DNA from: Branchiostoma lanceolatum | Lineage: Eukaryota; Chordata; Leptocardii; Amphioxiformes; Branchiostomatidae | Reading direction: 5' to 3' | Assembly: GCF_035083965.1 (NCBI RefSeq) | Contig: NC_089722.1 | Span: 17,812,642-17,876,641, forward strand | Length of the DNA stretch: 64,000 nt | In this document: positions 1 through 64,000 of the stretch, piece by piece | Layout of the letters: every line of letters starts with the position of its first letter | Position numbering within the stretch: the first letter of the stretch is position 1 | The notes under the pieces: model-generated | The model's input: the letters and a program-made list of their open reading frames with translations, nothing else | Told to the model about the DNA's origin: nothing | The model's database searches: none | Position numbers and translations under genes: made by a program

Positions 1-782
1 GACGGTGTAAACAGGTGAAACTGAGAACTTTCAGGAAGTGTTTCCCTCTGATGAATACTTTATCAACAACTGGGTAAGCGTTTCGGGTGACAATTTAGGT
101 AAAACGCACGTGGCTTTAGAAGACAGCTATGCCTTGAAAAATATGATGGAATGGGCGCAATGTACGTTTTCATTCAATTCCTCAAAATTGTCAAAGATAA
201 AGTTCAATATAGAAGAAAATTTTTCATGAAGGACAATTTTCAGGCCAAATCTTCATGTTAAACAATGGGCTGTACGTGAACAAAACATCGTTTTTGTTAA
301 AGAAATATATCAGAAAACTTGTCCGTCCTCTATAGGAAAAAAATGAAATATGAGAAATGTGTAGATACATTAGTACAAATATTGGTGTACGTAACTGTGA
401 AGTAAGAGTCACGCCATTGCTAGCCACACGCCATTGGTAGCTCAGATATCAAGTGTCAAAGACGTCTGTGTTCTCTGTTTGCACTTCAGTGCGCAGATGC
501 AGAAAGTTGAAGTTGTGCCAACGTACACTTTTCCAGTGAAACAGCGTTAAGCTTGTTTATGGTAAAATTTTGTTTTGAAGTATTAATAACAGCCCCCTCG
601 GGAATGACGCACGAGGAAGGAACGGTGTGAAAAATACCCACTTGTCCGTAGTTGACTGACAGGTACAAACAAATCACACAAAAAGACCATCCGTATTTAA
701 CACGATTTTGTTGATAAAAGAAAAGACACCTTAATCTTTCTTGCACAGTCAGTTGTTCGTGATGTAGGTGGTCTACAATCAA
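1..782. repeat. Dispersed repeat block, copy A (truncated by window edge)
   Basis: No gene is visible here. The first ~45 bases match 1263-1305, and 590-780 matches 1345-1560 in the same orientation (shared stretch 'cgggaatgacgcacgagga' with small changes). The region around 80-150 is related in inverted orientation to 6260-6330. This is a degenerate dispersed element upstream of the first BRICHOS gene; the class is unresolved because no transposase is seen. Confidence 0.6.
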
Positions 783-839
783 GTCTACTATTGACGCATA
801 ACAACGAAAAAAACGACCTGTTAAACTTTTACAAATGAT

Positions 840-1040
840 TTGGAAGTGATTTTATATACAACTACTGCTTGTGCTATTAAAGAATTCAAAGGCATTCAAT
901 TTGTGTGGTCTCTATCAATAGTTTTACTATTTCAGTATCTATAAGCATTTTCTAGAGTGACGATACGAAGAAATTTGCAAGAACTACAGTGTAATATTAC
1001 AGGGATAACTAGAGAATGATACCATAAAGGATATCATATA
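840..1040. repeat. Dispersed ~190-bp repeat, direct copy at 5205-5395, inverted copy near 11085-11240
   Basis: The block containing 'aatttgtgtggtctct' and 'agagaatgatacca' recurs at 5205-5395 in the same orientation, and as the reverse complement near 11085-11240. The two direct copies bracket the first BRICHOS gene. It is non-coding. Confidence 0.6.
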
Positions 1041-1129
1041 CATATGCAGGATATTTCTGCCTTAAAAACTATTTCGCATTAATTTCTTCTTTCTACTGCG
1101 TTGACTTCATAACACGAGATATCGGCAGA

Positions 1130-1575
1130 ATCTTTCTTGTGATTCTGTAGTACAGACATCTGTAATGAACGCGGGTAACCCTGAACACAAAAGCTTCAAC
1201 CCTGTGACCTCGGCGCGACGTCTGACCCCAGACTCTTTGTTAAACACGTGTTTTCTTCACGGACGACGTAAACATGTGAAACTGAGAACTTTCAGGAAGT
1301 GTTACACTCTGGTGACGAAGTTGTCAACAGCCAAGTTGAAAATATTAATGACAGCCCCCTGGGGAATGACGCACGAGGAAGGAACGGCGTGAAAACAACC
1401 ACCTGTCCGCAGGTGACCGAAAGGTTTTAACAAATTTCACAAAATGACAATTTTTCACGCGCTTTTGTTGGGAAAAAAGACACTTTAATCTTTCTTGTGC
1501 TGTCAATTGTATATGATATAGGTGGTATTCAATTAACGATGTAGGTGGTCTTCTGTTCATGCAAAACAAGGGGAA
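1130..1575. repeat. Dispersed repeat block, copy B (inverted partner at 5935-6125)
   Basis: Positions 1140-1290 are matched in reverse complement by 5940-6110, including the stretch around 'taatgaacgcgggtaaccc' and the run of purine-rich 'gtgaaactgagaactttcag'. Positions 1345-1560 repeat 590-780 directly. The first BRICHOS gene therefore sits between inverted copies of one element. Confidence 0.6.
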
Positions 1576-1956
1576 AAAGAGCTGTTAAATGGATGGCCAA
1601 AAGATTAAGACAGAAGCACCTGTTTCTCCGAAAATGTCTGCTGTGTCTGTCCGTTGAATTTTTCTTCAGTTATTGCGCGATGGCTATCATCATGACATGC
1701 CATGTCAAGTCTTGGATGTATGAAAGAGCTGGATCCGACATTTTTTAGCTTAGATCTTGTAGAATATCTTTACAAGGTAGACATAGAGACTTGAACTTGA
1801 CCGGGGTTACTTACGGGCACGTCATTCTGTTATTGTGATCGGTTGCTTTGTTTTTTTTCAGAGAATTGTCCTCCACCTGCGCGGAACCTTGATCAAAACA
1901 TGCAACCTGATAACTTGTTGACTACCTTTTACAAATCCTTCTTTGTGTTCAGACAG
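1576..1956. other. Upstream region of the first BRICHOS gene
   Basis: No repeat copy or coding exon was recognised between the repeat block and the TATA box. It is the likely proximal promoter. Individual transcription factor sites could not be called with confidence by eye. Confidence 0.35.
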
Positions 1957-1964
1957 TATAAATA
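1957..1964 (+). promoter_or_regulatory. TATA box of first BRICHOS gene
   Basis: The sequence TATAAATA lies about 100 bases before a strong splice donor (aag/ctttgag then gtgagt at 2063). A transcription start about 25-30 bases downstream would make a short non-coding first exon. The second BRICHOS gene has the same arrangement. Confidence 0.6.
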
Positions 1965-1987
1965 CTTGCACAGACGCCCAGGCTTTA

Positions 1988-2062
1988 CAGACGACTTTTT
2001 TTTCTGCTGACCAGTTTGCAAGACGATTCTCCTCAACGTTATACATTGGTGAAAGCTTTGAG
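1988..2062 (+). other. Predicted non-coding exon 1 of first BRICHOS gene
   Basis: This interval runs from the expected start site downstream of the TATA box to a consensus donor (gag|gtgagt). No ATG-initiated reading frame joins the next exon. The next exon begins after the acceptor at 2493 and carries the start codon at 2510. Both boundaries are predictions. Confidence 0.45.
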
Positions 2063-2509
2063 GTGAGTAACATTTCCCAGCATTTGACTTTTTTTCATTC
2101 CTCGTCATTCCACCTTTATTAGTCCAGTCAATTTGATTACAATTTTGAATGTATTATGTCTCAGTATCTTCAAACATATGGGCATAGGCTTTATCAAATG
2201 AGTAAAACATTAGTTATGACAATGTATGCGTAACAACTAACGAGCAAGATAGAATTGATATTAGGTTTTGTTTGTTTGTACGTCATCGGGTAGTGACGGG
2301 CGGGCAAAGGCCTATATTTTTAACACAATTACACGCGCTGTAAGGCCTTTAACACTTTTGGTAGGACGTGTAAAATTACATTTGGGCGACGCTATGACAG
2401 TTTAATACATGCACACCGCGGACGAGCAAACGTATACGCCCCTTCGCAAAATAAATCTAACTCTTTCTATTTGTGACAATATTTGACTTACAGTTTAGGC
2501 CCACGCAAG

Positions 2510-4398
2510 ATGACGTCCAGTGACGAGAAGAAAGTTCTGCCCTCCTATGAAATGGGAATGGGCGGCGTCTCTCCGGATGAGATTGCCATGATCAAGGTTT
2601 GTTGAAGTACCCACTTTCTCAAGCGAAGAAATCTACTCTAATGCCTTCTGAAAGTGATACAACAGTTGTATGGAGGGGAATTGGCGTAAAGAGCACGGGA
2701 CATAATTCTTCTGAATGCTGTTAACTACTGTTTCACTAGCTTGGCCCGGCATAGATGTTAAAACTTTTGCTACGTTCCGCAAGTTGACTTTGAGATCTTT
2801 TCTTCGATATAACTATCTAAAGAGCTCTTGGTCGACGGTCAGACAGTGCATTTCCCCCCAACAATAATCTGCTTTACTGACGGACGTCCTTCTTTCAGAG
2901 AGAGGCACAGGCGAGCAGGCTGCATCGCCTGACGATCCCGCTTGCAGTCGCCTCTGTGATTGTGATTCTGCTGGCGGTCGGCGGCACCCTTCTGGGACTG
3001 TACCTCACCCGAGGCCAGGGCTCTGTTGCCAGGGTAGGTGTTTGTAGCCAATTTGAGTTAAAGATACCCTACATAGTGGTGTCAACTTGTTTTGCATTTT
3101 AACCGTCTTTGGGCATCATTGTCTTAGATTTTGGCAAACACATTTTGGAAAGGGAATTTGATTAAAGAAACCTACTCCATAATTTTTATCAAGCCTTGAA
3201 ACTGAAAGTTCCTTAGAAGTCATGATCATATTTATCACATTTTCTCCCACAGCGTTCGTTGGAATTCCGGGTCAACGGCCAGGAGTTGCACGAGACCGTT
3301 GAGACCGACAAGGAGGCCAACACCGACGCCTTCTGCACCGAGAGCGCCAAGGCGGGGGGCTGTGTCATGTACGACCACAATGAGGTGAGAGTGTGCAATT
3401 GTATGTCTTGTGTTGTGTTGTTGTGTTGTCTAACTTGTATATATTCATTTACAGATATCTATACATGCATAATCCGTAAATAACCAGTACATAACCGTCT
3501 CTTGAACTATGTACTTAGGGCTTGAAGGCGTTCAAGTTCACCGGCCGAGAAACCTGCTACATCATGCAGGAGTCAGACAGGGAAGCCAGACAGGCAACGA
3601 AAATGGCAAAGCACCTGGAGGAAGAAAAGGTAGTATATTGTATTTCCATTTAAAACTAGATGGAAAACAGATTTGATTTGATGGATTGTTGACACAGAAT
3701 GTGCCAAAATGTGCCGTCCCATCTTCATAATGTATGCGATGGTTTTTGCAGCCAAGTTTTAAGAAATGCAACTTGACTAGTGCAAGAAGTATTATCAAAC
3801 CTCTTATATCTATTTATTCTTGATACAGGAAGGATCGTTGCAGCATGCCAGGAGCGGCGGAGACAGGATGATGTCCCTTGATGAGGACCGTACTGACCTT
3901 CCCGGTCTGAGTGAGAAGCTGGATGATTTCTGCGGAGACCTGGAGCCACGCTGGGCCAAACTCACCCCAGCCCCGCATGACAACCAGGATGAAGCATCTG
4001 GTGTGGAGATGATCGTCCCAGCCGGTAAGATAGCAAAAAATTAACGCTAAGTCATTGCCTGCTATCAGCGTCTGACATTGTCTCTCATTTCATTTGGATG
4101 GATAAGAAAGCATTATTTAGAACATTACAGATTGTGATTTTCCACCATTTCAACTTTTACTCAGTTAACTGAAGGGACCACCCTAAAGATTAATAAATGA
4201 ATAGATAGATACAATGCTATGAAATATCACTTATAGCCATGGGGTTGGTACCTTGTGAATTTACCATCAAGCTCTTTAAACTTGAACTGATATTTCTTTT
4301 TTTACTCTCCAGTTGGTGCTTCATCTGTTGACCGTGTCAAGCGTGGTTGGTTCATCAACATCCGTATTACTATCTCCATCCGCATTCGCTTCCGGTAA
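2510..4398 (+). CDS. BRICHOS-domain type II membrane precursor 1, Cys-free C-terminal peptide
   Basis: Coding exons are 2510-2596, 2899-3033, 3253-3384, 3519-3629, 3829-4024 and 4313-4398. All have GT-AG junctions with compatible phases and give 248 residues. Residues 1-39 are cytosolic and 40-64 form one membrane segment with no signal peptide, so it is type II. Residues ~75-195 resemble BRICHOS, with the family's conserved Asp (D115, just before 'GLKAF') and two Cys (C131 in 'TCYIM', C190 in 'DDFCGDLEP'); exon 4 adds C102 and C111. The last exon encodes a linker, the dibasic site K230-R231 and 17 residues, GWFINIRITISIRIRFR, then the stop. BRICHOS domains are known to chaperone beta-prone peptides cut from their own C-terminus, and annelid arenicin precursors use this plan. 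An antimicrobial role is inferred from architecture and charge. Paralogues lie at 8293-10041 and 36204-40673. Confidence 0.85.
4345..4395 (+). other. Predicted mature peptide of BRICHOS precursor 1
   Basis: Seventeen residues follow Lys-Arg at the end of the precursor. From residue 4 on, Ile/Phe alternates with polar or Arg residues, giving one hydrophobic and one cationic face as a beta strand. There are four Arg, no acidic residue and no Cys. Arenicin-type peptides known from BRICHOS precursors are disulfide-closed hairpins, so lack of Cys is unusual. Release after K230-R231 by a furin-like protease is inferred. Confidence 0.65.
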
Positions 4399-4515
4399 TA
4401 ACGTCAGCTATGGAAGCAATCTGTTTCTGTATTGCCGAGCAGTACATCATTCCCTGCTTGCCTTTTATGAACACTATCAATCAGCTGTCTTTGATTTTTT
4501 TCAGATTGATATAAC

Positions 4516-4521
4516 AATAAA
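4516..4521 (+). terminator. Polyadenylation signal of BRICHOS gene 1
   Basis: AATAAA lies 118 bases after the stop codon. A second AATAAA at 4918-4923 could serve as an alternative site. Confidence 0.5.
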
Positions 4522-4524
4522 GAA

Positions 4525-5735
4525 GCTGTTGTAACTATTGTAAATACAAACTAAAAAATGCAATTTTATTCATCTGTTAAAACTTATGCTTATTTTTTGG
4601 TGGCAAAGGACAGCGGCGTTAGCTTGAGTAGAATTGATGGTGTGGCCATCAATGCCAAGTGATTGTGATTTATTAACGAGTCTGGTGTCTGGTGTGAATA
4701 AGCTGGGATATGGAGACCTTCATGAGTGTTATATAGTTGTCGTTATTTGTGTGAACGTTCCTCTGTAGGATTACAGTACAGGTAATGTCACTTGTAAGTA
4801 ATAAATAACAACCTTCATTTAAATCCGTGTGTAAAGGAGAATTAAGGCTCCGGTAAAAAAGGATCAAAAATGGTTGTCTGTCATAAAACATCAAACAACA
4901 ACCTTTTATCACCTTTCAATAAAGAAGTAGGTCTTCAAATACATTGAACTTTGTAAACAGACATGGTGGTCATTTGACGGTTTTGAAACTGACTGCTTTC
5001 TGAGTGGTAGCGGTCATTGTCATTTCTATTGCACTGTATGCTTTTTCGCACGATTGTTGTAGTCCAGATGTCAACAAATATCTCGTTACTATAAATTCAG
5101 AGGGGCATTGGTAAATCTGTTGTTAAGAAAGGCAGAAATCTGATAGAACTGCCGAATGACAAGATTTGAATGAAGATTTTGCGATAGAATATGAAGGTTG
5201 GCAGAAAAAGTTGGAAGTGACTTGATGTATCACTACTGTTTGTCGTATTAAAAAGATTCAAATGCATAAAATTTGTGTGGTCTCTGTCGATAGCTTTACA
5301 ATTTCAGCATAAGCATTTCTAGAATGATGATACAAATAAATTGGTAAGAACTATAGAAAATATTAGAGGAATAACAAGAGAATGATACCATTTGATTTAA
5401 AAATATTCTATAATGAGATGATATAATAATAGCACTGGCCGTTCTTTAGATTCTGAAACCCAGAAAAGTTGAGATCTTTAGTTTGTGACTTTTCCTTCAA
5501 GTTGGCAAAGTTTCAACAAATTGATGTTAGCCATTTCACATCAATGTAGCAGGAGATCCAAAACGCCCTCTCGTGTCTGTGTTTTGTTGTGAAAAATTAT
5601 TGATATTCAGGTGAACTTTCAAGAAATAAACACTCAGAACCTTCGCCCACTCGATGAATTTTTCGGTGGTTATAGCAAATGACCAGGCGTTATTACACCA
5701 TATACACCATATAGGGTTGGTCATTAACCCTTAAT
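4525..5735. other. Intergenic region after BRICHOS gene 1
   Basis: No gene seen. It holds a second AATAAA (4918), the direct repeat copy 5205-5395, and at 5640-5735 half of the foldback element found whole at 38756-38940 (shared 'gtggttatagca', 'gaccaggcgtta' and 'caccatatacacc'). Confidence 0.5.
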
Positions 5736-5739
5736 TAAT

Positions 5740-6425
5740 CAATTTCAAAAAGCTGTTCCTTACTGCACTAGAAACTCTTTTTGAAATTACCGTTGCCGTA
5801 AAAGGAATCTTACGGCAAAAGGAACGGCCGTTGAATTACAGGGAAACAGTTTGACACGTGCACAGTAAAACTTGTTTTCAACTAAAATGTCACTCAAAAG
5901 TCTTACTCAGCTGTTGATAACATGTTTATCAGGGCGAAACAAGTTTTAAGTTTCACCTGTTTACACCGCCCGTGAAGAAAACACCTGTTCAACAAAGGCG
6001 TCTGGGGTGAGACGTCTCGCCGAGGTCACAGAGCTGAAGCTTTTGTTTTCAGGGTTACCTGCGTTCATTACAGATATCTGTACTACGGTATCACAAGATG
6101 ATGGCAACATTTCAAGCTAATACTGATGAACACGCATGACATAGTTGAACAAAATCGGCAAGGATAGATGCAGTAGTTACAATTTAGAAGTAGAAAGTAA
6201 GGTGAAATAGGAACAGCCGTGTAACTGTACAGAAACAGATTGCCCATATTTTTTGTCAAGCCATGTTTGTCTTCTAAAGCCATCTGCAGTGCCACGTGCC
6301 CAGTCAATCTTGTTTTCAACTAAATGTCAGCTGTTGACAACTTCATCATCCGAGCATAACACTTCCTGAAAGTTCTCAGGTTCATATGTTTACACCTATG
6401 CAGACCCTTTCATGCACGTGGCCTG
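5740..6425. repeat. Dispersed repeat block, inverted relative to 1130-1340
   Basis: Positions 5940-6110 are the reverse complement of 1140-1300, and 6340-6420 repeats the terminal 'cacttcctgaaagttctcag' motif again. Two overlapping, partly deleted copies seem to be present. No coding capacity was recognised. Confidence 0.55.
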
Positions 6426-7469
6426 GAGTAGCTCTCGGCACAACAGTTCGGCACGACGTCACACCTAATACCTTGTCAGGCAGGTCGTTTCTTGAGAAGC
6501 ACTCTAAACAGTCAATGAAACCTGAGATCTTTGAGGTAATCTTGCAATCTAATAGGTAACTTAGGCCCCATGGCCACGGGACAGAGACCGTAGCAGCCGG
6601 TTAAAGAGTTTATCAGTTTTTTTTGTCGCTCAATTGTCGCCCAACGACCGACGACTCAGTGGAAGGGGGGTATCAGCCTTCGTTGAGAGAACATCAGCAA
6701 CCATACAGAGACCGTAGAGGGTTCATTGAGCGCTTATTGTATGATTAATAGAGAAACCAGCTATTCACTGACAGTCTCAACGGCACTTTTAAACGAGACG
6801 TTTAAAGCCTCTATTGCTCCATTTGAAGCTTGCATAGACAAGTCGTATGCTGATTGTGTCAGGCTTACACCACATCGTATTTACATGTTCACTGTTGACC
6901 TAGAGGTTAGAGCTGCCATTCAGGCCCATACTAAGTGTTACTTGATAGGTGTCTTGACTTTCAGCATGCCACAATGGAAACATGAGCAGCCGACAACAAG
7001 CAGGTTACGTCACTGAACATGACATTGTTTTGTTAGTGTAGTTCTGTGCAGGTGTTAAAGTCTGTGCCAACATTTCCATGGAAGATATAGATCAAGTTGC
7101 GGTTGTTTTGAAGCTCATTGACAGGTGGTTAAGTGGCACTTGCAACTATTGGACCCACTTTTCAAATGATAGGACGAAGGAATAGAGGAATTGTGTATTT
7201 TGATGTATTGTTATTCACAGTCGAGATTCTATGCACTTAGTCACCGGAGATATGTGGATACCTGCATATCTATTCAACATGCAGGTAGAAAAACACTGCC
7301 TTGAGGTCAACGTCTTAAGGCCGTCCACGAGGAAATGGAGTTGTGCCAGAAATCATCTCTTCGCGGAAAAATGCAACTTAGAAACTCCCCTTTGTATTGT
7401 TGTGGTAGAATTCGTAACTGGATATCTTGTTTTTAACCAAAGTCAAAGAGGCCTTTTGTTTGAACATGA
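6426..7469. other. Upstream region of BRICHOS gene 2
   Basis: Only short open frames with no recognisable product are present. A frame running 7231-7635 crosses the TATA box and the predicted donor at 7558, so it is not taken as a gene. The interval is treated as promoter-proximal DNA. Confidence 0.4.
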
Positions 7470-7477
7470 TATAAAAG
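7470..7477 (+). promoter_or_regulatory. TATA box of second BRICHOS gene
   Basis: TATAAAAG is followed about 80 bases later by a donor (tttaaag|gtagga at 7558). This matches the promoter layout of the first gene and predicts a non-coding exon of roughly 7498-7557. Confidence 0.65.
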
Positions 7478-7497
7478 GGAGTGCTTGTGGCCACTCC

Positions 7498-7557
7498 AGA
7501 GAAGACCGTCTGCAGCGGACCTCTGAAAACGTACTTCTCAGCAAATCAGATTTAAAG
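7498..7557 (+). other. Predicted non-coding exon 1 of second BRICHOS gene
   Basis: This short interval lies between the expected start site and a good splice donor. The next exon begins about 8281 after a pyrimidine-rich acceptor and holds the start codon at 8293. Boundaries are inferred by comparison with gene 1. Confidence 0.45.
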
Positions 7558-8292
7558 GTAGGAGACATGCTTGTTTACATTTCCTTCATGTACCTTCAAG
7601 TTGATATTTGGAATATGATCCTTTCATGCAAATAAAGATTATTGGTTTTCTAGCTTTCCCCAAATGTCGATTTTGCCAGGCTGAAATGATTAACGTAACT
7701 ATTCTTTGATTTAAAAAGTTTCCTCACATTGCGATTCAAAAACGTCCGACCGATTCGTGTTTAATCTGTTGTCGGTACTCTTCTTTATAACGGACATAAC
7801 CTTTGGGGCACGTGCAAGACGCTCGAATCCCGGCGATAACATATCCATTCTTGATTGGACGTTTTGTTTTTCCGGCAAAAGTGACCAAAATTTTGTCCGT
7901 ACCTCATATCTAAAAGAACAAACTGCTGGTTAACAATCAAGAACAGTTATTTGTTGATTTCACATGCATCCTTTGTACGTTGGCCGATTGTAGTCAGAAA
8001 CTAGATACCTCTCTGTTTTGAAGTGCGATCGGCAGAGCATAACGGCCTGACTTTTTGCTTTCTTGCTTTAGAAAGCACTTTTGTTCACCCTGGCTCTTTG
8101 TCCCAGAAAAGTTGATACCGTGCAATGTCTTGTCGAGCCCAGTTGAGTAGACTTGGAAATATCTTAATAAACTCTTATTGCAGTTTACAGCGTATTCTCA
8201 CGATGACTACCCTCGCCCCCCTCAAAACTGGGAACAGCAATGAAACATTTTGTGACTCTCGCTATTTTTTCTTTGAAAAGAATCAATCCAAG

Positions 8293-10041
8293 ATGACATC
8301 CAACGAGGAGAAGAAGACCCTGCCCCCTGCCGAGATTCTGGTGGGAGGAGTTTTTCCCGACGAGATCGCTGCCATCAAGGTGCTTAAAGTTTGGGCATTT
8401 CTCTCAGTTCCATATTCTTTATCTAAATAACCACTAAGATAGTTGTAAAAGATTGAAAGACAGTTGAGTTTTTTTAACAACACTTTTCCTACATTGTTTT
8501 CTCTTGGTGACACTTTTATGCTGGCATTCCTATGCAGAAGAAGGCCCGCGGAGAAAACGCTAGGCGTCTGAAGATCGGCATTGCTGTCGGCAGCGCGCTG
8601 CTGGTGATATTTGTGGTGGTTGGGGGAACCTTCCTGGGCCTTCACCTCAACCGAAAACCCGCCGTAGTGACGGTAAGGTCATGACTTTTGCTATGATACG
8701 TCAACAAATCATGTTATCTTTGACCCTATATCAGTTGATAGTCTTGAGATCATTGTCTGTTCCCTATGCTTACACTATACATTCATTACTACAGCGCTCG
8801 GTGAAACTGGTGATAGAGGATGAGATCATGGAAGAGACTGTGGAAGTGGACAAGGAGAGAGACACGGAGACTTTCCGTACGGTCAGCTCTAATGGGACAT
8901 CTTTCGTCATCAGGGATATGACAAATGTAAGTTGATGTGATGATGGTTATCGTGGAGTTATTCATTTCGTACTAATTTATGTGCATAACTTTATCATGAT
9001 GACCTTATTTGTCTACATAACTTGCTTGTATCGTTGCATCTTCAGGGCCTGTCAGCCTACAGGTTTGATGGAGACGACAAGTGCTACATCCTCTACGAAG
9101 ATCTTGAGGAGTCCAAGGGCACTGAGGAACTGTCGGAAGACCTGGAACAGATGGAGGTAAGTTGTATGCATTTATTGAGTTGATGAATACACTGCAAATG
9201 TATACGTACACTGTACGTGAAAGAGCAAGGCATTCAACGCTGATTGCGGAACACCGTCTTTTGTGATCCTATCAAACAACGAATTTTTTTTTTCTCCTTG
9301 TTGTTGCAACCAGGAGGGAGAACTCGATATTGCCGAACGCCGTGAAGAGACGTTTCTATATGTAGACGAAAACCGTGGCCAGGTGGAGTGGTCTGAGCTG
9401 AGTGAGAGCATGGCGGAGTTCTGTGGTGGCCTGGCGACCCACTGGGCCGTCAAGTCAGCCTATGAGCCCACTCCTACTCCTACTCCAACGGCGGTGCCTG
9501 GGGGGGAAGATCGGGACCCTACACCGGTGATGGAGGTTCTCCCTGGATCCAACGGTAAGCATTCACATCACAGGAGACAAATTTCTTCAGTAAAACATCC
9601 TTTATAAGAAACCCTTCTCTTGGTGGTTGTTTTGAAGACATCCTTTTAGTATTTGTTACTACACAATGCATTTTTTGAACACCACTTTCTATATCAGCTT
9701 CATTTTTTTGATTACTTGATTTCTTCTCAATCCCTCACCAAGGGACCAATGCAGTGCAGGAACGTGAAAAACGTGCCATTGGTCAAGCGGTCTGTAGATG
9801 GGTGTTCAGACAAGTCTGCAAATGGGCATGCAGGGAGTCGTGCTCGAAGCGCCGCCGTCGTCGGGATCTGCCGGAGGAAGCCCTGGGACAGGAGCTGCAG
9901 CTGAAGAAGCGCGTCAGGCGCGGGTGGTTTATTGATTTTAGGAGGGTGGTGGACGATGTGGTGCGCTTTGTCTGCAGGGCTGTCTGCGGTTGGGGGTGCA
10001 GCATGGTTGGCACATTTGCTTGCAGTTTCGTGCCGTTCTGA
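8293..10041 (+). CDS. BRICHOS-domain type II membrane precursor 2, two Cys-rich C-terminal peptides
   Basis: Coding exons are 8293-8379, 8538-8672, 8795-8926, 9046-9156, 9314-9554 and 9743-10041, giving 334 residues. The first four exons have the same lengths and phases as gene 1. A cytosolic N-terminus is followed by one membrane segment (about residues 40-65). The BRICHOS domain has D115 ('IRDMTNGLSAYR'), C131 ('KCYIL') and C192 ('EFCGG'). A Thr-Pro repeat (PTPTPTPT) forms a linker. The last exon is far longer than in gene 1. After EREKR (ends 246) comes a 24-residue peptide with four Cys, then KRRRRR, an acidic spacer, KKRVRR (ends 295) and a 39-residue peptide with four Cys. The second begins GWFIDF, like the GWFINI of gene 1. 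Processing and antimicrobial function are inferred from the family plan and basic sites. Confidence 0.85.
9775..9846 (+). other. Predicted mature peptide 2a (24 residues, four Cys)
   Basis: It lies between Lys-Arg and a run of one Lys and five Arg. Cys occur at peptide positions 7, 15, 19 and 23, so the spacing is C-x7-C-x3-C-x3-C. It has Trp-9 and Trp-17, basic residues at 8, 12, 16 and 20 and one acidic residue. Two disulfides are possible. Confidence 0.6.
9922..10038 (+). other. Predicted mature peptide 2b (39 residues, four Cys)
   Basis: It follows KKRVRR and runs to the stop. Cys fall at peptide positions 18, 22, 26 and 34, i.e. C-x3-C-x3-C-x7-C, the mirror order of peptide 2a. The N-terminal half is amphipathic with Arg and Asp pairs and starts GWFIDFRR, related to the gene 1 peptide. 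Confidence 0.6.
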
Positions 10042-11915
10042 GCTTGCTGCAGTTAAGAATAAGGTGGCATTTCTAAGTAAACTTGAAATCTTCAAACCCT
10101 TTATCCATGCCATTGAGATTAAGAAGCAAAATGTCATTTTTCATTTCTTTTGGTGATATTAAAATGATACAAGATGAACCTCTTCCTTGTAGAGTCATAT
10201 TTGTGCGTGTGTGTGTGTGTGTGTGTGTAACTGTGTATGTGTCTATGAGCTTACATACAGTGTAGATTATCAACTTACAGAAATAATACTGAAAACAAAT
10301 GAACATGGATGCTGAGTCATTTCATGTGCCTGTAATAAGTCAGTCAGTGACAAGGTGATCTGAGAATTCGAATGATTTGCTTGGATTAAAGTCTCCCAAA
10401 TTCCAGCTCTCTTTATTTTACCCCTACAGTACAGCCAGACTAGCAAGTGATGCTTGTATAGCTGTTTGTTGAATTCGATTAGTGTTAATCCGGGATCTAA
10501 GCCTTGATCTTCTTGTAATGGACAACCTTTGTGCTGTGGGCTGCATCACGTTTGCCCCTTGGCGCTTGTGTGGATACAGTGCGTAATCGAGCAGAGCATT
10601 CGCAGCGTGTTGAACTCTATGCAGGATTGTTTTAAAATGAATTCCATGCAAATCTGTTATATGTCAGGTTTTGAGAGTGTATGATGTCTCAATTGACAGG
10701 AGAATCGGAAATATTCTAAGCCGACCTCGAGCATTATTCATTTCCTCAAAGTTCTCAGTTTCACCTGAATATCAATAGTGCTTCCCAACAAAACACAAAC
10801 ACAAAGAGGTCGTCTCGGATAATTAGAATTAACCTTCTGCTGTGAAATTAGCGGGTCAACATCACTTTATTGAAAGTTTGCCTTTCGCACAAAGAAAAGT
10901 CGCAAAGTAAAGAATAAAATTTTTCCAATTTCAAAATCTAAAGAAATGACAATGTTATTCGAATACAGGGCAAATTCCATTATGCAATGTTTTGATAAAC
11001 TGTTGGCAAAAGGTATTTCTTTGGTTTCAAACAGCACCACTCTCCAGTTCTCCCTGTGATATTTCTCTATAGTTGTTACCAATTTAATCGCATTATCACC
11101 CTAGAAATATTTATGCTGAAATGATTGAATTATAGACAGAGACCACACAAATTGAATACATTTGAATTTTTGTAATAGCATCAGCAGTAATGAAACACAG
11201 AGTCATATTCAACTATTTCTCCCAAATTTCATATTCTATCGCAAAAATCTTCATTCAAATCTTATCAATATGCTTTTTTGTCAGACTTCTGCATATCACG
11301 AACTATGACCTACAGATTTATCAATGGCTCTCTGAAATTTAAGTACCAGTAACGAGAGGTTTGTTATAAGGACATACATATAAGGACCAAAACAAGTTTA
11401 TCGAGCGAAAAGCATGCATTTAAGTATGACATCATTCTTTTTATTTCTTATCAAAATATCATAGCGTCATCACGTTGAGAAGTCAGAAGCTACAAATGTA
11501 AAAGTTAGAAATAGCAAGGTCATCTCATATTCTTTACATTTGTACAAACTGTCAAAATGTTCACAGAACAAGTCTAATATTCACATCTGGGGTAAATACG
11601 TCTGTGCAAATAGCGTAACCTGCCAAGCCTTGAGTCCAGCCTTGTTATATATTAGCTTTGGTCCGCTCCGAACGGTCGCAACCCCGCTCTGAAGCGACCA
11701 TTGGGAGCGGACCAAGTCTTACAAGATGGACTCCAGACTATAACCTGCTTTAAAGATGAGAGAAGGTTTTACAGTAAGGTCCGAGAGTCACAAATTATAC
11801 AGTTCAAAGCAATCTGCTTCAGATTCTTGATTTTACACACAGTTATGACGTTTGAATTAACACACTCTGCAAAGAAAGAATAACGGAAAACAGAGGGCTT
11901 CAGGCCTCGCACTGT
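10042..11915. other. Intergenic region between BRICHOS gene 2 and the tectonin gene
   Basis: It contains a short (GT)n run at 10203-10229, pieces of dispersed repeats (10738-10850 related to 17070-17150; 11085-11240 inverted copy of the 840-1040 repeat), and a short inverted repeat at 11655-11720 ('ttggtccgctcc' and its complement). No exon was recognised. The two convergent genes on either side presumably end into this gap. Confidence 0.45.
11655..11720. repeat. Small inverted repeat (hairpin)
   Basis: The arms 'ttggtccgctcc' and 'ggagcggaccaa' flank a ~40-base loop. It is likely the end pair of a very short foldback element. Confidence 0.5.
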
Positions 11916-12105
11916 ATGCCCGTAGCCAGGATTTTGCTTGGGTGGGTTCTTCTTACTCAGAGGGACCAGCGAGCGCCGCAGGTGCGAGGCTTGTGCCTAA
12001 CCCCTAGGCGGACGTCTAGGCGGACCTCTAGGTGGACCTCTAGGCGGACCTCCGAGCGTGTGTGGGGGTTCTTCCGAACCCCCCTTGGCTACGGACATGC
12101 ACTGG
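11916..12105. mobile_element. Short TIR element (MITE) fused to the last tectonin exon
   Basis: The ends are near-complementary ('gcccgtagccagg' on the left; 'ccttggctacggac' on the right). Inside is a run of four imperfect ~12-base repeats built on 'ctaggcggac'. No coding capacity of its own is seen. The element begins immediately after the last conserved residues of the minus-strand tectonin repeat, and the open frame continues through it. Confidence 0.55.
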
Positions 12106-15100
12106 GGGCTGACAAGGGCGATTCCCTGCCGCCGATAGATGTTGTCGGCTGCGTTCAGCCCCCACACCTGGTTGCTGCTGGAGCTGACGTGAACTCCCTT
12201 CAGACTTCCTCCGATTGAGTGCCAGCTTACGCCTTTGGGTTCCCTAGGGCTTATGCCTGCAATGGAAATGATTTAACCAGATTCAATCTTTGATCGAAAA
12301 AAAACTAAACTTTTAAACTATGTGAATTTGTCACCTCCTACGGTGGTACTGTTTACGGTTGCAAGTGTTTGAATCTGTACATGTGTTCGTACCTATATCT
12401 CAAGAACCTTTCAATGGATTTGTATGGATTTTGGGATGTGGATTGCTCTGAAGATTCCCCCCCAAAACACAACGATTTTGGTCCCCTATCAGTATTTTCA
12501 GGTACTGCAGCAATACAGGAGGACGCTCCCTTCTTGAAAGCAAAGTGGTATAGTCCATGTACACCTCACGAATGACCCATTACGGGAGGGACATAGCTGG
12601 GGTTAATTGAGGGAAGGGGAGGATCACTAACATCAGCGATGGCTAGGGCTATGGCATTAAGTCTTACACAAACTCTACATATTTCACGGAGGTATGAGAT
12701 CCTCGATTTCTTGTTTTTGTGTTAATCTTGATATGTGGTTGTAAACAAGATAAATCCTTACCGGCTCGCACGTAGATCACGTTGTTGCTGTTGGCCCCCC
12801 AGACCGCGCCGTTTCCCGACGAGATGAGTTTCAGGGCACCGTTGACTCGTTCCCACCCTGTACCGGCGGAAGCCTCGTTCCCGGCCGTTCCTGTGCGGTA
12901 GTAGACCTGGTCGTTGCCGTTCACGCCCCACACGCCGGCCCGACCGACCGACACGAACTTCAGCTGCCCGTCGACGTTCTGCCATCCTGTTCCTGTAAGC
13001 CACAAAAACGCCTATGTGTATGTCTGTTGGTCAACAAGATATCTAGAGAACGGCTGGATGGATTGGTTTCATATTTGATGTGATTGGTAGGGTCTGACAA
13101 AAACTGGAAATGATTAGATTTTGGGCCCCCTACCGTCTTTTCTAGGTACTGCAGCGGAACTCACGTTTAATCTCTCGTGTTTTGGACATGCTATGGTTAC
13201 GATTCTTAGAAAGTAAATAGCTCTCGTGATCAGGAAGAAATTAAATAAGTTTGGGTCCCCTACCAGCCAGTTCATTTTTTATTTGTAGAAGGGAATTAGG
13301 CTGCGATAGAGAAGGAAGGATTGAAAAGCACATGTACCACTTATGGCCTAAAAGCTAAAAAAATACATTGATTGAAGAGGCTTCATACCTGCCGGGTTGC
13401 TAGGGGTGATTCCAGTCCGCCGATAGACGTTGTTCCCGGAGTTGACGCCCCACACCTGGTTACTGGTCGGGCTGACGTGCACCTGTTTCAGCTTTCCTGG
13501 AATCTGGCGCCAGCCGGATCCGCTAGGAGAAGTCCAGCAGATTCCTGAAGTATCGAAACATCGGATACACATCAACATTGGCATCATAATAACTGTCTTC
13601 GAAATAGAATGCGCGAAATAGATTCCTGCGCCTTTATGCATTTCGAAGAAGACGCTTTAAGCCCCTCTCACTGGACAAGCGACACGTTGGCAACCTCGCT
13701 GCGCCCTAGATTGAATTTGAGTTAGCCTTGACTTTACAATGGGAATACCATGCAAACGTACAAGTATCACTAACAAGACAAAAAATCACACAAAGCGTAA
13801 AAAGATTAGTCGCGTCGCGGGTCCAGTGAGAGGGGGGGGGGGTTAACTGACGCAACAAAAAGTACAGCGACTTTTGTGTGGTCAGCTATAAACTATAAGA
13901 TAGAAATGCAAACTCAATCTTAAAATTCTAATTACTAGGCAATAAAGGCTAACATGAGTAAATCCGTAATGACATGTTATAATCAGGCAGGGATAATATA
14001 CTTTTTTTTCAAATATATCTTCTCAGTATCTGAAGAAGAAAATTAATTGATAATCATTTGCTTACCCAGGCGGATGTAGACATCATCGTTACTGTTGACT
14101 CCCCACACGATGTTGTTTCCGGATGAGATCTGCTTGAGCGCGCCGCCGATGTTCACCCAGCCCGTGCCCACGGAGTCTTCATTCTCGTACGTCCCGGTTC
14201 TGTAGTAGATCAGGTCGCCACTGTTCACGCCCCAAACACCGGAACGTCCGACCGACACGAACTTGAGCTTTCCTGCTACATACTGCCACCCTGTTCCTGC
14301 ATCTTTTACGTTGTAGAAATGGTCACAATCATTACATAGTCTACTGTCAATTCGAAAGTCAGGGACAACAATGCCAATGGACATTAGGGGTCGAAACAAT
14401 AAAAACAGTATTCTATGTGACTTGCTGACTATCAGTAGGTACTAGATATGGGAAAAGTGCATATCCGTACTAACATTGGAAAAATCAACAACAACAGTTG
14501 CAAATGGTACATCTGTATTGGTACACCGGCTATTTGTACTCCCGCAGTCCTGCACTTATCTTACTAATTGCTACTGTGCCTTCATTTTCATCTCTCAACA
14601 CAAAGTCTTTTTTTCCGCTGGTGAAATCTTTCGTAACTCACCGACGCAGTTCCGCCCGTCCCCGGTGTATCCTGCGGTACACTTACAAGTGTAGCTTCCC
14701 GCTGTGTTGGTGCACACGCCATGCTCACTGTGACAGGTGTGGCTGCCGTCCCTGCATTCATCAATGTCTAGGATATAAAAAACAAATACAACAACAACCT
14801 CCTATAAGTTTACGGATTGAGAGTGCAGAAGTCTTTTTGGGTTACATTTGTATATGATAGGTTTGATAAAAGCAACTGGCATTATAAAGCAACTAGGAAG
14901 CTTTCAACAATGCTTGGATTTAGATACTTTAAGGTAAGGTTGCATATCAGTCGATGTTATATACGTGTAATGAATGCTACGGTCCCAATAACGTCGGTGC
15001 CCGTCGGGGTGTAGTCTCGGCCGGGACCCGAAGCCACCATTTATTTCCGGGTGGACTACCGGCTGCGTTGAAATTATGTCCGAGTGGCGGTGCGGTACTC

Positions 15101-15852
15101 GGTTATACCAGGTGAACCGTAACGTCGTTACAGATGCACAAAGTCGTATTGAGGGCGAACATCAGAAATACATTTAGCAAATGATATCGTGTTTGTCGTT
15201 CCACAGTTTTAAAAAAGCAATGAAACGCATGCTAACCTGTGTCGCAGCAAGTCCCTGTGAATCCCGTCCCCGTACAGATACACCTTGCTCCAGAAGGACG
15301 TCCGTTGGGACAGCCCCTGTTACAGTCCAGTGTCTCACTGCTGCTGCCACTACACCCGGACCCTCCGCACTGCGCAGCTCTCGCCACGCTCCTAGAATAG
15401 AGCCATTCACATTGTACATGATCTGCGCAAACCAACTAACAATGAAGATAGGTTACCTTTACCCAGTTCCAGAACCATGTACAGTTCAAATTAAAGACAA
15501 GTCTTTGATAATCGCAGTGTATCTCGTACACAGGTCAGTGCTGAATATCCTGTTATTGGATAATTAAGCAACTTCTACCCTCTAAAATCAACTGATTGAA
15601 CTATAGTAAACGTTTTTGATCGTGCATGCAGAACATCTTGACGTCGCTAAACTGTCTTTACCTGGTGCGTGTCCGGGTCCCCGAGTCCCCACACGGAGCG
15701 GTACAGGCCGCCCAACTCCCCCAGTTTTCCCAGGCGCAGTGCACTGTAACACACGTCCGTCGGCGTCGTCGTCTCCTCCGCCACCCAGCCGACTCGTCCG
15801 GCAGCAGGAGAACCAACACCACCAGCAAAACTACACACACGGTCAGCTTCAT
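11997..15852 (-). CDS. Secreted TSP1/EGF/tectonin-repeat lectin-like protein
   Basis: Minus-strand exons are 15852-15662, 15391-15237, 14767-14642, 14296-14066, 13544-13389, 12992-12762 and 12256-11997, about 449 residues with matching phases. The first encodes a signal peptide (MKLTVCVVLLVVLVLLL...), then W and eight Arg, then a TSP1-like motif (WENWGSW, CTAPCGDSGT). The second completes it and adds a Cys-rich EGF-like segment. The third is a calcium-type EGF (DIDEC...GYTGDG). The last four give two, one, two and one tectonin repeats ('WGVN...YYRTG' type), six in all, the blade number of tectonin/TL-1 lectins. Tectonin propellers bind bacterial surface glycans, so pathogen recognition is likely but inferred. 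The stop lies inside a MITE, so the natural C-terminus is uncertain. An acceptor directly before the ATG suggests an upstream 5' UTR exon. Confidence 0.8.
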
Positions 15853-17970
15853 CTGAGGAAAGGACATAAGAATTTGGGTAGAATTTATTTCTCATATTAT
15901 CCGTCACAACACAATTAACAATGGGACTACATTGTCATACCGTTGCTTGCAGCTACAAGCCTAAATTATTTGGCAATAAATTTCTTGTTAAGTAGTAAAT
16001 TTAAAACCATTGACCGTTCCCAATGCAACTGTTAAACACAAAGTAATCAGAATTTTACTCATGAATATTACCTTCTCCACTGGTATACACAAGAGAGACG
16101 TGGTTACAACACCGGATGATAGTACCCCTGATAATATCCTATAATATTTTCTAACAATTCTGGGCGAAAGAAAGTATTATAAAAAGTTATCAGCAAAGCT
16201 ATGTTGCCTACCGTGGCTCGTTGTGGTGTCTATTCGTGTGCTGAAGAGCAAACTTTTACAGCCGGTCGTTATTGCTCGCCACGATTTCAAACCGTCGGTG
16301 TTTTTCTAACAGGCCGTTTCCTCTTGCGTCATTGACAAATAATGCTAAACGCGTCATCGAGACAAAGAGAGAGAAAAGGGGAAACTTTTTTTTCTAGAAT
16401 GTAAAGCATGATATCATGCCAGCACCTGTTTCGCAACCTGCGTCTGCGCACTAGGGTAGCAAAATGCACATGCTCATTTTCGCACGTACACCTTTGCGGT
16501 CAATAACCAGTGTTAGTTCAAGCAGATCATTTCCTCAAAGTTCTTAGTTCCCCCTTCCCCCAGCCTCAGTGAAACTTTAACGGCATATTGAAGGGCTCAG
16601 CCTCTTTTGTTTGAGTTCAGGTTTTCATAGAATCATAATGTCTGACAAAACTTTCAAAAAGCACAACGTGGATTTAGGCGGGATCTCAGTTCCACGTTAT
16701 CTTCAAACCAACGCTACGTACGTGAACATATCGATCAAAAGCCCTATTGTGGTAACGTTAGATGGTTTTTGTGATTACAATGTATGCTTGGCTGTTAGAA
16801 CAACAAAGGATGTGTTTTAATAAGTAAATCAGAGGTGATAGACTCCATCCCCTTATCCACAACGCTTTGCGACCCTTCCAGTGCAACAGGCATAATGCCA
16901 TCACTGGGGATTTATGATAACGACACATCGTACGTTTTTGGAATTGTAGAAAAATAAACAGGCGGACAAACACACACAGACACACAGACAGACAGACGGA
17001 CAAGACGAAAACCATACTCCAATTCCCTAAGGTGATGCAATAAACCACCTGTCAACCATTCAGCCGAGCAGTTTTCACTTTCACCTGAATGTCATGAGTG
17101 TTTCACAACACAGACACGTGAGGTCGTCCCGGCCCTTTACGACCTGCTGCAGTGAGGTAGATGAGCTTACACTGCGTTGCTGAAGGTCCACCTTACGAAC
17201 TGAGATTCCGCCTAAATCCACGTTGTGTTATTTGAAATTTTTGTCAAAACATTATGATTCTATGCAAACTTCAACTGAAAGAAACGATTCAATATGCATA
17301 CTTGTATACTTGTATAAAGTGCCATTGAGGCTGAAAGGCGAACTGAGAACTTTGAGGAAATGATTCGCTTGAACTAACACAGGTTATTGACCGCAAAGGT
17401 GTAGGTGTGTAAATGAGCGCGTGCATTTTGCTATTTTAGTGCGCAGACGCAGGCTGCTAAACAGGTGCTGGCATGATATCATGCTTCAAGTTCTAGAATT
17501 TGGATTTGGTAGCTGATACGATTATTCAATGCAAAGGGTCAACATCGTTTTGGAAACGAAGGAACCTGTGAATCTAACTCAAGAACCCTAACCACAAGGC
17601 GTGACCTTGTCACCCCTTTACCACACCATCCTTGGGATGATGTAATGAACTCCCTGTAAGCCATTCAGCCGAGCAGTTTTCAGTTTCACCTGAATGTCAA
17701 GAGTGTTTCACAACAAAACACAGACACGTGAGGTCGTCTCGGGTCACCTGCTGCCGTGAGGTAGATGAGCTTACACTGCGTTGCAGAAGGTCCACCTAGC
17801 GGACAACAACAAAATCTCAGAAACAAGCGAAGGAATTCCGTGCAAAGAACTAGTTATTCGAGTTACCACTAAGATTTGTTTTGCCTGTTCAGCTTCATTT
17901 CTAGCCATATACACTTAAGTTTCCTTTTTCAATACCTTTAAAGTTCCCTCGATCGAGGTATTTCTCATAG
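15853..17970. repeat. Gene-free region with inverted and direct dispersed repeats
   Basis: Positions ~16407-16730 and ~17210-17480 are inverted copies (both contain 'gcatgatatcatgc' and the 'tcaataacc...gttagttcaag' segment). Positions 17050-17200 and 17655-17810 are direct copies ('cattcagccgagcagtttt'). The block is best explained as nested copies of one TIR element. The 5' UTR exon of the tectonin gene may lie here but could not be placed. Confidence 0.5.
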
Positions 17971-17989
17971 GTCTCAAAGAAAATATAGA

Positions 17990-18760
17990 ATTTCAGTTAC
18001 TAGATATCGATATATCATGACGTGTTTAGACGTTCTACGTCATAACCATGCACATCTGCAGGTTTGTGCTTTTATATTGCCTGCCACAACGACAGGAATA
18101 TGCAAGCAAGCGCAGTACGCCTAGACCCACAGAAGCCGCATGGCATTCTCAACTCTTGAACTGACGGCGGCGTTGTTGTTGTTGTTGTTTTCATTCTAAA
18201 TCATCACTGAAGTTTCTCTATCTATTCAACGTTTAAAGATTCACTCTAATTCTAAAATTGGACTGCCTGTATCAATAATTGCTTCCGTGTTCTGTTTTGT
18301 TACCTATCTTACTGCCTCACCGATATTATTTACAAGAAAACAAAACATCATGACGTCTCTAGACAAATCTTATTTTACTGCATATTCACACTTAACGTCT
18401 GAAAGTGTGATTCTATCGATCACCTGCTGAAACAATGCATATTCATGAGCAAGCATAGCCTGTCTAAACCCTCAACAATCTGCTCAATCTAAGGCATCTT
18501 ATTGCGTATTCTAAATCATCAGTTACATTCCTCTATTTACATGGAATCTTCAGTTTCAGACCAAAAAGTGTGTCTATTCGGCAAATGTTCTCTTTTTTGT
18601 CACTCAATGATCTGCGTTAGGGAAATATGATAAAACACAGAGTCTATGAACATCAAAACATTATGACATCTTTAGACAAAATAAATGTTACCTCATACTC
18701 ATATTTCGAAGTTGTTACCATCTGGGACCATACACTTATATGATGTCAAGCCCATCCTCT
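17990..18760. repeat. Degenerate ~310-340-bp tandem repeat
   Basis: The motif 'catgacgt.ttagac' with flanking similarity recurs near 18011, 18350 and 18656, and again at about 20905. Nearby 'gcaagca..' and 'tagacccac' motifs recur at similar spacing. Copies are well diverged. Confidence 0.4.
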
Positions 18761-19174
18761 TTTGACAAACAAGAACCCACAGACATTCTCACATTTCAAC
18801 TAAGTCCTTCTTAAAGGAGTCCTAAAGTCCAGAGGGGGGAGTTATTTTCCAATAGATGATAATTTTAGGAAGTAAAGATGAATACTTTTTACAGTATACG
18901 ATCAAGTACCCACTAGTCCCGTGCCCATCAGTATTCTACCGAATTCCCCAGATAACCCTCTATTTTCTGATTAATTAAATTAAACAACCTCAGCCTATGG
19001 CTTATAACGATGTGCCTGACAAGTCCTGACAAAACTTAGATTACAAAATGAATGTCAGGGTGGTTAAGAAAAACTCGTCTTGCTTTGTGTTCTTTTATAT
19101 CATATTAACAATTGGCCTTCTTATTGTGCTTAACCCCCCTCGTCTATGCCAAAAATACTCACCATTAAAGATGT
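18761..19174. other. Unassigned intergenic DNA
   Basis: No coding exon, RNA gene or clear repeat was recognised. Confidence 0.4.
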
Positions 19175-19182
19175 ATGTTTAC

Positions 19183-19700
19183 TAGGGGTGGGTACCGGTA
19201 CAGAAAATTCAGGTCCGGTCCAGGTCCAGGTCCAGAGGGTCAGGTCCAGGTCCGGACCTGGACCTGGACCTGATTATAGTGAGTGTAGCAGTACACCATA
19301 TTTTGGAGAGTGATTTACTTGATTGCAAGTATATGCATGTGTCGGACAATAACGCCATGTCTGGAACGATATAATTTTTTAGGTTTGCACTGTCTTGAAA
19401 TTAACTATACTCGCCTCGCCGTGTGTTGACTCATCCTTTAGGTGTTTCTAGATATGATTCACAGCTAACATCTTCGAAAAAGAGCAACCACGACTCGTTA
19501 AATCTGCTGTTTTGTATTTTCTTAGACCACTAACATTATTATATTTTGTTATGTGACCGCCTGCTGGTAGTCTTGTACTGTGAATTTTCTAGTCGGTCCA
19601 AAGTCCGGTCCACTGATTTTTTTCCGGACCGGTTTTTTTGGACCGGTCCACACAAAAATACCGGTTTTGTACCGGTACACGGTACCGGTACCCACCCCTA
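19183..19700. mobile_element. Non-autonomous hAT-like element with perfect TIRs and 8-bp target duplication
   Basis: The element starts TAGGGGTGGGTACCGGTA and ends with the reverse complement. It is flanked on both sides by ATGTTTAC (19175-19182 and 19701-19708). An 8-bp duplication and TAGGGG-type ends are typical of hAT transposons. Just inside the left end is a palindrome-rich array of 'ggtcca'/'ggtccagg' units, and inside the right end 'ggaccgg' units. It has no transposase, so mobilisation in trans is inferred. Confidence 0.8.
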
Positions 19701-19904
19701 ATGTTTACACATAGGGAATACATGGGTAGGGTCTGCAAGGGTTTAGTGAGTATCATATTGTTCTGAAAAACACACCTTGTGTAATTCACCATAAGCAAAA
19801 TTCTATAAAAAGTCGGCTGATTATGTATTCATTGATACATAATCTAGTGGAAAATAACACCGCCTTCTGGAGTTTAAGACTCATTTAAAGGTGAATGTTA
19901 AGGT

Positions 19905-20075
19905 AGTCCCATAGCCTTTTTGAGGCCGTAGGAACACTCTCCTCCCACCACATTTACCTCTCCAATCGACGTCAGGGAGCCATTTTGACTTGGGTGGAGT
20001 GAGGAAAGTTGTGTAAAGTGCCTTCCCAAGGGCATATTGGTGCCATGTCCTAACCATTACGCCAATATAGGTTTT
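19905..20075. repeat. SINE tail-like fragment
   Basis: The stretch around 'gtggagtgaggaaagt', 'gtgtaaagtgcctt' and 'cccaagggca' resembles the 3' body of tRNA-derived invertebrate SINEs. A tRNA head is not clear, so it is likely truncated. Confidence 0.45.
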
Positions 20076-20427
20076 AATGCAAGAAACATTTTAGATTGAA
20101 CAATTTATGATACCAGAAACAGTGTGTGATAAATGTAGTTATGTCATGCCTGGGCCTGATACGGGTGTTCCGGACCGTGTGATAACTATCCGGATCACAT
20201 AGGGTTCGGAAGTGTTATCACACGGGCTTCCATAGAATATTTCGAACGCATTTCGAACGCGCCGGTTGTGCGGCCGTCGGAAATTCGAATACCGGATTCG
20301 GAGATTGGAATCAATGTTGCTACAGTTTCTTGTTCGAGGACACAAAACTCCCTGAACTTCTGGCGCATTCCGCATTGAAATGTATGTTTTCGCGAGTGGG
20401 TATGACCAAGGTATGACATAAATAAAA

Positions 20428-20572
20428 TACAACACGTTGTATTCCGCATCACCCTCGGTCCCAGCCCTCCCGCGGGTCGGATCGCCCTCCGGCCTACGGC
20501 CGTCGGGCGATCCGACCCGCGGTCGGGCTGGTACCTCGGGTGATACGGAATACCCCGTGTTGTATTCTATAT
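20428..20572. mobile_element. Perfect-centred foldback element
   Basis: The arms start 'ttgtattccgcatcaccc' and end with the complement '..gggtgatacggaata'. The GC-rich centre reads 'gcgggtcggatcgccc' then its complement. It would fold into a long hairpin. It has no coding capacity and is typical of a MITE. Confidence 0.65.
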
Positions 20573-21394
20573 TTATATGTATATTTCTAATGTGTAAAGC
20601 GGCAGATCAATTCAGGGTTTCTACATGGGACCTGCCACCCTGTCACTCTTTTTATGAGAAAAAAAGAAAGATTATTATCTTAACACGACGCCACAGAAGT
20701 CCTTCTTACTTAACCTACTCTAAATCATCGCAAAGTGTCTCGAACTGATATTCGGCTGATTTCCAAAAAGAGCAAGACAATACGTTTCTATCCCCTCCAG
20801 CGATAGTAAACATGACAATATACAGAAAGTGTGAAAATATATCATGTGTTAGCCTGAAGTGTAGTGTAGAGACGACAAAACAACAAAATAACATTTGCTA
20901 CACATAAAAACATTATGACGTCTTTAGACTAATATCATTTTACTTCATATTCATATATGATCATATTCATATCAAGTTGTTGACTACAAAACCTGAAAGA
21001 ACACGCGTACGTATGCGAACAAGCACAGTGCTCTTCGACCCACACTAGCAGCAAATATCATCATTTTTAACCCAATCGAAAACGTCTTCTTACTTATTTT
21101 AAAGTTAACCTCATTGTACGATATTTCAGCTTTAACAAGTAGCCTATTGCCAGTATTGGCGTTATCTGAACAAAAAGCACACGATTTGATAAAAACCCAC
21201 TCCCACGCACCTTTTGAAACGCAATCTTTGATATGCGTACCTTCCAGCTAGCTTTGATTGACTTTTCTCGCTCATAAAAAAATTGTTTACGACTTTCGCG
21301 AAAAATGAAGTTTCATTCGAACCGCGTCATGCCGCACTGTTTCTCTGATATGCTGTCAGACTAATCAGTCTTATTTTCTTTACCATATTTGGAC
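20573..21394. other. Upstream region of the C-type lectin gene
   Basis: It contains a further copy (near 20905) of the motif repeated at 18011-18656, and otherwise no recognised element. It may include the promoter or an unplaced 5' exon of the lectin gene. Confidence 0.35.
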
Positions 21395-24300
21395 ATGTTT
21401 AGCTCCCATATGCTGTGTTTACTGCCGATCAATGCAGTACAAATACAGGAGCAGGCGAGACCTGCCCGCACTCCATCCATGAGGGACGGTGACGGACAGA
21501 CCGGCGGGCCTCCTCCCCTACTGCCTCGCGCCCCTCAGCGCGGCACGAGCATTCGTGGCCACCGTGACTACGACGCTTCTAACAGGGCGCAAAGAACGTC
21601 TTCAGACACACTCGGAGACGACGAGCCGGTGAATTTGCCGAATCTCTCGCCAACTTCACAGCAAAGTGAGATGGGGACAAGACCGCCTCGAGAAGGACGG
21701 GACTACGAAAACGTGAGGCGCCATGTCGACCTGCCCTACGCAACGGACACGTCGACAGGTAGGCCAGCCGTCTGTGACTTGTTTTCACTTGTACAGGGCC
21801 CCCGAAACATGTGTGTTATCAGAAAATATGTGTGGTTTACTATATTCTAGGGAGGTATGTCTGCATTTTTGTTTGCGCTCTTTTCGGGTTATGCATATGA
21901 TAACGCAATGGCGGTAAAGAATTATTATTTTTCTTTAATTTCTCCCTCAATTTCTCACTCCAGAAACGGATATCATGATTCATCAGAGACTAAATTGTTA
22001 TGGTTTGTCAAATTTACCATAAGTTGAAGCCTTGAACGCAGGGCAAACATTATAGTGATTCCCTGAGGACCCTTCCAACAATGACAGAGTTCAATGTTTC
22101 TTACAAAAGTCCCAAAATCTCTGTATTCTGTATTTCTACCTTTCTGAATGAGTGATGGTCACTCGACTGCTTTCCTTAAGCTTATCCCGCCTACCCTTGG
22201 TAACAAATTGTGCCCGACGTTGGTCCTGCATAGAAGCGGGTCCGTATGGGGTTACACGGATATAGAATAAATATTGCCAAAAAGACAGCTGAGGTAATTT
22301 AGCCAAAAGTCGGGTGCATTTGTATCCCGAAAATTATAATCTGTCAGAAAATAATACCCGCTTCTGGAGTGGAATAAACCAATGCACGTATCAATTATTT
22401 ACTTGGTACATATTAGACTAAGACGTCTAATGGATTAGACCTGCATCATTTTATTGCGCTGCACGCTGTCACTAACGCCTTGCATGTGCGTTCTTTATTT
22501 TAAGAAAGATTGATAAAGTATATTGTCGAGGAAAGAATATTCCGGATGTGAAAGGCTAGACCATGGTATGGGCTAAAGCCCATTGTCCAAACCTAATATT
22601 GTTGCCGAGTCCCTTCGTCTTCTCCGCAAATAGGAAAGGCCGAATAGACATGGCAGCTAATAAAGGTTTGTGTACCAGGTTAGCTTTGGACACTGATCAA
22701 TAACACAGTAGAATTGGCGGACTTTTCCGTCATATATCAATATGTTGTAATCATATTGTTATTCTACTATTGATAAGATTTGCCAAATTAATCCTACAGT
22801 TTACATGTTGAGTGATATCATGATGTTATCCAAGCATGAAATTGATTTACAATTTGATTTGCATAACAATTTTCTTTGCATATCATTTTGTTGCTCTTTG
22901 TACGTCTATTTACTAGTGTGCGTTTTACTCCGACAACGGGAAAAGCGCATGCGACTAAAAAAGGCGTTTACGTGCAGAATACACCAAAGTCTTCCGCTTG
23001 GACAAGGCTAAGGGATTGAAAGATGAATCTTTATTGACGCAACAACAAAAAGAAAGTGCAGCGATATCTCTTATGGTCAACTACAAACTACAGAATGTAG
23101 TTTTAAGACAACACAATCTTAAAATTCTATCTACTAAGCAATTGTAAAGCAAACTTTTAAGTTATAATTATGTTATAAAGTTAATATAGTCGTGGGTTTC
23201 AGTATATTTTTGATAACATGGCAATATTCTTTGTATTTACCTATTTTGCATTGTTAGAGTTCTCACATTTTAGGATATATTCAAATCTGCTTAACATGGC
23301 ATCGAGTAGCTTGAATCCTAAACTTAAACTGTCTGATAACAGACAACACGGGTACATATGGGAGGAGTGGCCGACGTGGTGTCTCTGACGTCATCCGCGC
23401 CAACTGCAGCTGCCTGGCCGCCGCCCTGGCTGTAGTTGTGCTGCTGATCACAGCAGGGTTCACTCTGATGGTGTTCATGCATGCTCAACAGGAACAGGTA
23501 CATGCAACACTGTCACGACTCTGGTTTCATTACCTTAAGGCCGCTGTCACGCTGGACCCGCGACACGTTGGCGACCTCGCTGCGACCGAGCGATTTGACA
23601 GCGCGCACAACGAATTCCATCGATAAAAACGAATTTTTTAAAGCTTTGTGTGTTTTGTTGACTTTTTAGTGATACTTGAAAGTTTTGTATGATATCTCAA
23701 TAATAAAGCCAGGGATAACAAATCCCATTTAGAACGCAGCTAGGTCGCCAACGTTTCGCGGCTCCAGTGATCATGAAATAGGGGCTTAAAAGCCCCTGTC
23801 ACACATGGGGGCCCATTGTCTCCCGACCGTCTCCAGACCATGGGTAGAAGTTAGTCGCGAGGAAGGTCATTTGTGGTTGAGAATCTGTCAGCGAGCTCAC
23901 CATGCTAGTCTTTAAAAGTCTTCTGCACCAGCTGACTGCGAAGTTTGACGAATAAAAATCGGGGAAGTCATATCCTGCTTGAATGCAATATGATCAGAAG
24001 AGCGACCTGGAGCTAGAATAGGATGAATTCCAGACTACTCCCAATCTAGCGCGCTAACGCCGACCTTGGTTGGGGAGTGGTCGGGAGAAAAGACGTGGGA
24101 AGGTCTTACATGTGTGACAGGGCCTTGTAAGACCGCTTTGCATATTCGTGTTAATTAATGTTTTAGGAACAACTGACCCATATTGTTGGTTCTCTGGTGT
24201 TTCAGGAATATCCCAACTGACCCTAAAGTTGGTATTCTGTTGTTTCAGGAATTATCACAACTGACCCTTATTGTTGATATTCCGGTGTTTTAGAAAACAG

Positions 24301-27300
24301 TATATCTGACTCTTATTTTCGATACTCTGCATGTTGTTTTCGAAAATATGACAACGGACCCTTATTGTTGATATTCAAGTGTTTAAGGAAATGTCACAAC
24401 TGACTCTTATTGTTGGTCCCTTGGTACTTTAAGAAGTTGCCCAACTGACCCTTATTGTTGGTACTCTGTTATTTTAGGAAATATCACAACTGAACCGTTT
24501 TTGTTTATACTAGTAATCTGGTGTTTCAATACACACACGTGGGTTACAGAGAAGAAAAAAAAACATGACAAAGTAGAAAGCCCAACAAAACGCCTAAAAT
24601 CACGTCAAAAACAAGCCGGACCCACTCCAATGCTTGGAGAGTACCTTATTGTTGGTACTCTTCTCTGTTTTTTTTTTTGGAAATAATACCACCAGCTCTT
24701 ATTGTTGATATTCTGGTGTTAGGAATTATCACAGCTGGCCCTTGTTGTTGGTCCCTTGGTATCTTAAGAAATATCCCAACTGACTCTTATTGTTGATATT
24801 CTGGTGTTTTAAGAAATATCACATTTGACCCTTATTCTTCGTCTCTTGGTATTTTAAGAAATGTCTCAACTCTCCCTTATTTTTTTGCACTCTTGTGTTT
24901 TAGAAAATACTACAACAAACCCTTAGTGTTTGTACTCTTGGATTTTAGGAAATATCACGCCTCGTCCTCATTGTTGCTTCTCTGGGGTTTGGGGAAATTT
25001 TACAACTGAACACTAATGTTAGTCCCCTGGTGGTTTAGGAAATATCACAACTGACCATTATGATTCTTGGTTCCTTTGTATTTTAAGAAATGTCACGACT
25101 GACTCTTATTTTTGGCACACTGGTGTTTTAGGAAACGTCACAACTGACCCTTATTATTGGTACTCTTAAGTTTAAAATAAATATTAAATCTACCCTTCAG
25201 TGTTGGTTGTCTGGTGTTTTAGGAAACATTAGAACTGACCCTTAGTGTTGGTTGTCTGTTGTTTTAGGAAATATTACAACTGAACCTTATGGTTTGTATT
25301 GTACTGTTTTAAGAAATATCAAACTGACCCTCATTGTTGGTACTCTGTTGTTTATAAATCATTATATCTGACCCTTATTGTTGGTTCTCTGGTATTTTAA
25401 GAAAATATCACAAGTGGAACAACGTCTTGACGACATGAGTGGCATCGTATCAGGTAAGGTGCATCTGCCATTAACTTCTTGTAAAGAAGGAGCATTCGAA
25501 AGATTTAGGGCCCTGTCACACTTGTACGTATTTTCAAGTGCGCGTGAGTTTCGCAGTAACATTTTTTTTGGTTTAAGTTAATTTGCGTGGAGGAAGTTGT
25601 TTTCTACTTTGACACCGTTGAGCAGTCTAGTTATCAAACCAAAGAAATTATTTCTTCGGCTGCAAACTTAATCTAAACCCAAAACATGTTAATACGCAGC
25701 TCATGCGGGCTTGTATATACGCACAAGTGTGACAGGGGCTTAACACAGTTTACATAGTTTATGTTTTTTTTACGTCCTCTGGTTGTTTTCGTGGTGTTTT
25801 TGGTAGCATGGTTTTGTCATTTCGTTACTGAACAGCATCACCAAGTAAGCTATTTATAGATTGTTATAGTATTTTACATGTGGCTAGGACTTTCCTTATG
25901 AAATACAATGAAGTGAATAGATTTAGGAGGCCCTGACAGCTTTATTTGGTACAGTAGCGGAATTTCTAGGTTTTGTATCCTGTGTTCAGAACATGGGTCT
26001 CAGGTTAGGGCATAAAAACAGGTTAACTGTTGTTCATGAACTTGAGACACGGTAGGTATAGAAGGAGTAGTTTTGCTGGGTTTCCAATATTTTTGGTTTG
26101 CAGGTACATTTGATAGGGATGGCCATCTGTCACAAGTACATGTATTCATTGTGTGTTTTAGACTTATCTTTTGATGCAGGATTCGCGGATCAAATGCGTG
26201 GAGACGGCCACTATGGCCCACCCGGACCACCTGGACAAGTCAAAACATTTGGACCACCTGCCCAAGTCATACCTCCTGGGCCACCTGGACAAGTCAAACC
26301 TCCTGGACCACCTGGACAAGTCAAACCTCCTGGGCCACCTGGACAAGTCAAACCTCCTGGACCACCTGGACAAGTCAAACCTCCTGGACCACCTGGACAA
26401 GTCAAACCTCCTGGGCCACCTGGACAAGTCAAACCTCCTGGACCACCTGGACAAGTCAAACCTCCTGGACCACCTGGACAAGTCAAACCTCCTGGGCCAC
26501 CTGGACAAGTCAAACCTCCTGGACCACCTGGACAAGTCAAACCTCCTGGACCACCTGGACAAGTCAAACCTCCTGGGCCACCTGGACAAGTCAAAACGTC
26601 TGGACCACCTGGACAAGGCAACCTCTCTGGACCACCTGGGCAAGGCAAACCCTTGGGACCACCTGGACAAGTCAAACGCTCTGAGCAAACCGGGCTACCG
26701 AAGGGGCCTGGAAGACTCCTAGTGAAGACTGGACAAGTTGGGCCTACTGAAACACTCAATTCGGCAGGAAAAGATGGCTCACCTGGCCCACCTGGTCTAC
26801 CTGGCCCACCTGGCCCCCCTGGTCTACCTGGCCCACCTGGCCCCCCTGGCCCTCCTGGCTCATCAAACCCTCCTGGCCCACCAAGTCCACCTGGCCCGCC
26901 CGGTCCATCTGGTCCCTCTGGCCTACCCGGTCCTCCCGGCCTACCAAGTCCTCCTGGCTCTCCCGGTCCACCCGGCCAGCCAGGTCCTATTGGCCCACCG
27001 GGTCCACCTGGTGGTCTGAGTTGTCCATCAAAGAAGCAGCTGATCGAAATGTGCCAACCAGAACAACAACAAGGTAAAGAACAATTACCTGTAGATATGT
27101 GAAACTGATGCAATAGTTATGAGAACAGAAGCTGGTGCACGTGTTGAACTTAATAAAATGCAGTCAAAAGTGCGCTATAACACAGATGTTCATATAGACC
27201 TGGACTATTTTGTATCTTTTTGTGGAGCAGTCCTTATTGTAACGTGGTTATGTGGAAAACTCTTTGATCTATTGTCTGTTTTAATGTCAATCTTTAGATG

Positions 27301-30300
27301 TTTAGCATTTCTAGAACCCCTACTATCTGGATCTGTATAGCCGGTTTAAACTAACTTGTGTTTACACAATCTCTCGCTGGCAATCGGGCCGGCCGCTCGG
27401 AGCGCGATTTAGTAAGGCTAGGTACTCGACTAGGTACAACCGCGTACCGCCCTTCGGCGTAACACACCAGCTTCGCTGGTTATATTACATAGATGAACGA
27501 CTTGTCATACCTAACCTGTGCACATCTAACTGCAAGTGTTATTTAAAGCTAACTGATGAGAACGGTGAAATAAGTAAAGTACCATAAGGAATCTCCTCCC
27601 TTCATCTCACAGACATCAATGAGTGTACCAGAAACCCATGCCAACATGGACGCTGTGTGAACAAAGATGGCGGCTACAAATGTGCCTGCTCACCCGGATG
27701 GACTGGACAGAACTGTCAGCAAGGTGAGTCATTTTCATGGTACAAGTTTCTATGTCGTATTTTGCATCAGGCATTCTTGTCTTCATTTGGCATGATTTTA
27801 CACGCCTAGTCTTCAGTTTTTATTACTCAAATGACCGATGTATATTACTATCTGCTGCGCAGATGTGAACCAGTGTGCCAGGAATCCATGCCAACATGGA
27901 CGCTGTGTGAACACAGTTGGTGGATACAAATGCACATGCTCACCCGGATGGACAGGACAGAACTGTCAGCAAGGTGAGCCATTTTCTAGCCTGGGTGCCA
28001 CCCTAGATTACGACCTGGGCTCCTGCGTTCGCTACCCTGAAAAAAATATTTTGTATGGTAGCGAGTGTAGGAGCCCCGGTAGTAATAGGATGGCACCCAG
28101 GCTAGTCATTTTCAAGACGTAGTAAAAGCTTCTATTTTGTACTTTGGGTTAGGCCTTCTTGTCTTCATGCATGATTTTACACGCATGGTCTTCAGTTTTC
28201 ATGACTCAAATGGCCGATCCGTATTGTTACCTACTGCACAGACATCAATGAGTGTACCAGAAAACCATGCCAACATGGACGCTGTGTGAACACAGTTGGT
28301 GGATACAAATGTACCTGCTCACCTGGATGGACTGGACAGAACTGTCAGCAAGGTAGGCCATTTTCTAGCCTGAGTGCCACCCTACATTACTCTCTGGGCT
28401 CCTGCGTTCGCTACCCTGAAAAAATGTATTTTCTAGCGAGTGTAGGAGTGTAGGTAGTAATAGGATGGCACCCAGGCTAGTCCTTTTCAAGGCGTAGTAA
28501 AAGCGTCTATTTCGTACTTTGGATTAGGATTTCTTGTCTTCATTCGGCATGGCTCTACACGCCTAGTCTTCAGTTTTTATCATTCAAATGGTCCATTCTT
28601 ATTATTATCTACTAAGCAGATATCAACGAGTGTGCCAGGAACCCTTGTCAACATGGACGCTGTGGGAACAAAGATGGCGGCTACAAATGCACCTGCTCAC
28701 CTGGATGGACTGGACAGAACTGTCAGCAAGGTGAGTTTGTTTTTCAGGCCTGGGTGCCACCCTAAACTACTACCTGGGCTTCTGCGTTCGCTACCCTGAA
28801 AAAAAATTAAGGTAGCGAGTGTAGGAGCCCAGGTAGGAATAGGCACATAGGATGGCACCCAGGCTAATCAATTTCAAGACGTAGTGAAAGCTTCTATTTC
28901 GTACTTTGGATTAGGCCTTCATTTGGCATGTTTCTACACGCCTAGACTTCAGTTTTTATCATTCAAATGGTCAAATACTACGCAGATATCAACGAGTGTA
29001 CCAGCAAACCATGCCAACATGGACGCTGTGTGAACAAAGATGGCGGCTACAAATGTACCTGCTCACCAGGATGGACGGGACCGAACTGTCAGCAAGGTGA
29101 GTTTTTTTCAAGATGTGCTAGCCGCTTTTGCCTTCCTTCCTTTAAATGAGTCTTTTCTTCAATTGATTTCAAACCGGGTTCTACTAAACTTTTCGACTAT
29201 ATAAAAATATATTGTCTTTACAAACAAAATGAAAAATAAAATAGCAGCAATGTTAACAGAAGCAAGGGTCCGTTGGACACAATTCTCCGTGAAGTATTTA
29301 TAGTGTGTACATTGTGGTTAAGGTGTTTTGTGAGTGTCCTTTGCTATTGATCGGCTAGTTGTAAGATACATGCATGAAATGGATCTTGATGTAAGGTGGG
29401 AAGTCAGGGAAACAAGGCATACTATTCACGAATAATTATTAACATCAACAAATGTCAGATTTGATATCATATTCAAATAACGACCTTTAAAATTCCACAC
29501 ACACAGCATCAGTTGGATAATTGCATCAGCTACCAAAAATTGCTAATGTTTCGAAGGCCACCACGGCCGCTTTCACTTTGCAATACACAAAATATCAACA
29601 TGGTTGTACTGGGCAAGTCCTGTAGATATGAAAAGGTATAGCCTTGGGTGGCTACAAAAACTCCTTTTGCCAGTTGGATACGGTCTTTGCCACAATTAGA
29701 TCTGCTTGGAGATTAGGTATCGCAGGCTTACCAACTCAATGATACTTTGTTATCTCTCGCAGCTTCGCGTCTACCATGTGCTGGAGGTTGGACCGAACGG
29801 AACAACTACTGCTACAAGGTCATTGGAAACAAGGTCAGCTGGACTGAGGCAAACCCACAGTGCAAACAACTTGGAGCGAATCTTGCCTCGGTTCAAAGCG
29901 CCGCCGAGAACAAGATCCTAGCCGATCTCATCTCCCATGGTGGGTGATATAACGTTATACAACGGATCTCTTTCTCATCAAGAGCGGTGTGATTGTGCTG
30001 GTGTCGATCTCGCGCATGCTTTAAACTGTACTTTGATTAAGATCCAGCCATTTCCTATTCTCCAAGCATAGGCTTCGATCGAGAGGGGTAGTTTTGTCCG
30101 GAATTTCTAAACGTCCTCAGAGGCTTCGATCAAGAGGGGTAGTTTTGTCCGGGATTTCTAACGTCCCTCTCAAGAGAAGAGGGACGTGAGAAATCCCGGA
30201 CAAAACTACCCCTCTCGATCGAAGCCTCTGCTTGGAGAATAGCCATTTCCTAGTTCCGTACACACACACACACACCCACACCCACACCCCCCCCCCCACA

Positions 30301-30622
30301 CACACACACACACAAACACAAACAAACATACTAACACACACACACACACACACAGAAAACACACACACACACACATGCACACACACACACGCACACACGC
30401 ACACACACACAAACACACGCAAAACACACACACACATGCACACACACAAGCACACAAATACACACACATGTACACACACACACACAGACACACACACAAT
30501 CATGCACACAGACATACACACAATCATGCACACACACACATGCACACACACACACAAACAAACACACACACACACACACAAACACACAAACAAATACAAG
30601 CACACGCACGCACGTACGCACG

Positions 30623-30681
<59 letters not shown>

Positions 30682-31831
30682 TCGTGCATGTGCACACTAT
30701 ATCTTCCTCCAGATATTGTCTGAAAAATATTGGCATACACGACATATATTTGACTGGCTTAGATATCTTAAGATGCGTTTCTTCAGCCCCCCAAGGCAAG
30801 CTGCCACTGGTCTGGATTGGACTCAAAAGAGACGTAGCTGGACAGCTGAAGTGGACTGATGGGTCGCCTGTGTCGTACACCAACTGGGCTGCGGGTCAAC
30901 CTTCAAACAATGGGTTACGCGGCGGAGAAGATTGTGTCGGCATGTACTCCAAGGTGTGTTTCAGATACGTCTCTCGACGTCTCTCTAATTTCCTCTCCTA
31001 TCCTCCACTCTCCTCCACTACCCTCTCCTCTCATCCACTCCCCCTCCACTCTCCTCCACTACACTCTCCTCTCCGCCACTCTCCTCTCCTCCACTCTCCT
31101 CCCCTCCCATCTCCTCTCCTCCACTACCCTCTCCTCCACTCTCCTCCACTACACTCTCCTCTCCGCCACTCTCCTCTCCGCCACTCTCCTCCCCTCCCAT
31201 CTCCTCTCCTCCACTACCCTCTCCTCTACTCCCCTCCCATCTCCTCTCCTCCACTCTCCTCTCTCCCACTCTCCTCCCCTCCCATCTCCTCTCCTCCACT
31301 ACCCTCTCCTCCACTCTCCTCCACTACACTCTCCTCTCCGCCACTCTCCTCTCCGCCACTCTCCTCCCCTCCCATCTCCTCTCCTCCACTACCCTCTCCT
31401 CTACTCTCCTCCCCTCCCATCTCCTCTCCTCCACTACCCTCTCCTCTACTCTCCTCCCCTCCCATCTCCTCTCCTCCACTACCCTCTCCTCCACTCCTCT
31501 ACACTCCCATCTCCACCCTCCCCTCCCCTCTCCACCCTCATCTCCTCTCTCCCACTCTCCTCTCCTTCAATACCCTCTCCACTCCCATCTCCCCTGTGGC
31601 ATTTGTCGCCATGTAAGTTTTGATCTTCCCCGCTTTCTTTTTCCTTTGTCAGTCTGACAGCGTAACGCTGTTTTAGCATGTCTTTCCACAGGCATTCTAA
31701 GCACATGTCCATTCTTTTCATAGAGAGGCAAAGATCATTGGTGGTTCACCGTCAAAGAAAGGAACACAGGACAGTGGAATGATGTGACATGCGGCGGCAA
31801 GTATCCCTACATTTGCAAGAGGCCCAAATAG
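21395..31831 (+). CDS. Type II membrane C-type lectin with collagen-like stalk and five EGF modules
   Basis: Exons are 21395-21758, 23343-23497, 25402-25453, 26180-27073, five 111-base EGF exons (27613, 27863, 28242, 28620 and 28986 onward), 29763-29939, 30787-30953 and 31724-31831. Phases agree throughout, giving about 823 residues. The N-terminus is cytosolic, Pro/Arg-rich, with a membrane segment in exon 2 ('[17 protein letters not shown]'). Then come a short coiled stretch ('[13 protein letters not shown]'), collagen-like repeats, five EGFs of the DINEC type and a C-type lectin domain ('WIGL', 'WTDG', 'WND', 'CGGKYPYIC'). The Ca2+-site triplet expected as EPN or QPD reads QPS, so sugar choice is unclear. 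The plan recalls membrane scavenger and collectin receptors (collectin-12, MARCO), but the EGF block is an addition. The start could instead be ATG 21479. Many introns are swollen by repeats. Confidence 0.8.
23540..23806. repeat. Dispersed GC-ended repeat, relatives at 13660-13840, 31915-32155 and 46970-47130
   Basis: These blocks share 'ggcgacctcgctgcgacc' type ends and an AT-rich middle with 'gata/aatcat' stretches. Some have terminal complementarity ('gctggacccgcgac' against 'gcggctccagtg'). They are probably copies of a foldback family specific to this genome. Confidence 0.45.
23806..24128. mobile_element. Foldback element, 'cctgtcacac' family
   Basis: The left end 'agcccctgtcacacatg' is complementary to the right end 'catgtgtgacagggcctt'. 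The inner arms also pair ('cccgaccgtctcc' with 'ggagtggtcggga'). It lies in an intron of the C-type lectin gene. A relative sits at 25507-25742. Confidence 0.65.
24165..25401. repeat. Degenerate ~45-60-bp intronic minisatellite containing acceptor-like motifs
   Basis: About 25 diverged copies of a unit close to 'ggaaatatcacaactgaccc' + 'ttattgttggtactctgg' + 'tgttttag' run up to the exon at 25402. Each unit includes a 'ttttag|g' resembling a splice acceptor, and the array's last copy supplies the real acceptor and first codons of that exon. Confidence 0.7.
25507..25742. mobile_element. Foldback element, 'cctgtcacac' family
   Basis: The ends 'agggccctgtcacacttg' and 'caagtgtgacaggggctta' are complementary. 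It lies in the intron before the collagen exon. It has no coding capacity. Confidence 0.65.
26274..26600 (+). repeat. Near-identical 27-bp coding repeat in the collagen-like exon
   Basis: Twelve or so copies of the unit encoding GPPGQVKPP occur. Two third-position variants (ggg or gga in the first Gly-Pro) alternate in a fixed 1-in-3 order, so the true recent unit is 81 bp. Copies are almost free of other changes, which points to recent expansion or homogenisation. Confidence 0.8.
27360..27480. repeat. Short TIR-type repeat, inverted relative at 34755-34832
   Basis: The segment beginning 'tgtttacacaatctct' with 'gagcgcgatttagt' is matched in reverse complement at 34755-34832 ('actaaatcgcgctgc' ... 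'agagattgtgtaaacac'). It lies in the intron between the collagen exon and the first EGF exon. Confidence 0.5.
27986..28105. mobile_element. Foldback element after EGF exon 2
   Basis: The ends are 'ctagcctgggtgccaccct' and its near complement 'ggatggcacccaggctag'. It is inserted about 13 bases after the splice donor. Related copies lie after EGF exons 3 (28365-28480) and 4 (28746-28865). EGF exon 1 has the same flanking intron without the element. Confidence 0.75.
28365..28480. mobile_element. Foldback element after EGF exon 3
   Basis: Same family, orientation and offset from the donor as the copy at 27986, which supports duplication of exon and element together. Confidence 0.75.
28746..28865. 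mobile_element. Foldback element after EGF exon 4
   Basis: Third copy of the family at the same offset from its exon. The ends 'caggcctgggtgccac' and 'gtggcacccaggcta' type sequence are slightly more diverged. Confidence 0.7.
29100..29762. other. Intron between EGF exon 5 and the lectin domain
   Basis: Nothing beyond ordinary AT-rich intron sequence was recognised. Confidence 0.4.
30052..30250. mobile_element. Long foldback element with a duplicated left arm
   Basis: The arm 'gaggggtagttttgtccgg' occurs twice on the left (near 30083 and 30135) and once in reverse complement on the right (near 30197). The flanks 'ctccaagc' and 'gcttggag' also pair. It lies in the first lectin-domain intron next to a long (CA)n tract. 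Confidence 0.7.
30259..30680. repeat. Long (CA)n microsatellite
   Basis: About 420 bases of CA repeats with scattered interruptions, in an intron of the C-type lectin gene. Open frames in it (His-Thr or Cys-Val repeats) are artefacts of the repeat. Confidence 0.9.
30985..31600. repeat. Polypyrimidine minisatellite (CTCC-rich)
   Basis: About 615 bases, almost all C and T on the plus strand, made of variants of 'ctctcctccacta' and 'cccctcccatctcct'. It follows the second lectin-domain exon, so this intron is nearly all repeat. Such tracts can form triplex DNA. Confidence 0.85.
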
Positions 31832-34155
31832 CTGAAAACCTGACTTAAAGTTTTGAAAAGAACTCTAAACTTTCATTCCAGTACGAAGAATTGCTGACTG
31901 TGCAACTCCGGTCTTTGTTTAGGCCCCCATCATGCCACTGGACCGCGATCGCCCTGCGGCCTCGCTGCGACCTCAGTTGCATTTGCGTCACCCTTGACTG
32001 TATAATAGGAATATCATGCACAATATAAAAGTATAGCTGAAAAGACAACAAAATACACACAAAAAAGCGTAATCAACAATGAAATTCGGTGATCGCTCTG
32101 TCAAATCACTCGGCCGTATCATGGTCGCAACGAGGTCGCTGCCATAGTGGAATGGAATGGAAGGTGTGGCAAGGATCCATGGTGTAATATTAGAAATATG
32201 TATGCTAAGGAAACACACAAAACCTGCAAAATACAATTCTGTATCGAATTGATTGAAATTCGTTTGAACTGTGTAGAATGTAGAACGTCTATCTGGCACC
32301 TTCACGTGTCCATGATTTGAAAAACGTGATGTGGCAGAAAACAGCCGGAGATCCAGTCTTGTGTTGGTGAAGATTCAAGTTTCACAGTCAAAGATTTGGA
32401 TAAGTGTACAAAAAAGATCACTGCGTGTTGGAAGATAAAGTTTTAAAGAATTTTTTTCATACTGACTCTTACAAGAACAAAAATTAACTTTTATGCCGTT
32501 CTCAAGTTGTTGTTATGTTATCTTTGAGTGAGAAAACATTGAGTACATTGACATGTCATTTGCATATCATGTATCAGTAATATGTTCATAGGTTTGGCGG
32601 CAAAACTCGAGCTTTTGATATTGATAATCAAATTGAGAACAATGGAAACCGAGCTCTATAACAGCAAGTTTCCTTACATTTGCAAGAAGCTTAAATTGTA
32701 AGAATCTGACCCTAAGTTGTTCTAACGTTGTATCTGACAACTGGAAGTCAACCTGTAGAACGTTTGGAAAACTAAATGGTACAAATACAGTAATTGAGCT
32801 TCAGACCTTAAGTATACGTGTTTCACTATACTTTCCTTTATAATCTGTAAGATACCACCTAGCCATAGAGGCAGAAATGCATCCACGTATTGAGTGGTAA
32901 ACCACGAAAATAGTAAAAATCGCTTGAAATTTTCTTGTGCTTTGTTGTGGAATAGAATACTTGTGTATCAATATTTGATTACTACGTTACTATGTTACAT
33001 CATAGTAGACAATGATGATACGCTATTCTATGTCATTATATTTGTCAGGCCTTTTGGAAGGTAACTGAAAAAAATTAGGTTTTACTCATTTCTATATGAC
33101 TGGCACTAACTGTTTTGACTTATTTTCATACATCATAATAATCGTTTCTACAATTATCAAAGCTTGTAAACACTTAAAGCAATTAACTGAAACAAAAAAG
33201 GCAACAAAAAAAAGGATTCACCAACGAACAAGCTGCCAGACAATATAGATTTCTTGATCTTTTTTTATTAAATCTACATTGTGAAGAAACACATAACTTT
33301 GGTTGTGAGTGATATCTTGCTTCGAGAAACACTTAATGTATGTAATAAAAATATGGATATTATGATATGAAAATATGTAGAAATTGAGCTGCCCTTAATC
33401 CTTTTTATTGGGCAAGTAGCCAGAAGTAAAAGTGCAAATTATGTTGGTGATATAGAAATATACTGAATAAGATTCAATGTAATCAGTTCTTAAGCCAATG
33501 TTAAAGGCTGGGATTTGTATCACTCAAGATGACGCCAAGTCATGCATTTCATCATGATGTCATTTGGCAGACATCGATGTGATTTTTATTTTAGTGTGTT
33601 TTTGTTGTTTTTAGAGAATTTGAAAGTTGAAGTAGATTCTGTGCAAGTAACATTATACCATAACAACATCTTTTTTATAAATATTTGATTACCCATTATT
33701 GAAAGTAATGAAATGCCCGCTGCTTGAAGCTTTGAAGAAAAACTACTGTATCAGTATACGTAAATGACGTACAAGAAAAGAGTAAATTGCGCATATCTAT
33801 GTACTAGCTGCTTACATTACTTTGTATCAGTATACATTGAAAATAAGTGTAGAAAACAAAGTTTTGAAGTAATGAAATGGTTATAACTAGAAACTATAAA
33901 GGATTCCAATGTGTCAGTGAACTTATAGTAGAAAGCTTGAACAACAACAAAAACTGTGCATTTAATCGGTTTGTATTGAATGTGGCTTTTGTGAAAGCGA
34001 AGGAATGTTTGGACACTGTGTCATCATGGCAATACAACTGATTGCACAGTACTATTTGAGTCTGTTTTGTCTTATATCAAGAAAATGTCTTAAAACCAAC
34101 ACCGATGCACATCAAAATCACTCTGAAAGAATAACACAAAAAAAACAGAAATAAT
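31832..34155. other. Gene-free AT-rich region after the C-type lectin gene
   Basis: It holds a member of the 'cctcgctgcgacc' dispersed family (31915-32155). A phrase near 32665-32698 ('agtttccttacatttgcaag') repeats the end of the last lectin exon, suggesting a decayed duplicate of that exon. Otherwise no exon was seen. Confidence 0.4.
32655..32700 (+). pseudogene. Possible relic of a duplicated lectin last exon
   Basis: The stretch 'cttacatttgcaagaagctta' followed by a stop-like 'aattgtaa' and 'aatctgaccctaagtt' resembles 31803-31855 ('cctacatttgcaagaggcc ... aacctgacttaaagtt'). Only the very end of the exon is recognisable, and no other lectin exon was found nearby. Confidence 0.4.
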
Positions 34156-34161
34156 GATATA

Positions 34162-34232
34162 TCATATATCATTATACACAGGTGTGTACAATTAAAACGC
34201 TGGCAGCGTTTTAAGTGTACACACCTGTGCTG
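34162..34232. repeat. Perfect short palindrome
   Basis: 'cacaggtgtgtaca' ... 'aaaacgctg|gcagcgtttt' ... 'tgtacacacctgtg' pairs almost completely, with AT-rich 'atatcatatatcat' before it. It is probably a minimal foldback element. Confidence 0.6.
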
Positions 34233-36159
34233 ATGAAAAACGCTTCTAAAAAGAAGATAGAGTGTCTTGTGTTTGTCGGTTCTCTAAGTGGTCCTTCTTA
34301 GTATTGAAGTAGAGGAGTCGTTTAACCAAAGATATAATGTCCTTGGTAGAACGTAACAAAGTCGACAGCGGTTAACGTTACCGGGCCAAGCTGGGAGTAG
34401 GGGGGGAGTAAATGTTCGCATCAGCTGCCTACAAGTATTCAATTTGGCGCTTGGAAATTTACCGTAGCAGATATGATCGTCATATATCAAAGTTAATATA
34501 CTCATCTAACGTAGCCGGAATATAATCTTACAAAGCTATGTGGGTCGACGCTGTCGATGTGTTAGCCAGTTGGTTTGACTACGCTTTGGCTTTCCAAAGA
34601 TCTATCAGGGAAAACACACTTCTTGTATTCCAGACGTGCTCTCCGTATTTGTGTTTATGAATAAAAGCTGATGAAGGTGAATTGTGTATTTAGCGAGTAT
34701 CTATTCTCACGTATCCTCCATTATAGTAAAAAAAAAGTTATCTTACCATTCAGCCTGACTAAATCGCGCTGCGAGCGGCCCGCCCGACAGAGTAGGGGGT
34801 CAATGACCCCCGGCCAGAGATTGTGTAAACACAGGCTTTATCACTATTCAATGGCGTTGATCTACGGACAGCATGATCAATCTTTTTTTGCAACGAAACG
34901 CAGAAAATCATAGTATATGATATAATCTGACCGACCACCCTAAGGCCAGCACTATTTACGAGCTTAATCCAAGGTTCTGAGGCTCATTTGTAGAGTCTAC
35001 TTTTAACTGGGTCGACTAGTGGAAAATCCGCCAGAAGGGCGCTATGTAATTAGGCTACCGTACAGCATGCTTCAAGACGACTAAGAGTTTTGCCTGAGGC
35101 TTCCAGAACAAAAAGAGTGACATTCCATGTCAGACTGATGCGTGTGGAGATTCAGGTAACATTTAGATCCAGGTAGTTACAGCGTGCTGACAACAGGTGT
35201 GGCACATTGTCCTGGTCCTGGAGTCAGAGTAAGGTAAGAAAGACTCAATGTTTAGAGAACAGTGTGATATGTGTTCTGTGAACAGTGCTCTGCTCAGAGA
35301 ATGTTATAATCCGGACACTCTGAGTCATTCCACTACAGTACCTTCTGGAGACATTATGTTAACCTTGCTTTAAAAGATAGTATAAGTTAGGTCATAGGAA
35401 TATTGTATTGTATCTTTTATGTAGTCTTTCTTCTTTGTATATTGTATCATATTGGCCAGGTGCCTGAAATAAAGTTGAAATGAAAAAAAATGATATCAAC
35501 GCTTGGACCTTTGCAAGATGTTGATTTTGTATCCGCACTACTAATCCTAAAAAGCGTTTCAAAATCCTCTCTGACCTATAGTGGTCGTCGCAAGACTACG
35601 TGTACTGCTACTTGAAGAAGTAGTAGTAACCAAGGAGGTTATGTCCCCTAGAATACTGTATCTATAAAACGTATAATGTCATATCTTTTGCAAGCACAAG
35701 ATGCGAAAGAAAAGAAACTAAAAGTAGGTCACGCAAGCCTAAAATCTCAGTGATCAACATGTGATGTTCACTTGTGTATGCCCTCCAGGCGCTGGGATTG
35801 GAGCACAATGGTTTGGCCTATGTCGCCTAGAGAAAGCTGTAAACTGAGACCAAAATTGCTGTTTGTGCTCTGTTGTCACGCTCTCTTTACAGGTGAAAAT
35901 GAGAACTTTCATGAAGTAACAGATCAATTTTCAAGATACCCTGGCACCATTTGAGGTCTGGCCGGGCAAAAGGATATCTTTGCCGCCTGGATATTCTTTG
36001 TTACTTGGTAGTAGTTTGCCAATCGCGTAAACGTACTAACGGGTGCCAAAGTTTCTGTCCCGAAGAGAGTTTAGCCAAAGTACAGAAGACTGGGTGCCAG
36101 GGTACTTTCAAGAGGAAAGGGCCTAGGGGAAGATTTATAATCGAATTGCTTTTTTTTAG
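34233..36159. other. Upstream region of BRICHOS gene 3
   Basis: It contains the inverted partner (34755-34832) of the 27360 repeat. At 35165-35234 a stretch ending in a consensus donor (agtaag|gtaaga) could be a non-coding first exon, but no TATA box precedes it. The region near 35400-35500 ends in a short A-run and may be the 3' tail of a retroposed element. Confidence 0.35.
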
Positions 36160-36203
36160 CTCAGAACGGTAAAAGCCGGAGACGTGGTGACACCTCCGTT
36201 AAG

Positions 36204-39200
36204 ATGGCGTCCTGCGCTGAAATGAAAGCCCCGCCCTCCGCGGAGGCTACAGTCGGCGGGGTCTTTCCGGACGAGATCGCTGTTATCAAAGTAAGAAGAC
36301 GCCTTTCTAGAATATCAATCAGAACTTCGTGAATTTTTTTTTAAAACTTTATTCAGATAATCAAAAGATTCAATACAGAAACATGAAACAAAAGAATACA
36401 GTTGTACATTACGCTAACAAATGAGTGTGCAACATTTAGAAGATCGGCTTTGTGGTGCTCCAGCGGCCATATAGTCAGACTATCTATATCTATATCCGTA
36501 TAGCCAGTATAACCCAGTTTACCTTTTGTATATTTTCTTGTCGTTTAAATCATACTTTTACATCAAGGGTTACAAAAATTCAATTTTGGTCGCTGTACGG
36601 TCGCTTAGCGATCTAGTGAAAAGGCTGCCTAAGACAGTTTTGAGTTCAACGTTTTTTATTTCCACAGAAGCATGCCCAAAATGACAGGCGCCGTCGGCTG
36701 AATATTGCAATCACAGCGGCAGTCGTCGTGATGGCTGTTGTGATGTTAGGCGCCATACTGATGAGTACCCGTCTCTCACGACACTCCGTGGTCACGGTGA
36801 GCAATCCATTCTTTCTTATTTTCTTTTTACCCGCTTTCGTTGTCAACATATTTCGCTCAGGTTTGTTGTTTGAATATCCATTTGACAAGAAGGAACGCAT
36901 ACGAATTAAGATTGTTGACACAAATGTGCCATAATTCAAAAATTAAATTTATGATGCTGCAATTTAAACGAAACCCTTGCGTTAACAACAGCAATTTGAT
37001 ACGTCACAATGCATCATGATAACGTGTAATCAGGTTTTTAGAGCCGGACTTCTTTCCTCTGCAGTGTTCGCTGAACTTCTGGACGGGAAAACAGCTCTTG
37101 CATGAGACCGTTCAGACCGACAGAGACGCCGGGACGGACGCCTTCTACACCGAGGGGTCTACAGGGGGAGGTGCGGTCATGTATGACCATCACAAGGTAG
37201 GTGTGCGTTCGTTCATAACAGGGTGCGTTTCTGTCGACACCAGCCAATGCATGTATCTACCAAAACGTCGGCACACAAAAAAGAAATAAAACGCAAAAAC
37301 AATTGTTTAGTTTAGAAGTAGCGATAGTTGATGAAATGAACTTTGTGTTTATTTCATAACTATGTACTTATTATTATCATTATCTCATTTCCTTGTTTTC
37401 TTGCAATTAGCCTCCAGGCACTAATTTGCGATAAAGTTATCATTATTACTTGTAAGCATGGTACAATTAAAGGTATGTCCTTGTAGCTCAGCTTCCCAGT
37501 TGAGTTTCTGGTTCCAATCAGTTGGTAACTGGGAGACCCGATTCAAATCCTGGGACAGGACATCCTGGTTGGGGCTGCACCCGTCTTTCGGAAGGGACGT
37601 AAAATGGGTCCCGTGTTTAAGAAGTGTCTCGAGTATGTTTTAGAAGGGAAATAGCGATTCCTCCCTATAGAAATATACCCTGCCACAGAAACAACAAGGA
37701 ATATTGCTGACCCATGTGCTACTAGGCACTGCAAGGTGAAAAGCAACGCACTAGTTAGAAACCCATATCCATCAGCAACTTCATTTCAAAAACAACTTAT
37801 TCTTTTCTTTTCAGCTGATGAAAGCATTCAAGCTTTCACGAAGTAAAACTTGCTTCATCATCGATGAAACACCAAAGGAGAAAGATGGCGTGAAGGAGAC
37901 TGCAAAGGAATTGGAAGAAAAACAGGTATCATGAAAGACAGCTTCAGTCAGATATGCCTGTAAAACATGTCGGTATCGTAATGTAGCTCATCTCAAAGGT
38001 TTCACAACAGAAGACATGTTGTATCATGGAGTTCCATGCAGACAAGGCATGCTCAAATCTGAGATATTCAAAACAAATCAATTGCAAGTAACTAAATTCG
38101 CGATTCAGACAGTACCTTTCATCTGTGACTGACGAAAGGTTGTTGATGCTATCTGAAACGTCTGACTTTTCAGAGAATGTATCAAGTTGCTTGATTTATT
38201 TTGTATAATGTAATGTTCTTCCTGGATATCTAACCTTTACTGGCGCTCAAATATTTTGATTTGCATTCAGGACGGCTCCGTGCAGTTTGCTCAGACCGGA
38301 GGCGCCCTGCTGATGTCTGTGGATGCAGACCGGCCGGACCGGCCCGTACTGAGTGAGAAACTGGAGAACTTCTGTGGACAACTGGAGCCGCGCTGGGCTA
38401 AACTCACCCCGGCTACTGAGGAAGAGCAGGAAGGAGACAGAGTGGAGATCATCATGCCTGCCGGTAAGACAGCCGTAGCAGAAATCTACATCTAGATTCT
38501 ATGCTTATCGTATCCAGTGTCTATTGCATATCCACCCGGAAAATAATACTAGTAATTTTCAACTCAATAATCGTTTAAATTTCCCAAATCACAGACGTAC
38601 ATAAGCAGGGGAGAGGACCACGTGCCTCCCTCTGAATAGAACACGGCTTATTACGCTTTTAGAAGAAAATTATTACATATGTACACTTAGTCTATTATAA
38701 CGTTACATGATTATCACATTATCTGTAGAATATTATTTCTCGCTGGACGGTTCGTTAATTAAGGGTTAATGACCCGCCCCGAGGTGTATATGGTGTCATA
38801 ACGCCTGGTCATGTGCTATAACCACCGAATAAAACCACCGAGTGAGCGAAGCGAACGAGGTGGTTTTATGAGGTGGTTATAGCACATGACCAGGCGTTAT
38901 GACACCATATACACCGAGGAACAGGCGGGTCATTAACGTAATTATCACATAGCCTATCCAAACTGACCCATATAAGAGAGAAAAATTTCTGTATAATACA
39001 TAGATTCTTTATTTAATACTATACATGTAAAATCAATCCATTGTACATATGATCTTCATATAATCCAATGTAAACAAGCGGTGACTTGTCTTCGAGCCCA
39101 CACGGTTATAAATTGACAGGTTGTTAGACGCCTAGGTGTGGTAAGAATCGTACATGTTTACCTCCCCTTTGCCGCAAGTTGTAGTTTCCCCGGATAATTA

Positions 39201-40673
39201 TTACTCAAGCCGGAAAAAAATCCCACAGAAGCGTACACATATCGAGCCGAGATCATTGTAGGTACAAACCTGTAAGAATTTGGGCGATTTTGACCGTAAT
39301 TCTTTCGATGCCAACACATCGGTTTCGGGAAGTTACGTGTTCGTGACTTGGGCCATGGGGAGGGGGGCGTTTGTTTTGAACAAGACGACATCACTTTGCC
39401 AGTAATATTTTTAATTTTCGTCAGGTAAACCCCCTCAGAAACGTGAACATACCGGCCTGGGGTCCTCTTGGGTAGAAACGTAGGAGGTTTCATGGGCGAT
39501 TTCTTTGTCTGTCATGATTTGCTACTTCGGGAAATACAATGTGATGAGTGGGGAGGGGACTCTGTCAGTCTGTGTGCCCGCTGCTTCTTGTTGGTCACAC
39601 TCGTCAGCTTCCTTGCCCCTCAACTGCTGATGAAGTATGTCCCTGGGCGTCTTCCCTAACTTCCCATGACCCGAAAACTGACTCTAAGTCGGCGTCTGAC
39701 AGTTCCTCGACGAAAAACTGTGGTACTCTTATGGCGGACGTTCGAACGCGTTCTGCGAACGATCGCCTGATCTGGGCCGGTTCCACTTTGACGGCGGGGG
39801 TGTGAAAAATATTGTTTTTAGTCCTTCCGTTTGAATTTTACTTGAATTGAATTTTTTTCCTTTTTTCGTGAATTCTTCATGTATTCTCAGGACATTTGGG
39901 GGAATTTTAAGACAATTAAGATATTTTAAACAAGGTTAAGAAAAAGATTCATCAAAAAGATACCCCCATCTACAAAATGCAACGGTTTTGTTATGTCATG
40001 ACGTCAATAAGTGGTGTGTTATGGCGTGATAACAGACCACTTATTGTGGGCAATGGAGGCTTCTGATTGGTCGACGCCATCTACCTATGTGATAATTGTG
40101 TTTGTTTTTCTTATTAAAAACAATAAAATGTACATAGGCAGGGGAGAGCACCGCGTGCCTCTTCCTCAATAGGATACGGTTTGTTACACTTTTAGAAGAA
40201 AAGCAAATTATGAACATCTGTACAAGGACAAAAACAAAACTACCCTGCTATTCATTATACCATAGAAGTGAACGTGTTGTATTCTAATGAAAATGAAATG
40301 AAACAGGAACACGGTAGCTACATATGTATATACGGATGGATACGAAGCTAGCTCAAGCAAAGCACCAATAATTAACAAATAACCCAAGGATTTCACGAGT
40401 GACGTAGCCTGGAATCCAAACCTACTATATCTCCCAAGTCCCCTCTCCCTCTCTCTATTTGCTGAGAGGGAACTCGGAAGCTATAACAGGTTTGGATACC
40501 AGGCTACAAGTGACGCTCCTCTTTTAGGTCCTGTAACGGACGATCATCGGGACAAGCGGGGCATCATAATCCGCATCGTGAAGTGTGGTGACTCGTACTG
40601 CGTCGTTGTCATCATCTATGGCGTTGAGGAGGGAACTGTACCGACGTCGGAGGAACACTTGCTCAAACCTTAG
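36204..40673 (+). CDS. BRICHOS-domain type II membrane precursor 3, Ile/Val-rich hairpin peptide
   Basis: Coding exons are 36204-36290, 36668-36796, 37065-37196, 37815-37925, 38271-38463 and 40528-40673, giving 265 residues. Lengths and phases copy genes 1 and 2 (exon 3 is two codons shorter). The start codon follows an acceptor at 36159. Shared motifs include 'GGVFPDEIA' near the N-terminus, one membrane segment (about residues 40-60), C129 in 'TCFII', and C188 in 'ENFCGQLEPRWAKLTP', which matches gene 1. The last exon lies 2 kb away across two foldback elements but has a good acceptor (ctcctcttttag) in the required phase. It encodes a short linker, K227-R228 and a 37-residue peptide beginning GIIIRIVKCGDSYC. 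The peptide suits a beta hairpin and resembles the layout of Bri2's released C-terminal peptide. Function is inferred. AATAAA at 40743-40748 and 40774-40779 follow. Confidence 0.82.
37455..37745 (+). mobile_element. tRNA-derived SINE in intron of BRICHOS gene 3
   Basis: An A-box-like 'tagctcagcttcccagt' and a B-box-like 'gattcaaatcctggg' form a tRNA-related head. A body with 'cccgtctttcggaaggga' and 'cgtaaaatgggtccc' follows. The same body occurs in reverse at 49578-49830. Confidence 0.65.
38756..38940. mobile_element. Foldback element with ~85-base arms
   Basis: The left arm ('gaggtgtatatggtgtcata' ... 'tggttttat') is complementary to the right arm almost to the centre. The centre reads 'gagtgagcgaagcgaacgag'. 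A half copy lies at 5640-5735. No coding capacity. Confidence 0.75.
40404..40507. mobile_element. Foldback element, 'gtagcctgg' family
   Basis: The ends 'gtagcctggaatccaaacct' and 'aggtttggataccaggctac' pair. It ends about 20 bases before the acceptor of the last BRICHOS 3 exon. A half copy follows the 28S fragment at 57514-57560. Confidence 0.75.
40560..40670 (+). other. Predicted mature peptide of BRICHOS precursor 3
   Basis: Thirty-seven residues follow Lys-Arg. Two strands rich in Ile/Val (residues 2-8 and 15-20) flank Cys9-GDSY-Cys14, which would place a disulfide at a tight turn. A tail with four Glu follows, so the whole peptide is not cationic. Without the tail the hairpin has one Arg and one Lys. 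Whether the tail is removed is unknown. Confidence 0.6.
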
Positions 40674-40742
40674 ATGAAGGATGCACCATTTATTTTGCAC
40701 TTTCTTTGTCATCCTCGTACTATTTTGAATAGTTAAACTATA

Positions 40743-40779
40743 AATAAACGCCATTGTATTCTTGTTGTGCCGCAATAAA
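40743..40779 (+). terminator. Two polyadenylation signals of BRICHOS gene 3
   Basis: AATAAA occurs at 40743-40748 and at 40774-40779, 70-106 bases after the stop codon at 40671. Their position supports 40528-40673 as the terminal exon. Confidence 0.55.
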
Positions 40780-40834
40780 CTTTTACAATGTAAAGAAAAA
40801 AAAGTGGGCGTCTCTTATATACGTGTTGAGCATT

Positions 40835-40864
40835 TGTGTATGCATATGTGTGTTTGTGTGTGTA

Positions 40865-40906
<42 letters not shown>

Positions 40907-40977
40907 TGCGTGTGTACATGTGTGTGTGTGTGTGTGCGTGTGTGTATGTGTGTGTGTCTCTGTCTGTGTGTGTGCAC
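40835..40977. repeat. (GT)n microsatellite
   Basis: About 140 bases of interrupted TG repeats directly after the presumed 3' end of BRICHOS gene 3. Confidence 0.85.
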
Positions 40978-41086
40978 GTTAAAAAAACCCAGCACACTTG
41001 ACAAGAATAGGGGTGTCCCGACGTGCTTGAATAAATTTCTGAGGGCATTTAAGACTCATGTCTTCTCTTAAGTCAAAGACTGATTA

Positions 41087-41230
41087 ATGAAATCGTCAAT
41101 CGCCGTCATACACATGAAGTGGTGCCGTACAAGTTTTCCTTGCAAAATCGCTGGATGTCGCTGTTACACGGACGACGCGGCAAGGGACAAAGCAGAAATG
41201 ATTAAAGGATGTGTTTTGTTTTGTCTCTAA
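41087..41230 (+). CDS. Small Cys-rich open frame, unrecognised
   Basis: An ATG-to-stop frame of 47 codons contains six Cys (WCRTSFPC, GCRCY, KGCVLFC). No signal peptide or family match was recognised, and no promoter or splice context supports expression. It could be chance. Confidence 0.2.
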   Translation: MKSSIAVIHMKWCRTSFPCKIAGCRCYTDDAARDKAEMIKGCVLFCL

Positions 41231-42880
41231 GCCATGTTGCTGTGAACGTTTCTACATTACCGGCTGCCATTTCCCATTTAGATGTCTTATGCAGTTTTTC
41301 TTTGATAAATTTTGACAAGATCACATTTCGAACTTAACATGCCGCCCCCCGTCCTAGTGATCATTCTTGAGTTGTCCCTAATGAGATACGAAGACGTCAT
41401 AGAATGCCATGGTTATAGATAGAACGGGTTATCAGGTGCGATATCACTTCCGGGTGCACGAAACCCATGCCTCGCTCTGTCACTCGCGGTAGTAGTCGGC
41501 TTGATAACGGGACGAGAACTTGGCCGGTCACGATCACGAGAACAACACTGGGGACTGCCGTCCGTCCTGGGTCAGTCAATCTTTTGAAATTGTGAGGTTG
41601 TTTCCCAGTCGCGAGAAAACATCACTGAATAGACCACTGACACTAGGCCGTCACAGCAATGCGGGATTCACCAAAACACCATCGGAAAGGTATCTATATT
41701 TCAGTACATTAAGTTCTTAATATGTATATCCTCTATTCCTCTGTGTGTAAAAAAGTATTAGTCTTTTCTTGATGGTGCTTGTACAGTGTCTGTGTAGTCT
41801 ACACGCGTATAAGCTGACGTGAGAACGGATAGAAAGCAGACAACTTTTCATTCACGTCACCGTCGCCCGACATGTACAAGGCCGGCGTTTCGTCTGGTCC
41901 GGCAAGTTATGTTGGGCTATTCCATCCCGCTGGCGGGCGTTAGTCTTTCTTCTCAGCCTTTCTTTAATATCATTCTTTAACATTTGATTAAGTCTATTTC
42001 AGAGTTTATTCTTTACTAATCTTCACCCAGTAATAGTTTTGTGACCAACAATCCCGACGAATATGTAAAAATGAAAATATTTTTTTCGCAAATCATGATG
42101 ATCATTGAAAAACGTGTTTTGCCGCTTAAAGTCCAATGAAACTATTGCTTTTTCTGGGAGAACAGATAGGTTATTTTCTTGCAGGACACTCATAGCACAC
42201 GTGGTGACAATAACTGAAAAATTCCCGTGGTCTTTGAAGAAATATGTCCAGTATCTAAGAATAGACTGAATTGACTAAGGCTAATAAGGCTAAGGAAAGG
42301 TACCGGAAAAAATGATAGATTGATAGTGAAGCACTGAGGGGAGCGGTGTGTTTGTTTCGAAGCCCCCTGTTTCACGGTATGCCATGCAACATTACACTTT
42401 CGTACAGCAAAACTAACAAAGAGTTCATCATACATTGCCTGGGGCGCCATTCAGGCATGCTGACCTCTCAACCCCTTAAAACGTACCCACAGAGCGAGTA
42501 CATGTCGGCGAAACACACACGTTACACAGTTTGCAAGGAACGGAGTCTTGACGGTAGGCAGTTAAGTTTTCTTCTCACAGACTTTTAAAGCCTGTAGCCT
42601 AGAAAACAGCCATCTTAAATTTCGAAGCATACTTTGTCAGTGTACCGACGGGTGGCGCAAGTGAAGTAAAACCATGCTGGCTTTCTGGCTTTGGCTTACT
42701 AGACTAGTACTTAGGCAACGTAGTTGTATTGTGTAGTACAACTCGGCCGTTAGATATGTATCATAAACAATATGGATGGCCTCGGGGATGAGAGGATGTG
42801 GCTGATGTTCCCGGCTTGTTTTGTTGCCGCCACTTTTAGAAGATTGAATGATACCTGGGTCGGTATATAATTGTACATAT
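41231..42880. other. Unassigned region upstream of the proton channel
   Basis: Open frames at 41520-41720 and 42346-42588 have no recognisable product. One or more 5' exons of the proton channel could lie here, but none could be tied to it. Confidence 0.35.
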
Positions 42881-42884
42881 GTAC

Positions 42885-42950
42885 ACTCATTCATTCACTC
42901 CCTCACTCACTCACTCACACACACACTCATTCACTCACTCACCGTCAGCT
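42885..42950. repeat. (CTCA)n-type microsatellite
   Basis: Short interrupted run of 'actc'/'attc' tetranucleotides. Confidence 0.7.
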
Positions 42951-43716
42951 CGCTTGCTCTCTCGATCTAACTCATCCACTCACTCACTTTCTCACTCTTT
43001 CTCTTTCCTTTGCTCCTGTTTTGTTATAGACTTTCTTAAAATCTGGCGTGCTTTTTCTTGTTCCCGAGTGAGCCCCTCTGTCTAAGCTTATAATCCTATA
43101 TACTGACGGCATACCAAGGCAAATAAGCTTACCTGAAGCAAGTCTGTGTTAGTCGTAAAGGTACCTTTTTACTAAGACCGTGATTGCATTAGCACATTAG
43201 CTTTAGGGTGTGTGTTCTTGTTATTGCGGTAATTGATTTTAGGCTTGTATGAAACAAAAATGAAACTACATAGTGGCATTTGACTGTGACTGTGATCGTT
43301 AATCTCCAAGCAGATGTTGGGGTAGACAATCGTAGATTTTTTTCTGACTGGTCGTCTTTTCGGACAGTCCTCTAGATCTATAGGTACCTCATGGCCCAAG
43401 AACATAACTTTGAGAAAAGGCAGCCAGTCAGAAAAATTACTCTTGTTCACCCAATATCTACTCGGAAATGAGTGAACCCGTGATAACATGACGTATATCG
43501 GAATTTTTCTTGCTTAAGTTAAGAACACGTCAAAGTCACTGAGTCGCGATAAGCCACGGAAGGCACAACGACTAAGTACTTGTTCAAGTGTCAAAAACGT
43601 CCGGCTGGCGTGTTCTAATCATATCCAAACACTTGGGTCCTCAAACATAACACTTAAGACTAAACAAGATGGAAAAGGATTGAGCTGACAAATTACTTGA
43701 CTGGTACTGGGAGTCC
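42951..43716. other. Unassigned intergenic DNA
   Basis: A 105-codon minus-strand open frame (43172-43489) shows no recognisable family. Nothing else was seen. Confidence 0.35.
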
Positions 43717-44025
43717 TGTACAGAGAGAGAGAGGGAGAGAGAGAGAAAGAGGGGAGGGAGAGAGGGAGAGAGAGAGGGGGGAGGGAGAGAGAGAGAGAGA
43801 CAGAGAGAGAGAGAGACAGAGAGAGACAGAGAGAGGGAGAGAGAGAGACAGAGAAAGAGGGGAGGGAGAGAGGGAGCGAGAGAGAGAGAGGGGAGGGAGA
43901 GAGAGGGAGAGAGAGAGGGGGAGGGAGAGAGGGAGAGAGAGAGAGAGAGAGGGGTGAGGGAGAGAGAGAGGGGGGAGAGAGAGAGAGAGAGAGGAAGGAG
44001 AGAGAGGGGGAGGGAGAGAGAGATT
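43717..44025. repeat. (GA)n polypurine tract
   Basis: About 310 bases of almost pure purine made of GAGAGA and GGGAGG units. It is a candidate triplex-forming tract. Confidence 0.9.
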
Positions 44026-44477
44026 TTTCTACTTCAAGTTCAACGTTGTTTGATGATATAAAGCGGAAGGAAACGCAGTTGTATTGGTGAGGTCAACAGC
44101 AGAGTTTAGGGTTTCCTCGTGCCGTACCCCTGAACTGTCCCTATCTTGTGGTTATCGTGGAATGTTCGTGTTATCGCGTCTGGCCACATGGCTATATCTT
44201 TCCTGGTAGGTAAAAATAGATTCAAGGAAATAGCTATCCCAGATAAGTGAACTTCCCACTTCTCCTATCGCGTTTAACGTTTGTTTTCTGCCTATGGTCA
44301 CACAGATCTCGCTTAGGAATGTCAGCGGTCAGTAGTCGCGACCTCTGCATTTGTACTTATTCAGCTGATAACATCGACCTCCGGCGTAACATACCAGCTT
44401 CTCAGGGAAAGGCGAATAACAGCAGATTGAACAATAGACTAAACGTGAACAAAACGTGAGTTAAGTTAAAATCCCCC

Positions 44478-44755
44478 CACACCATAATTGATGTATAGGG
44501 CGGTGCCGATCCCCGTGGGCCACACTGTGGTGCAATCACTGAAGCAGGGGGCTAGTCCACTGGCAGTGGAGTGTGTTTAACTTCCATACTGTTTCAGGAG
44601 TATGTACCATTTTTATAAAGTCTTTGGTATGACTCAATGTGCCTCTTGTCCAGGAGTGTCCTAACCCGGGGCTTGAACCCGGGCCTTCTGATCCAAGTAA
44701 TTTCAACCAGATGTGGCAAGTACCAGAAGCGCCAGACCACTACACCACAGGGACA
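44478..44755 (-). mobile_element. tRNA-derived SINE
   Basis: On the minus strand the head reads 'tggtgtagtggtctggcgc' (A-box-like), and a B-box-like 'gggttcaagccccgggtt' lies about 60 bases on. A ~200-base body follows. The order and spacing are those of a tRNA-derived SINE. It is not a tRNA gene because no acceptor-stem partner is present. Confidence 0.7.
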
Positions 44756-45149
44756 AAGTGTGAACTTATAGATTAAACAATGAATCAGCTACAGCTTTGC
44801 ACGCCACACAGACAGAGCCTTTACGTATGTGTCATAAGCAATATTCATGAAAGAGACAAGTCGCTTCGATTTGACAACGTACAAACCTTACATACAACGA
44901 ACTGGCGCAGTACTTAGTCTAGTGGGTATATAGTGATCGCTTTGAATTCGGGGAAAATATAAGAAAGAGTATGGTAGATGAACACACACTCAGCTACCAG
45001 CGGTCTGTGTGACCCGGAGGAAACGGAGTTGGTCACCATCCCCATAGACCGAAATGAGTGGGAAGAGTTCTAATTTGTTACTTCAACGTCGTTTTCAGAC
45101 CTTTGTGTATCAATAACGTACAGTGTAAACCTTTCCAGAACCCAGAGAC

Positions 45150-47763
45150 ATGGGAGAGCTAGCGGAGATGTCAGTCGGCTCTGGGAACGAGAAGGATGTG
45201 CCACAAACACCATCGTCCACCCACCCACTCACAGGTACGACTATGTTGTATGCCTCCAAGCAGATGTGTGGATGTTTGTTTTGTACATATTTGGTCACGA
45301 CTCTTCGCTTATTTGGTGATGCGTGACTTTAGGCATGTTCGCACTTGATGTCTTTTGTTTATTGTTTATCAAAATTCTCCACACACATGTGGATGGTTTA
45401 AAAGAGCAGATGGCATTGCCTTTTCTGCTCTCACACCGGAAACATATACATCATTAGAAATCAACTTGATGTTGATGTATTTTCGTACCATACAGAGTAA
45501 CGTAACGTATTAAGCGAAAATGCTTACCAATAAAGCCAAACGCGAATATTTGTAGCCTGGATGCCAGACTCGCTTGCTTTAATCCGCTAGCAGATTAGCG
45601 ATCATCGGTGAAGCGAACTGAGGCTCATTGCTACAAGTCTGGCATCCAGGCTGATACTTAGATATCATCTTCTGGGTCCAATATACTACCCTCGTCTGAT
45701 AACTTGGATGAAATTGTGGTCATACGCGTTGATATGACGAATATGATGCCCTGATCATGGCAATGACTCTCCGTACGCTCTCTTACTCCCAGAACCACAT
45801 GATCATCACCATGACAATCACGATTGCAGACACAAATTGAAGCACATACTGGAGAGACAGGTGGGTTTATTTTACAACTAGAATTCACATTTGAAATAGG
45901 TTTCATGTGGGTTTACATGTACAATTGCAGCAATTAACATCCCTGTGGAGTGTTTCGGTAAAATTATTTGGCACCCACCAAAAGTGTTCCTTTTTTTCAT
46001 ATTCCTATGTGTTACATTTCTCAAACGGATATTTCAGTTGTGACAAATGTCATTTAGAAAAAGAGGAGCTTAAATGGATAGGCAGCATGAAAATAAGACG
46101 TTAATTTGTATCATGAATGAGAAACTGCGATAATGCCTTTGTGCAAAACCAAGGAAGCTAAAAGGGTCTTTAAAAATCTTCTTAGTTAAATGAGAGGGGT
46201 CTCATTTTCGTGCCGTACGCAACGAAACTAACTGCAGTATATGATTGTTCCGCCAGTCTGTGCACATAACCGTTTTCGTGTCGCATGCTACGAAACTAAC
46301 TGCAGTACTTTGTTGTTCCGCTAGTCTGTGCACATCACCGTTGTGGTGCTGATCCTGCTGGACACGCTCATCGTCATCCTGGAGCTGCTGATCGACGTGC
46401 GCGTCATCAAGCTGTGCCCGGACCCGCCCAACGTCTGTGTTCCCCCCGCCCGGGCGACACACAACGGGACGGGCCACCTCAACTACACGTACCCGGCTAC
46501 TCACGGTACGGGGCACGCGGGAGGGGCGCTGAATGTTACATCTCTGTATACAGGTAAGAAAGCAGTAGTACTACATGTTTGTCTGAAGTTATACGACGTG
46601 TATTTACATAGATATGAGCAAATTTACCACCTCAACTACACGTACCAGGCTACTACTCATGGTACTGGGCACGCGGGACTTTATGTTACTTCTTTGTATA
46701 CAGGTAAGAAAATGGTACTAGTAGTTCTGCAAGTTTATCCAAAGGCATGTGGCTCACAAATTGACATAGATTTACACAAATTTACCTCGTCAACTACACG
46801 TACCCGGCCACTCACGGTACAAGGCACGCGGGAGGGGCGCTGAATGTTACTTATGTGTATACTGGTAAGAAAACGGTAATCTACATGCAGATGGAGCGGT
46901 CTATTGGGCATGGGCAAGGGTCGCCTCCCGCTACCCACCAGAATGCCTGCACCGCTTTGGATTACTAGTATACCACCATTCCACTAGGATAGGGCGGCGA
47001 ACTCGCTGCGACCTAAATTTTGACAGTGAACGAATTTTAAAGGTAAAATCGAATATTTTTATGCTTGTGTGTTGTGGCGTCTTTTCAGTCATACTTTTAC
47101 GTTTTGCATAATATTCGTTCATTTATGCCAGGTTTAATGTGTCATAGTAAATTCTTGTTTGCTCCCTTGAATTATTGTTGATTACAACTAATTGTATGGT
47201 GTACGAATAGGTGGCAAACGCTGGAATCTGGACCTTCGTTGATTTGTTCAGCCTATAAAATTTGTGATTAGTTCATTTACAAAAATAAAAAGTGAAAGTT
47301 TGCAACGGTCTGTTTTACAGGGCTGGTGACGACAGGTGCGCCTGATCATCACGTGATCGACGCAGGGGATCACGGGACAGGTGGACACGAGGGCTGCCAT
47401 CATGTGTTTGTAGAAGTTCTTCACGTCGTCAGCATCCTCATCTTATGTACGTATTTGGTTTCTTGATTCTGGCACCTTTTTCGTTTTTTATTTTCTACTC
47501 ACTTTGTTGAAAGTTCAAGTCAGTAGAATTTTGTTTCAGGCCATAAGTGTGAAATTTGGAGTGTCCTCGCGATGATGTAGAAATGAAAAGATGTGTTGGA
47601 ACTTAGAATGGCCATTAGCGACCATGAATCTAGTGATGGTGATAATGATTTGTGATGATGATGATGATGATGATGATGATGTTGATGATGATGATGATGA
47701 CGATGATAATAGTTATGATGATGATGATGACGACGACGACGAAGACGACCACGATAACAATGT

Positions 47764-47824
<61 letters not shown>

Positions 47825-48888
47825 ACATTTGTCTGATTTCCAGGTATCTTCGTGGTTGAGATCGCGCTGAAGATCTACGTGGACCGTCTGGAGTTCTTTA
47901 AGAACGGTTTCCACGTGCTGGACGCGGTGGTGGTGCTGGTGTCGCTGGGCCTGGACATCGCCTCGCTGGTCCACCCCTCCGCCTTCACGGACGCGGGCGG
48001 GCTCCTCATCCTGCTCAGGCTCTGGAGGGTCACCAGGATTGTCAACGGTAACTTGTTTGTTTGTATTTGTTTGTATTGCATGCCCGGTAAATCGCCTCAT
48101 GACGTAACACACCAGGTTTGTACTGAACAATACAAGCTGCATATCCGGACAGAGATATTGTATCCACTCACATCGTGATGGATCCCTGCTCTTTTCGATA
48201 AGTGTGGTGGGATCTTTAACGTGCTCAATGTGTGGCTCTCTGCAAACACGGGACCTCCATTAACGTCCTATGTGAGTGAGTGAGTGAGTGAGTGAGTGAG
48301 TGAGTGAGTGAGTGAGTGAGTGAGTGAGTGAGTGAGTGAGTGAGTGAGTGAGTGGGTGGGTGAGTGAGTGAGTGAGTGAGTGAGTGAGTGAGTGAGTGAG
48401 TGAGTGAGTGAGTGAGTCAGTGAGGTATGCCCCAGAAGATGAAACAGTCACGACTACGTGTCTCTTTTCAGAATCGAGGTGCTTTATGATATTGTATCTT
48501 CAGTAAATATCGGGTTGTACAGATAAGAGGCAGACAAGGAGGTTCAATTTGGATTTGAATTGAACATCGATCTCCCTGTGATTGGTAGATCCAACAAGTC
48601 TACTTGGCTACTGTATTTAGGAATGCCCACAGACTACTATATATCAATAAACAACGAGTTGGTTTTGTTATTTTTGTCCCCTCAGGCATCATCATTTCAG
48701 TAGAAGAAGAGTGGGAACATAAAGTGAACAAACTCAAGCACGATCATCAGCTGGTGGAGAGGGAACGAGATCGCCTCCTGAAGGAAAACGCGCTCCTGCA
48801 TCAGACGCTGACCAATCACGGCATCGGAATACCAACAGTACCATCCGAACCTGGGGACGAGAACACATGCGAATTCGAGTGGGAATAG
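45150..48888 (+). CDS. HVCN1: Voltage-gated proton channel Hv1
   Basis: Recognised coding exons are 46325-46553 (S1: '[17 protein letters not shown]'), 47331-47446 (loop and start of S2), 47844-48047 (S2-S4) and 48686-48888 (end of S4 and coiled coil, stop 48886). Exon 45150-45234 ([14 protein letters not shown]...) probably gives the N-terminus, but its phase (1) does not join 46325 (phase 0), so one exon between them is missing from this reading. S1 keeps the selectivity Asp ('LLDTL'). S4 reads '[13 protein letters not shown]' with all three gating Arg. The C-terminal helix has the heptad pattern of the Hv1 dimer coil. Hv1 passes protons outward, notably during phagocyte oxidative bursts. 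The S1-S2 loop is about 70 residues against under 20 in human, His-rich, with three N-glycosylation sequons. AATAAA lies at 49158-49163. Confidence 0.88.
45553..45652. mobile_element. Foldback element, 'tagcctggatgccag' ends
   Basis: The ends 'tagcctggatgccagact' and 'agtctggcatccaggct' pair. It lies in the first visible proton channel intron. It has the same general build as the elements after the EGF exons. Confidence 0.75.
46223..46360 (+). repeat. 68-bp tandem duplication of the S1 exon acceptor
   Basis: 'cgaaactaactgcagta' followed by 'tgttccg[c/ct]' and 'agtctgtgcacat' occurs at 46223 and again at 46291. The second copy is the real acceptor (46323-46324). The first ends its exon-like part in 'ataacc', which does not keep the frame. 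Confidence 0.65.
46475..46870 (+). repeat. Threefold tandem repeat of the S1-S2 loop exon end and its donor
   Basis: The 3' third of exon 46325-46553, its donor and the start of the intron are repeated at about 46628 and 46786 (periods 153 and 158). Each copy keeps the reading frame for 'NYTY..THGT.HAG' and ends in a consensus donor gtaaga. No usable acceptor in the right phase precedes copies 2 and 3. Confidence 0.75.
47643..47824. repeat. (GAT)n trinucleotide microsatellite
   Basis: About 180 bases of GAT repeats, 20 bases before the S2-S4 exon acceptor of the proton channel. Poly-Asp, poly-Met and poly-His frames here are artefacts. Confidence 0.9.
48165..48262. repeat. SINE tail fragment
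   Basis: 'gatctttaacgtgctca' and 'cacgggacctccattaacg' match the conserved 3' body seen in the SINE at 49578-49830. It runs straight into a (GTGA)n array. Confidence 0.5.
48272..48423. repeat. (GTGA)n tetranucleotide microsatellite
   Basis: About 37 nearly perfect GTGA units in the last proton channel intron. Confidence 0.92.
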
Positions 48889-49157
48889 TCATACAATACT
48901 AAAATACTAGTAAGCATCGGGGTTAGGAGAATTCTTCAACACAACACTGTTATTTTCGCTAGTCTAAGAGAGCAAGAAATGAGGTCTTCACTCGTGGCTT
49001 GCCTGGTGAGAAGACGGGGGTCTATCATCTTTATTGCAAATTAATCAGTAACAGATGTCTGGTGTCTCTGGGACCATGAGTGAATATCTTCCTGTTGTTA
49101 TAAACCAAACATCTTGCACCATCTAGATGTGCTGGCAGCATTGTAACACTGAAATTG

Positions 49158-49163
49158 AATAAA
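49158..49163 (+). terminator. Polyadenylation signal of HVCN1
   Basis: AATAAA lies 270 bases after the stop codon. Confidence 0.5.
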
Positions 49164-49287
49164 AGCTTTTCCTTCGTTCACCGGAAATTGTAGGAATACT
49201 GCAAATAGTGTATATAAGCAAACGGCTGTTGCAACAGATGATCATACATTTAGTTACTGATGTCAGGTCTTAGTGGGGATAAAAGAG

Positions 49288-49520
49288 TAGCCTCTACCAG
49301 GCTCCGCGGATCGCTGGGAAAATAGTAGAAATCGGCCAAATAGAGTTAATAGTATGCCAGGGGTACGTATACTCCGCTATACAGGGAAGCTCAATAGGCG
49401 AACCACGGATGGATGGCAGATTGGACCCTCTCTCCGTAGCTAACTTCACACTATTCACTCTATTAGCTAGGCCAACTTCGACTATTTTTCCAGCCATCCC
49501 GCGGGGCCTGGTAGAGGCTA
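49288..49520. mobile_element. Foldback element with ~50-base arms
   Basis: The left arm 'tagcctctaccaggct' ... 'tgggaaaatagt' pairs with the right arm 'actatttttccagcc' ... 'gcctggtagaggcta'. It is non-coding. Confidence 0.75.
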
Positions 49521-49577
49521 ATAAAAGAGACCAAGAAGACTTTTCTTGCATGTAACGTTACATGTGTATCGTTCGTT

Positions 49578-49830
49578 CGTTCAGACCCTTTTAACGCCTA
49601 GTGCCACATAGGGAAACAGGTTCCCTTGCTGGTTCTGTAGCAGGGTACGTTTTAACGGGAAGGGTGTTAGCCCTTCCATTTAACTTGCTCGAGGCACCTC
49701 CACGAACACGAGACCTCGTTTTACGTCCCTTCCGAAAGACGGGTGCAGCGCCAACTGAAATGTCCTGATCCAGGATTGTACCGGGGCCCAACTGTGATGC
49801 TACTCCAAGTTGAGATATTTGGACATGCAT
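49578..49830 (-). mobile_element. tRNA-derived SINE, same family as 37455-37745
   Basis: Read on the minus strand it carries 'gacgtaaaacgaggtctc' and 'cccgtctttcggaaggga', as in the plus-strand copy at 37455. The 'tgtcctgatcc' side corresponds to the tRNA-like head. Confidence 0.6.
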
Positions 49831-50711
49831 TGCATGCATATCAGTCTTTGTTATTAGGTTCGTTTTGTCTTATTTGATATCAATGTGTTCTGGTGGTCTG
49901 TATGATGATGAAGCTGGGTGCTTGATAAAAGGCTGAATCTATCATCACGAAAAATATATAGATGTAGTTGAAGTATATTTCCACGCCCAGCCCCAGTGAG
50001 TCGGCTTAACTTATTTTGAGTTGCGTGTTCAGCTGGTGTATCATCGTTTGGGGTAATACTAGCATTTGACTTGATAGTAGATAGATATGTTTGTGCAATA
50101 ATGTTGTCAGTGTCAACATATTCTGTTACATTCTGTGAATAAAATTTAGCTAGTTCTACGACCTCGTGCCTTCACCAATCATTGTGTCATTAAGTATGGA
50201 AAATGTACCATAATTTACATAATTCTACGGTGACATATACTGAAAAATTTGCAATTGATCTAATCAATTTTCACTAAGTTTTACATTAAATATTCTCATT
50301 CCGCGTTCGCGTGCCCACTCCACGAGTTTCCTACAAAAATCCGTAAGACAAGAAATTAACACTTCTTTTGCACTGTGCGATTTTGAAAGTTTTTTCCCCA
50401 CTCAAACACGCTTAGCAGATGTGAAAAGTGACCAACTGCGGACTGAAAAACACTGCGAAACCCGTTATTAGGCTCCAAACGTGTGTTTTAAGCCTTAAAA
50501 CGAAGGTTTGGCAGCCGAAAAACGGGTTTCAATTTTTTCTCTGTAAAGTCGCGTGAGGCAAAAACCTTGGCTCTCGGCGTAACCAAGTTGATGTAACATT
50601 ACCGTACACTGGCGCCACCTGGCGGAAAAGACTCGAAGTGTGCTCTCAAGATGGTTGCCAAACGTTCTCACGTGCACGAAGCTTAAACCGTAGTTTCTGC
50701 CTTCGTATATC
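49831..50711. other. Intergenic region and METTL23 promoter side
   Basis: No exon or clear repeat before the METTL23 start. A CpG-containing stretch lies near 50290-50690. No TATA box was seen, in line with a housekeeping promoter. Confidence 0.35.
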
Positions 50712-53700
50712 ATGCAGTGTAGCTTTAAAACGTTTCGGTTTGAAAGGAAAGATGATGAAGAGCCCGTGGAAGTGAAAACACCAGAGGTACATTGATTTAT
50801 TATGCTATAAGCTACCAATACAATCACATCTTTATGAAATGGGGGTGGGGGGCGTCTTTTTCAAAAACAACTTTGGCTACATGTTTGTTCTTTAGATTTG
50901 TCTTCAAATAGTGTATGGTTTGATTGTGTGTATGGCATAGAATTTTATACGTTTCCAAAAACGTTAAAGAAAATATGAAGCTTCGTCGACGACTTATTCG
51001 ATTTCGAGTCGAGTGCCTTGTCGTGTGTGTTGAAGGTTGCTTTCTTGCATTATTACAATTAATCGCCTGGTGACGCTGTGATACCGCCAGAAACCCATCT
51101 GAGATCTACTCCGAGCAAGAGTATATATCATATTTCGTCTGTCGTGGCCCTACATCCGGGACATCGTCTGTGGCGGCCAAATCGCCTGTGGTGGCCATAT
51201 TACGTCACTGCAACTTCACAGACCAAGATGGCGGCTTCGGATGGCGAGAACAGAGTAGTGAGGACGGAATTTGACGGGATAACCCTTAATTCTCCTGGAA
51301 GTCCATGTCGTTTTGTGTACTACGTGAGGTTTTATGATTCGTCAGCATTACGATGGCATGTTTCATGGCCTGGTTTACCATAATATGACTGTACTATGAC
51401 TCATTTTGGAGCAGAACATCGTACTACGCATATAGAGAGACCACGTCTGGCGAAACAACAACAAAGCTATGAACAGCAACTAAAAGATCCATCTTGCAGT
51501 TCTTCAAGGTAAAATTATTTACTTGTGTGCAATGCACTTCTACTTGGGGCAAGGAGCCATCCACAATCTATATTCATTAATTAACTACTAGTTATTTTTC
51601 TAGTCCTATGATTCTGATCATGATCCGTAAAATTTAATCATTATAACGTTAACGTATATTCTTATTAAAGTTACATAATAATTTATAGTTTAGTATTCAG
51701 ATCACAACATGCATGTTTTATTTGCTCTTCTGGCTGCTTATAGTGAGTTTACGTCACAAAACAGAAGTTTAGGAATTTCAAAATTATACAGTGACACGAA
51801 ATCAGCCCTAATCAAATGTACAGCAAGTAGTTACATTACAGTAGCATATGACGTCATTTTAAATGATAATTAACAAGCTCTCCATGATGCCCTACCCCTG
51901 ACACCACCAATGATCATAGCATATTGGGTACCACTGTAAATGGTGATGAATATTATTTAAAGCAGATTTGCTTGATGTACCGTAAATCATATAATTGTAT
52001 TAGGTTTAGAAATGGTTCACAATGTGTTCTACTATAAAAATGTTCTTTGTACATCTCTGACATCCAAGGACCTAAGGTCTTTAAGTCCCAGGTCCCAAGT
52101 ATTGATCATTTTCTGATATTAAATGTGTGGTATTTACTTTTGTGCTCCTGTCCTAGGGTATAACTATGGCTCTGCAAGACACATACGACTGGCTGGAAAA
52201 ACAAGCTGGGTAATGAGGTAATTTTGCCTGTAGAATTTTTTTCACTGAGAAAGCTTAATAAAGGCCTCTTGCTTTTACCAACAATTATACTTCCAAGTAC
52301 TTTCTGGGCTTGAAATACAGGGTGCATGTGCACTTTTGTGCACCCAGTACGGCAAGAACATGCACACTCTAGCTGAACTCAACTGGCTTAACGACAAAGT
52401 AAGCACGCTTATGTGTTCATGTACCTTGTAGAAAATATTTTTACACACAGTGAGTAAGAAAATATAGAGACTAGGATGGAAGTCCATTTGTGTTGACATT
52501 CAAATACCAACAACACTTGACTGATACTCAGCATTTGTGCTATATGGTAGGAGGCCCATGTATTATATATGTGTGTTTGTGGCATATGTTGTAAATTTTT
52601 ATTTATCAGCAGTTGTGCTATGTTCATCATTTTAACTGCAAACTCATAGCATTACACATGAGACATGACTTTCAACCATGAAGTTGAACCCTCCTAACAT
52701 GAAATTAATTCCTCACAAACATAAAACAAAAGTTAAATCCATTTGTTTAACATATAAATGTACAATGAAGGTTTCAATTTACATGGTTTAAAGATTGTTT
52801 TTCTTTATCTTCAACAGATCATCAATGTTTACATGAATATGATTATGGACAGAGGTAATATTCAGGTGGGTGTATAACTTGTTACAATGAGTCTTTTACT
52901 TCCTAAACAGATGTTAAGTCTCCATAGCCCTATGTTTTGGTATTCTGTGTTAACAACATTCTGTTGTTATTTATGTGTTGTGTTCAGGTATTGGGCATGA
53001 GAAGCAAATGCATCAAGTATTATGACTCCATGGGTGGGATGGGTTGATTTATTTTGTCTTTTACCATGCAATGGGATTGTTCACCATACAAAGTGTACAT
53101 GTAGTTTCACTATCCAGAAAACATTTGGACTGAGAACATTAACTTACTGCTGTCTAAACCTTTGCTTTGTTTTACTTTATCACCAACAGATTACCAACAA
53201 GCAGAGCACAAGGACAAGAAGGAAAGCAACTTGGACTTGTCTGATTGGACATCACAGTATCCTGAGGTAAAACTGTCAGTTTGCTTGTTATTTTAGGATG
53301 TGCTTTAGACAATAGTCTGTAAGTCTATCTGATACTGTTGGGATCTCTGTTTCTTCTGCAGAACATCCAACAGCAGATGAATGCTTGTGACTGTTGAGTG
53401 TTTGCCTGTAAATTCGCAGAGTACGCCAGTTGGGACACAAGCATAATCTTTGACCAGGTAGGCATCAGTCTGCTCTATGATTCTATGAATATGTTCGCCT
53501 TGACCTATGATACAAAAGGCTATGTAAGTTGGTATCTAGACCTTACTAAAATAGTGTTTGCAATCTATGTTTGAGGGTTTGAGGAAAATATGGTAGTACG
53601 CTGGATTCATACCATATTCTCACTATCTTGGCCAGTTGTGGCACTGTGAATTCATTATAACAGTTCAATTTGAATACATTTCATCGTTTTTTCATTGTCT

Positions 53701-56700
53701 CCCATCCATGATTGTTGGAATACCCATCTACCTTAATGATAACTTATAGTGTACAAACAGTGACGAACAAGTACTGTATTTCTATCTCCTTACAGATACA
53801 CATGGCCTACTTCAGAAGAAGCATGGTATGGGAGATCCTCAATAACAAGTTGTTATAATAGCAGCAGTCCACTTACTTATATTAGTGACCATTATGTAAA
53901 GGTGACAAATTTTTACAGAACAAGTTACAGACAGCGTGCTGTTAATGCCATGTCATTTTCAAATCGAGATTAATGCATAATTGATATCAGGAGTATGGTA
54001 GCCGGTTGTATACGGAGAAAGTTACAGCAAATCAATGTGTGAATATCCATGTATGGAAAACATCTTTGATATGATTTTTCACCGTTTGCTTTCCTTATAT
54101 ACATGTTAAGTTAATTGCATCGTTGATGTCAGGAGCATGATAGACGGTCGTATACCCTTTTGGAGAAGGTGACACAAATCAATGTGTATATTTATCTTAT
54201 TCTATGTATGGAAAAACATCTTTGATATGACTTTTCTATAATAAGTATAGGTATACTGTTAATTTCATCATTGTGCCTTTTTTTAGTCAGCTAATATAAA
54301 GAAAGTCTGTGTTCCTATCCTGAAATAAAGTTCTTTCCACCCTGGATGTCAATCACTATAGATGTTGTTTTTATGATTGCATCCTTGATGCATGTGAAGC
54401 ACAGGGCATTTTATAATACTGATACTAGTAATAGGTAGTATTCAAAAGGATATTTCACACCCATTGCATTTATAGCACACTGCTGATAGATATTGAAATG
54501 ATAGTATGAGTGTTATGAAAATGACAGAGACCAAAAAGTCCAGTTATAAATGCTTTTTCATAGTAAAGAGTCAGCATTTTGAATTTCAGCCTCTCCTGGC
54601 ACTCTGACCATGTCCTGGGGGCTTGGCTCTTTGAGATAAGTTCAATTTCAGCCAGTCCTGGCAGTCTGACCTAAGCATGACCTGGGGGCATGGCTTAACA
54701 AGCACACCGGTGTTAATATAGATACTGGGAATACTGTTACGTGTAATAGTACATGGGTAGTGTAGAGTCTAAAAAGTCTAGTTATAGATTGACAACATGT
54801 ATGTATGAAAAATACAGTATACAGTTCACCATTAATTTGGAAACCGTTATGTCTCGAGCTCTGTCATGAAGAACAGTGAAGTGAAGTGTGAAGAAGACCA
54901 CCTGTCCAAGAAGACTGCTTTTCTGCGGTCCCAAGGTGGTCGTCTTAGACAGTACTGTACTTGTGTACTTATTGGGACATATCTCTCCATAAAATGTGGG
55001 CTTCATAGACGGTAGCAATCACATATTACAGTGGAACTGAAACTCTTAGAGAGAGAGAGAGAGAGAGAGAGAGAGTCTTGACGCGATTGAAGGTAAAACC
55101 GACCCTCGGCCAGACGTTGCCCCGGGACGGACCCTGGGCCGCAGAGTGCGTTCGAAGAGTCCTGCAATTCACATTACTTCTCGCAGTGATCCACCGCTAA
55201 ATGTTGTCGTTTTTCTTTGATTTTACATCAAAAGCCTCTAGGCACCGTCGTTTCAGAGACAGGGAAGTCGCCCTTCCAGGTGATGGACGGCGAACAAGTG
55301 GAAGGGCTAGACTCCGGCCGGCCAGGAATGACGGGGTCGATTGCGCCCGCCCTTCTTTTGAAGACCTTGGGGAGTGTAACAACCAGTCGTCGCCGGCGGC
55401 GACCGAGAGCAGTTCTCGCCCTCTGCCCGAAGGAGGCCTTGGACCGCGGGACACCCGCTCGAAGTCCGACGCTTAAGGATAGGTCACTCGCCCGCTAAAC
55501 CGATTGCATCGAGGCACAGACCACAACACCGTGCCGGGGTGCAAGAGAAGAGCCGTCTCACCTAGGCCCCGCCGTGAGACTCAACCATACCACGCAGACG
55601 AATCCTAGTCAACTCGCCCCAAGTCCAACTCGCCCTAAGTATTCACTACCAACTCGCCCCAAATTAGGGCTTATTAAACTTGGTTTTATACTAGTTTTAT
55701 AGAGCAGAGAAGACAAAGAAGGAAAGAGAGACAGCAACCTTAGATCTCCTCAGATCGCCTCTGATGTCCAAACTGTGGACGAGACTGTCACGCCAGGATT
55801 GGACTTCAGAGCCACATGAGAAGTTGCCGAATCCAGAGTTCTACCATCATCTGAAAAGATGGAAGGATGCCTACTAATACTGGTTTTATATGCATGAATC
55901 CTACTTCTAAATACTAGTATTACTTGTACATGTGCTAACAAAACGGTGTGACTCTAATTCAACATTTCTTTTTTGCTGAGCACGTATTTAGCAACGTACT
56001 CGGCTGGCGGACCCGGTCGGCATGTCGGCCCGCCGTGCCACCGTGTACGGCCGCTAGCTCTAGTCTCACCCGGCTAGACATGCAACATGGCCCGCCGGCG
56101 CCCCCGGCATTCATCAGCGTTAAATGCGCAGAGAAGAGAAGGTTGAAATTAGAGTCACAAGGCTTTCTTAGCATGTAAAGTAATATTTAGAAGTGGGGCG
56201 ATTTGGTAGTAAATTGTTGGACTTGGGGCCAGTTGACCTGTTACCCCACGGAGACTCACGACGCGACGCCCCTCCGCCAGGATGTCTGCGGCCCCAGTTG
56301 CTGGTTTAGCCGGGTAGGGAACGACGGGAACTCGAGGCGCCCGACAAAGCTCCAAGGGAGCTGCCGGGTCCGACGCCAAGCGGGTCGGCATGGGCGCTCC
56401 TGGCTCTCCGTCTGCGCTGTCCAGGACGTCTGTCCGCACCCCGCCGGCCGAGCATAGATCGCAAGACCGATCGGCCGGCGTCGAGGTGTGCAGACTCGCC
56501 AAACTTCTTCCGTGCGGAGCGCTGCGACCGGTTCGACGGCGGCCACGTCCCCGCGGAATGTGCCTGGTGCCTTCGGGTCTCGCTGCGCCCGCTGTCGGAC
56601 CGAGGACAAGCAATCGACCGCCACGCTGCCCCACGCCTTTCGGGTTGTTTCCACCGAGACGGACTGTTCCCGGCCAGTGCGTTACAACGGCCCGCGCGTC

Positions 56701-57027
56701 GTCGGCGACGGGTGCGCCAGGCAGCTGCAGGGCGGCGGAAATCAGCGGCGATGTCCGCTCGCCCACCCGACCCGTCCTAAAGCACGGATGTAGTACAAAA
56801 CCAAGAGGGACAATGAAGGTGAAGGGCCTTCCGTCGGTCCGAGGTGGGATCCCTGCCGTCGCCGCTCGAGTGGAGCCGGGCCTTGAATGCGAGTGGTAAG
56901 CAGAAATGGTGCTGCGGGATGAACCGAACGCCGGGTTAAGTAAGGCGCCCGATGCGGACGCTCATCAGGCCCCAGAAAAGGTGTTGGTCGATACAGACAG
57001 CAGGACGGTGGCCATGGAAGTCGGAAT

Positions 57028-57061
<34 letters not shown>

Positions 57062-57295
57062 TCAACTAGCCCTGAAAATGGATGCGCCGGAGCGTCGAGT
57101 ACATGCCCGGCCGTCGCGGCAGTATGCTCCGGCCGAGCCAAGCCGCGACGAGTAGGAGGGCCACCGCGTTGAGCGCCGAAACCTAGGGCGCGGGCCGCCC
57201 ACGCGGGCCGCCCACGCCCGAAAGGCACATTTAATTCGCGAACGCGGAGTGGTCAAGGAAAGCGAACCCGGAGACGTCGGGCTGGGCCCCGGTTA

Positions 57296-57327
<32 letters not shown>

Positions 57328-60300
57328 TTGATGAAGTGTTGTTGCAATGGTAATCTTGCTCAGTACGAGAGGAACCGCAGGTTCAGACATTTGGTTTAGG
57401 CGCTCGGTTGATGAGCCGGTGGTGCGAGGCTACCATCTAAGGGATTATGACTGAACGCCTTTAAGTCAGAATCCAGCCGAGTAAGCAACGATATGCTTGG
57501 CGCCTCCTTCGGAGTAGCCTGGTATTCAAACCTATTGTAGCTCCCGAGGCGATACCGCTCTCCCGCGGGGAAAAAGTCTAGTCCGCCGGCGATGAATGTC
57601 CTTGGTGCTGAGGCCTGTCCTGAGGGAGGAGCGCCGTTCCGATGTCAGAGTCCATACCTGTGTGCGCTGGGCTGCCCTGCCCGCCGCCGCCCGAAGTAGT
57701 ATCGGTGCGTGGACGGTGGCCGATCTCGTTCCGATGTGCAGATAAAGGGCGGCAGGCCTGTGAAGGCCGTACCGATGCGGTGTAAGTGCGGGGACGGTGG
57801 CCGACCCCGTTCCGATGTGCAGTTCAGGGACGGCAGGCCCGTGCAGGCCGTACCGATGCGGTGTAAGTGCGGGGACGGTGGCCGACCCCGTTCCGATGTG
57901 CAGGTAAGGGGCGGCAGGCCCGTGCAGGCCGTACCGATGCGGTGTAAGTGCGGGGACGGTGGCCGACCCCGTTCCGATGTGCAGGTAAGGGGCGGCAGGC
58001 CCGTGCAGGCCGTACCGATGCGGTGTAAGTGCGGGGACGGCGGCCGACCCCGTTCCGATGTGCAGGTAAGGGGCGGCAGGCCCGTGCAGGCCGTACCGAT
58101 GCGGTGTAAGTGCGGGGACGGTGGCCGACCCCGTTCCGATGTGCAGTTCAGGGACGGCAGGCCCGTGCAGGCCGTACCGATGCGGTGTAAGTGCGGGGAC
58201 GGTGGCCGACCCCGTTCCGATGTGCAGTTCAGGGACGGCAGGCCCGTGCAGGCCGTACCGATGCGGTGTAAGTGCGGGGACGGTGGCCGACCCCGTTCCG
58301 ATGTGCAGGTAAGGGGCGGCAGGCCCGTGCAGGCCGTACCGATGCGGTGTAAGTGCGGGGACGGTGGCCGACCCCGTTCCGATGTGCAGGTAAGGGGCGG
58401 CAGGCCCGTGCAGGCCGTACCGATGCGGTTTGAGTGTGGGGACGGTGGCCGACCCCGTTCCGATGTGCAGGTAAGGGGCGGCAGGCCCGTGCAGGCCGTA
58501 CCGATGCGGTATGAGTGTGGGGACGGTGGCCGACCCCGTTCCGATGTGCAGGTAAGGGGCGGCAGGCCCGTACAGGCCGTACCGATGCGGTGTAAGTGCG
58601 GGGACGGCCGGCCCGATCGAGAGGACAGCCCGCCGTATGCCCCGCCACGCCACGCCGCTCACGCCGTGCACTCTAAATCCCACAAGGGGGGGGGGGGGGG
58701 GGGGGAGGACACGCGAGAGACACCGGCAGACCACCGAGTACGTCGCTGCCGTAAGGTGGGATCGCGCCGTAAACCCTCGGGAGCCTGAACGCAGAATTCC
58801 CGGCCACACCTGACCGTTGCTTCCCGAGCCCGAGCCGTCCCGTCATGCAGGAACGGTCCCGCACTCTCATGACCGACTGTTTGCCGAGGAGGATGGACGG
58901 CCGGGTCTCCGACCACCGAGTCCGCAAGGCTTACTCGCACGCAGACGGAAGGGGCAAGCCGTTGCCTTTGGGCCGGGTCGCTCCGAGGAGAGAGACGGAC
59001 CCGGGCTTCGCCTCCACGGAGGATTGCCCCGGCGCTCGTTCCGGTCGCCCTCGGCACGGTCGTCTTCACCCGCAAAAGTGGAGGAGCGGCCGCCTTCCAA
59101 GCCGGTTGTCGATCTCTGGCTGCCCTCGCGGGGAGTGGCAGCCTTGTCGGCGGGGTAACAAAACGACTGGCGAGAGAGTGTGCGATTTCTCGCCGTCATT
59201 TCCCGACCCAGTAAAAAAATGACAACTTTCTCAAGGTGGGTTGAGCAACCTTCTTTTCAAAGTAAAACCACCGCAACTTGGTCACATCGGAGGCCAGAGG
59301 CGACCTCTCCCGCCGACCGCCCACACCTTAGCCGGTCCCCGCCCGAGCCCGTCACGCCGCCACCCCCGCTACCATCAGGGCCGCCTGACACCTCACGCAC
59401 CCTGATCGGTCGCCTGGCGGAGCCACGAAGCCGTCCGCGGTGGTCCGACTTAGCCGGGTGATTTGGGCAAACTCCATTTCGTTTTATCTAATTCCCTTTC
59501 GTTTATTTTCGTTCAAATTCTTTCCACTTCGTTCAATTTCACAATGGAAAATAAATCATATTTCATCAATTCGTAATAAATCTTTTTTAGTTGATATAAC
59601 AAATTAAAAATCAGTGCGTGCACACTGCCTAGCCTAGAAATAGAAAAAGGTCGGTATTATAATGTAATTTAGCCAACCAGAGACGATGTCCCTCATGTCA
59701 AGATAGCGTCGAAGATGAATATCATTTTCTAATGTCCAGCCTATACTAGTACTGTAGAATGTGTCCTCCACGCCGTTCTGTTTGGGGCCGCACACCCCTA
59801 CACACATGAAATGGTACATTCCGTCTGTCGTGGCCCGCCTGTCATGGCCCGCCTGTCATGGCCCTGATACTAGCCATACTCGCCACTCGGAGACATTCCC
59901 CACTGGCAGGTGACTGACTCCTTGCTTTGATTCAACTTCTTTCTCAATGTCAATCTGTAGATAACGTTATACTAGTATTCAGTTCTACATTTCGGATTTA
60001 GTAACCTGCAATTTATAAGATTTAGCCAAACGTCCTAAAGTATCAGTCAGCAAAAAAATGCATTTAAGTTAAATGCTTATCAAAAATCCTAAACTTAGGA
60101 ACAGAAAGGATCAGAAAGCAAGGAAATGATGGGATGTAGTTGCCAATAGATGACAGCAATTGTCTTGTATAAACCTCACTTCTCTCCCTCTAGCCTTTCT
60201 ATTTGGTATTGTTAACCTTAACCAAGTTAAGGAAGGTCCCAATCAGCTCTGAAAAGCCAGTTTCAGATGACTAAACATAAAACATGAAAACATAAACTTG

Positions 60301-62310
60301 TCTCAATTATATATGCATTCCATGGTTTCCAGGTGCTCGACCCCAGCTATGGTATGTACACCTGGCCCTGTGCTGCGGTACTGGCACAGTTCGTCTGGCA
60401 CAACCGCTCACTGGTGGCAGGTAAACATGTTCTGGAGGTGAGAAAACCCTTCAGCCAGTTTTTATCAACCTTCTCCCTGCTGCCTAACTCTGTGACCAAT
60501 AGGGAATTGGGTGCCAAACGGCGGTTCAGTGTGCTGGAGGTACAACTACGAAATTGTAGCTTTATTGCAGGTTAATATAGATCTAGAAGCAAAAGGTTAT
60601 TTTTTTGCATTTAGGCTTAAAGCCTGAGCAAGGAGATTAAAGAGCTGCCTGAGAGTTCTAGAATGAGAAGTTCAATATTGGACATCACACAATATACAAT
60701 AAGATGTACTGAGTAGCCTGACTAAAACAGTTGCTCCTCGGAATAAGCAGCCTGCCTGAAATACTGTCCGAGTCACCTTGTCTCAGGTAGAGACCCTGAC
60801 AGCAAATTGTGTAACAGACACTAGATGAACTTTACTCTTCCAAAAGGCATACTTTTGATTTACTGTTCTTTGCAAAATTTGGATACTTTTTTTACTTCTC
60901 TCGTTGTATGAAGCTTGGTGCTGGTACCAGCCTCCCTGGAATCCTAGCAGCCAAATGTGGTGCTACTGTCACCCTCACCGACAGCTGTCACTTGCCTCGC
61001 TGCCTCGACAACTGCAGAAGGAGCTGTGAGGTCAACAACATGTCAGAGGTCAAGGTTCTTGGTTTGACCTGGGGTCAAGTGTCACCTGCTATGTTGACCC
61101 TGCCACCTGTGGATGTGATCCTGGGGTCAGATTGTTTCTATGATCCCAAAGGTAAATATGAATCCAGTCAGATATTTCATGTAATCGTGTCAAGTCTACA
61201 TTCAATCTGTGTTACTGTGTAATTTCATCTGCTAATTTTATCATGAAATGATGACATGTTGTTACTGGCTGTAAATTTTGCAATTCAGGTTGTCTCAGCT
61301 TGCGATGTTGTAAATATTGAATAAAGTTTCTTAAGAAACCTGTGCAAGTGACGACCTCTAAAATATGATTGGCAACAATTTTACATGCGTTGCTGTGAAC
61401 TTTATCACCTTCTTTACTGACTGCTTTTCTTAGTAAGAAATCTATTTTTTCTGGCAAAGTCGGATTACTCTATTATTATGAGTGAAATCAGACTTTTTGT
61501 CTTTGTTTCCTGTAGATTTTGAGGATGTGCTTGCCACTGTGTTCTACTTCCTACAGAAGAACCCCCAGGCCAAGTTCTGGACAACCTACCAGGAGAGAAG
61601 GTAAATATAACTGTTACCTTCTCTGAGAGGGTCTGCTTACCTTTTCTGTGAAGCTTAGCAAATTATTTTGATATACCATTAATCGTAGCCAGCCCACCCT
61701 AATTCAACATTAAGCATTGCCAGTGAATCGTTTGTGAAGCACAATTGTTCGCTTTATTCAATGTAGCATGTTATTTGTTATCCTGAATTCATTGTTTAGC
61801 ATTTTTGCCAAATTGTTTATATCGCAAAGTCAAACACCATATTAAGCCCAAAAGTCAGGATGGAGTGTCAGGTCTTGTCTGTGTTTGCAGCCTCAAGTTT
61901 TGCCAGACGCCACATGAATACAAAGGAACAATGTTGTCTGTTGCCAGCCTTCCTGAATGTACCGTTATGGGTTGCCGTCCCTCCTAAATTTACTGTTAAA
62001 CTTTGCCACGATCCCCCCATGCAGATCCTTTCTCAGAAAAGGTTGTGTTTTTGATAGTCTGTTTTTGATAGTCTGTGTTTGCTGGTTGCTTATAAGAAAT
62101 ATACATGTATGTATACAAAACAAATAACTGTTTTTGTTTTGTTTTTCTTGCCCTAGTTCTGATTGGTCAATTGAGGCTCTTCTCAAGAGGTGGAAACTGA
62201 CCTGTGTCCACATTCCACTTACCTTATTTGGAGCTGACAGCCTGTCACTAGGCGGGTCTGATCTTCCTGGCAACCACTCTATACAGATGCTACAGATTAC
62301 AAATAGTTGA
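50712..62310 (+). CDS. METTL23: METTL23 family methyltransferase
   Basis: Exons are 50712-50786, 60333-60437, 60914-61151, 61516-61600 and 62157-62310, phases 0, 0, 1 and 2, giving 218 residues. The first encodes MQCSFKTFRFERKDDEEP... and ends 'VKTPE'. The second continues 'VLDPSYGMYTWPCAAVLAQ', as in human METTL23. The SAM-binding motif spans the next junction ('LE' + 'LGAGTSLPGILAAKCGA'), with the acidic 'LTDS' and 'DVILGSDCFYDP' after it. The end reads 'DWSIEALLKRW' and 'CVHIPL'. The family is a seven-strand methyltransferase, and METTL23 is reported to methylate histone H3 arginine. Intron 1 is about 9.5 kb and contains a decayed SENP copy and rDNA fragments. AATAAA lies at 63076. Exon 1 is assigned by similarity and phase across that distance, so it is less certain than the rest. 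Confidence 0.85.
51060..51390 (+). other. Possible alternative promoter or first exon
   Basis: A short frame beginning MAASDGENRVVRTEFDG starts at the 'aagatggcggc' motif (51224), which resembles a YY1 site around a start codon. It stops after 52 codons. A donor-like 'gtgaggtt' lies within it. No product is recognised. It could be the original 5' exon of the decayed SENP copy or an unrelated element. Confidence 0.25.
52335..53858 (+). pseudogene. Decayed SENP1/2-like SUMO protease
   Basis: Exon-like pieces in order match the C-terminal protease domain: 52345-52398 (HTLAELNWLNDK), 52818-52865 (IINVYMNMIMDRG), 52988-53038 (SKCIKYYDSMGG), 53190-53266 (YQQAEHKDKKES...), 53362-53457 (QQQMNACDC, stop, VFACKFAEYAS) and 53796-53858 (HMAYFRRSMVWEILNNKLL, stop). 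Splice sites mostly survive, so it is a duplicated intron-bearing gene rather than a retrocopy. The catalytic Cys is present, but TGA at 53395-53397 replaces the following Gly. The exon with the catalytic His-Trp is absent. SENP proteases remove SUMO; this copy should be inactive. It lies inside METTL23 intron 1 in the same orientation. Confidence 0.75.
53990..54780. repeat. Short direct duplications
   Basis: 53998-54085 and 54140-54235 share 'acatctttgatatga' and 'caaatcaatgtgt'. The 'tttcagcc.gtcctggca' stretch near 54582 repeats at 54648. 'aaaaagtc[c/t]agttata' near 54534 repeats near 54770. They indicate local tandem duplication in the intron. Confidence 0.5.
55047..55075. repeat. Short (GA)n run
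   Basis: A pure GA dinucleotide run just before the ribosomal DNA block. Confidence 0.85.
55085..55201 (-). pseudogene. 5.8S rRNA fragment with internal deletions
   Basis: On the minus strand it reads 'agcggtggatcact', then 'taatgtgaattgcagga', then 'cttcgaacgcac' and a GC-rich 3' part. These are the conserved 5.8S blocks in order, but the segment with the 'gatgaagaacgcagc' core and a second piece before 'cttcgaacgcac' are missing. It is opposite in strand to the 28S fragment downstream. Confidence 0.75.
55202..56479. other. GC-rich sequence, probably rearranged rDNA spacer, with AT-rich interruptions
   Basis: The GC-rich parts (55240-55600, 55985-56110 and 56230-56479) resemble ribosomal spacer or expansion sequence in composition. 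They cannot be aligned by eye to a specific rRNA position. Open frames here on both strands are compositional. Confidence 0.4.
56480..57515 (+). pseudogene. 28S rRNA fragment with internal deletions
   Basis: Blocks match conserved 28S sequence in order: 'cacccgacccgtc' (end of D2, near 56763), 'gctgcgggatgaaccgaacg' (56911), 'gtggccatggaagtcggaa' (57008), 'tgtaacaactcacctgccga' (57041), then a jump to 'gaccgtcgtgagacaggtt' (57298), the sarcin-ricin loop 'agtacgagaggaac' (57362), and 'gggattatgactgaacgcc'. Roughly a kilobase of normal 28S between 57290 and 57300 and other pieces are missing. It is a non-functional orphon inside METTL23 intron 1. Confidence 0.85.
57514..57560. repeat. Half copy of the 'gtagcctgg' foldback element
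   Basis: 'gtagcctggtattcaaacct' followed by 'tagctcccgag' matches the left arm of the element at 40404-40507. The 28S similarity stops exactly where it begins. Confidence 0.6.
57714..58605. repeat. 81-bp tandem array, 11 copies, next to 28S fragment
   Basis: The unit contains 'ggtggccgaccccgttccga', 'tgtgcaggtaaggggcgg' and 'gtaccgatgcggtgtaagtg'. Copies differ at few positions; three carry 'cagttcaggga' instead of 'caggtaagggg'. It starts ~200 bases after the 28S fragment, as intergenic spacer repeats do. Because 81 is divisible by three, both strands stay open for 350-425 codons. Confidence 0.85.
58606..59460. other. GC-rich sequence after the 81-bp array, probable rDNA spacer
   Basis: It includes a run of about 19 G at 58686-58704 and GC-rich, stop-poor sequence on both strands up to an abrupt change to AT-rich DNA at ~59461. 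No rRNA gene block was recognised. Spacer or external transcribed spacer is likely. Confidence 0.45.
59461..60332. other. AT-rich remainder of METTL23 intron 1
   Basis: Contains a short direct repeat near 59825-59865 ('tgtcgtggcc'/'tgtcatggcccgcc'), related to 51145-51200. Otherwise nothing recognised. Confidence 0.4.
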
Positions 62311-63420
62311 CAGAAAAGTTTTTAAAACATTTTTTAGATGAATGATTGAATATCATTATAACTTTCTCAGGAAAACAACACAGTGGGACATTTTTACAAC
62401 ACCAAGGTAAAATAAGATGATATTGATGTGTGTAACGTTATATATTTATAAACTTATAATGCAGTGTATTGTGATAACATCACTACAATATCGTAAAATC
62501 AGCACAAGGTATAGATGCACGTAACTAAGTAGCGGAAGTGTCATTGGTGTAACTTCTACCCAAGTCCTGAGGTATGTCAGAGTTAAAATTTTCTACCTTG
62601 ACCTAAGTTAGAGTATGTGAAGAATTTTAGGCAACGAAATGTAAGAAAGTTTTATTTCGATTTGTACAACACTTCTTTGAGAGAATGTGATTGAAATGAA
62701 GAAAATATTTTCAAAAGGGGAAAGAAGTGATTTATGAGTGAATGAATAGGTATAAAAAAAGGCATAAAAACTGGAATAAAGGGAAAGAACAGCCAGAAAC
62801 TTAGAATAAACTTAGGATAAAACTATACTGGAAACTTTGGTCTCTGAGTATAGGATTTAAGTTAAGCACAGATTTACCCAAGGACCAGTTGTTCATCTCA
62901 CAATCGTGCCCAGTAGATAAAATCTGCTAACCAAAGAGTCATGAAAGACTCGACTTAAGCGTAGGACAGGTTTGTAAACAAACTTTGTCAGAACAGTCAG
63001 TTGCAAGGCCCTTAAGATACCATCCAAACAAATACTAGGTGCTGTACAATATAATGCTAAAAAGTAAATTTAAGTAATAAAGCCATTGTACAGCCATAGA
63101 ATTAATTGTACTTTATATAAGTAATATTTTGTGTAGCTGTGTATGCCCTTGTAATTGCAAAAATTTATTATAAACAAGAGAAAAGCGAAAGTTTGTGTTA
63201 AGTCTTCGTTGCGTTTTGATGCGGTATCTCACCTGCCGACGGCCCGCGCTGTGCATGACGGGGCATGGTTCCGTACACAGACATGACATCGGGCAGAAAT
63301 CAACAACTTAGGAACCGTTTTACTCGCCTTTTTCTCAATTTTTCAAGAATGCAGACGACTCAGTCGCGTCCATAACATTCTTCCGAACCAAGAGGCGACC
63401 GAATCGACGCACTGAAGGAG
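62311..63420. other. METTL23 3' region and intergenic DNA
   Basis: AATAAA at 63076-63081 is the best polyadenylation candidate. From about 63180 the sequence becomes CpG-richer, as at a promoter. No exon was seen before 63421. Confidence 0.4.
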
Positions 63421-63439
63421 ATGACACTGAAGAAAAAAG
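63421..63439 (+). CDS. Possible first coding exon of a further plus-strand gene
   Basis: ATG ACA CTG AAG AAA AAA G is followed by a perfect donor (gtaaga), in a CpG-containing stretch with no TATA box. The frame (MTLKKK) is too short to identify. Any remaining exons lie beyond the window; none was recognised in 63440-64000. Confidence 0.3.
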
Positions 63440-64000
63440 GTAAGAAACGCGGGTGATTCGGAGTGCCCGCCATGTTTTGGTGGTGGGCGTCCTGCCGTAA
63501 CGATCCGATGTTTACGGAAATAAATTTGTATCTGTTTACTTCGCTTAAAACTTGATCGTTAAGGTTTAAAACTGTCTGTAAGGTTTAACACACAGACATT
63601 AGTGTGACGTTTTTCCTCCTGAATGAGGACTTACACGTAAGACGTAGCAAGACGTAAAAAATATTCTAAGGGTTCCTGGAAGAAGTCGTCTGAAGAGTAT
63701 TATTTCGGATCCCTTAGATTTGACAGAAAGGTGTTGCATGTTGTGTAGTCAGAAAAGAAGTCTTAGATTTATATCGACTGTCTGATCGAGAAGCATAATT
63801 CCTGGGATCAAAGGTTTGACTCTATTTAGCAAGAAAACTCGCTAAACCAGAAGTACGGATGATCTCGGGGGACAACCTAAACACCATATTTTCATTTTGT
63901 CGTCTTTATATTTATTTAGGTCAACATTTGTTTTTCTAAGCATAGCTTTCTGCTGTTGCCCGTCCTATACAAGACAATGGCGTGTCAAAATAGAGAAAAC

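What the first reader, a model, noticed from the sequence alone, without database searches (positions are those of the whole stretch)
2510..40673. Three BRICHOS precursors with a constant chaperone part and a wholly different last exon
Seen: genes at 2510, 8293 and 36204 share exon lengths (87, 129-135, 132 and 111 bases) and the phase-1 junction into the last exon. The last exons (86, 299 and 146 bases) encode unrelated peptides after dibasic sites. Known: BRICHOS proteins (Bri2, proSP-C, annelid arenicin precursors) carry a beta-prone C-terminal client that the domain shields. Inference: this is a chordate family of BRICHOS-delivered defence peptides in which one exon is swapped or evolves fast.
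Basis: partly seen in the sequence, partly recalled or inferred. Interest (0 to 1): 0.9.

Follow-up and report, generated by a model that had tools for sequence, protein, structure and literature searches.

The report
Amphioxus BRICHOS-borne peptide precursor genes
Three neighbouring genes of the European lancelet each appear to make a membrane-anchored chaperone that carries a short, detachable peptide at its end, and the three peptides are of different structural types, which looks like a chordate version of the antimicrobial-peptide precursors known from marine worms.

Summary
The three genes are real: the spliced proteins equal database proteins of Branchiostoma lanceolatum letter for letter. 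All have six coding exons, phase-0 introns 1-4 and a phase-1 intron before the last exon. BRICHOS passes Pfam's cut-off in genes 1 and 2 but not in gene 3, a 48.5%-identical paralogue of gene 1. The last exons are not wholly unrelated: genes 1 and 2 share R-V-K/R-R-G-W-F-I at the cleavage site. Released peptides diverge faster than the chaperone in 9 of 11 chosen gene-2-type pairs, while gene 3's disulphide hairpin is as conserved as its chaperone. New here: gene-2-type last exons encode two peptides whose eight cysteines have mirror-image spacing, 7-3-3/3-3-7, kept in 14 of 15 proteins, predicting an antiparallel, four-disulphide, possibly two-chain helical pair. Gene-3-type relatives carry two different tail classes on similar chaperones; repeated exchange rests on one partial prediction. 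Antimicrobial function is inferred, not shown. New variant of a known kind: annelid BRICHOS-related peptides, with a link in principle to chondromodulin.

The parts
2510..2596 (+). gene 1 coding exon 1, cytosolic tail (aa 1-29)
   Evidence: protein equals P0001
2899..3033 (+). gene 1 exon 2, hydrophobic (membrane) segment
   Evidence: long helix here in the models of genes 2 and 3; gene 1 itself was not modelled
3253..3384 (+). gene 1 exon 3, linker and start of BRICHOS with Asp115
3519..3629 (+). gene 1 exon 4, BRICHOS with Cys131
3829..4024 (+). gene 1 exon 5, BRICHOS end with Cys190 and acidic linker
4313..4398 (+). gene 1 last exon: linker, KR site (4339-4344), peptide GWFINIRITISIRIRFR (4345-4395), stop
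   Evidence: amphipathic beta-strand moment, p 0.0005
8293..8379 (+). gene 2 coding exon 1
   Evidence: protein equals P0007
8538..8672 (+). gene 2 exon 2, membrane segment
8795..8926 (+). gene 2 exon 3
9046..9156 (+). gene 2 exon 4
9314..9554 (+). gene 2 exon 5, BRICHOS end plus Pro/acidic linker
9743..10041 (+). gene 2 last exon: KR site (9769-9774), peptide A, basic run, spacer, RR site (9916-9921), peptide B, stop
9775..9846 (+). peptide A (aa 247-270), Cys spacing x7-x3-x3
   Evidence: helix in model (low confidence)
9847..9864 (+). basic run KRRRRR after peptide A
   Evidence: translation
9922..10038 (+). peptide B (aa 296-334), Cys spacing x3-x3-x7
   Evidence: helix in model (low confidence)
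36204..36290 (+). gene 3 coding exon 1
   Evidence: protein equals P0023
36668..36796 (+). gene 3 exon 2, membrane segment
37065..37196 (+). gene 3 exon 3 with Asp113
37815..37925 (+). gene 3 exon 4 with Cys129
38271..38463 (+). gene 3 exon 5 with Cys188
40528..40673 (+). gene 3 last exon: KR site (40554-40559), hairpin peptide GIIIRIVKCGDSYCVVVIIY (40560-40619), divergent end, stop
   Evidence: two strands in model (low confidence)

Best explanation
These are three paralogous type II membrane precursors of secreted, host-defence-type peptides. Shown by sequence: a short N-terminal tail, one hydrophobic segment, an acidic part with a BRICHOS domain (gene 3 by homology), and a last exon that starts with a linker to a dibasic site and then encodes the peptide(s). 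Inferred: in the secretory pathway BRICHOS shields the aggregation-prone peptide until a furin-like protease cuts at R-x-K/R-R and releases it. Inferred: each subfamily has its own peptide type, an amphipathic beta-strand (gene 1), a one-disulphide beta-hairpin (gene 3), and a pair of 4-Cys peptides (gene 2). For gene 2 I propose nested pairing Cys1-8, 2-7, 3-6, 4-5 between antiparallel helices before the loop is cut out, giving a two-chain, four-disulphide peptide. Inferred: killing or controlling microbes is the likeliest role of genes 1 and 2; it is least certain for gene 3, whose tail is not cationic.
For: Exact gene models. BRICHOS in genes 1 and 2; Asp and two Cys kept; Pfam BRICHOS at E<=1 (not the curated cut-off) in 20 of 23 family proteins. 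Net charge of the part before the last exon -14, -27, -9; after the first KR +4, +11, -2 for genes 1, 2, 3. The cleavage sites read RVKR, REKR and RVRR, RDKR (6), all R-x-K/R-R (furin consensus, recalled). Gene 1 peptide has a beta-strand moment (p 0.0005; relative P0003 p 0.00025; 68). Mirror Cys spacing in 14 of 15 gene-2-type proteins, 12 exactly and 2 with an extra Cys, loop 30-47 (52; about 0.0004 by chance for one random 36-mer with four Cys). Helices at A and B in the model. Between close paralogues P0009/P0011: chaperone 195/203, spacer 21/21, peptides 36/54 (53). Annelid precedents with the same layout, five of 13 also membrane-anchored, and with the peptide in the last exon of a gene with five introns.
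Against: No transcript, peptide or activity data. Gene 3 fails Pfam's cut-off and its tail has net charge -2. Gene 1's faster divergence is not significant for the one cross-species pair tested (11/16 against 181/217, p 0.13); 2 of 11 gene-2-type pairs show no significant difference. Gene 1's relative P0002 does not alternate (p 0.67, 52). Helical moment of peptide A is significant (p<0.05) in 5 of 14 and of B in 2 of 14; B of P0019 favours a strand (p 0.009). Model confidence is 45-70 in gene 2's peptides and 42-51 in gene 3's hairpin. Several of the 15 gene-2-type proteins are near-duplicates, so 14 of 15 is not 14 independent cases. NCBI's automatic names point to chondromodulin or surfactant protein C, not to defence peptides.
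Confidence: 0.62

Rival explanations
1. The genes, gene 2 above all, are lancelet relatives of chondromodulin-I/tenomodulin: the released Cys-rich piece is a matrix or signalling protein, not a defence peptide.
For: Automatic names 'leukocyte cell-derived chemotaxin 1-like' and 'CNMD'. ChM-I is a type II membrane precursor with BRICHOS, a furin site and an 8-Cys C-terminal part. Its cysteines 79, 83, 99 and 103 give Cx3C-x15-Cx3C, bond 83-99 is stated, and antiparallel stretches are joined by disulphides: the same nested principle (bond 79-103 is my inference).
Against: ChM-I's eight Cys are well conserved across species, while the lancelet peptides vary fast between most paralogue pairs. Cys spacing differs (7-3-3-loop-3-3-7), the loop carries basic runs, 10 of 15 tails end in Gly, and the genes form a multi-copy family.
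Confidence: 0.2
2. They are BRICHOS proteins of ordinary secretory or mucosal function (gastrokine or SP-C-like) and the fast tail is merely relaxed.
For: Naming 'surfactant protein C-like'; no nucleotide data from relatives, so selection cannot be told from relaxation. The stretch after gene 3's hairpin (identity 0.31) and gene 2's acidic linker (0.58) also diverge fast.
Against: Conserved dibasic sites, strand-like alternation, near-invariant Cys spacing and a hairpin as conserved as the chaperone show constraint on the tails.
Confidence: 0.13
3. Modular tail exchange: gene-3-type loci have alternative or exchangeable last exons, so one chaperone serves several peptides. (Compatible with the best explanation.)
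For: P0024 and P0026 agree at 97 of 101 residues in exons 4-5 but 14 of 45 in the tail. Two tail classes, hairpin (P0023, P0006, P0024) and W (P0004, P0005, P0026). With P0026 the core tree rejects either class as one clade (p 6.6e-7 and 8.9e-7).
Against: Repeated exchange rests on P0026, a 150-residue prediction that may be chimaeric (P0025 and P0017 look like mergers with neighbouring genes). Without P0026 the hairpin class already forms one branch (support 80/83) and one change suffices; the W class as a clade is then only weakly rejected (p 0.035). No W-type exon was found in the window.
Confidence: 0.3

Closest known systems
Annelid BRICHOS-related antimicrobial peptides (arenicin, alvinellacin, capitellacin, nicomicin, HfBRI series)
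   Same: BRICHOS, then dibasic site, then C-terminal peptide; some precursors membrane-anchored (PMC10745061 section 2.1); alvinellacin gene with five introns and the peptide in the last exon (PMC5431198 section 16); very different peptides on one chaperone type within one species.
   Different: Chordate; alvinellacin's peptide is nearly monomorphic while its chaperone diversifies, the reverse of most gene-2-type pairs here; no annelid example in the passages I saw has the mirror 8-Cys two-peptide tail (AmBRI-44a has four disulphides; its spacing was not seen).
Chondromodulin-I and tenomodulin
   Same: Type II membrane, BRICHOS, furin site, 8-Cys C-terminal part with disulphide-joined antiparallel stretches (PMC3492907, PMC11173128).
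   Different: Spacing, symmetry, further basic sites in the loop, Gly ends in 10 of 15, divergence and multi-copy arrangement. A review calls the two-member family vertebrate-only.
Plant alpha-hairpinins, 6C type
   Same: C-x3-C-x3-C / C-x3-C-x3-C on two antiparallel helices (PMC11591084).
   Different: Loop 30-47 instead of 4-20, extra outer Cys pair at x7, no BRICHOS, other kingdom: resemblance in principle, not kinship.
BjAMP1 of B. japonicum
   Same: The single cephalochordate antimicrobial peptide listed in a 2025 review (PMC11767717).
   Different: Not described in the passages seen as BRICHOS-related; I did not compare sequences.

Membership tests
BRICHOS superfamily (genes 1 and 2) | Pfam BRICHOS profile above its cut-off | tested here: met
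   25.9 and 32.8 bits against 25.
BRICHOS superfamily (gene 3) | Pfam BRICHOS profile above its cut-off | tested here: not met
   14.1 bits against 25, E 0.055. Placed by homology to gene 1 instead: 48.5% over 237 residues, E 7e-70.
BRICHOS superfamily | One Asp and two Cys, near-strictly conserved (PMC9627735) | tested here: met
   Asp and the second Cys invariant in the 23 proteins of A4, first Cys at 90% or more; all three residues present in genes 1-3.
BRICHOS superfamily | BRICHOS fold | tested here: inconclusive
BRICHOS-related antimicrobial peptides | Dibasic site between BRICHOS and C-terminal peptide | tested here: met
   KR in all three genes and invariant in the 15 sequences of A2; P0016, not in A2, lacks it.
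BRICHOS-related antimicrobial peptides | Cationic C-terminal peptide | tested here: inconclusive
   Genes 1 and 2: +4, +11; gene 3 tail -2, its hairpin +1: met for 1 and 2, not met for 3.
BRICHOS-related antimicrobial peptides | Antimicrobial activity | not testable with these tools
   No assay or expression data.
Chondromodulin-I/tenomodulin | Type II membrane layout, BRICHOS, basic cleavage site | tested here: met
   Gene 2.
Chondromodulin-I/tenomodulin | Cys positions of the C-terminal domain (Cx3C-x15-Cx3C core) | tested here: not met
   Gene 2: 7-3-3-43-3-3-7; nested principle shared, positions not.
Alpha-hairpinins (6C) | C-x3-C-x3-C-x4-20-C-x3-C-x3-C | tested here: not met
   Inner spacing matches, loop 30-47 does not.

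The most novel reading that the evidence does not exclude
Lancelets hold a chordate arm of BRICHOS-delivered defence peptides in which one chaperone type carries three different peptide folds, one of them a new class: a two-chain peptide made from a single exon and locked by four disulphides laid out as a mirror-image cysteine code (7-3-3/3-3-7). The disulphide-laddered end of vertebrate chondromodulin and tenomodulin could be a tamed descendant of such a peptide, which would tie worm antibiotics to vertebrate cartilage and tendon factors.
Probability: 0.25. Interest if true: 0.85.

Novelty: new variant of a known kind. Interest (0 to 1): 0.6.

Why it matters
BRICHOS-linked antimicrobial peptides are described from annelids; human BRICHOS proteins are studied for lung disease, dementia and cartilage. 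A lancelet family with the worm-type layout and a chondromodulin-like disulphide principle would join the two and give a natural series of different clients for one chaperone fold, making it possible to ask which part of the chaperone adapts to which client. The mirror cysteine spacing is a concrete, cheap prediction to test. A 2025 review lists one cephalochordate antimicrobial peptide (PMC11767717), so three further types would widen that set greatly, if active.

Tried and rejected
Whole-genome search of the window's own assembly: none held. Alternative last exons: an acceptor-plus-open-frame scan of 4025-7500, 9555-12000 and 38464-41500 with filters on pyrimidine content and a dibasic site gave the three known last exons and five other weak frames that I judged chance; a motif scan of the whole window in six frames gave the known exons and two other places (6707, 58732) without a peptide-like continuation. 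A low-threshold tblastn of 26 tails against the window gave noise (I cut its output, so only its first part was seen). Nucleotide selection tests (dN/dS): not possible, no DNA of relatives in the collections at hand. PDB profile search: three proSP-C chains only, E 0.027-0.53, too weak alone. NCBIfam: one irrelevant weak match. Foldseek for gene 3: best rows are a sponge protein (EPD-BCP1) and fluorescent-protein barrels, E 0.007 and up; judged a common beta arrangement. Alternation count was not significant for gene 3's hairpin (p 0.85) nor for P0002 (p 0.67). The AU test that rejected the hairpin class at p 7e-67 was misleading, because P0025, whose tail is unknown, sat among the other rows; one search repeats it without P0025, with and without P0026.

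Rows dropped: the rate table for gene 2 type used 10 of the 16 proteins (P0017, a merged model, and P0018-P0022, divergent or partial, left out). The 11 pairs were chosen by me out of 45. Cys spacing used 15 of 16 (P0017 has no such tail). Structure alignments A3 and A4 held 22 and 23 of the 26 proteins.

Literature: ten searches. BRICHOS with amphioxus gave 5 papers, BRICHOS with Branchiostoma 5, BRICHOS with deuterostome and antimicrobial 3, amphioxus with chondromodulin 3. Of these I opened PMC2751770 and PMC11767717 (passages); the others were seen only as listings. PMC2751770 mentions a divergent echinoderm/amphioxus BRICHOS group in one sentence, with no peptide function in the passages seen. 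In what I saw, nobody describes these genes as peptide precursors; subscription journals and preprints are not covered. Seen as passages or sections only: PMC2751770, PMC5431198 (outline, abstract, section 16), PMC10745061 (passages, section 2.1), PMC6265681, PMC11767717, PMC11591084, PMC3492907, PMC11173128, PMC9627735.
Full report
What is there. The window is Branchiostoma lanceolatum DNA: each of the three spliced proteins derived here is identical over its full length to a database protein of that species (P0001; P0007; P0023), and the longest contig listed for each has the same length, 44,478,171 bases. Gene 1 has coding exons at 2510-2596, 2899-3033, 3253-3384, 3519-3629, 3829-4024 and 4313-4398; gene 2 at 8293-8379, 8538-8672, 8795-8926, 9046-9156, 9314-9554 and 9743-10041; gene 3 at 36204-36290, 36668-36796, 37065-37196, 37815-37925, 38271-38463 and 40528-40673. 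All lie on the + strand, all junctions are AG/GT, introns 1-4 are phase 0 and the last is phase 1.

Kinship of the three. By exon, shuffled-sequence z-scores are 6.2-21.2 for exons 1-5 and 3.8, 1.4 and 0.7 for the last exon. The last exons of genes 1 and 2 are therefore not unrelated: both continue the cleavage site as G-W-F-I-N/D-I/F-R. Gene 3's last exon shows no significant relation to them beyond the shared KR. Pfam's BRICHOS profile passes for gene 1 (25.9 bits, cut-off 25) and gene 2 (32.8) and fails for gene 3 (14.1). Gene 3 is still 48.5% identical to gene 1 over 237 residues and keeps the Asp and the two Cys of the superfamily (near-strict conservation of these three residues from passages of PMC9627735). 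AlphaFold models of genes 3 and 2 have a beta-rich lumenal domain with blocks of confidence up to 94 and 91 after a long helix that includes the membrane segment. Fold comparison puts proSP-C BRICHOS among the best rows, but tied with unrelated beta proteins, and Foldseek's listed rows for gene 3 lack it: compatible, not decisive.

Relatives. Three protein searches returned 26 proteins, all listed under Branchiostoma species or hybrids between them. No protein from outside lancelets reached E 0.1 in the profile search, which scored only the 7,992 candidates sharing most words.

Rates. In gene-2-type proteins (10 of 16) mean identity over 45 pairs is 0.75-0.86 from exon 1 to the end of BRICHOS, 0.58 in the Pro/acidic linker, 0.78 in the linker before KR, 0.51 in peptide A, 0.72 in the spacer and 0.61 in peptide B. 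So divergence is concentrated in the parts that would be released (and in the acidic linker), not in the whole exon. In 9 of 11 chosen pairs the peptides are significantly more divergent than the chaperone (uncorrected); the exceptions are P0008/P0015 (p 0.082) and P0012/P0015 (p 0.53). The sharpest case is P0009/P0011 of B. belcheri: chaperone 195/203, spacer 21/21, peptides 36/54 (p 2e-8). For gene 1, mean identity of the released part is 0.52 against 0.76-0.90 in exons 1-5 over three pairs, but the one cross-species pair tested, with P0003, is not significant (11/16 against 181/217, p 0.13). Gene 3 goes the other way: over its three hairpin-class pairs the hairpin has identity 0.80 against 0.45-0.81 in exons 1-5, though the stretch after the hairpin has 0.31; with B. 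floridae it is 18/20 against 149/216. The W-class tails of gene-3-type relatives diverge fast (0.42).

Three peptide types. All cleavage sites read R-x-K/R-R: RVKR in gene 1, REKR and RVRR in gene 2, RDKR in gene 3 (sequences; the furin consensus is recalled). Gene 1: GWFINIRITISIRIRFR has a beta-strand hydrophobic moment reached by 0.05% of shuffles, and its B. belcheri relative 0.025%; the third relative, P0002, does not alternate (p 0.67). Gene 3: GIIIRIVKCGDSYCVVVIIY reads as two strands around a Cys-GDSY-Cys turn; the model gives strands 227-237 and 240-250 at confidence 42-51. Gene 2: two peptides, each with four cysteines. The gaps between the eight cysteines are 7-3-3-43-3-3-7. The same mirror pattern is exact in 12 of 15 gene-2-type proteins and kept with one extra cysteine in two more; P0018 is the exception; the middle gap varies from 30 to 47. 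Some of the 15 are near-duplicates, so these are not independent cases. A tandem duplication would give 7-3-3/7-3-3; the mirror form is what nested cross-links between antiparallel segments need. A random placement of four cysteines in 36 residues gives 3-3-7 with probability about 0.0004. The model makes both segments helical (238-276 and 297-331, confidence 45-70). Helical moment supports this for peptide A in 5 of 14 and for B in 2 of 14 (p<0.05), and one B favours a strand, so strands cross-linked in the same order are not excluded. The middle gap holds basic runs (KRRRRR and KKRVRR in gene 2), so the loop could be cut out to leave two chains. In relatives 10 of 15 tails end in Gly and the run after peptide A reads CGKRRRR in 10 of 15 (sequences), both typical of amidated ends (recalled knowledge of prohormone processing); gene 2 of the window has neither.

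Tail classes in gene-3-type relatives. P0023, P0006 and P0024 carry the hairpin tail; P0004, P0005 and P0026 a different tail with DHRVKR and W/F/R-rich sequence. P0024 and P0026 agree at 97 of 101 residues of exons 4-5 and 14 of 45 in the tail. With P0026 included, the chaperone tree rejects both classes as single clades (p 6.6e-7, 8.9e-7); without it the hairpin class is one branch with support 80/83 and one change suffices. P0026 is a 150-residue prediction, and P0017 and P0025 look like predictions that merge neighbours. So at least one replacement of the tail on a similar chaperone is likely, and repeated exchange is possible but unproven. In the window no second last exon was found.

How it most likely works. 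Shown: hydrophobic segment, acidic BRICHOS part (net -14, -27, -9), dibasic site, tail (+4, +11, -2). Inferred from the BRICHOS and annelid literature: BRICHOS keeps the tail soluble, a furin-like protease releases it. Closest precedents are the annelid precursors: 13 in one worm with nine peptide families and five membrane-anchored precursors (PMC10745061 section 2.1), and alvinellacin, whose gene has five introns with the peptide in the last exon (PMC5431198 section 16). Alvinellacin's peptide is nearly fixed while its chaperone diversifies (abstract and section 16), so the two lineages would differ in which half evolves. The main rival is kinship with chondromodulin-I, which shares membrane type, BRICHOS, furin site, eight cysteines and disulphide-joined antiparallel stretches but not the cysteine positions.

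Verdict. A real gene cluster with an unusual output: new variant of a known kind. The strongest new point is the mirror cysteine code of gene-2-type tails; the weakest is the assumed antimicrobial role.

Noticed in passing
56927-57633, repeats about 57700-58620: Fragments of large-subunit ribosomal RNA (two Rfam matches) followed by tandem repeats of roughly 120 bases (by eye), apparently inside an intron of a Methyltransf_16 gene (exon within 60815-61222; first exon near 50710-50786 guessed by eye): an rDNA insertion or an assembly join.
   Followed up: partly
12664-14441, - strand: Tectonin-domain gene (two open frames match Pfam Tectonin) between genes 2 and 3, with EGF-like exons further on (by eye).
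   Followed up: partly
21460-31830, + strand: Gene that reads by eye as membrane segment, collagen-like run, EGF repeats and C-type lectin domain. Exons 29750-29938 and 30765-30953 match the lectin part of B. floridae model P0017 (62% and 67%), which is joined to a gene-2-type BRICHOS protein: the neighbourhood seems shared between species.
   Followed up: partly
46310-48885, + strand: Four stretches matching the channel part of B. belcheri model P0025 (Pfam PF00520, name cut at 'Voltage-gated h') at 66-97% identity. P0025 joins gene-3-type BRICHOS exons directly to this channel, so the order BRICHOS gene then channel seems shared. I read it as a proton channel.
   Followed up: partly
38464-40527: The long last intron of gene 3 carries a 73-base direct repeat (38597-38669, 40130-40202) and an inverted repeat (38765-38937), part of which recurs downstream of gene 1 at 5641-5738: mobile-element-like sequence just before the peptide exon.
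   Followed up: no
exon 1 of all three genes: The N-terminal tail is well conserved between paralogues (17-19 of 29 identical, motif GGV.PDEIA.IK), as if it had a sorting or signalling role.
   Followed up: no
P0019, P0021, P0022: A divergent gene-2-type branch whose peptides begin FFGLLHKLF / IFGLFHHVL or FFGLVHHLL, reminiscent of amphipathic helical fish and frog peptides (resemblance recalled, not tested).
   Followed up: no
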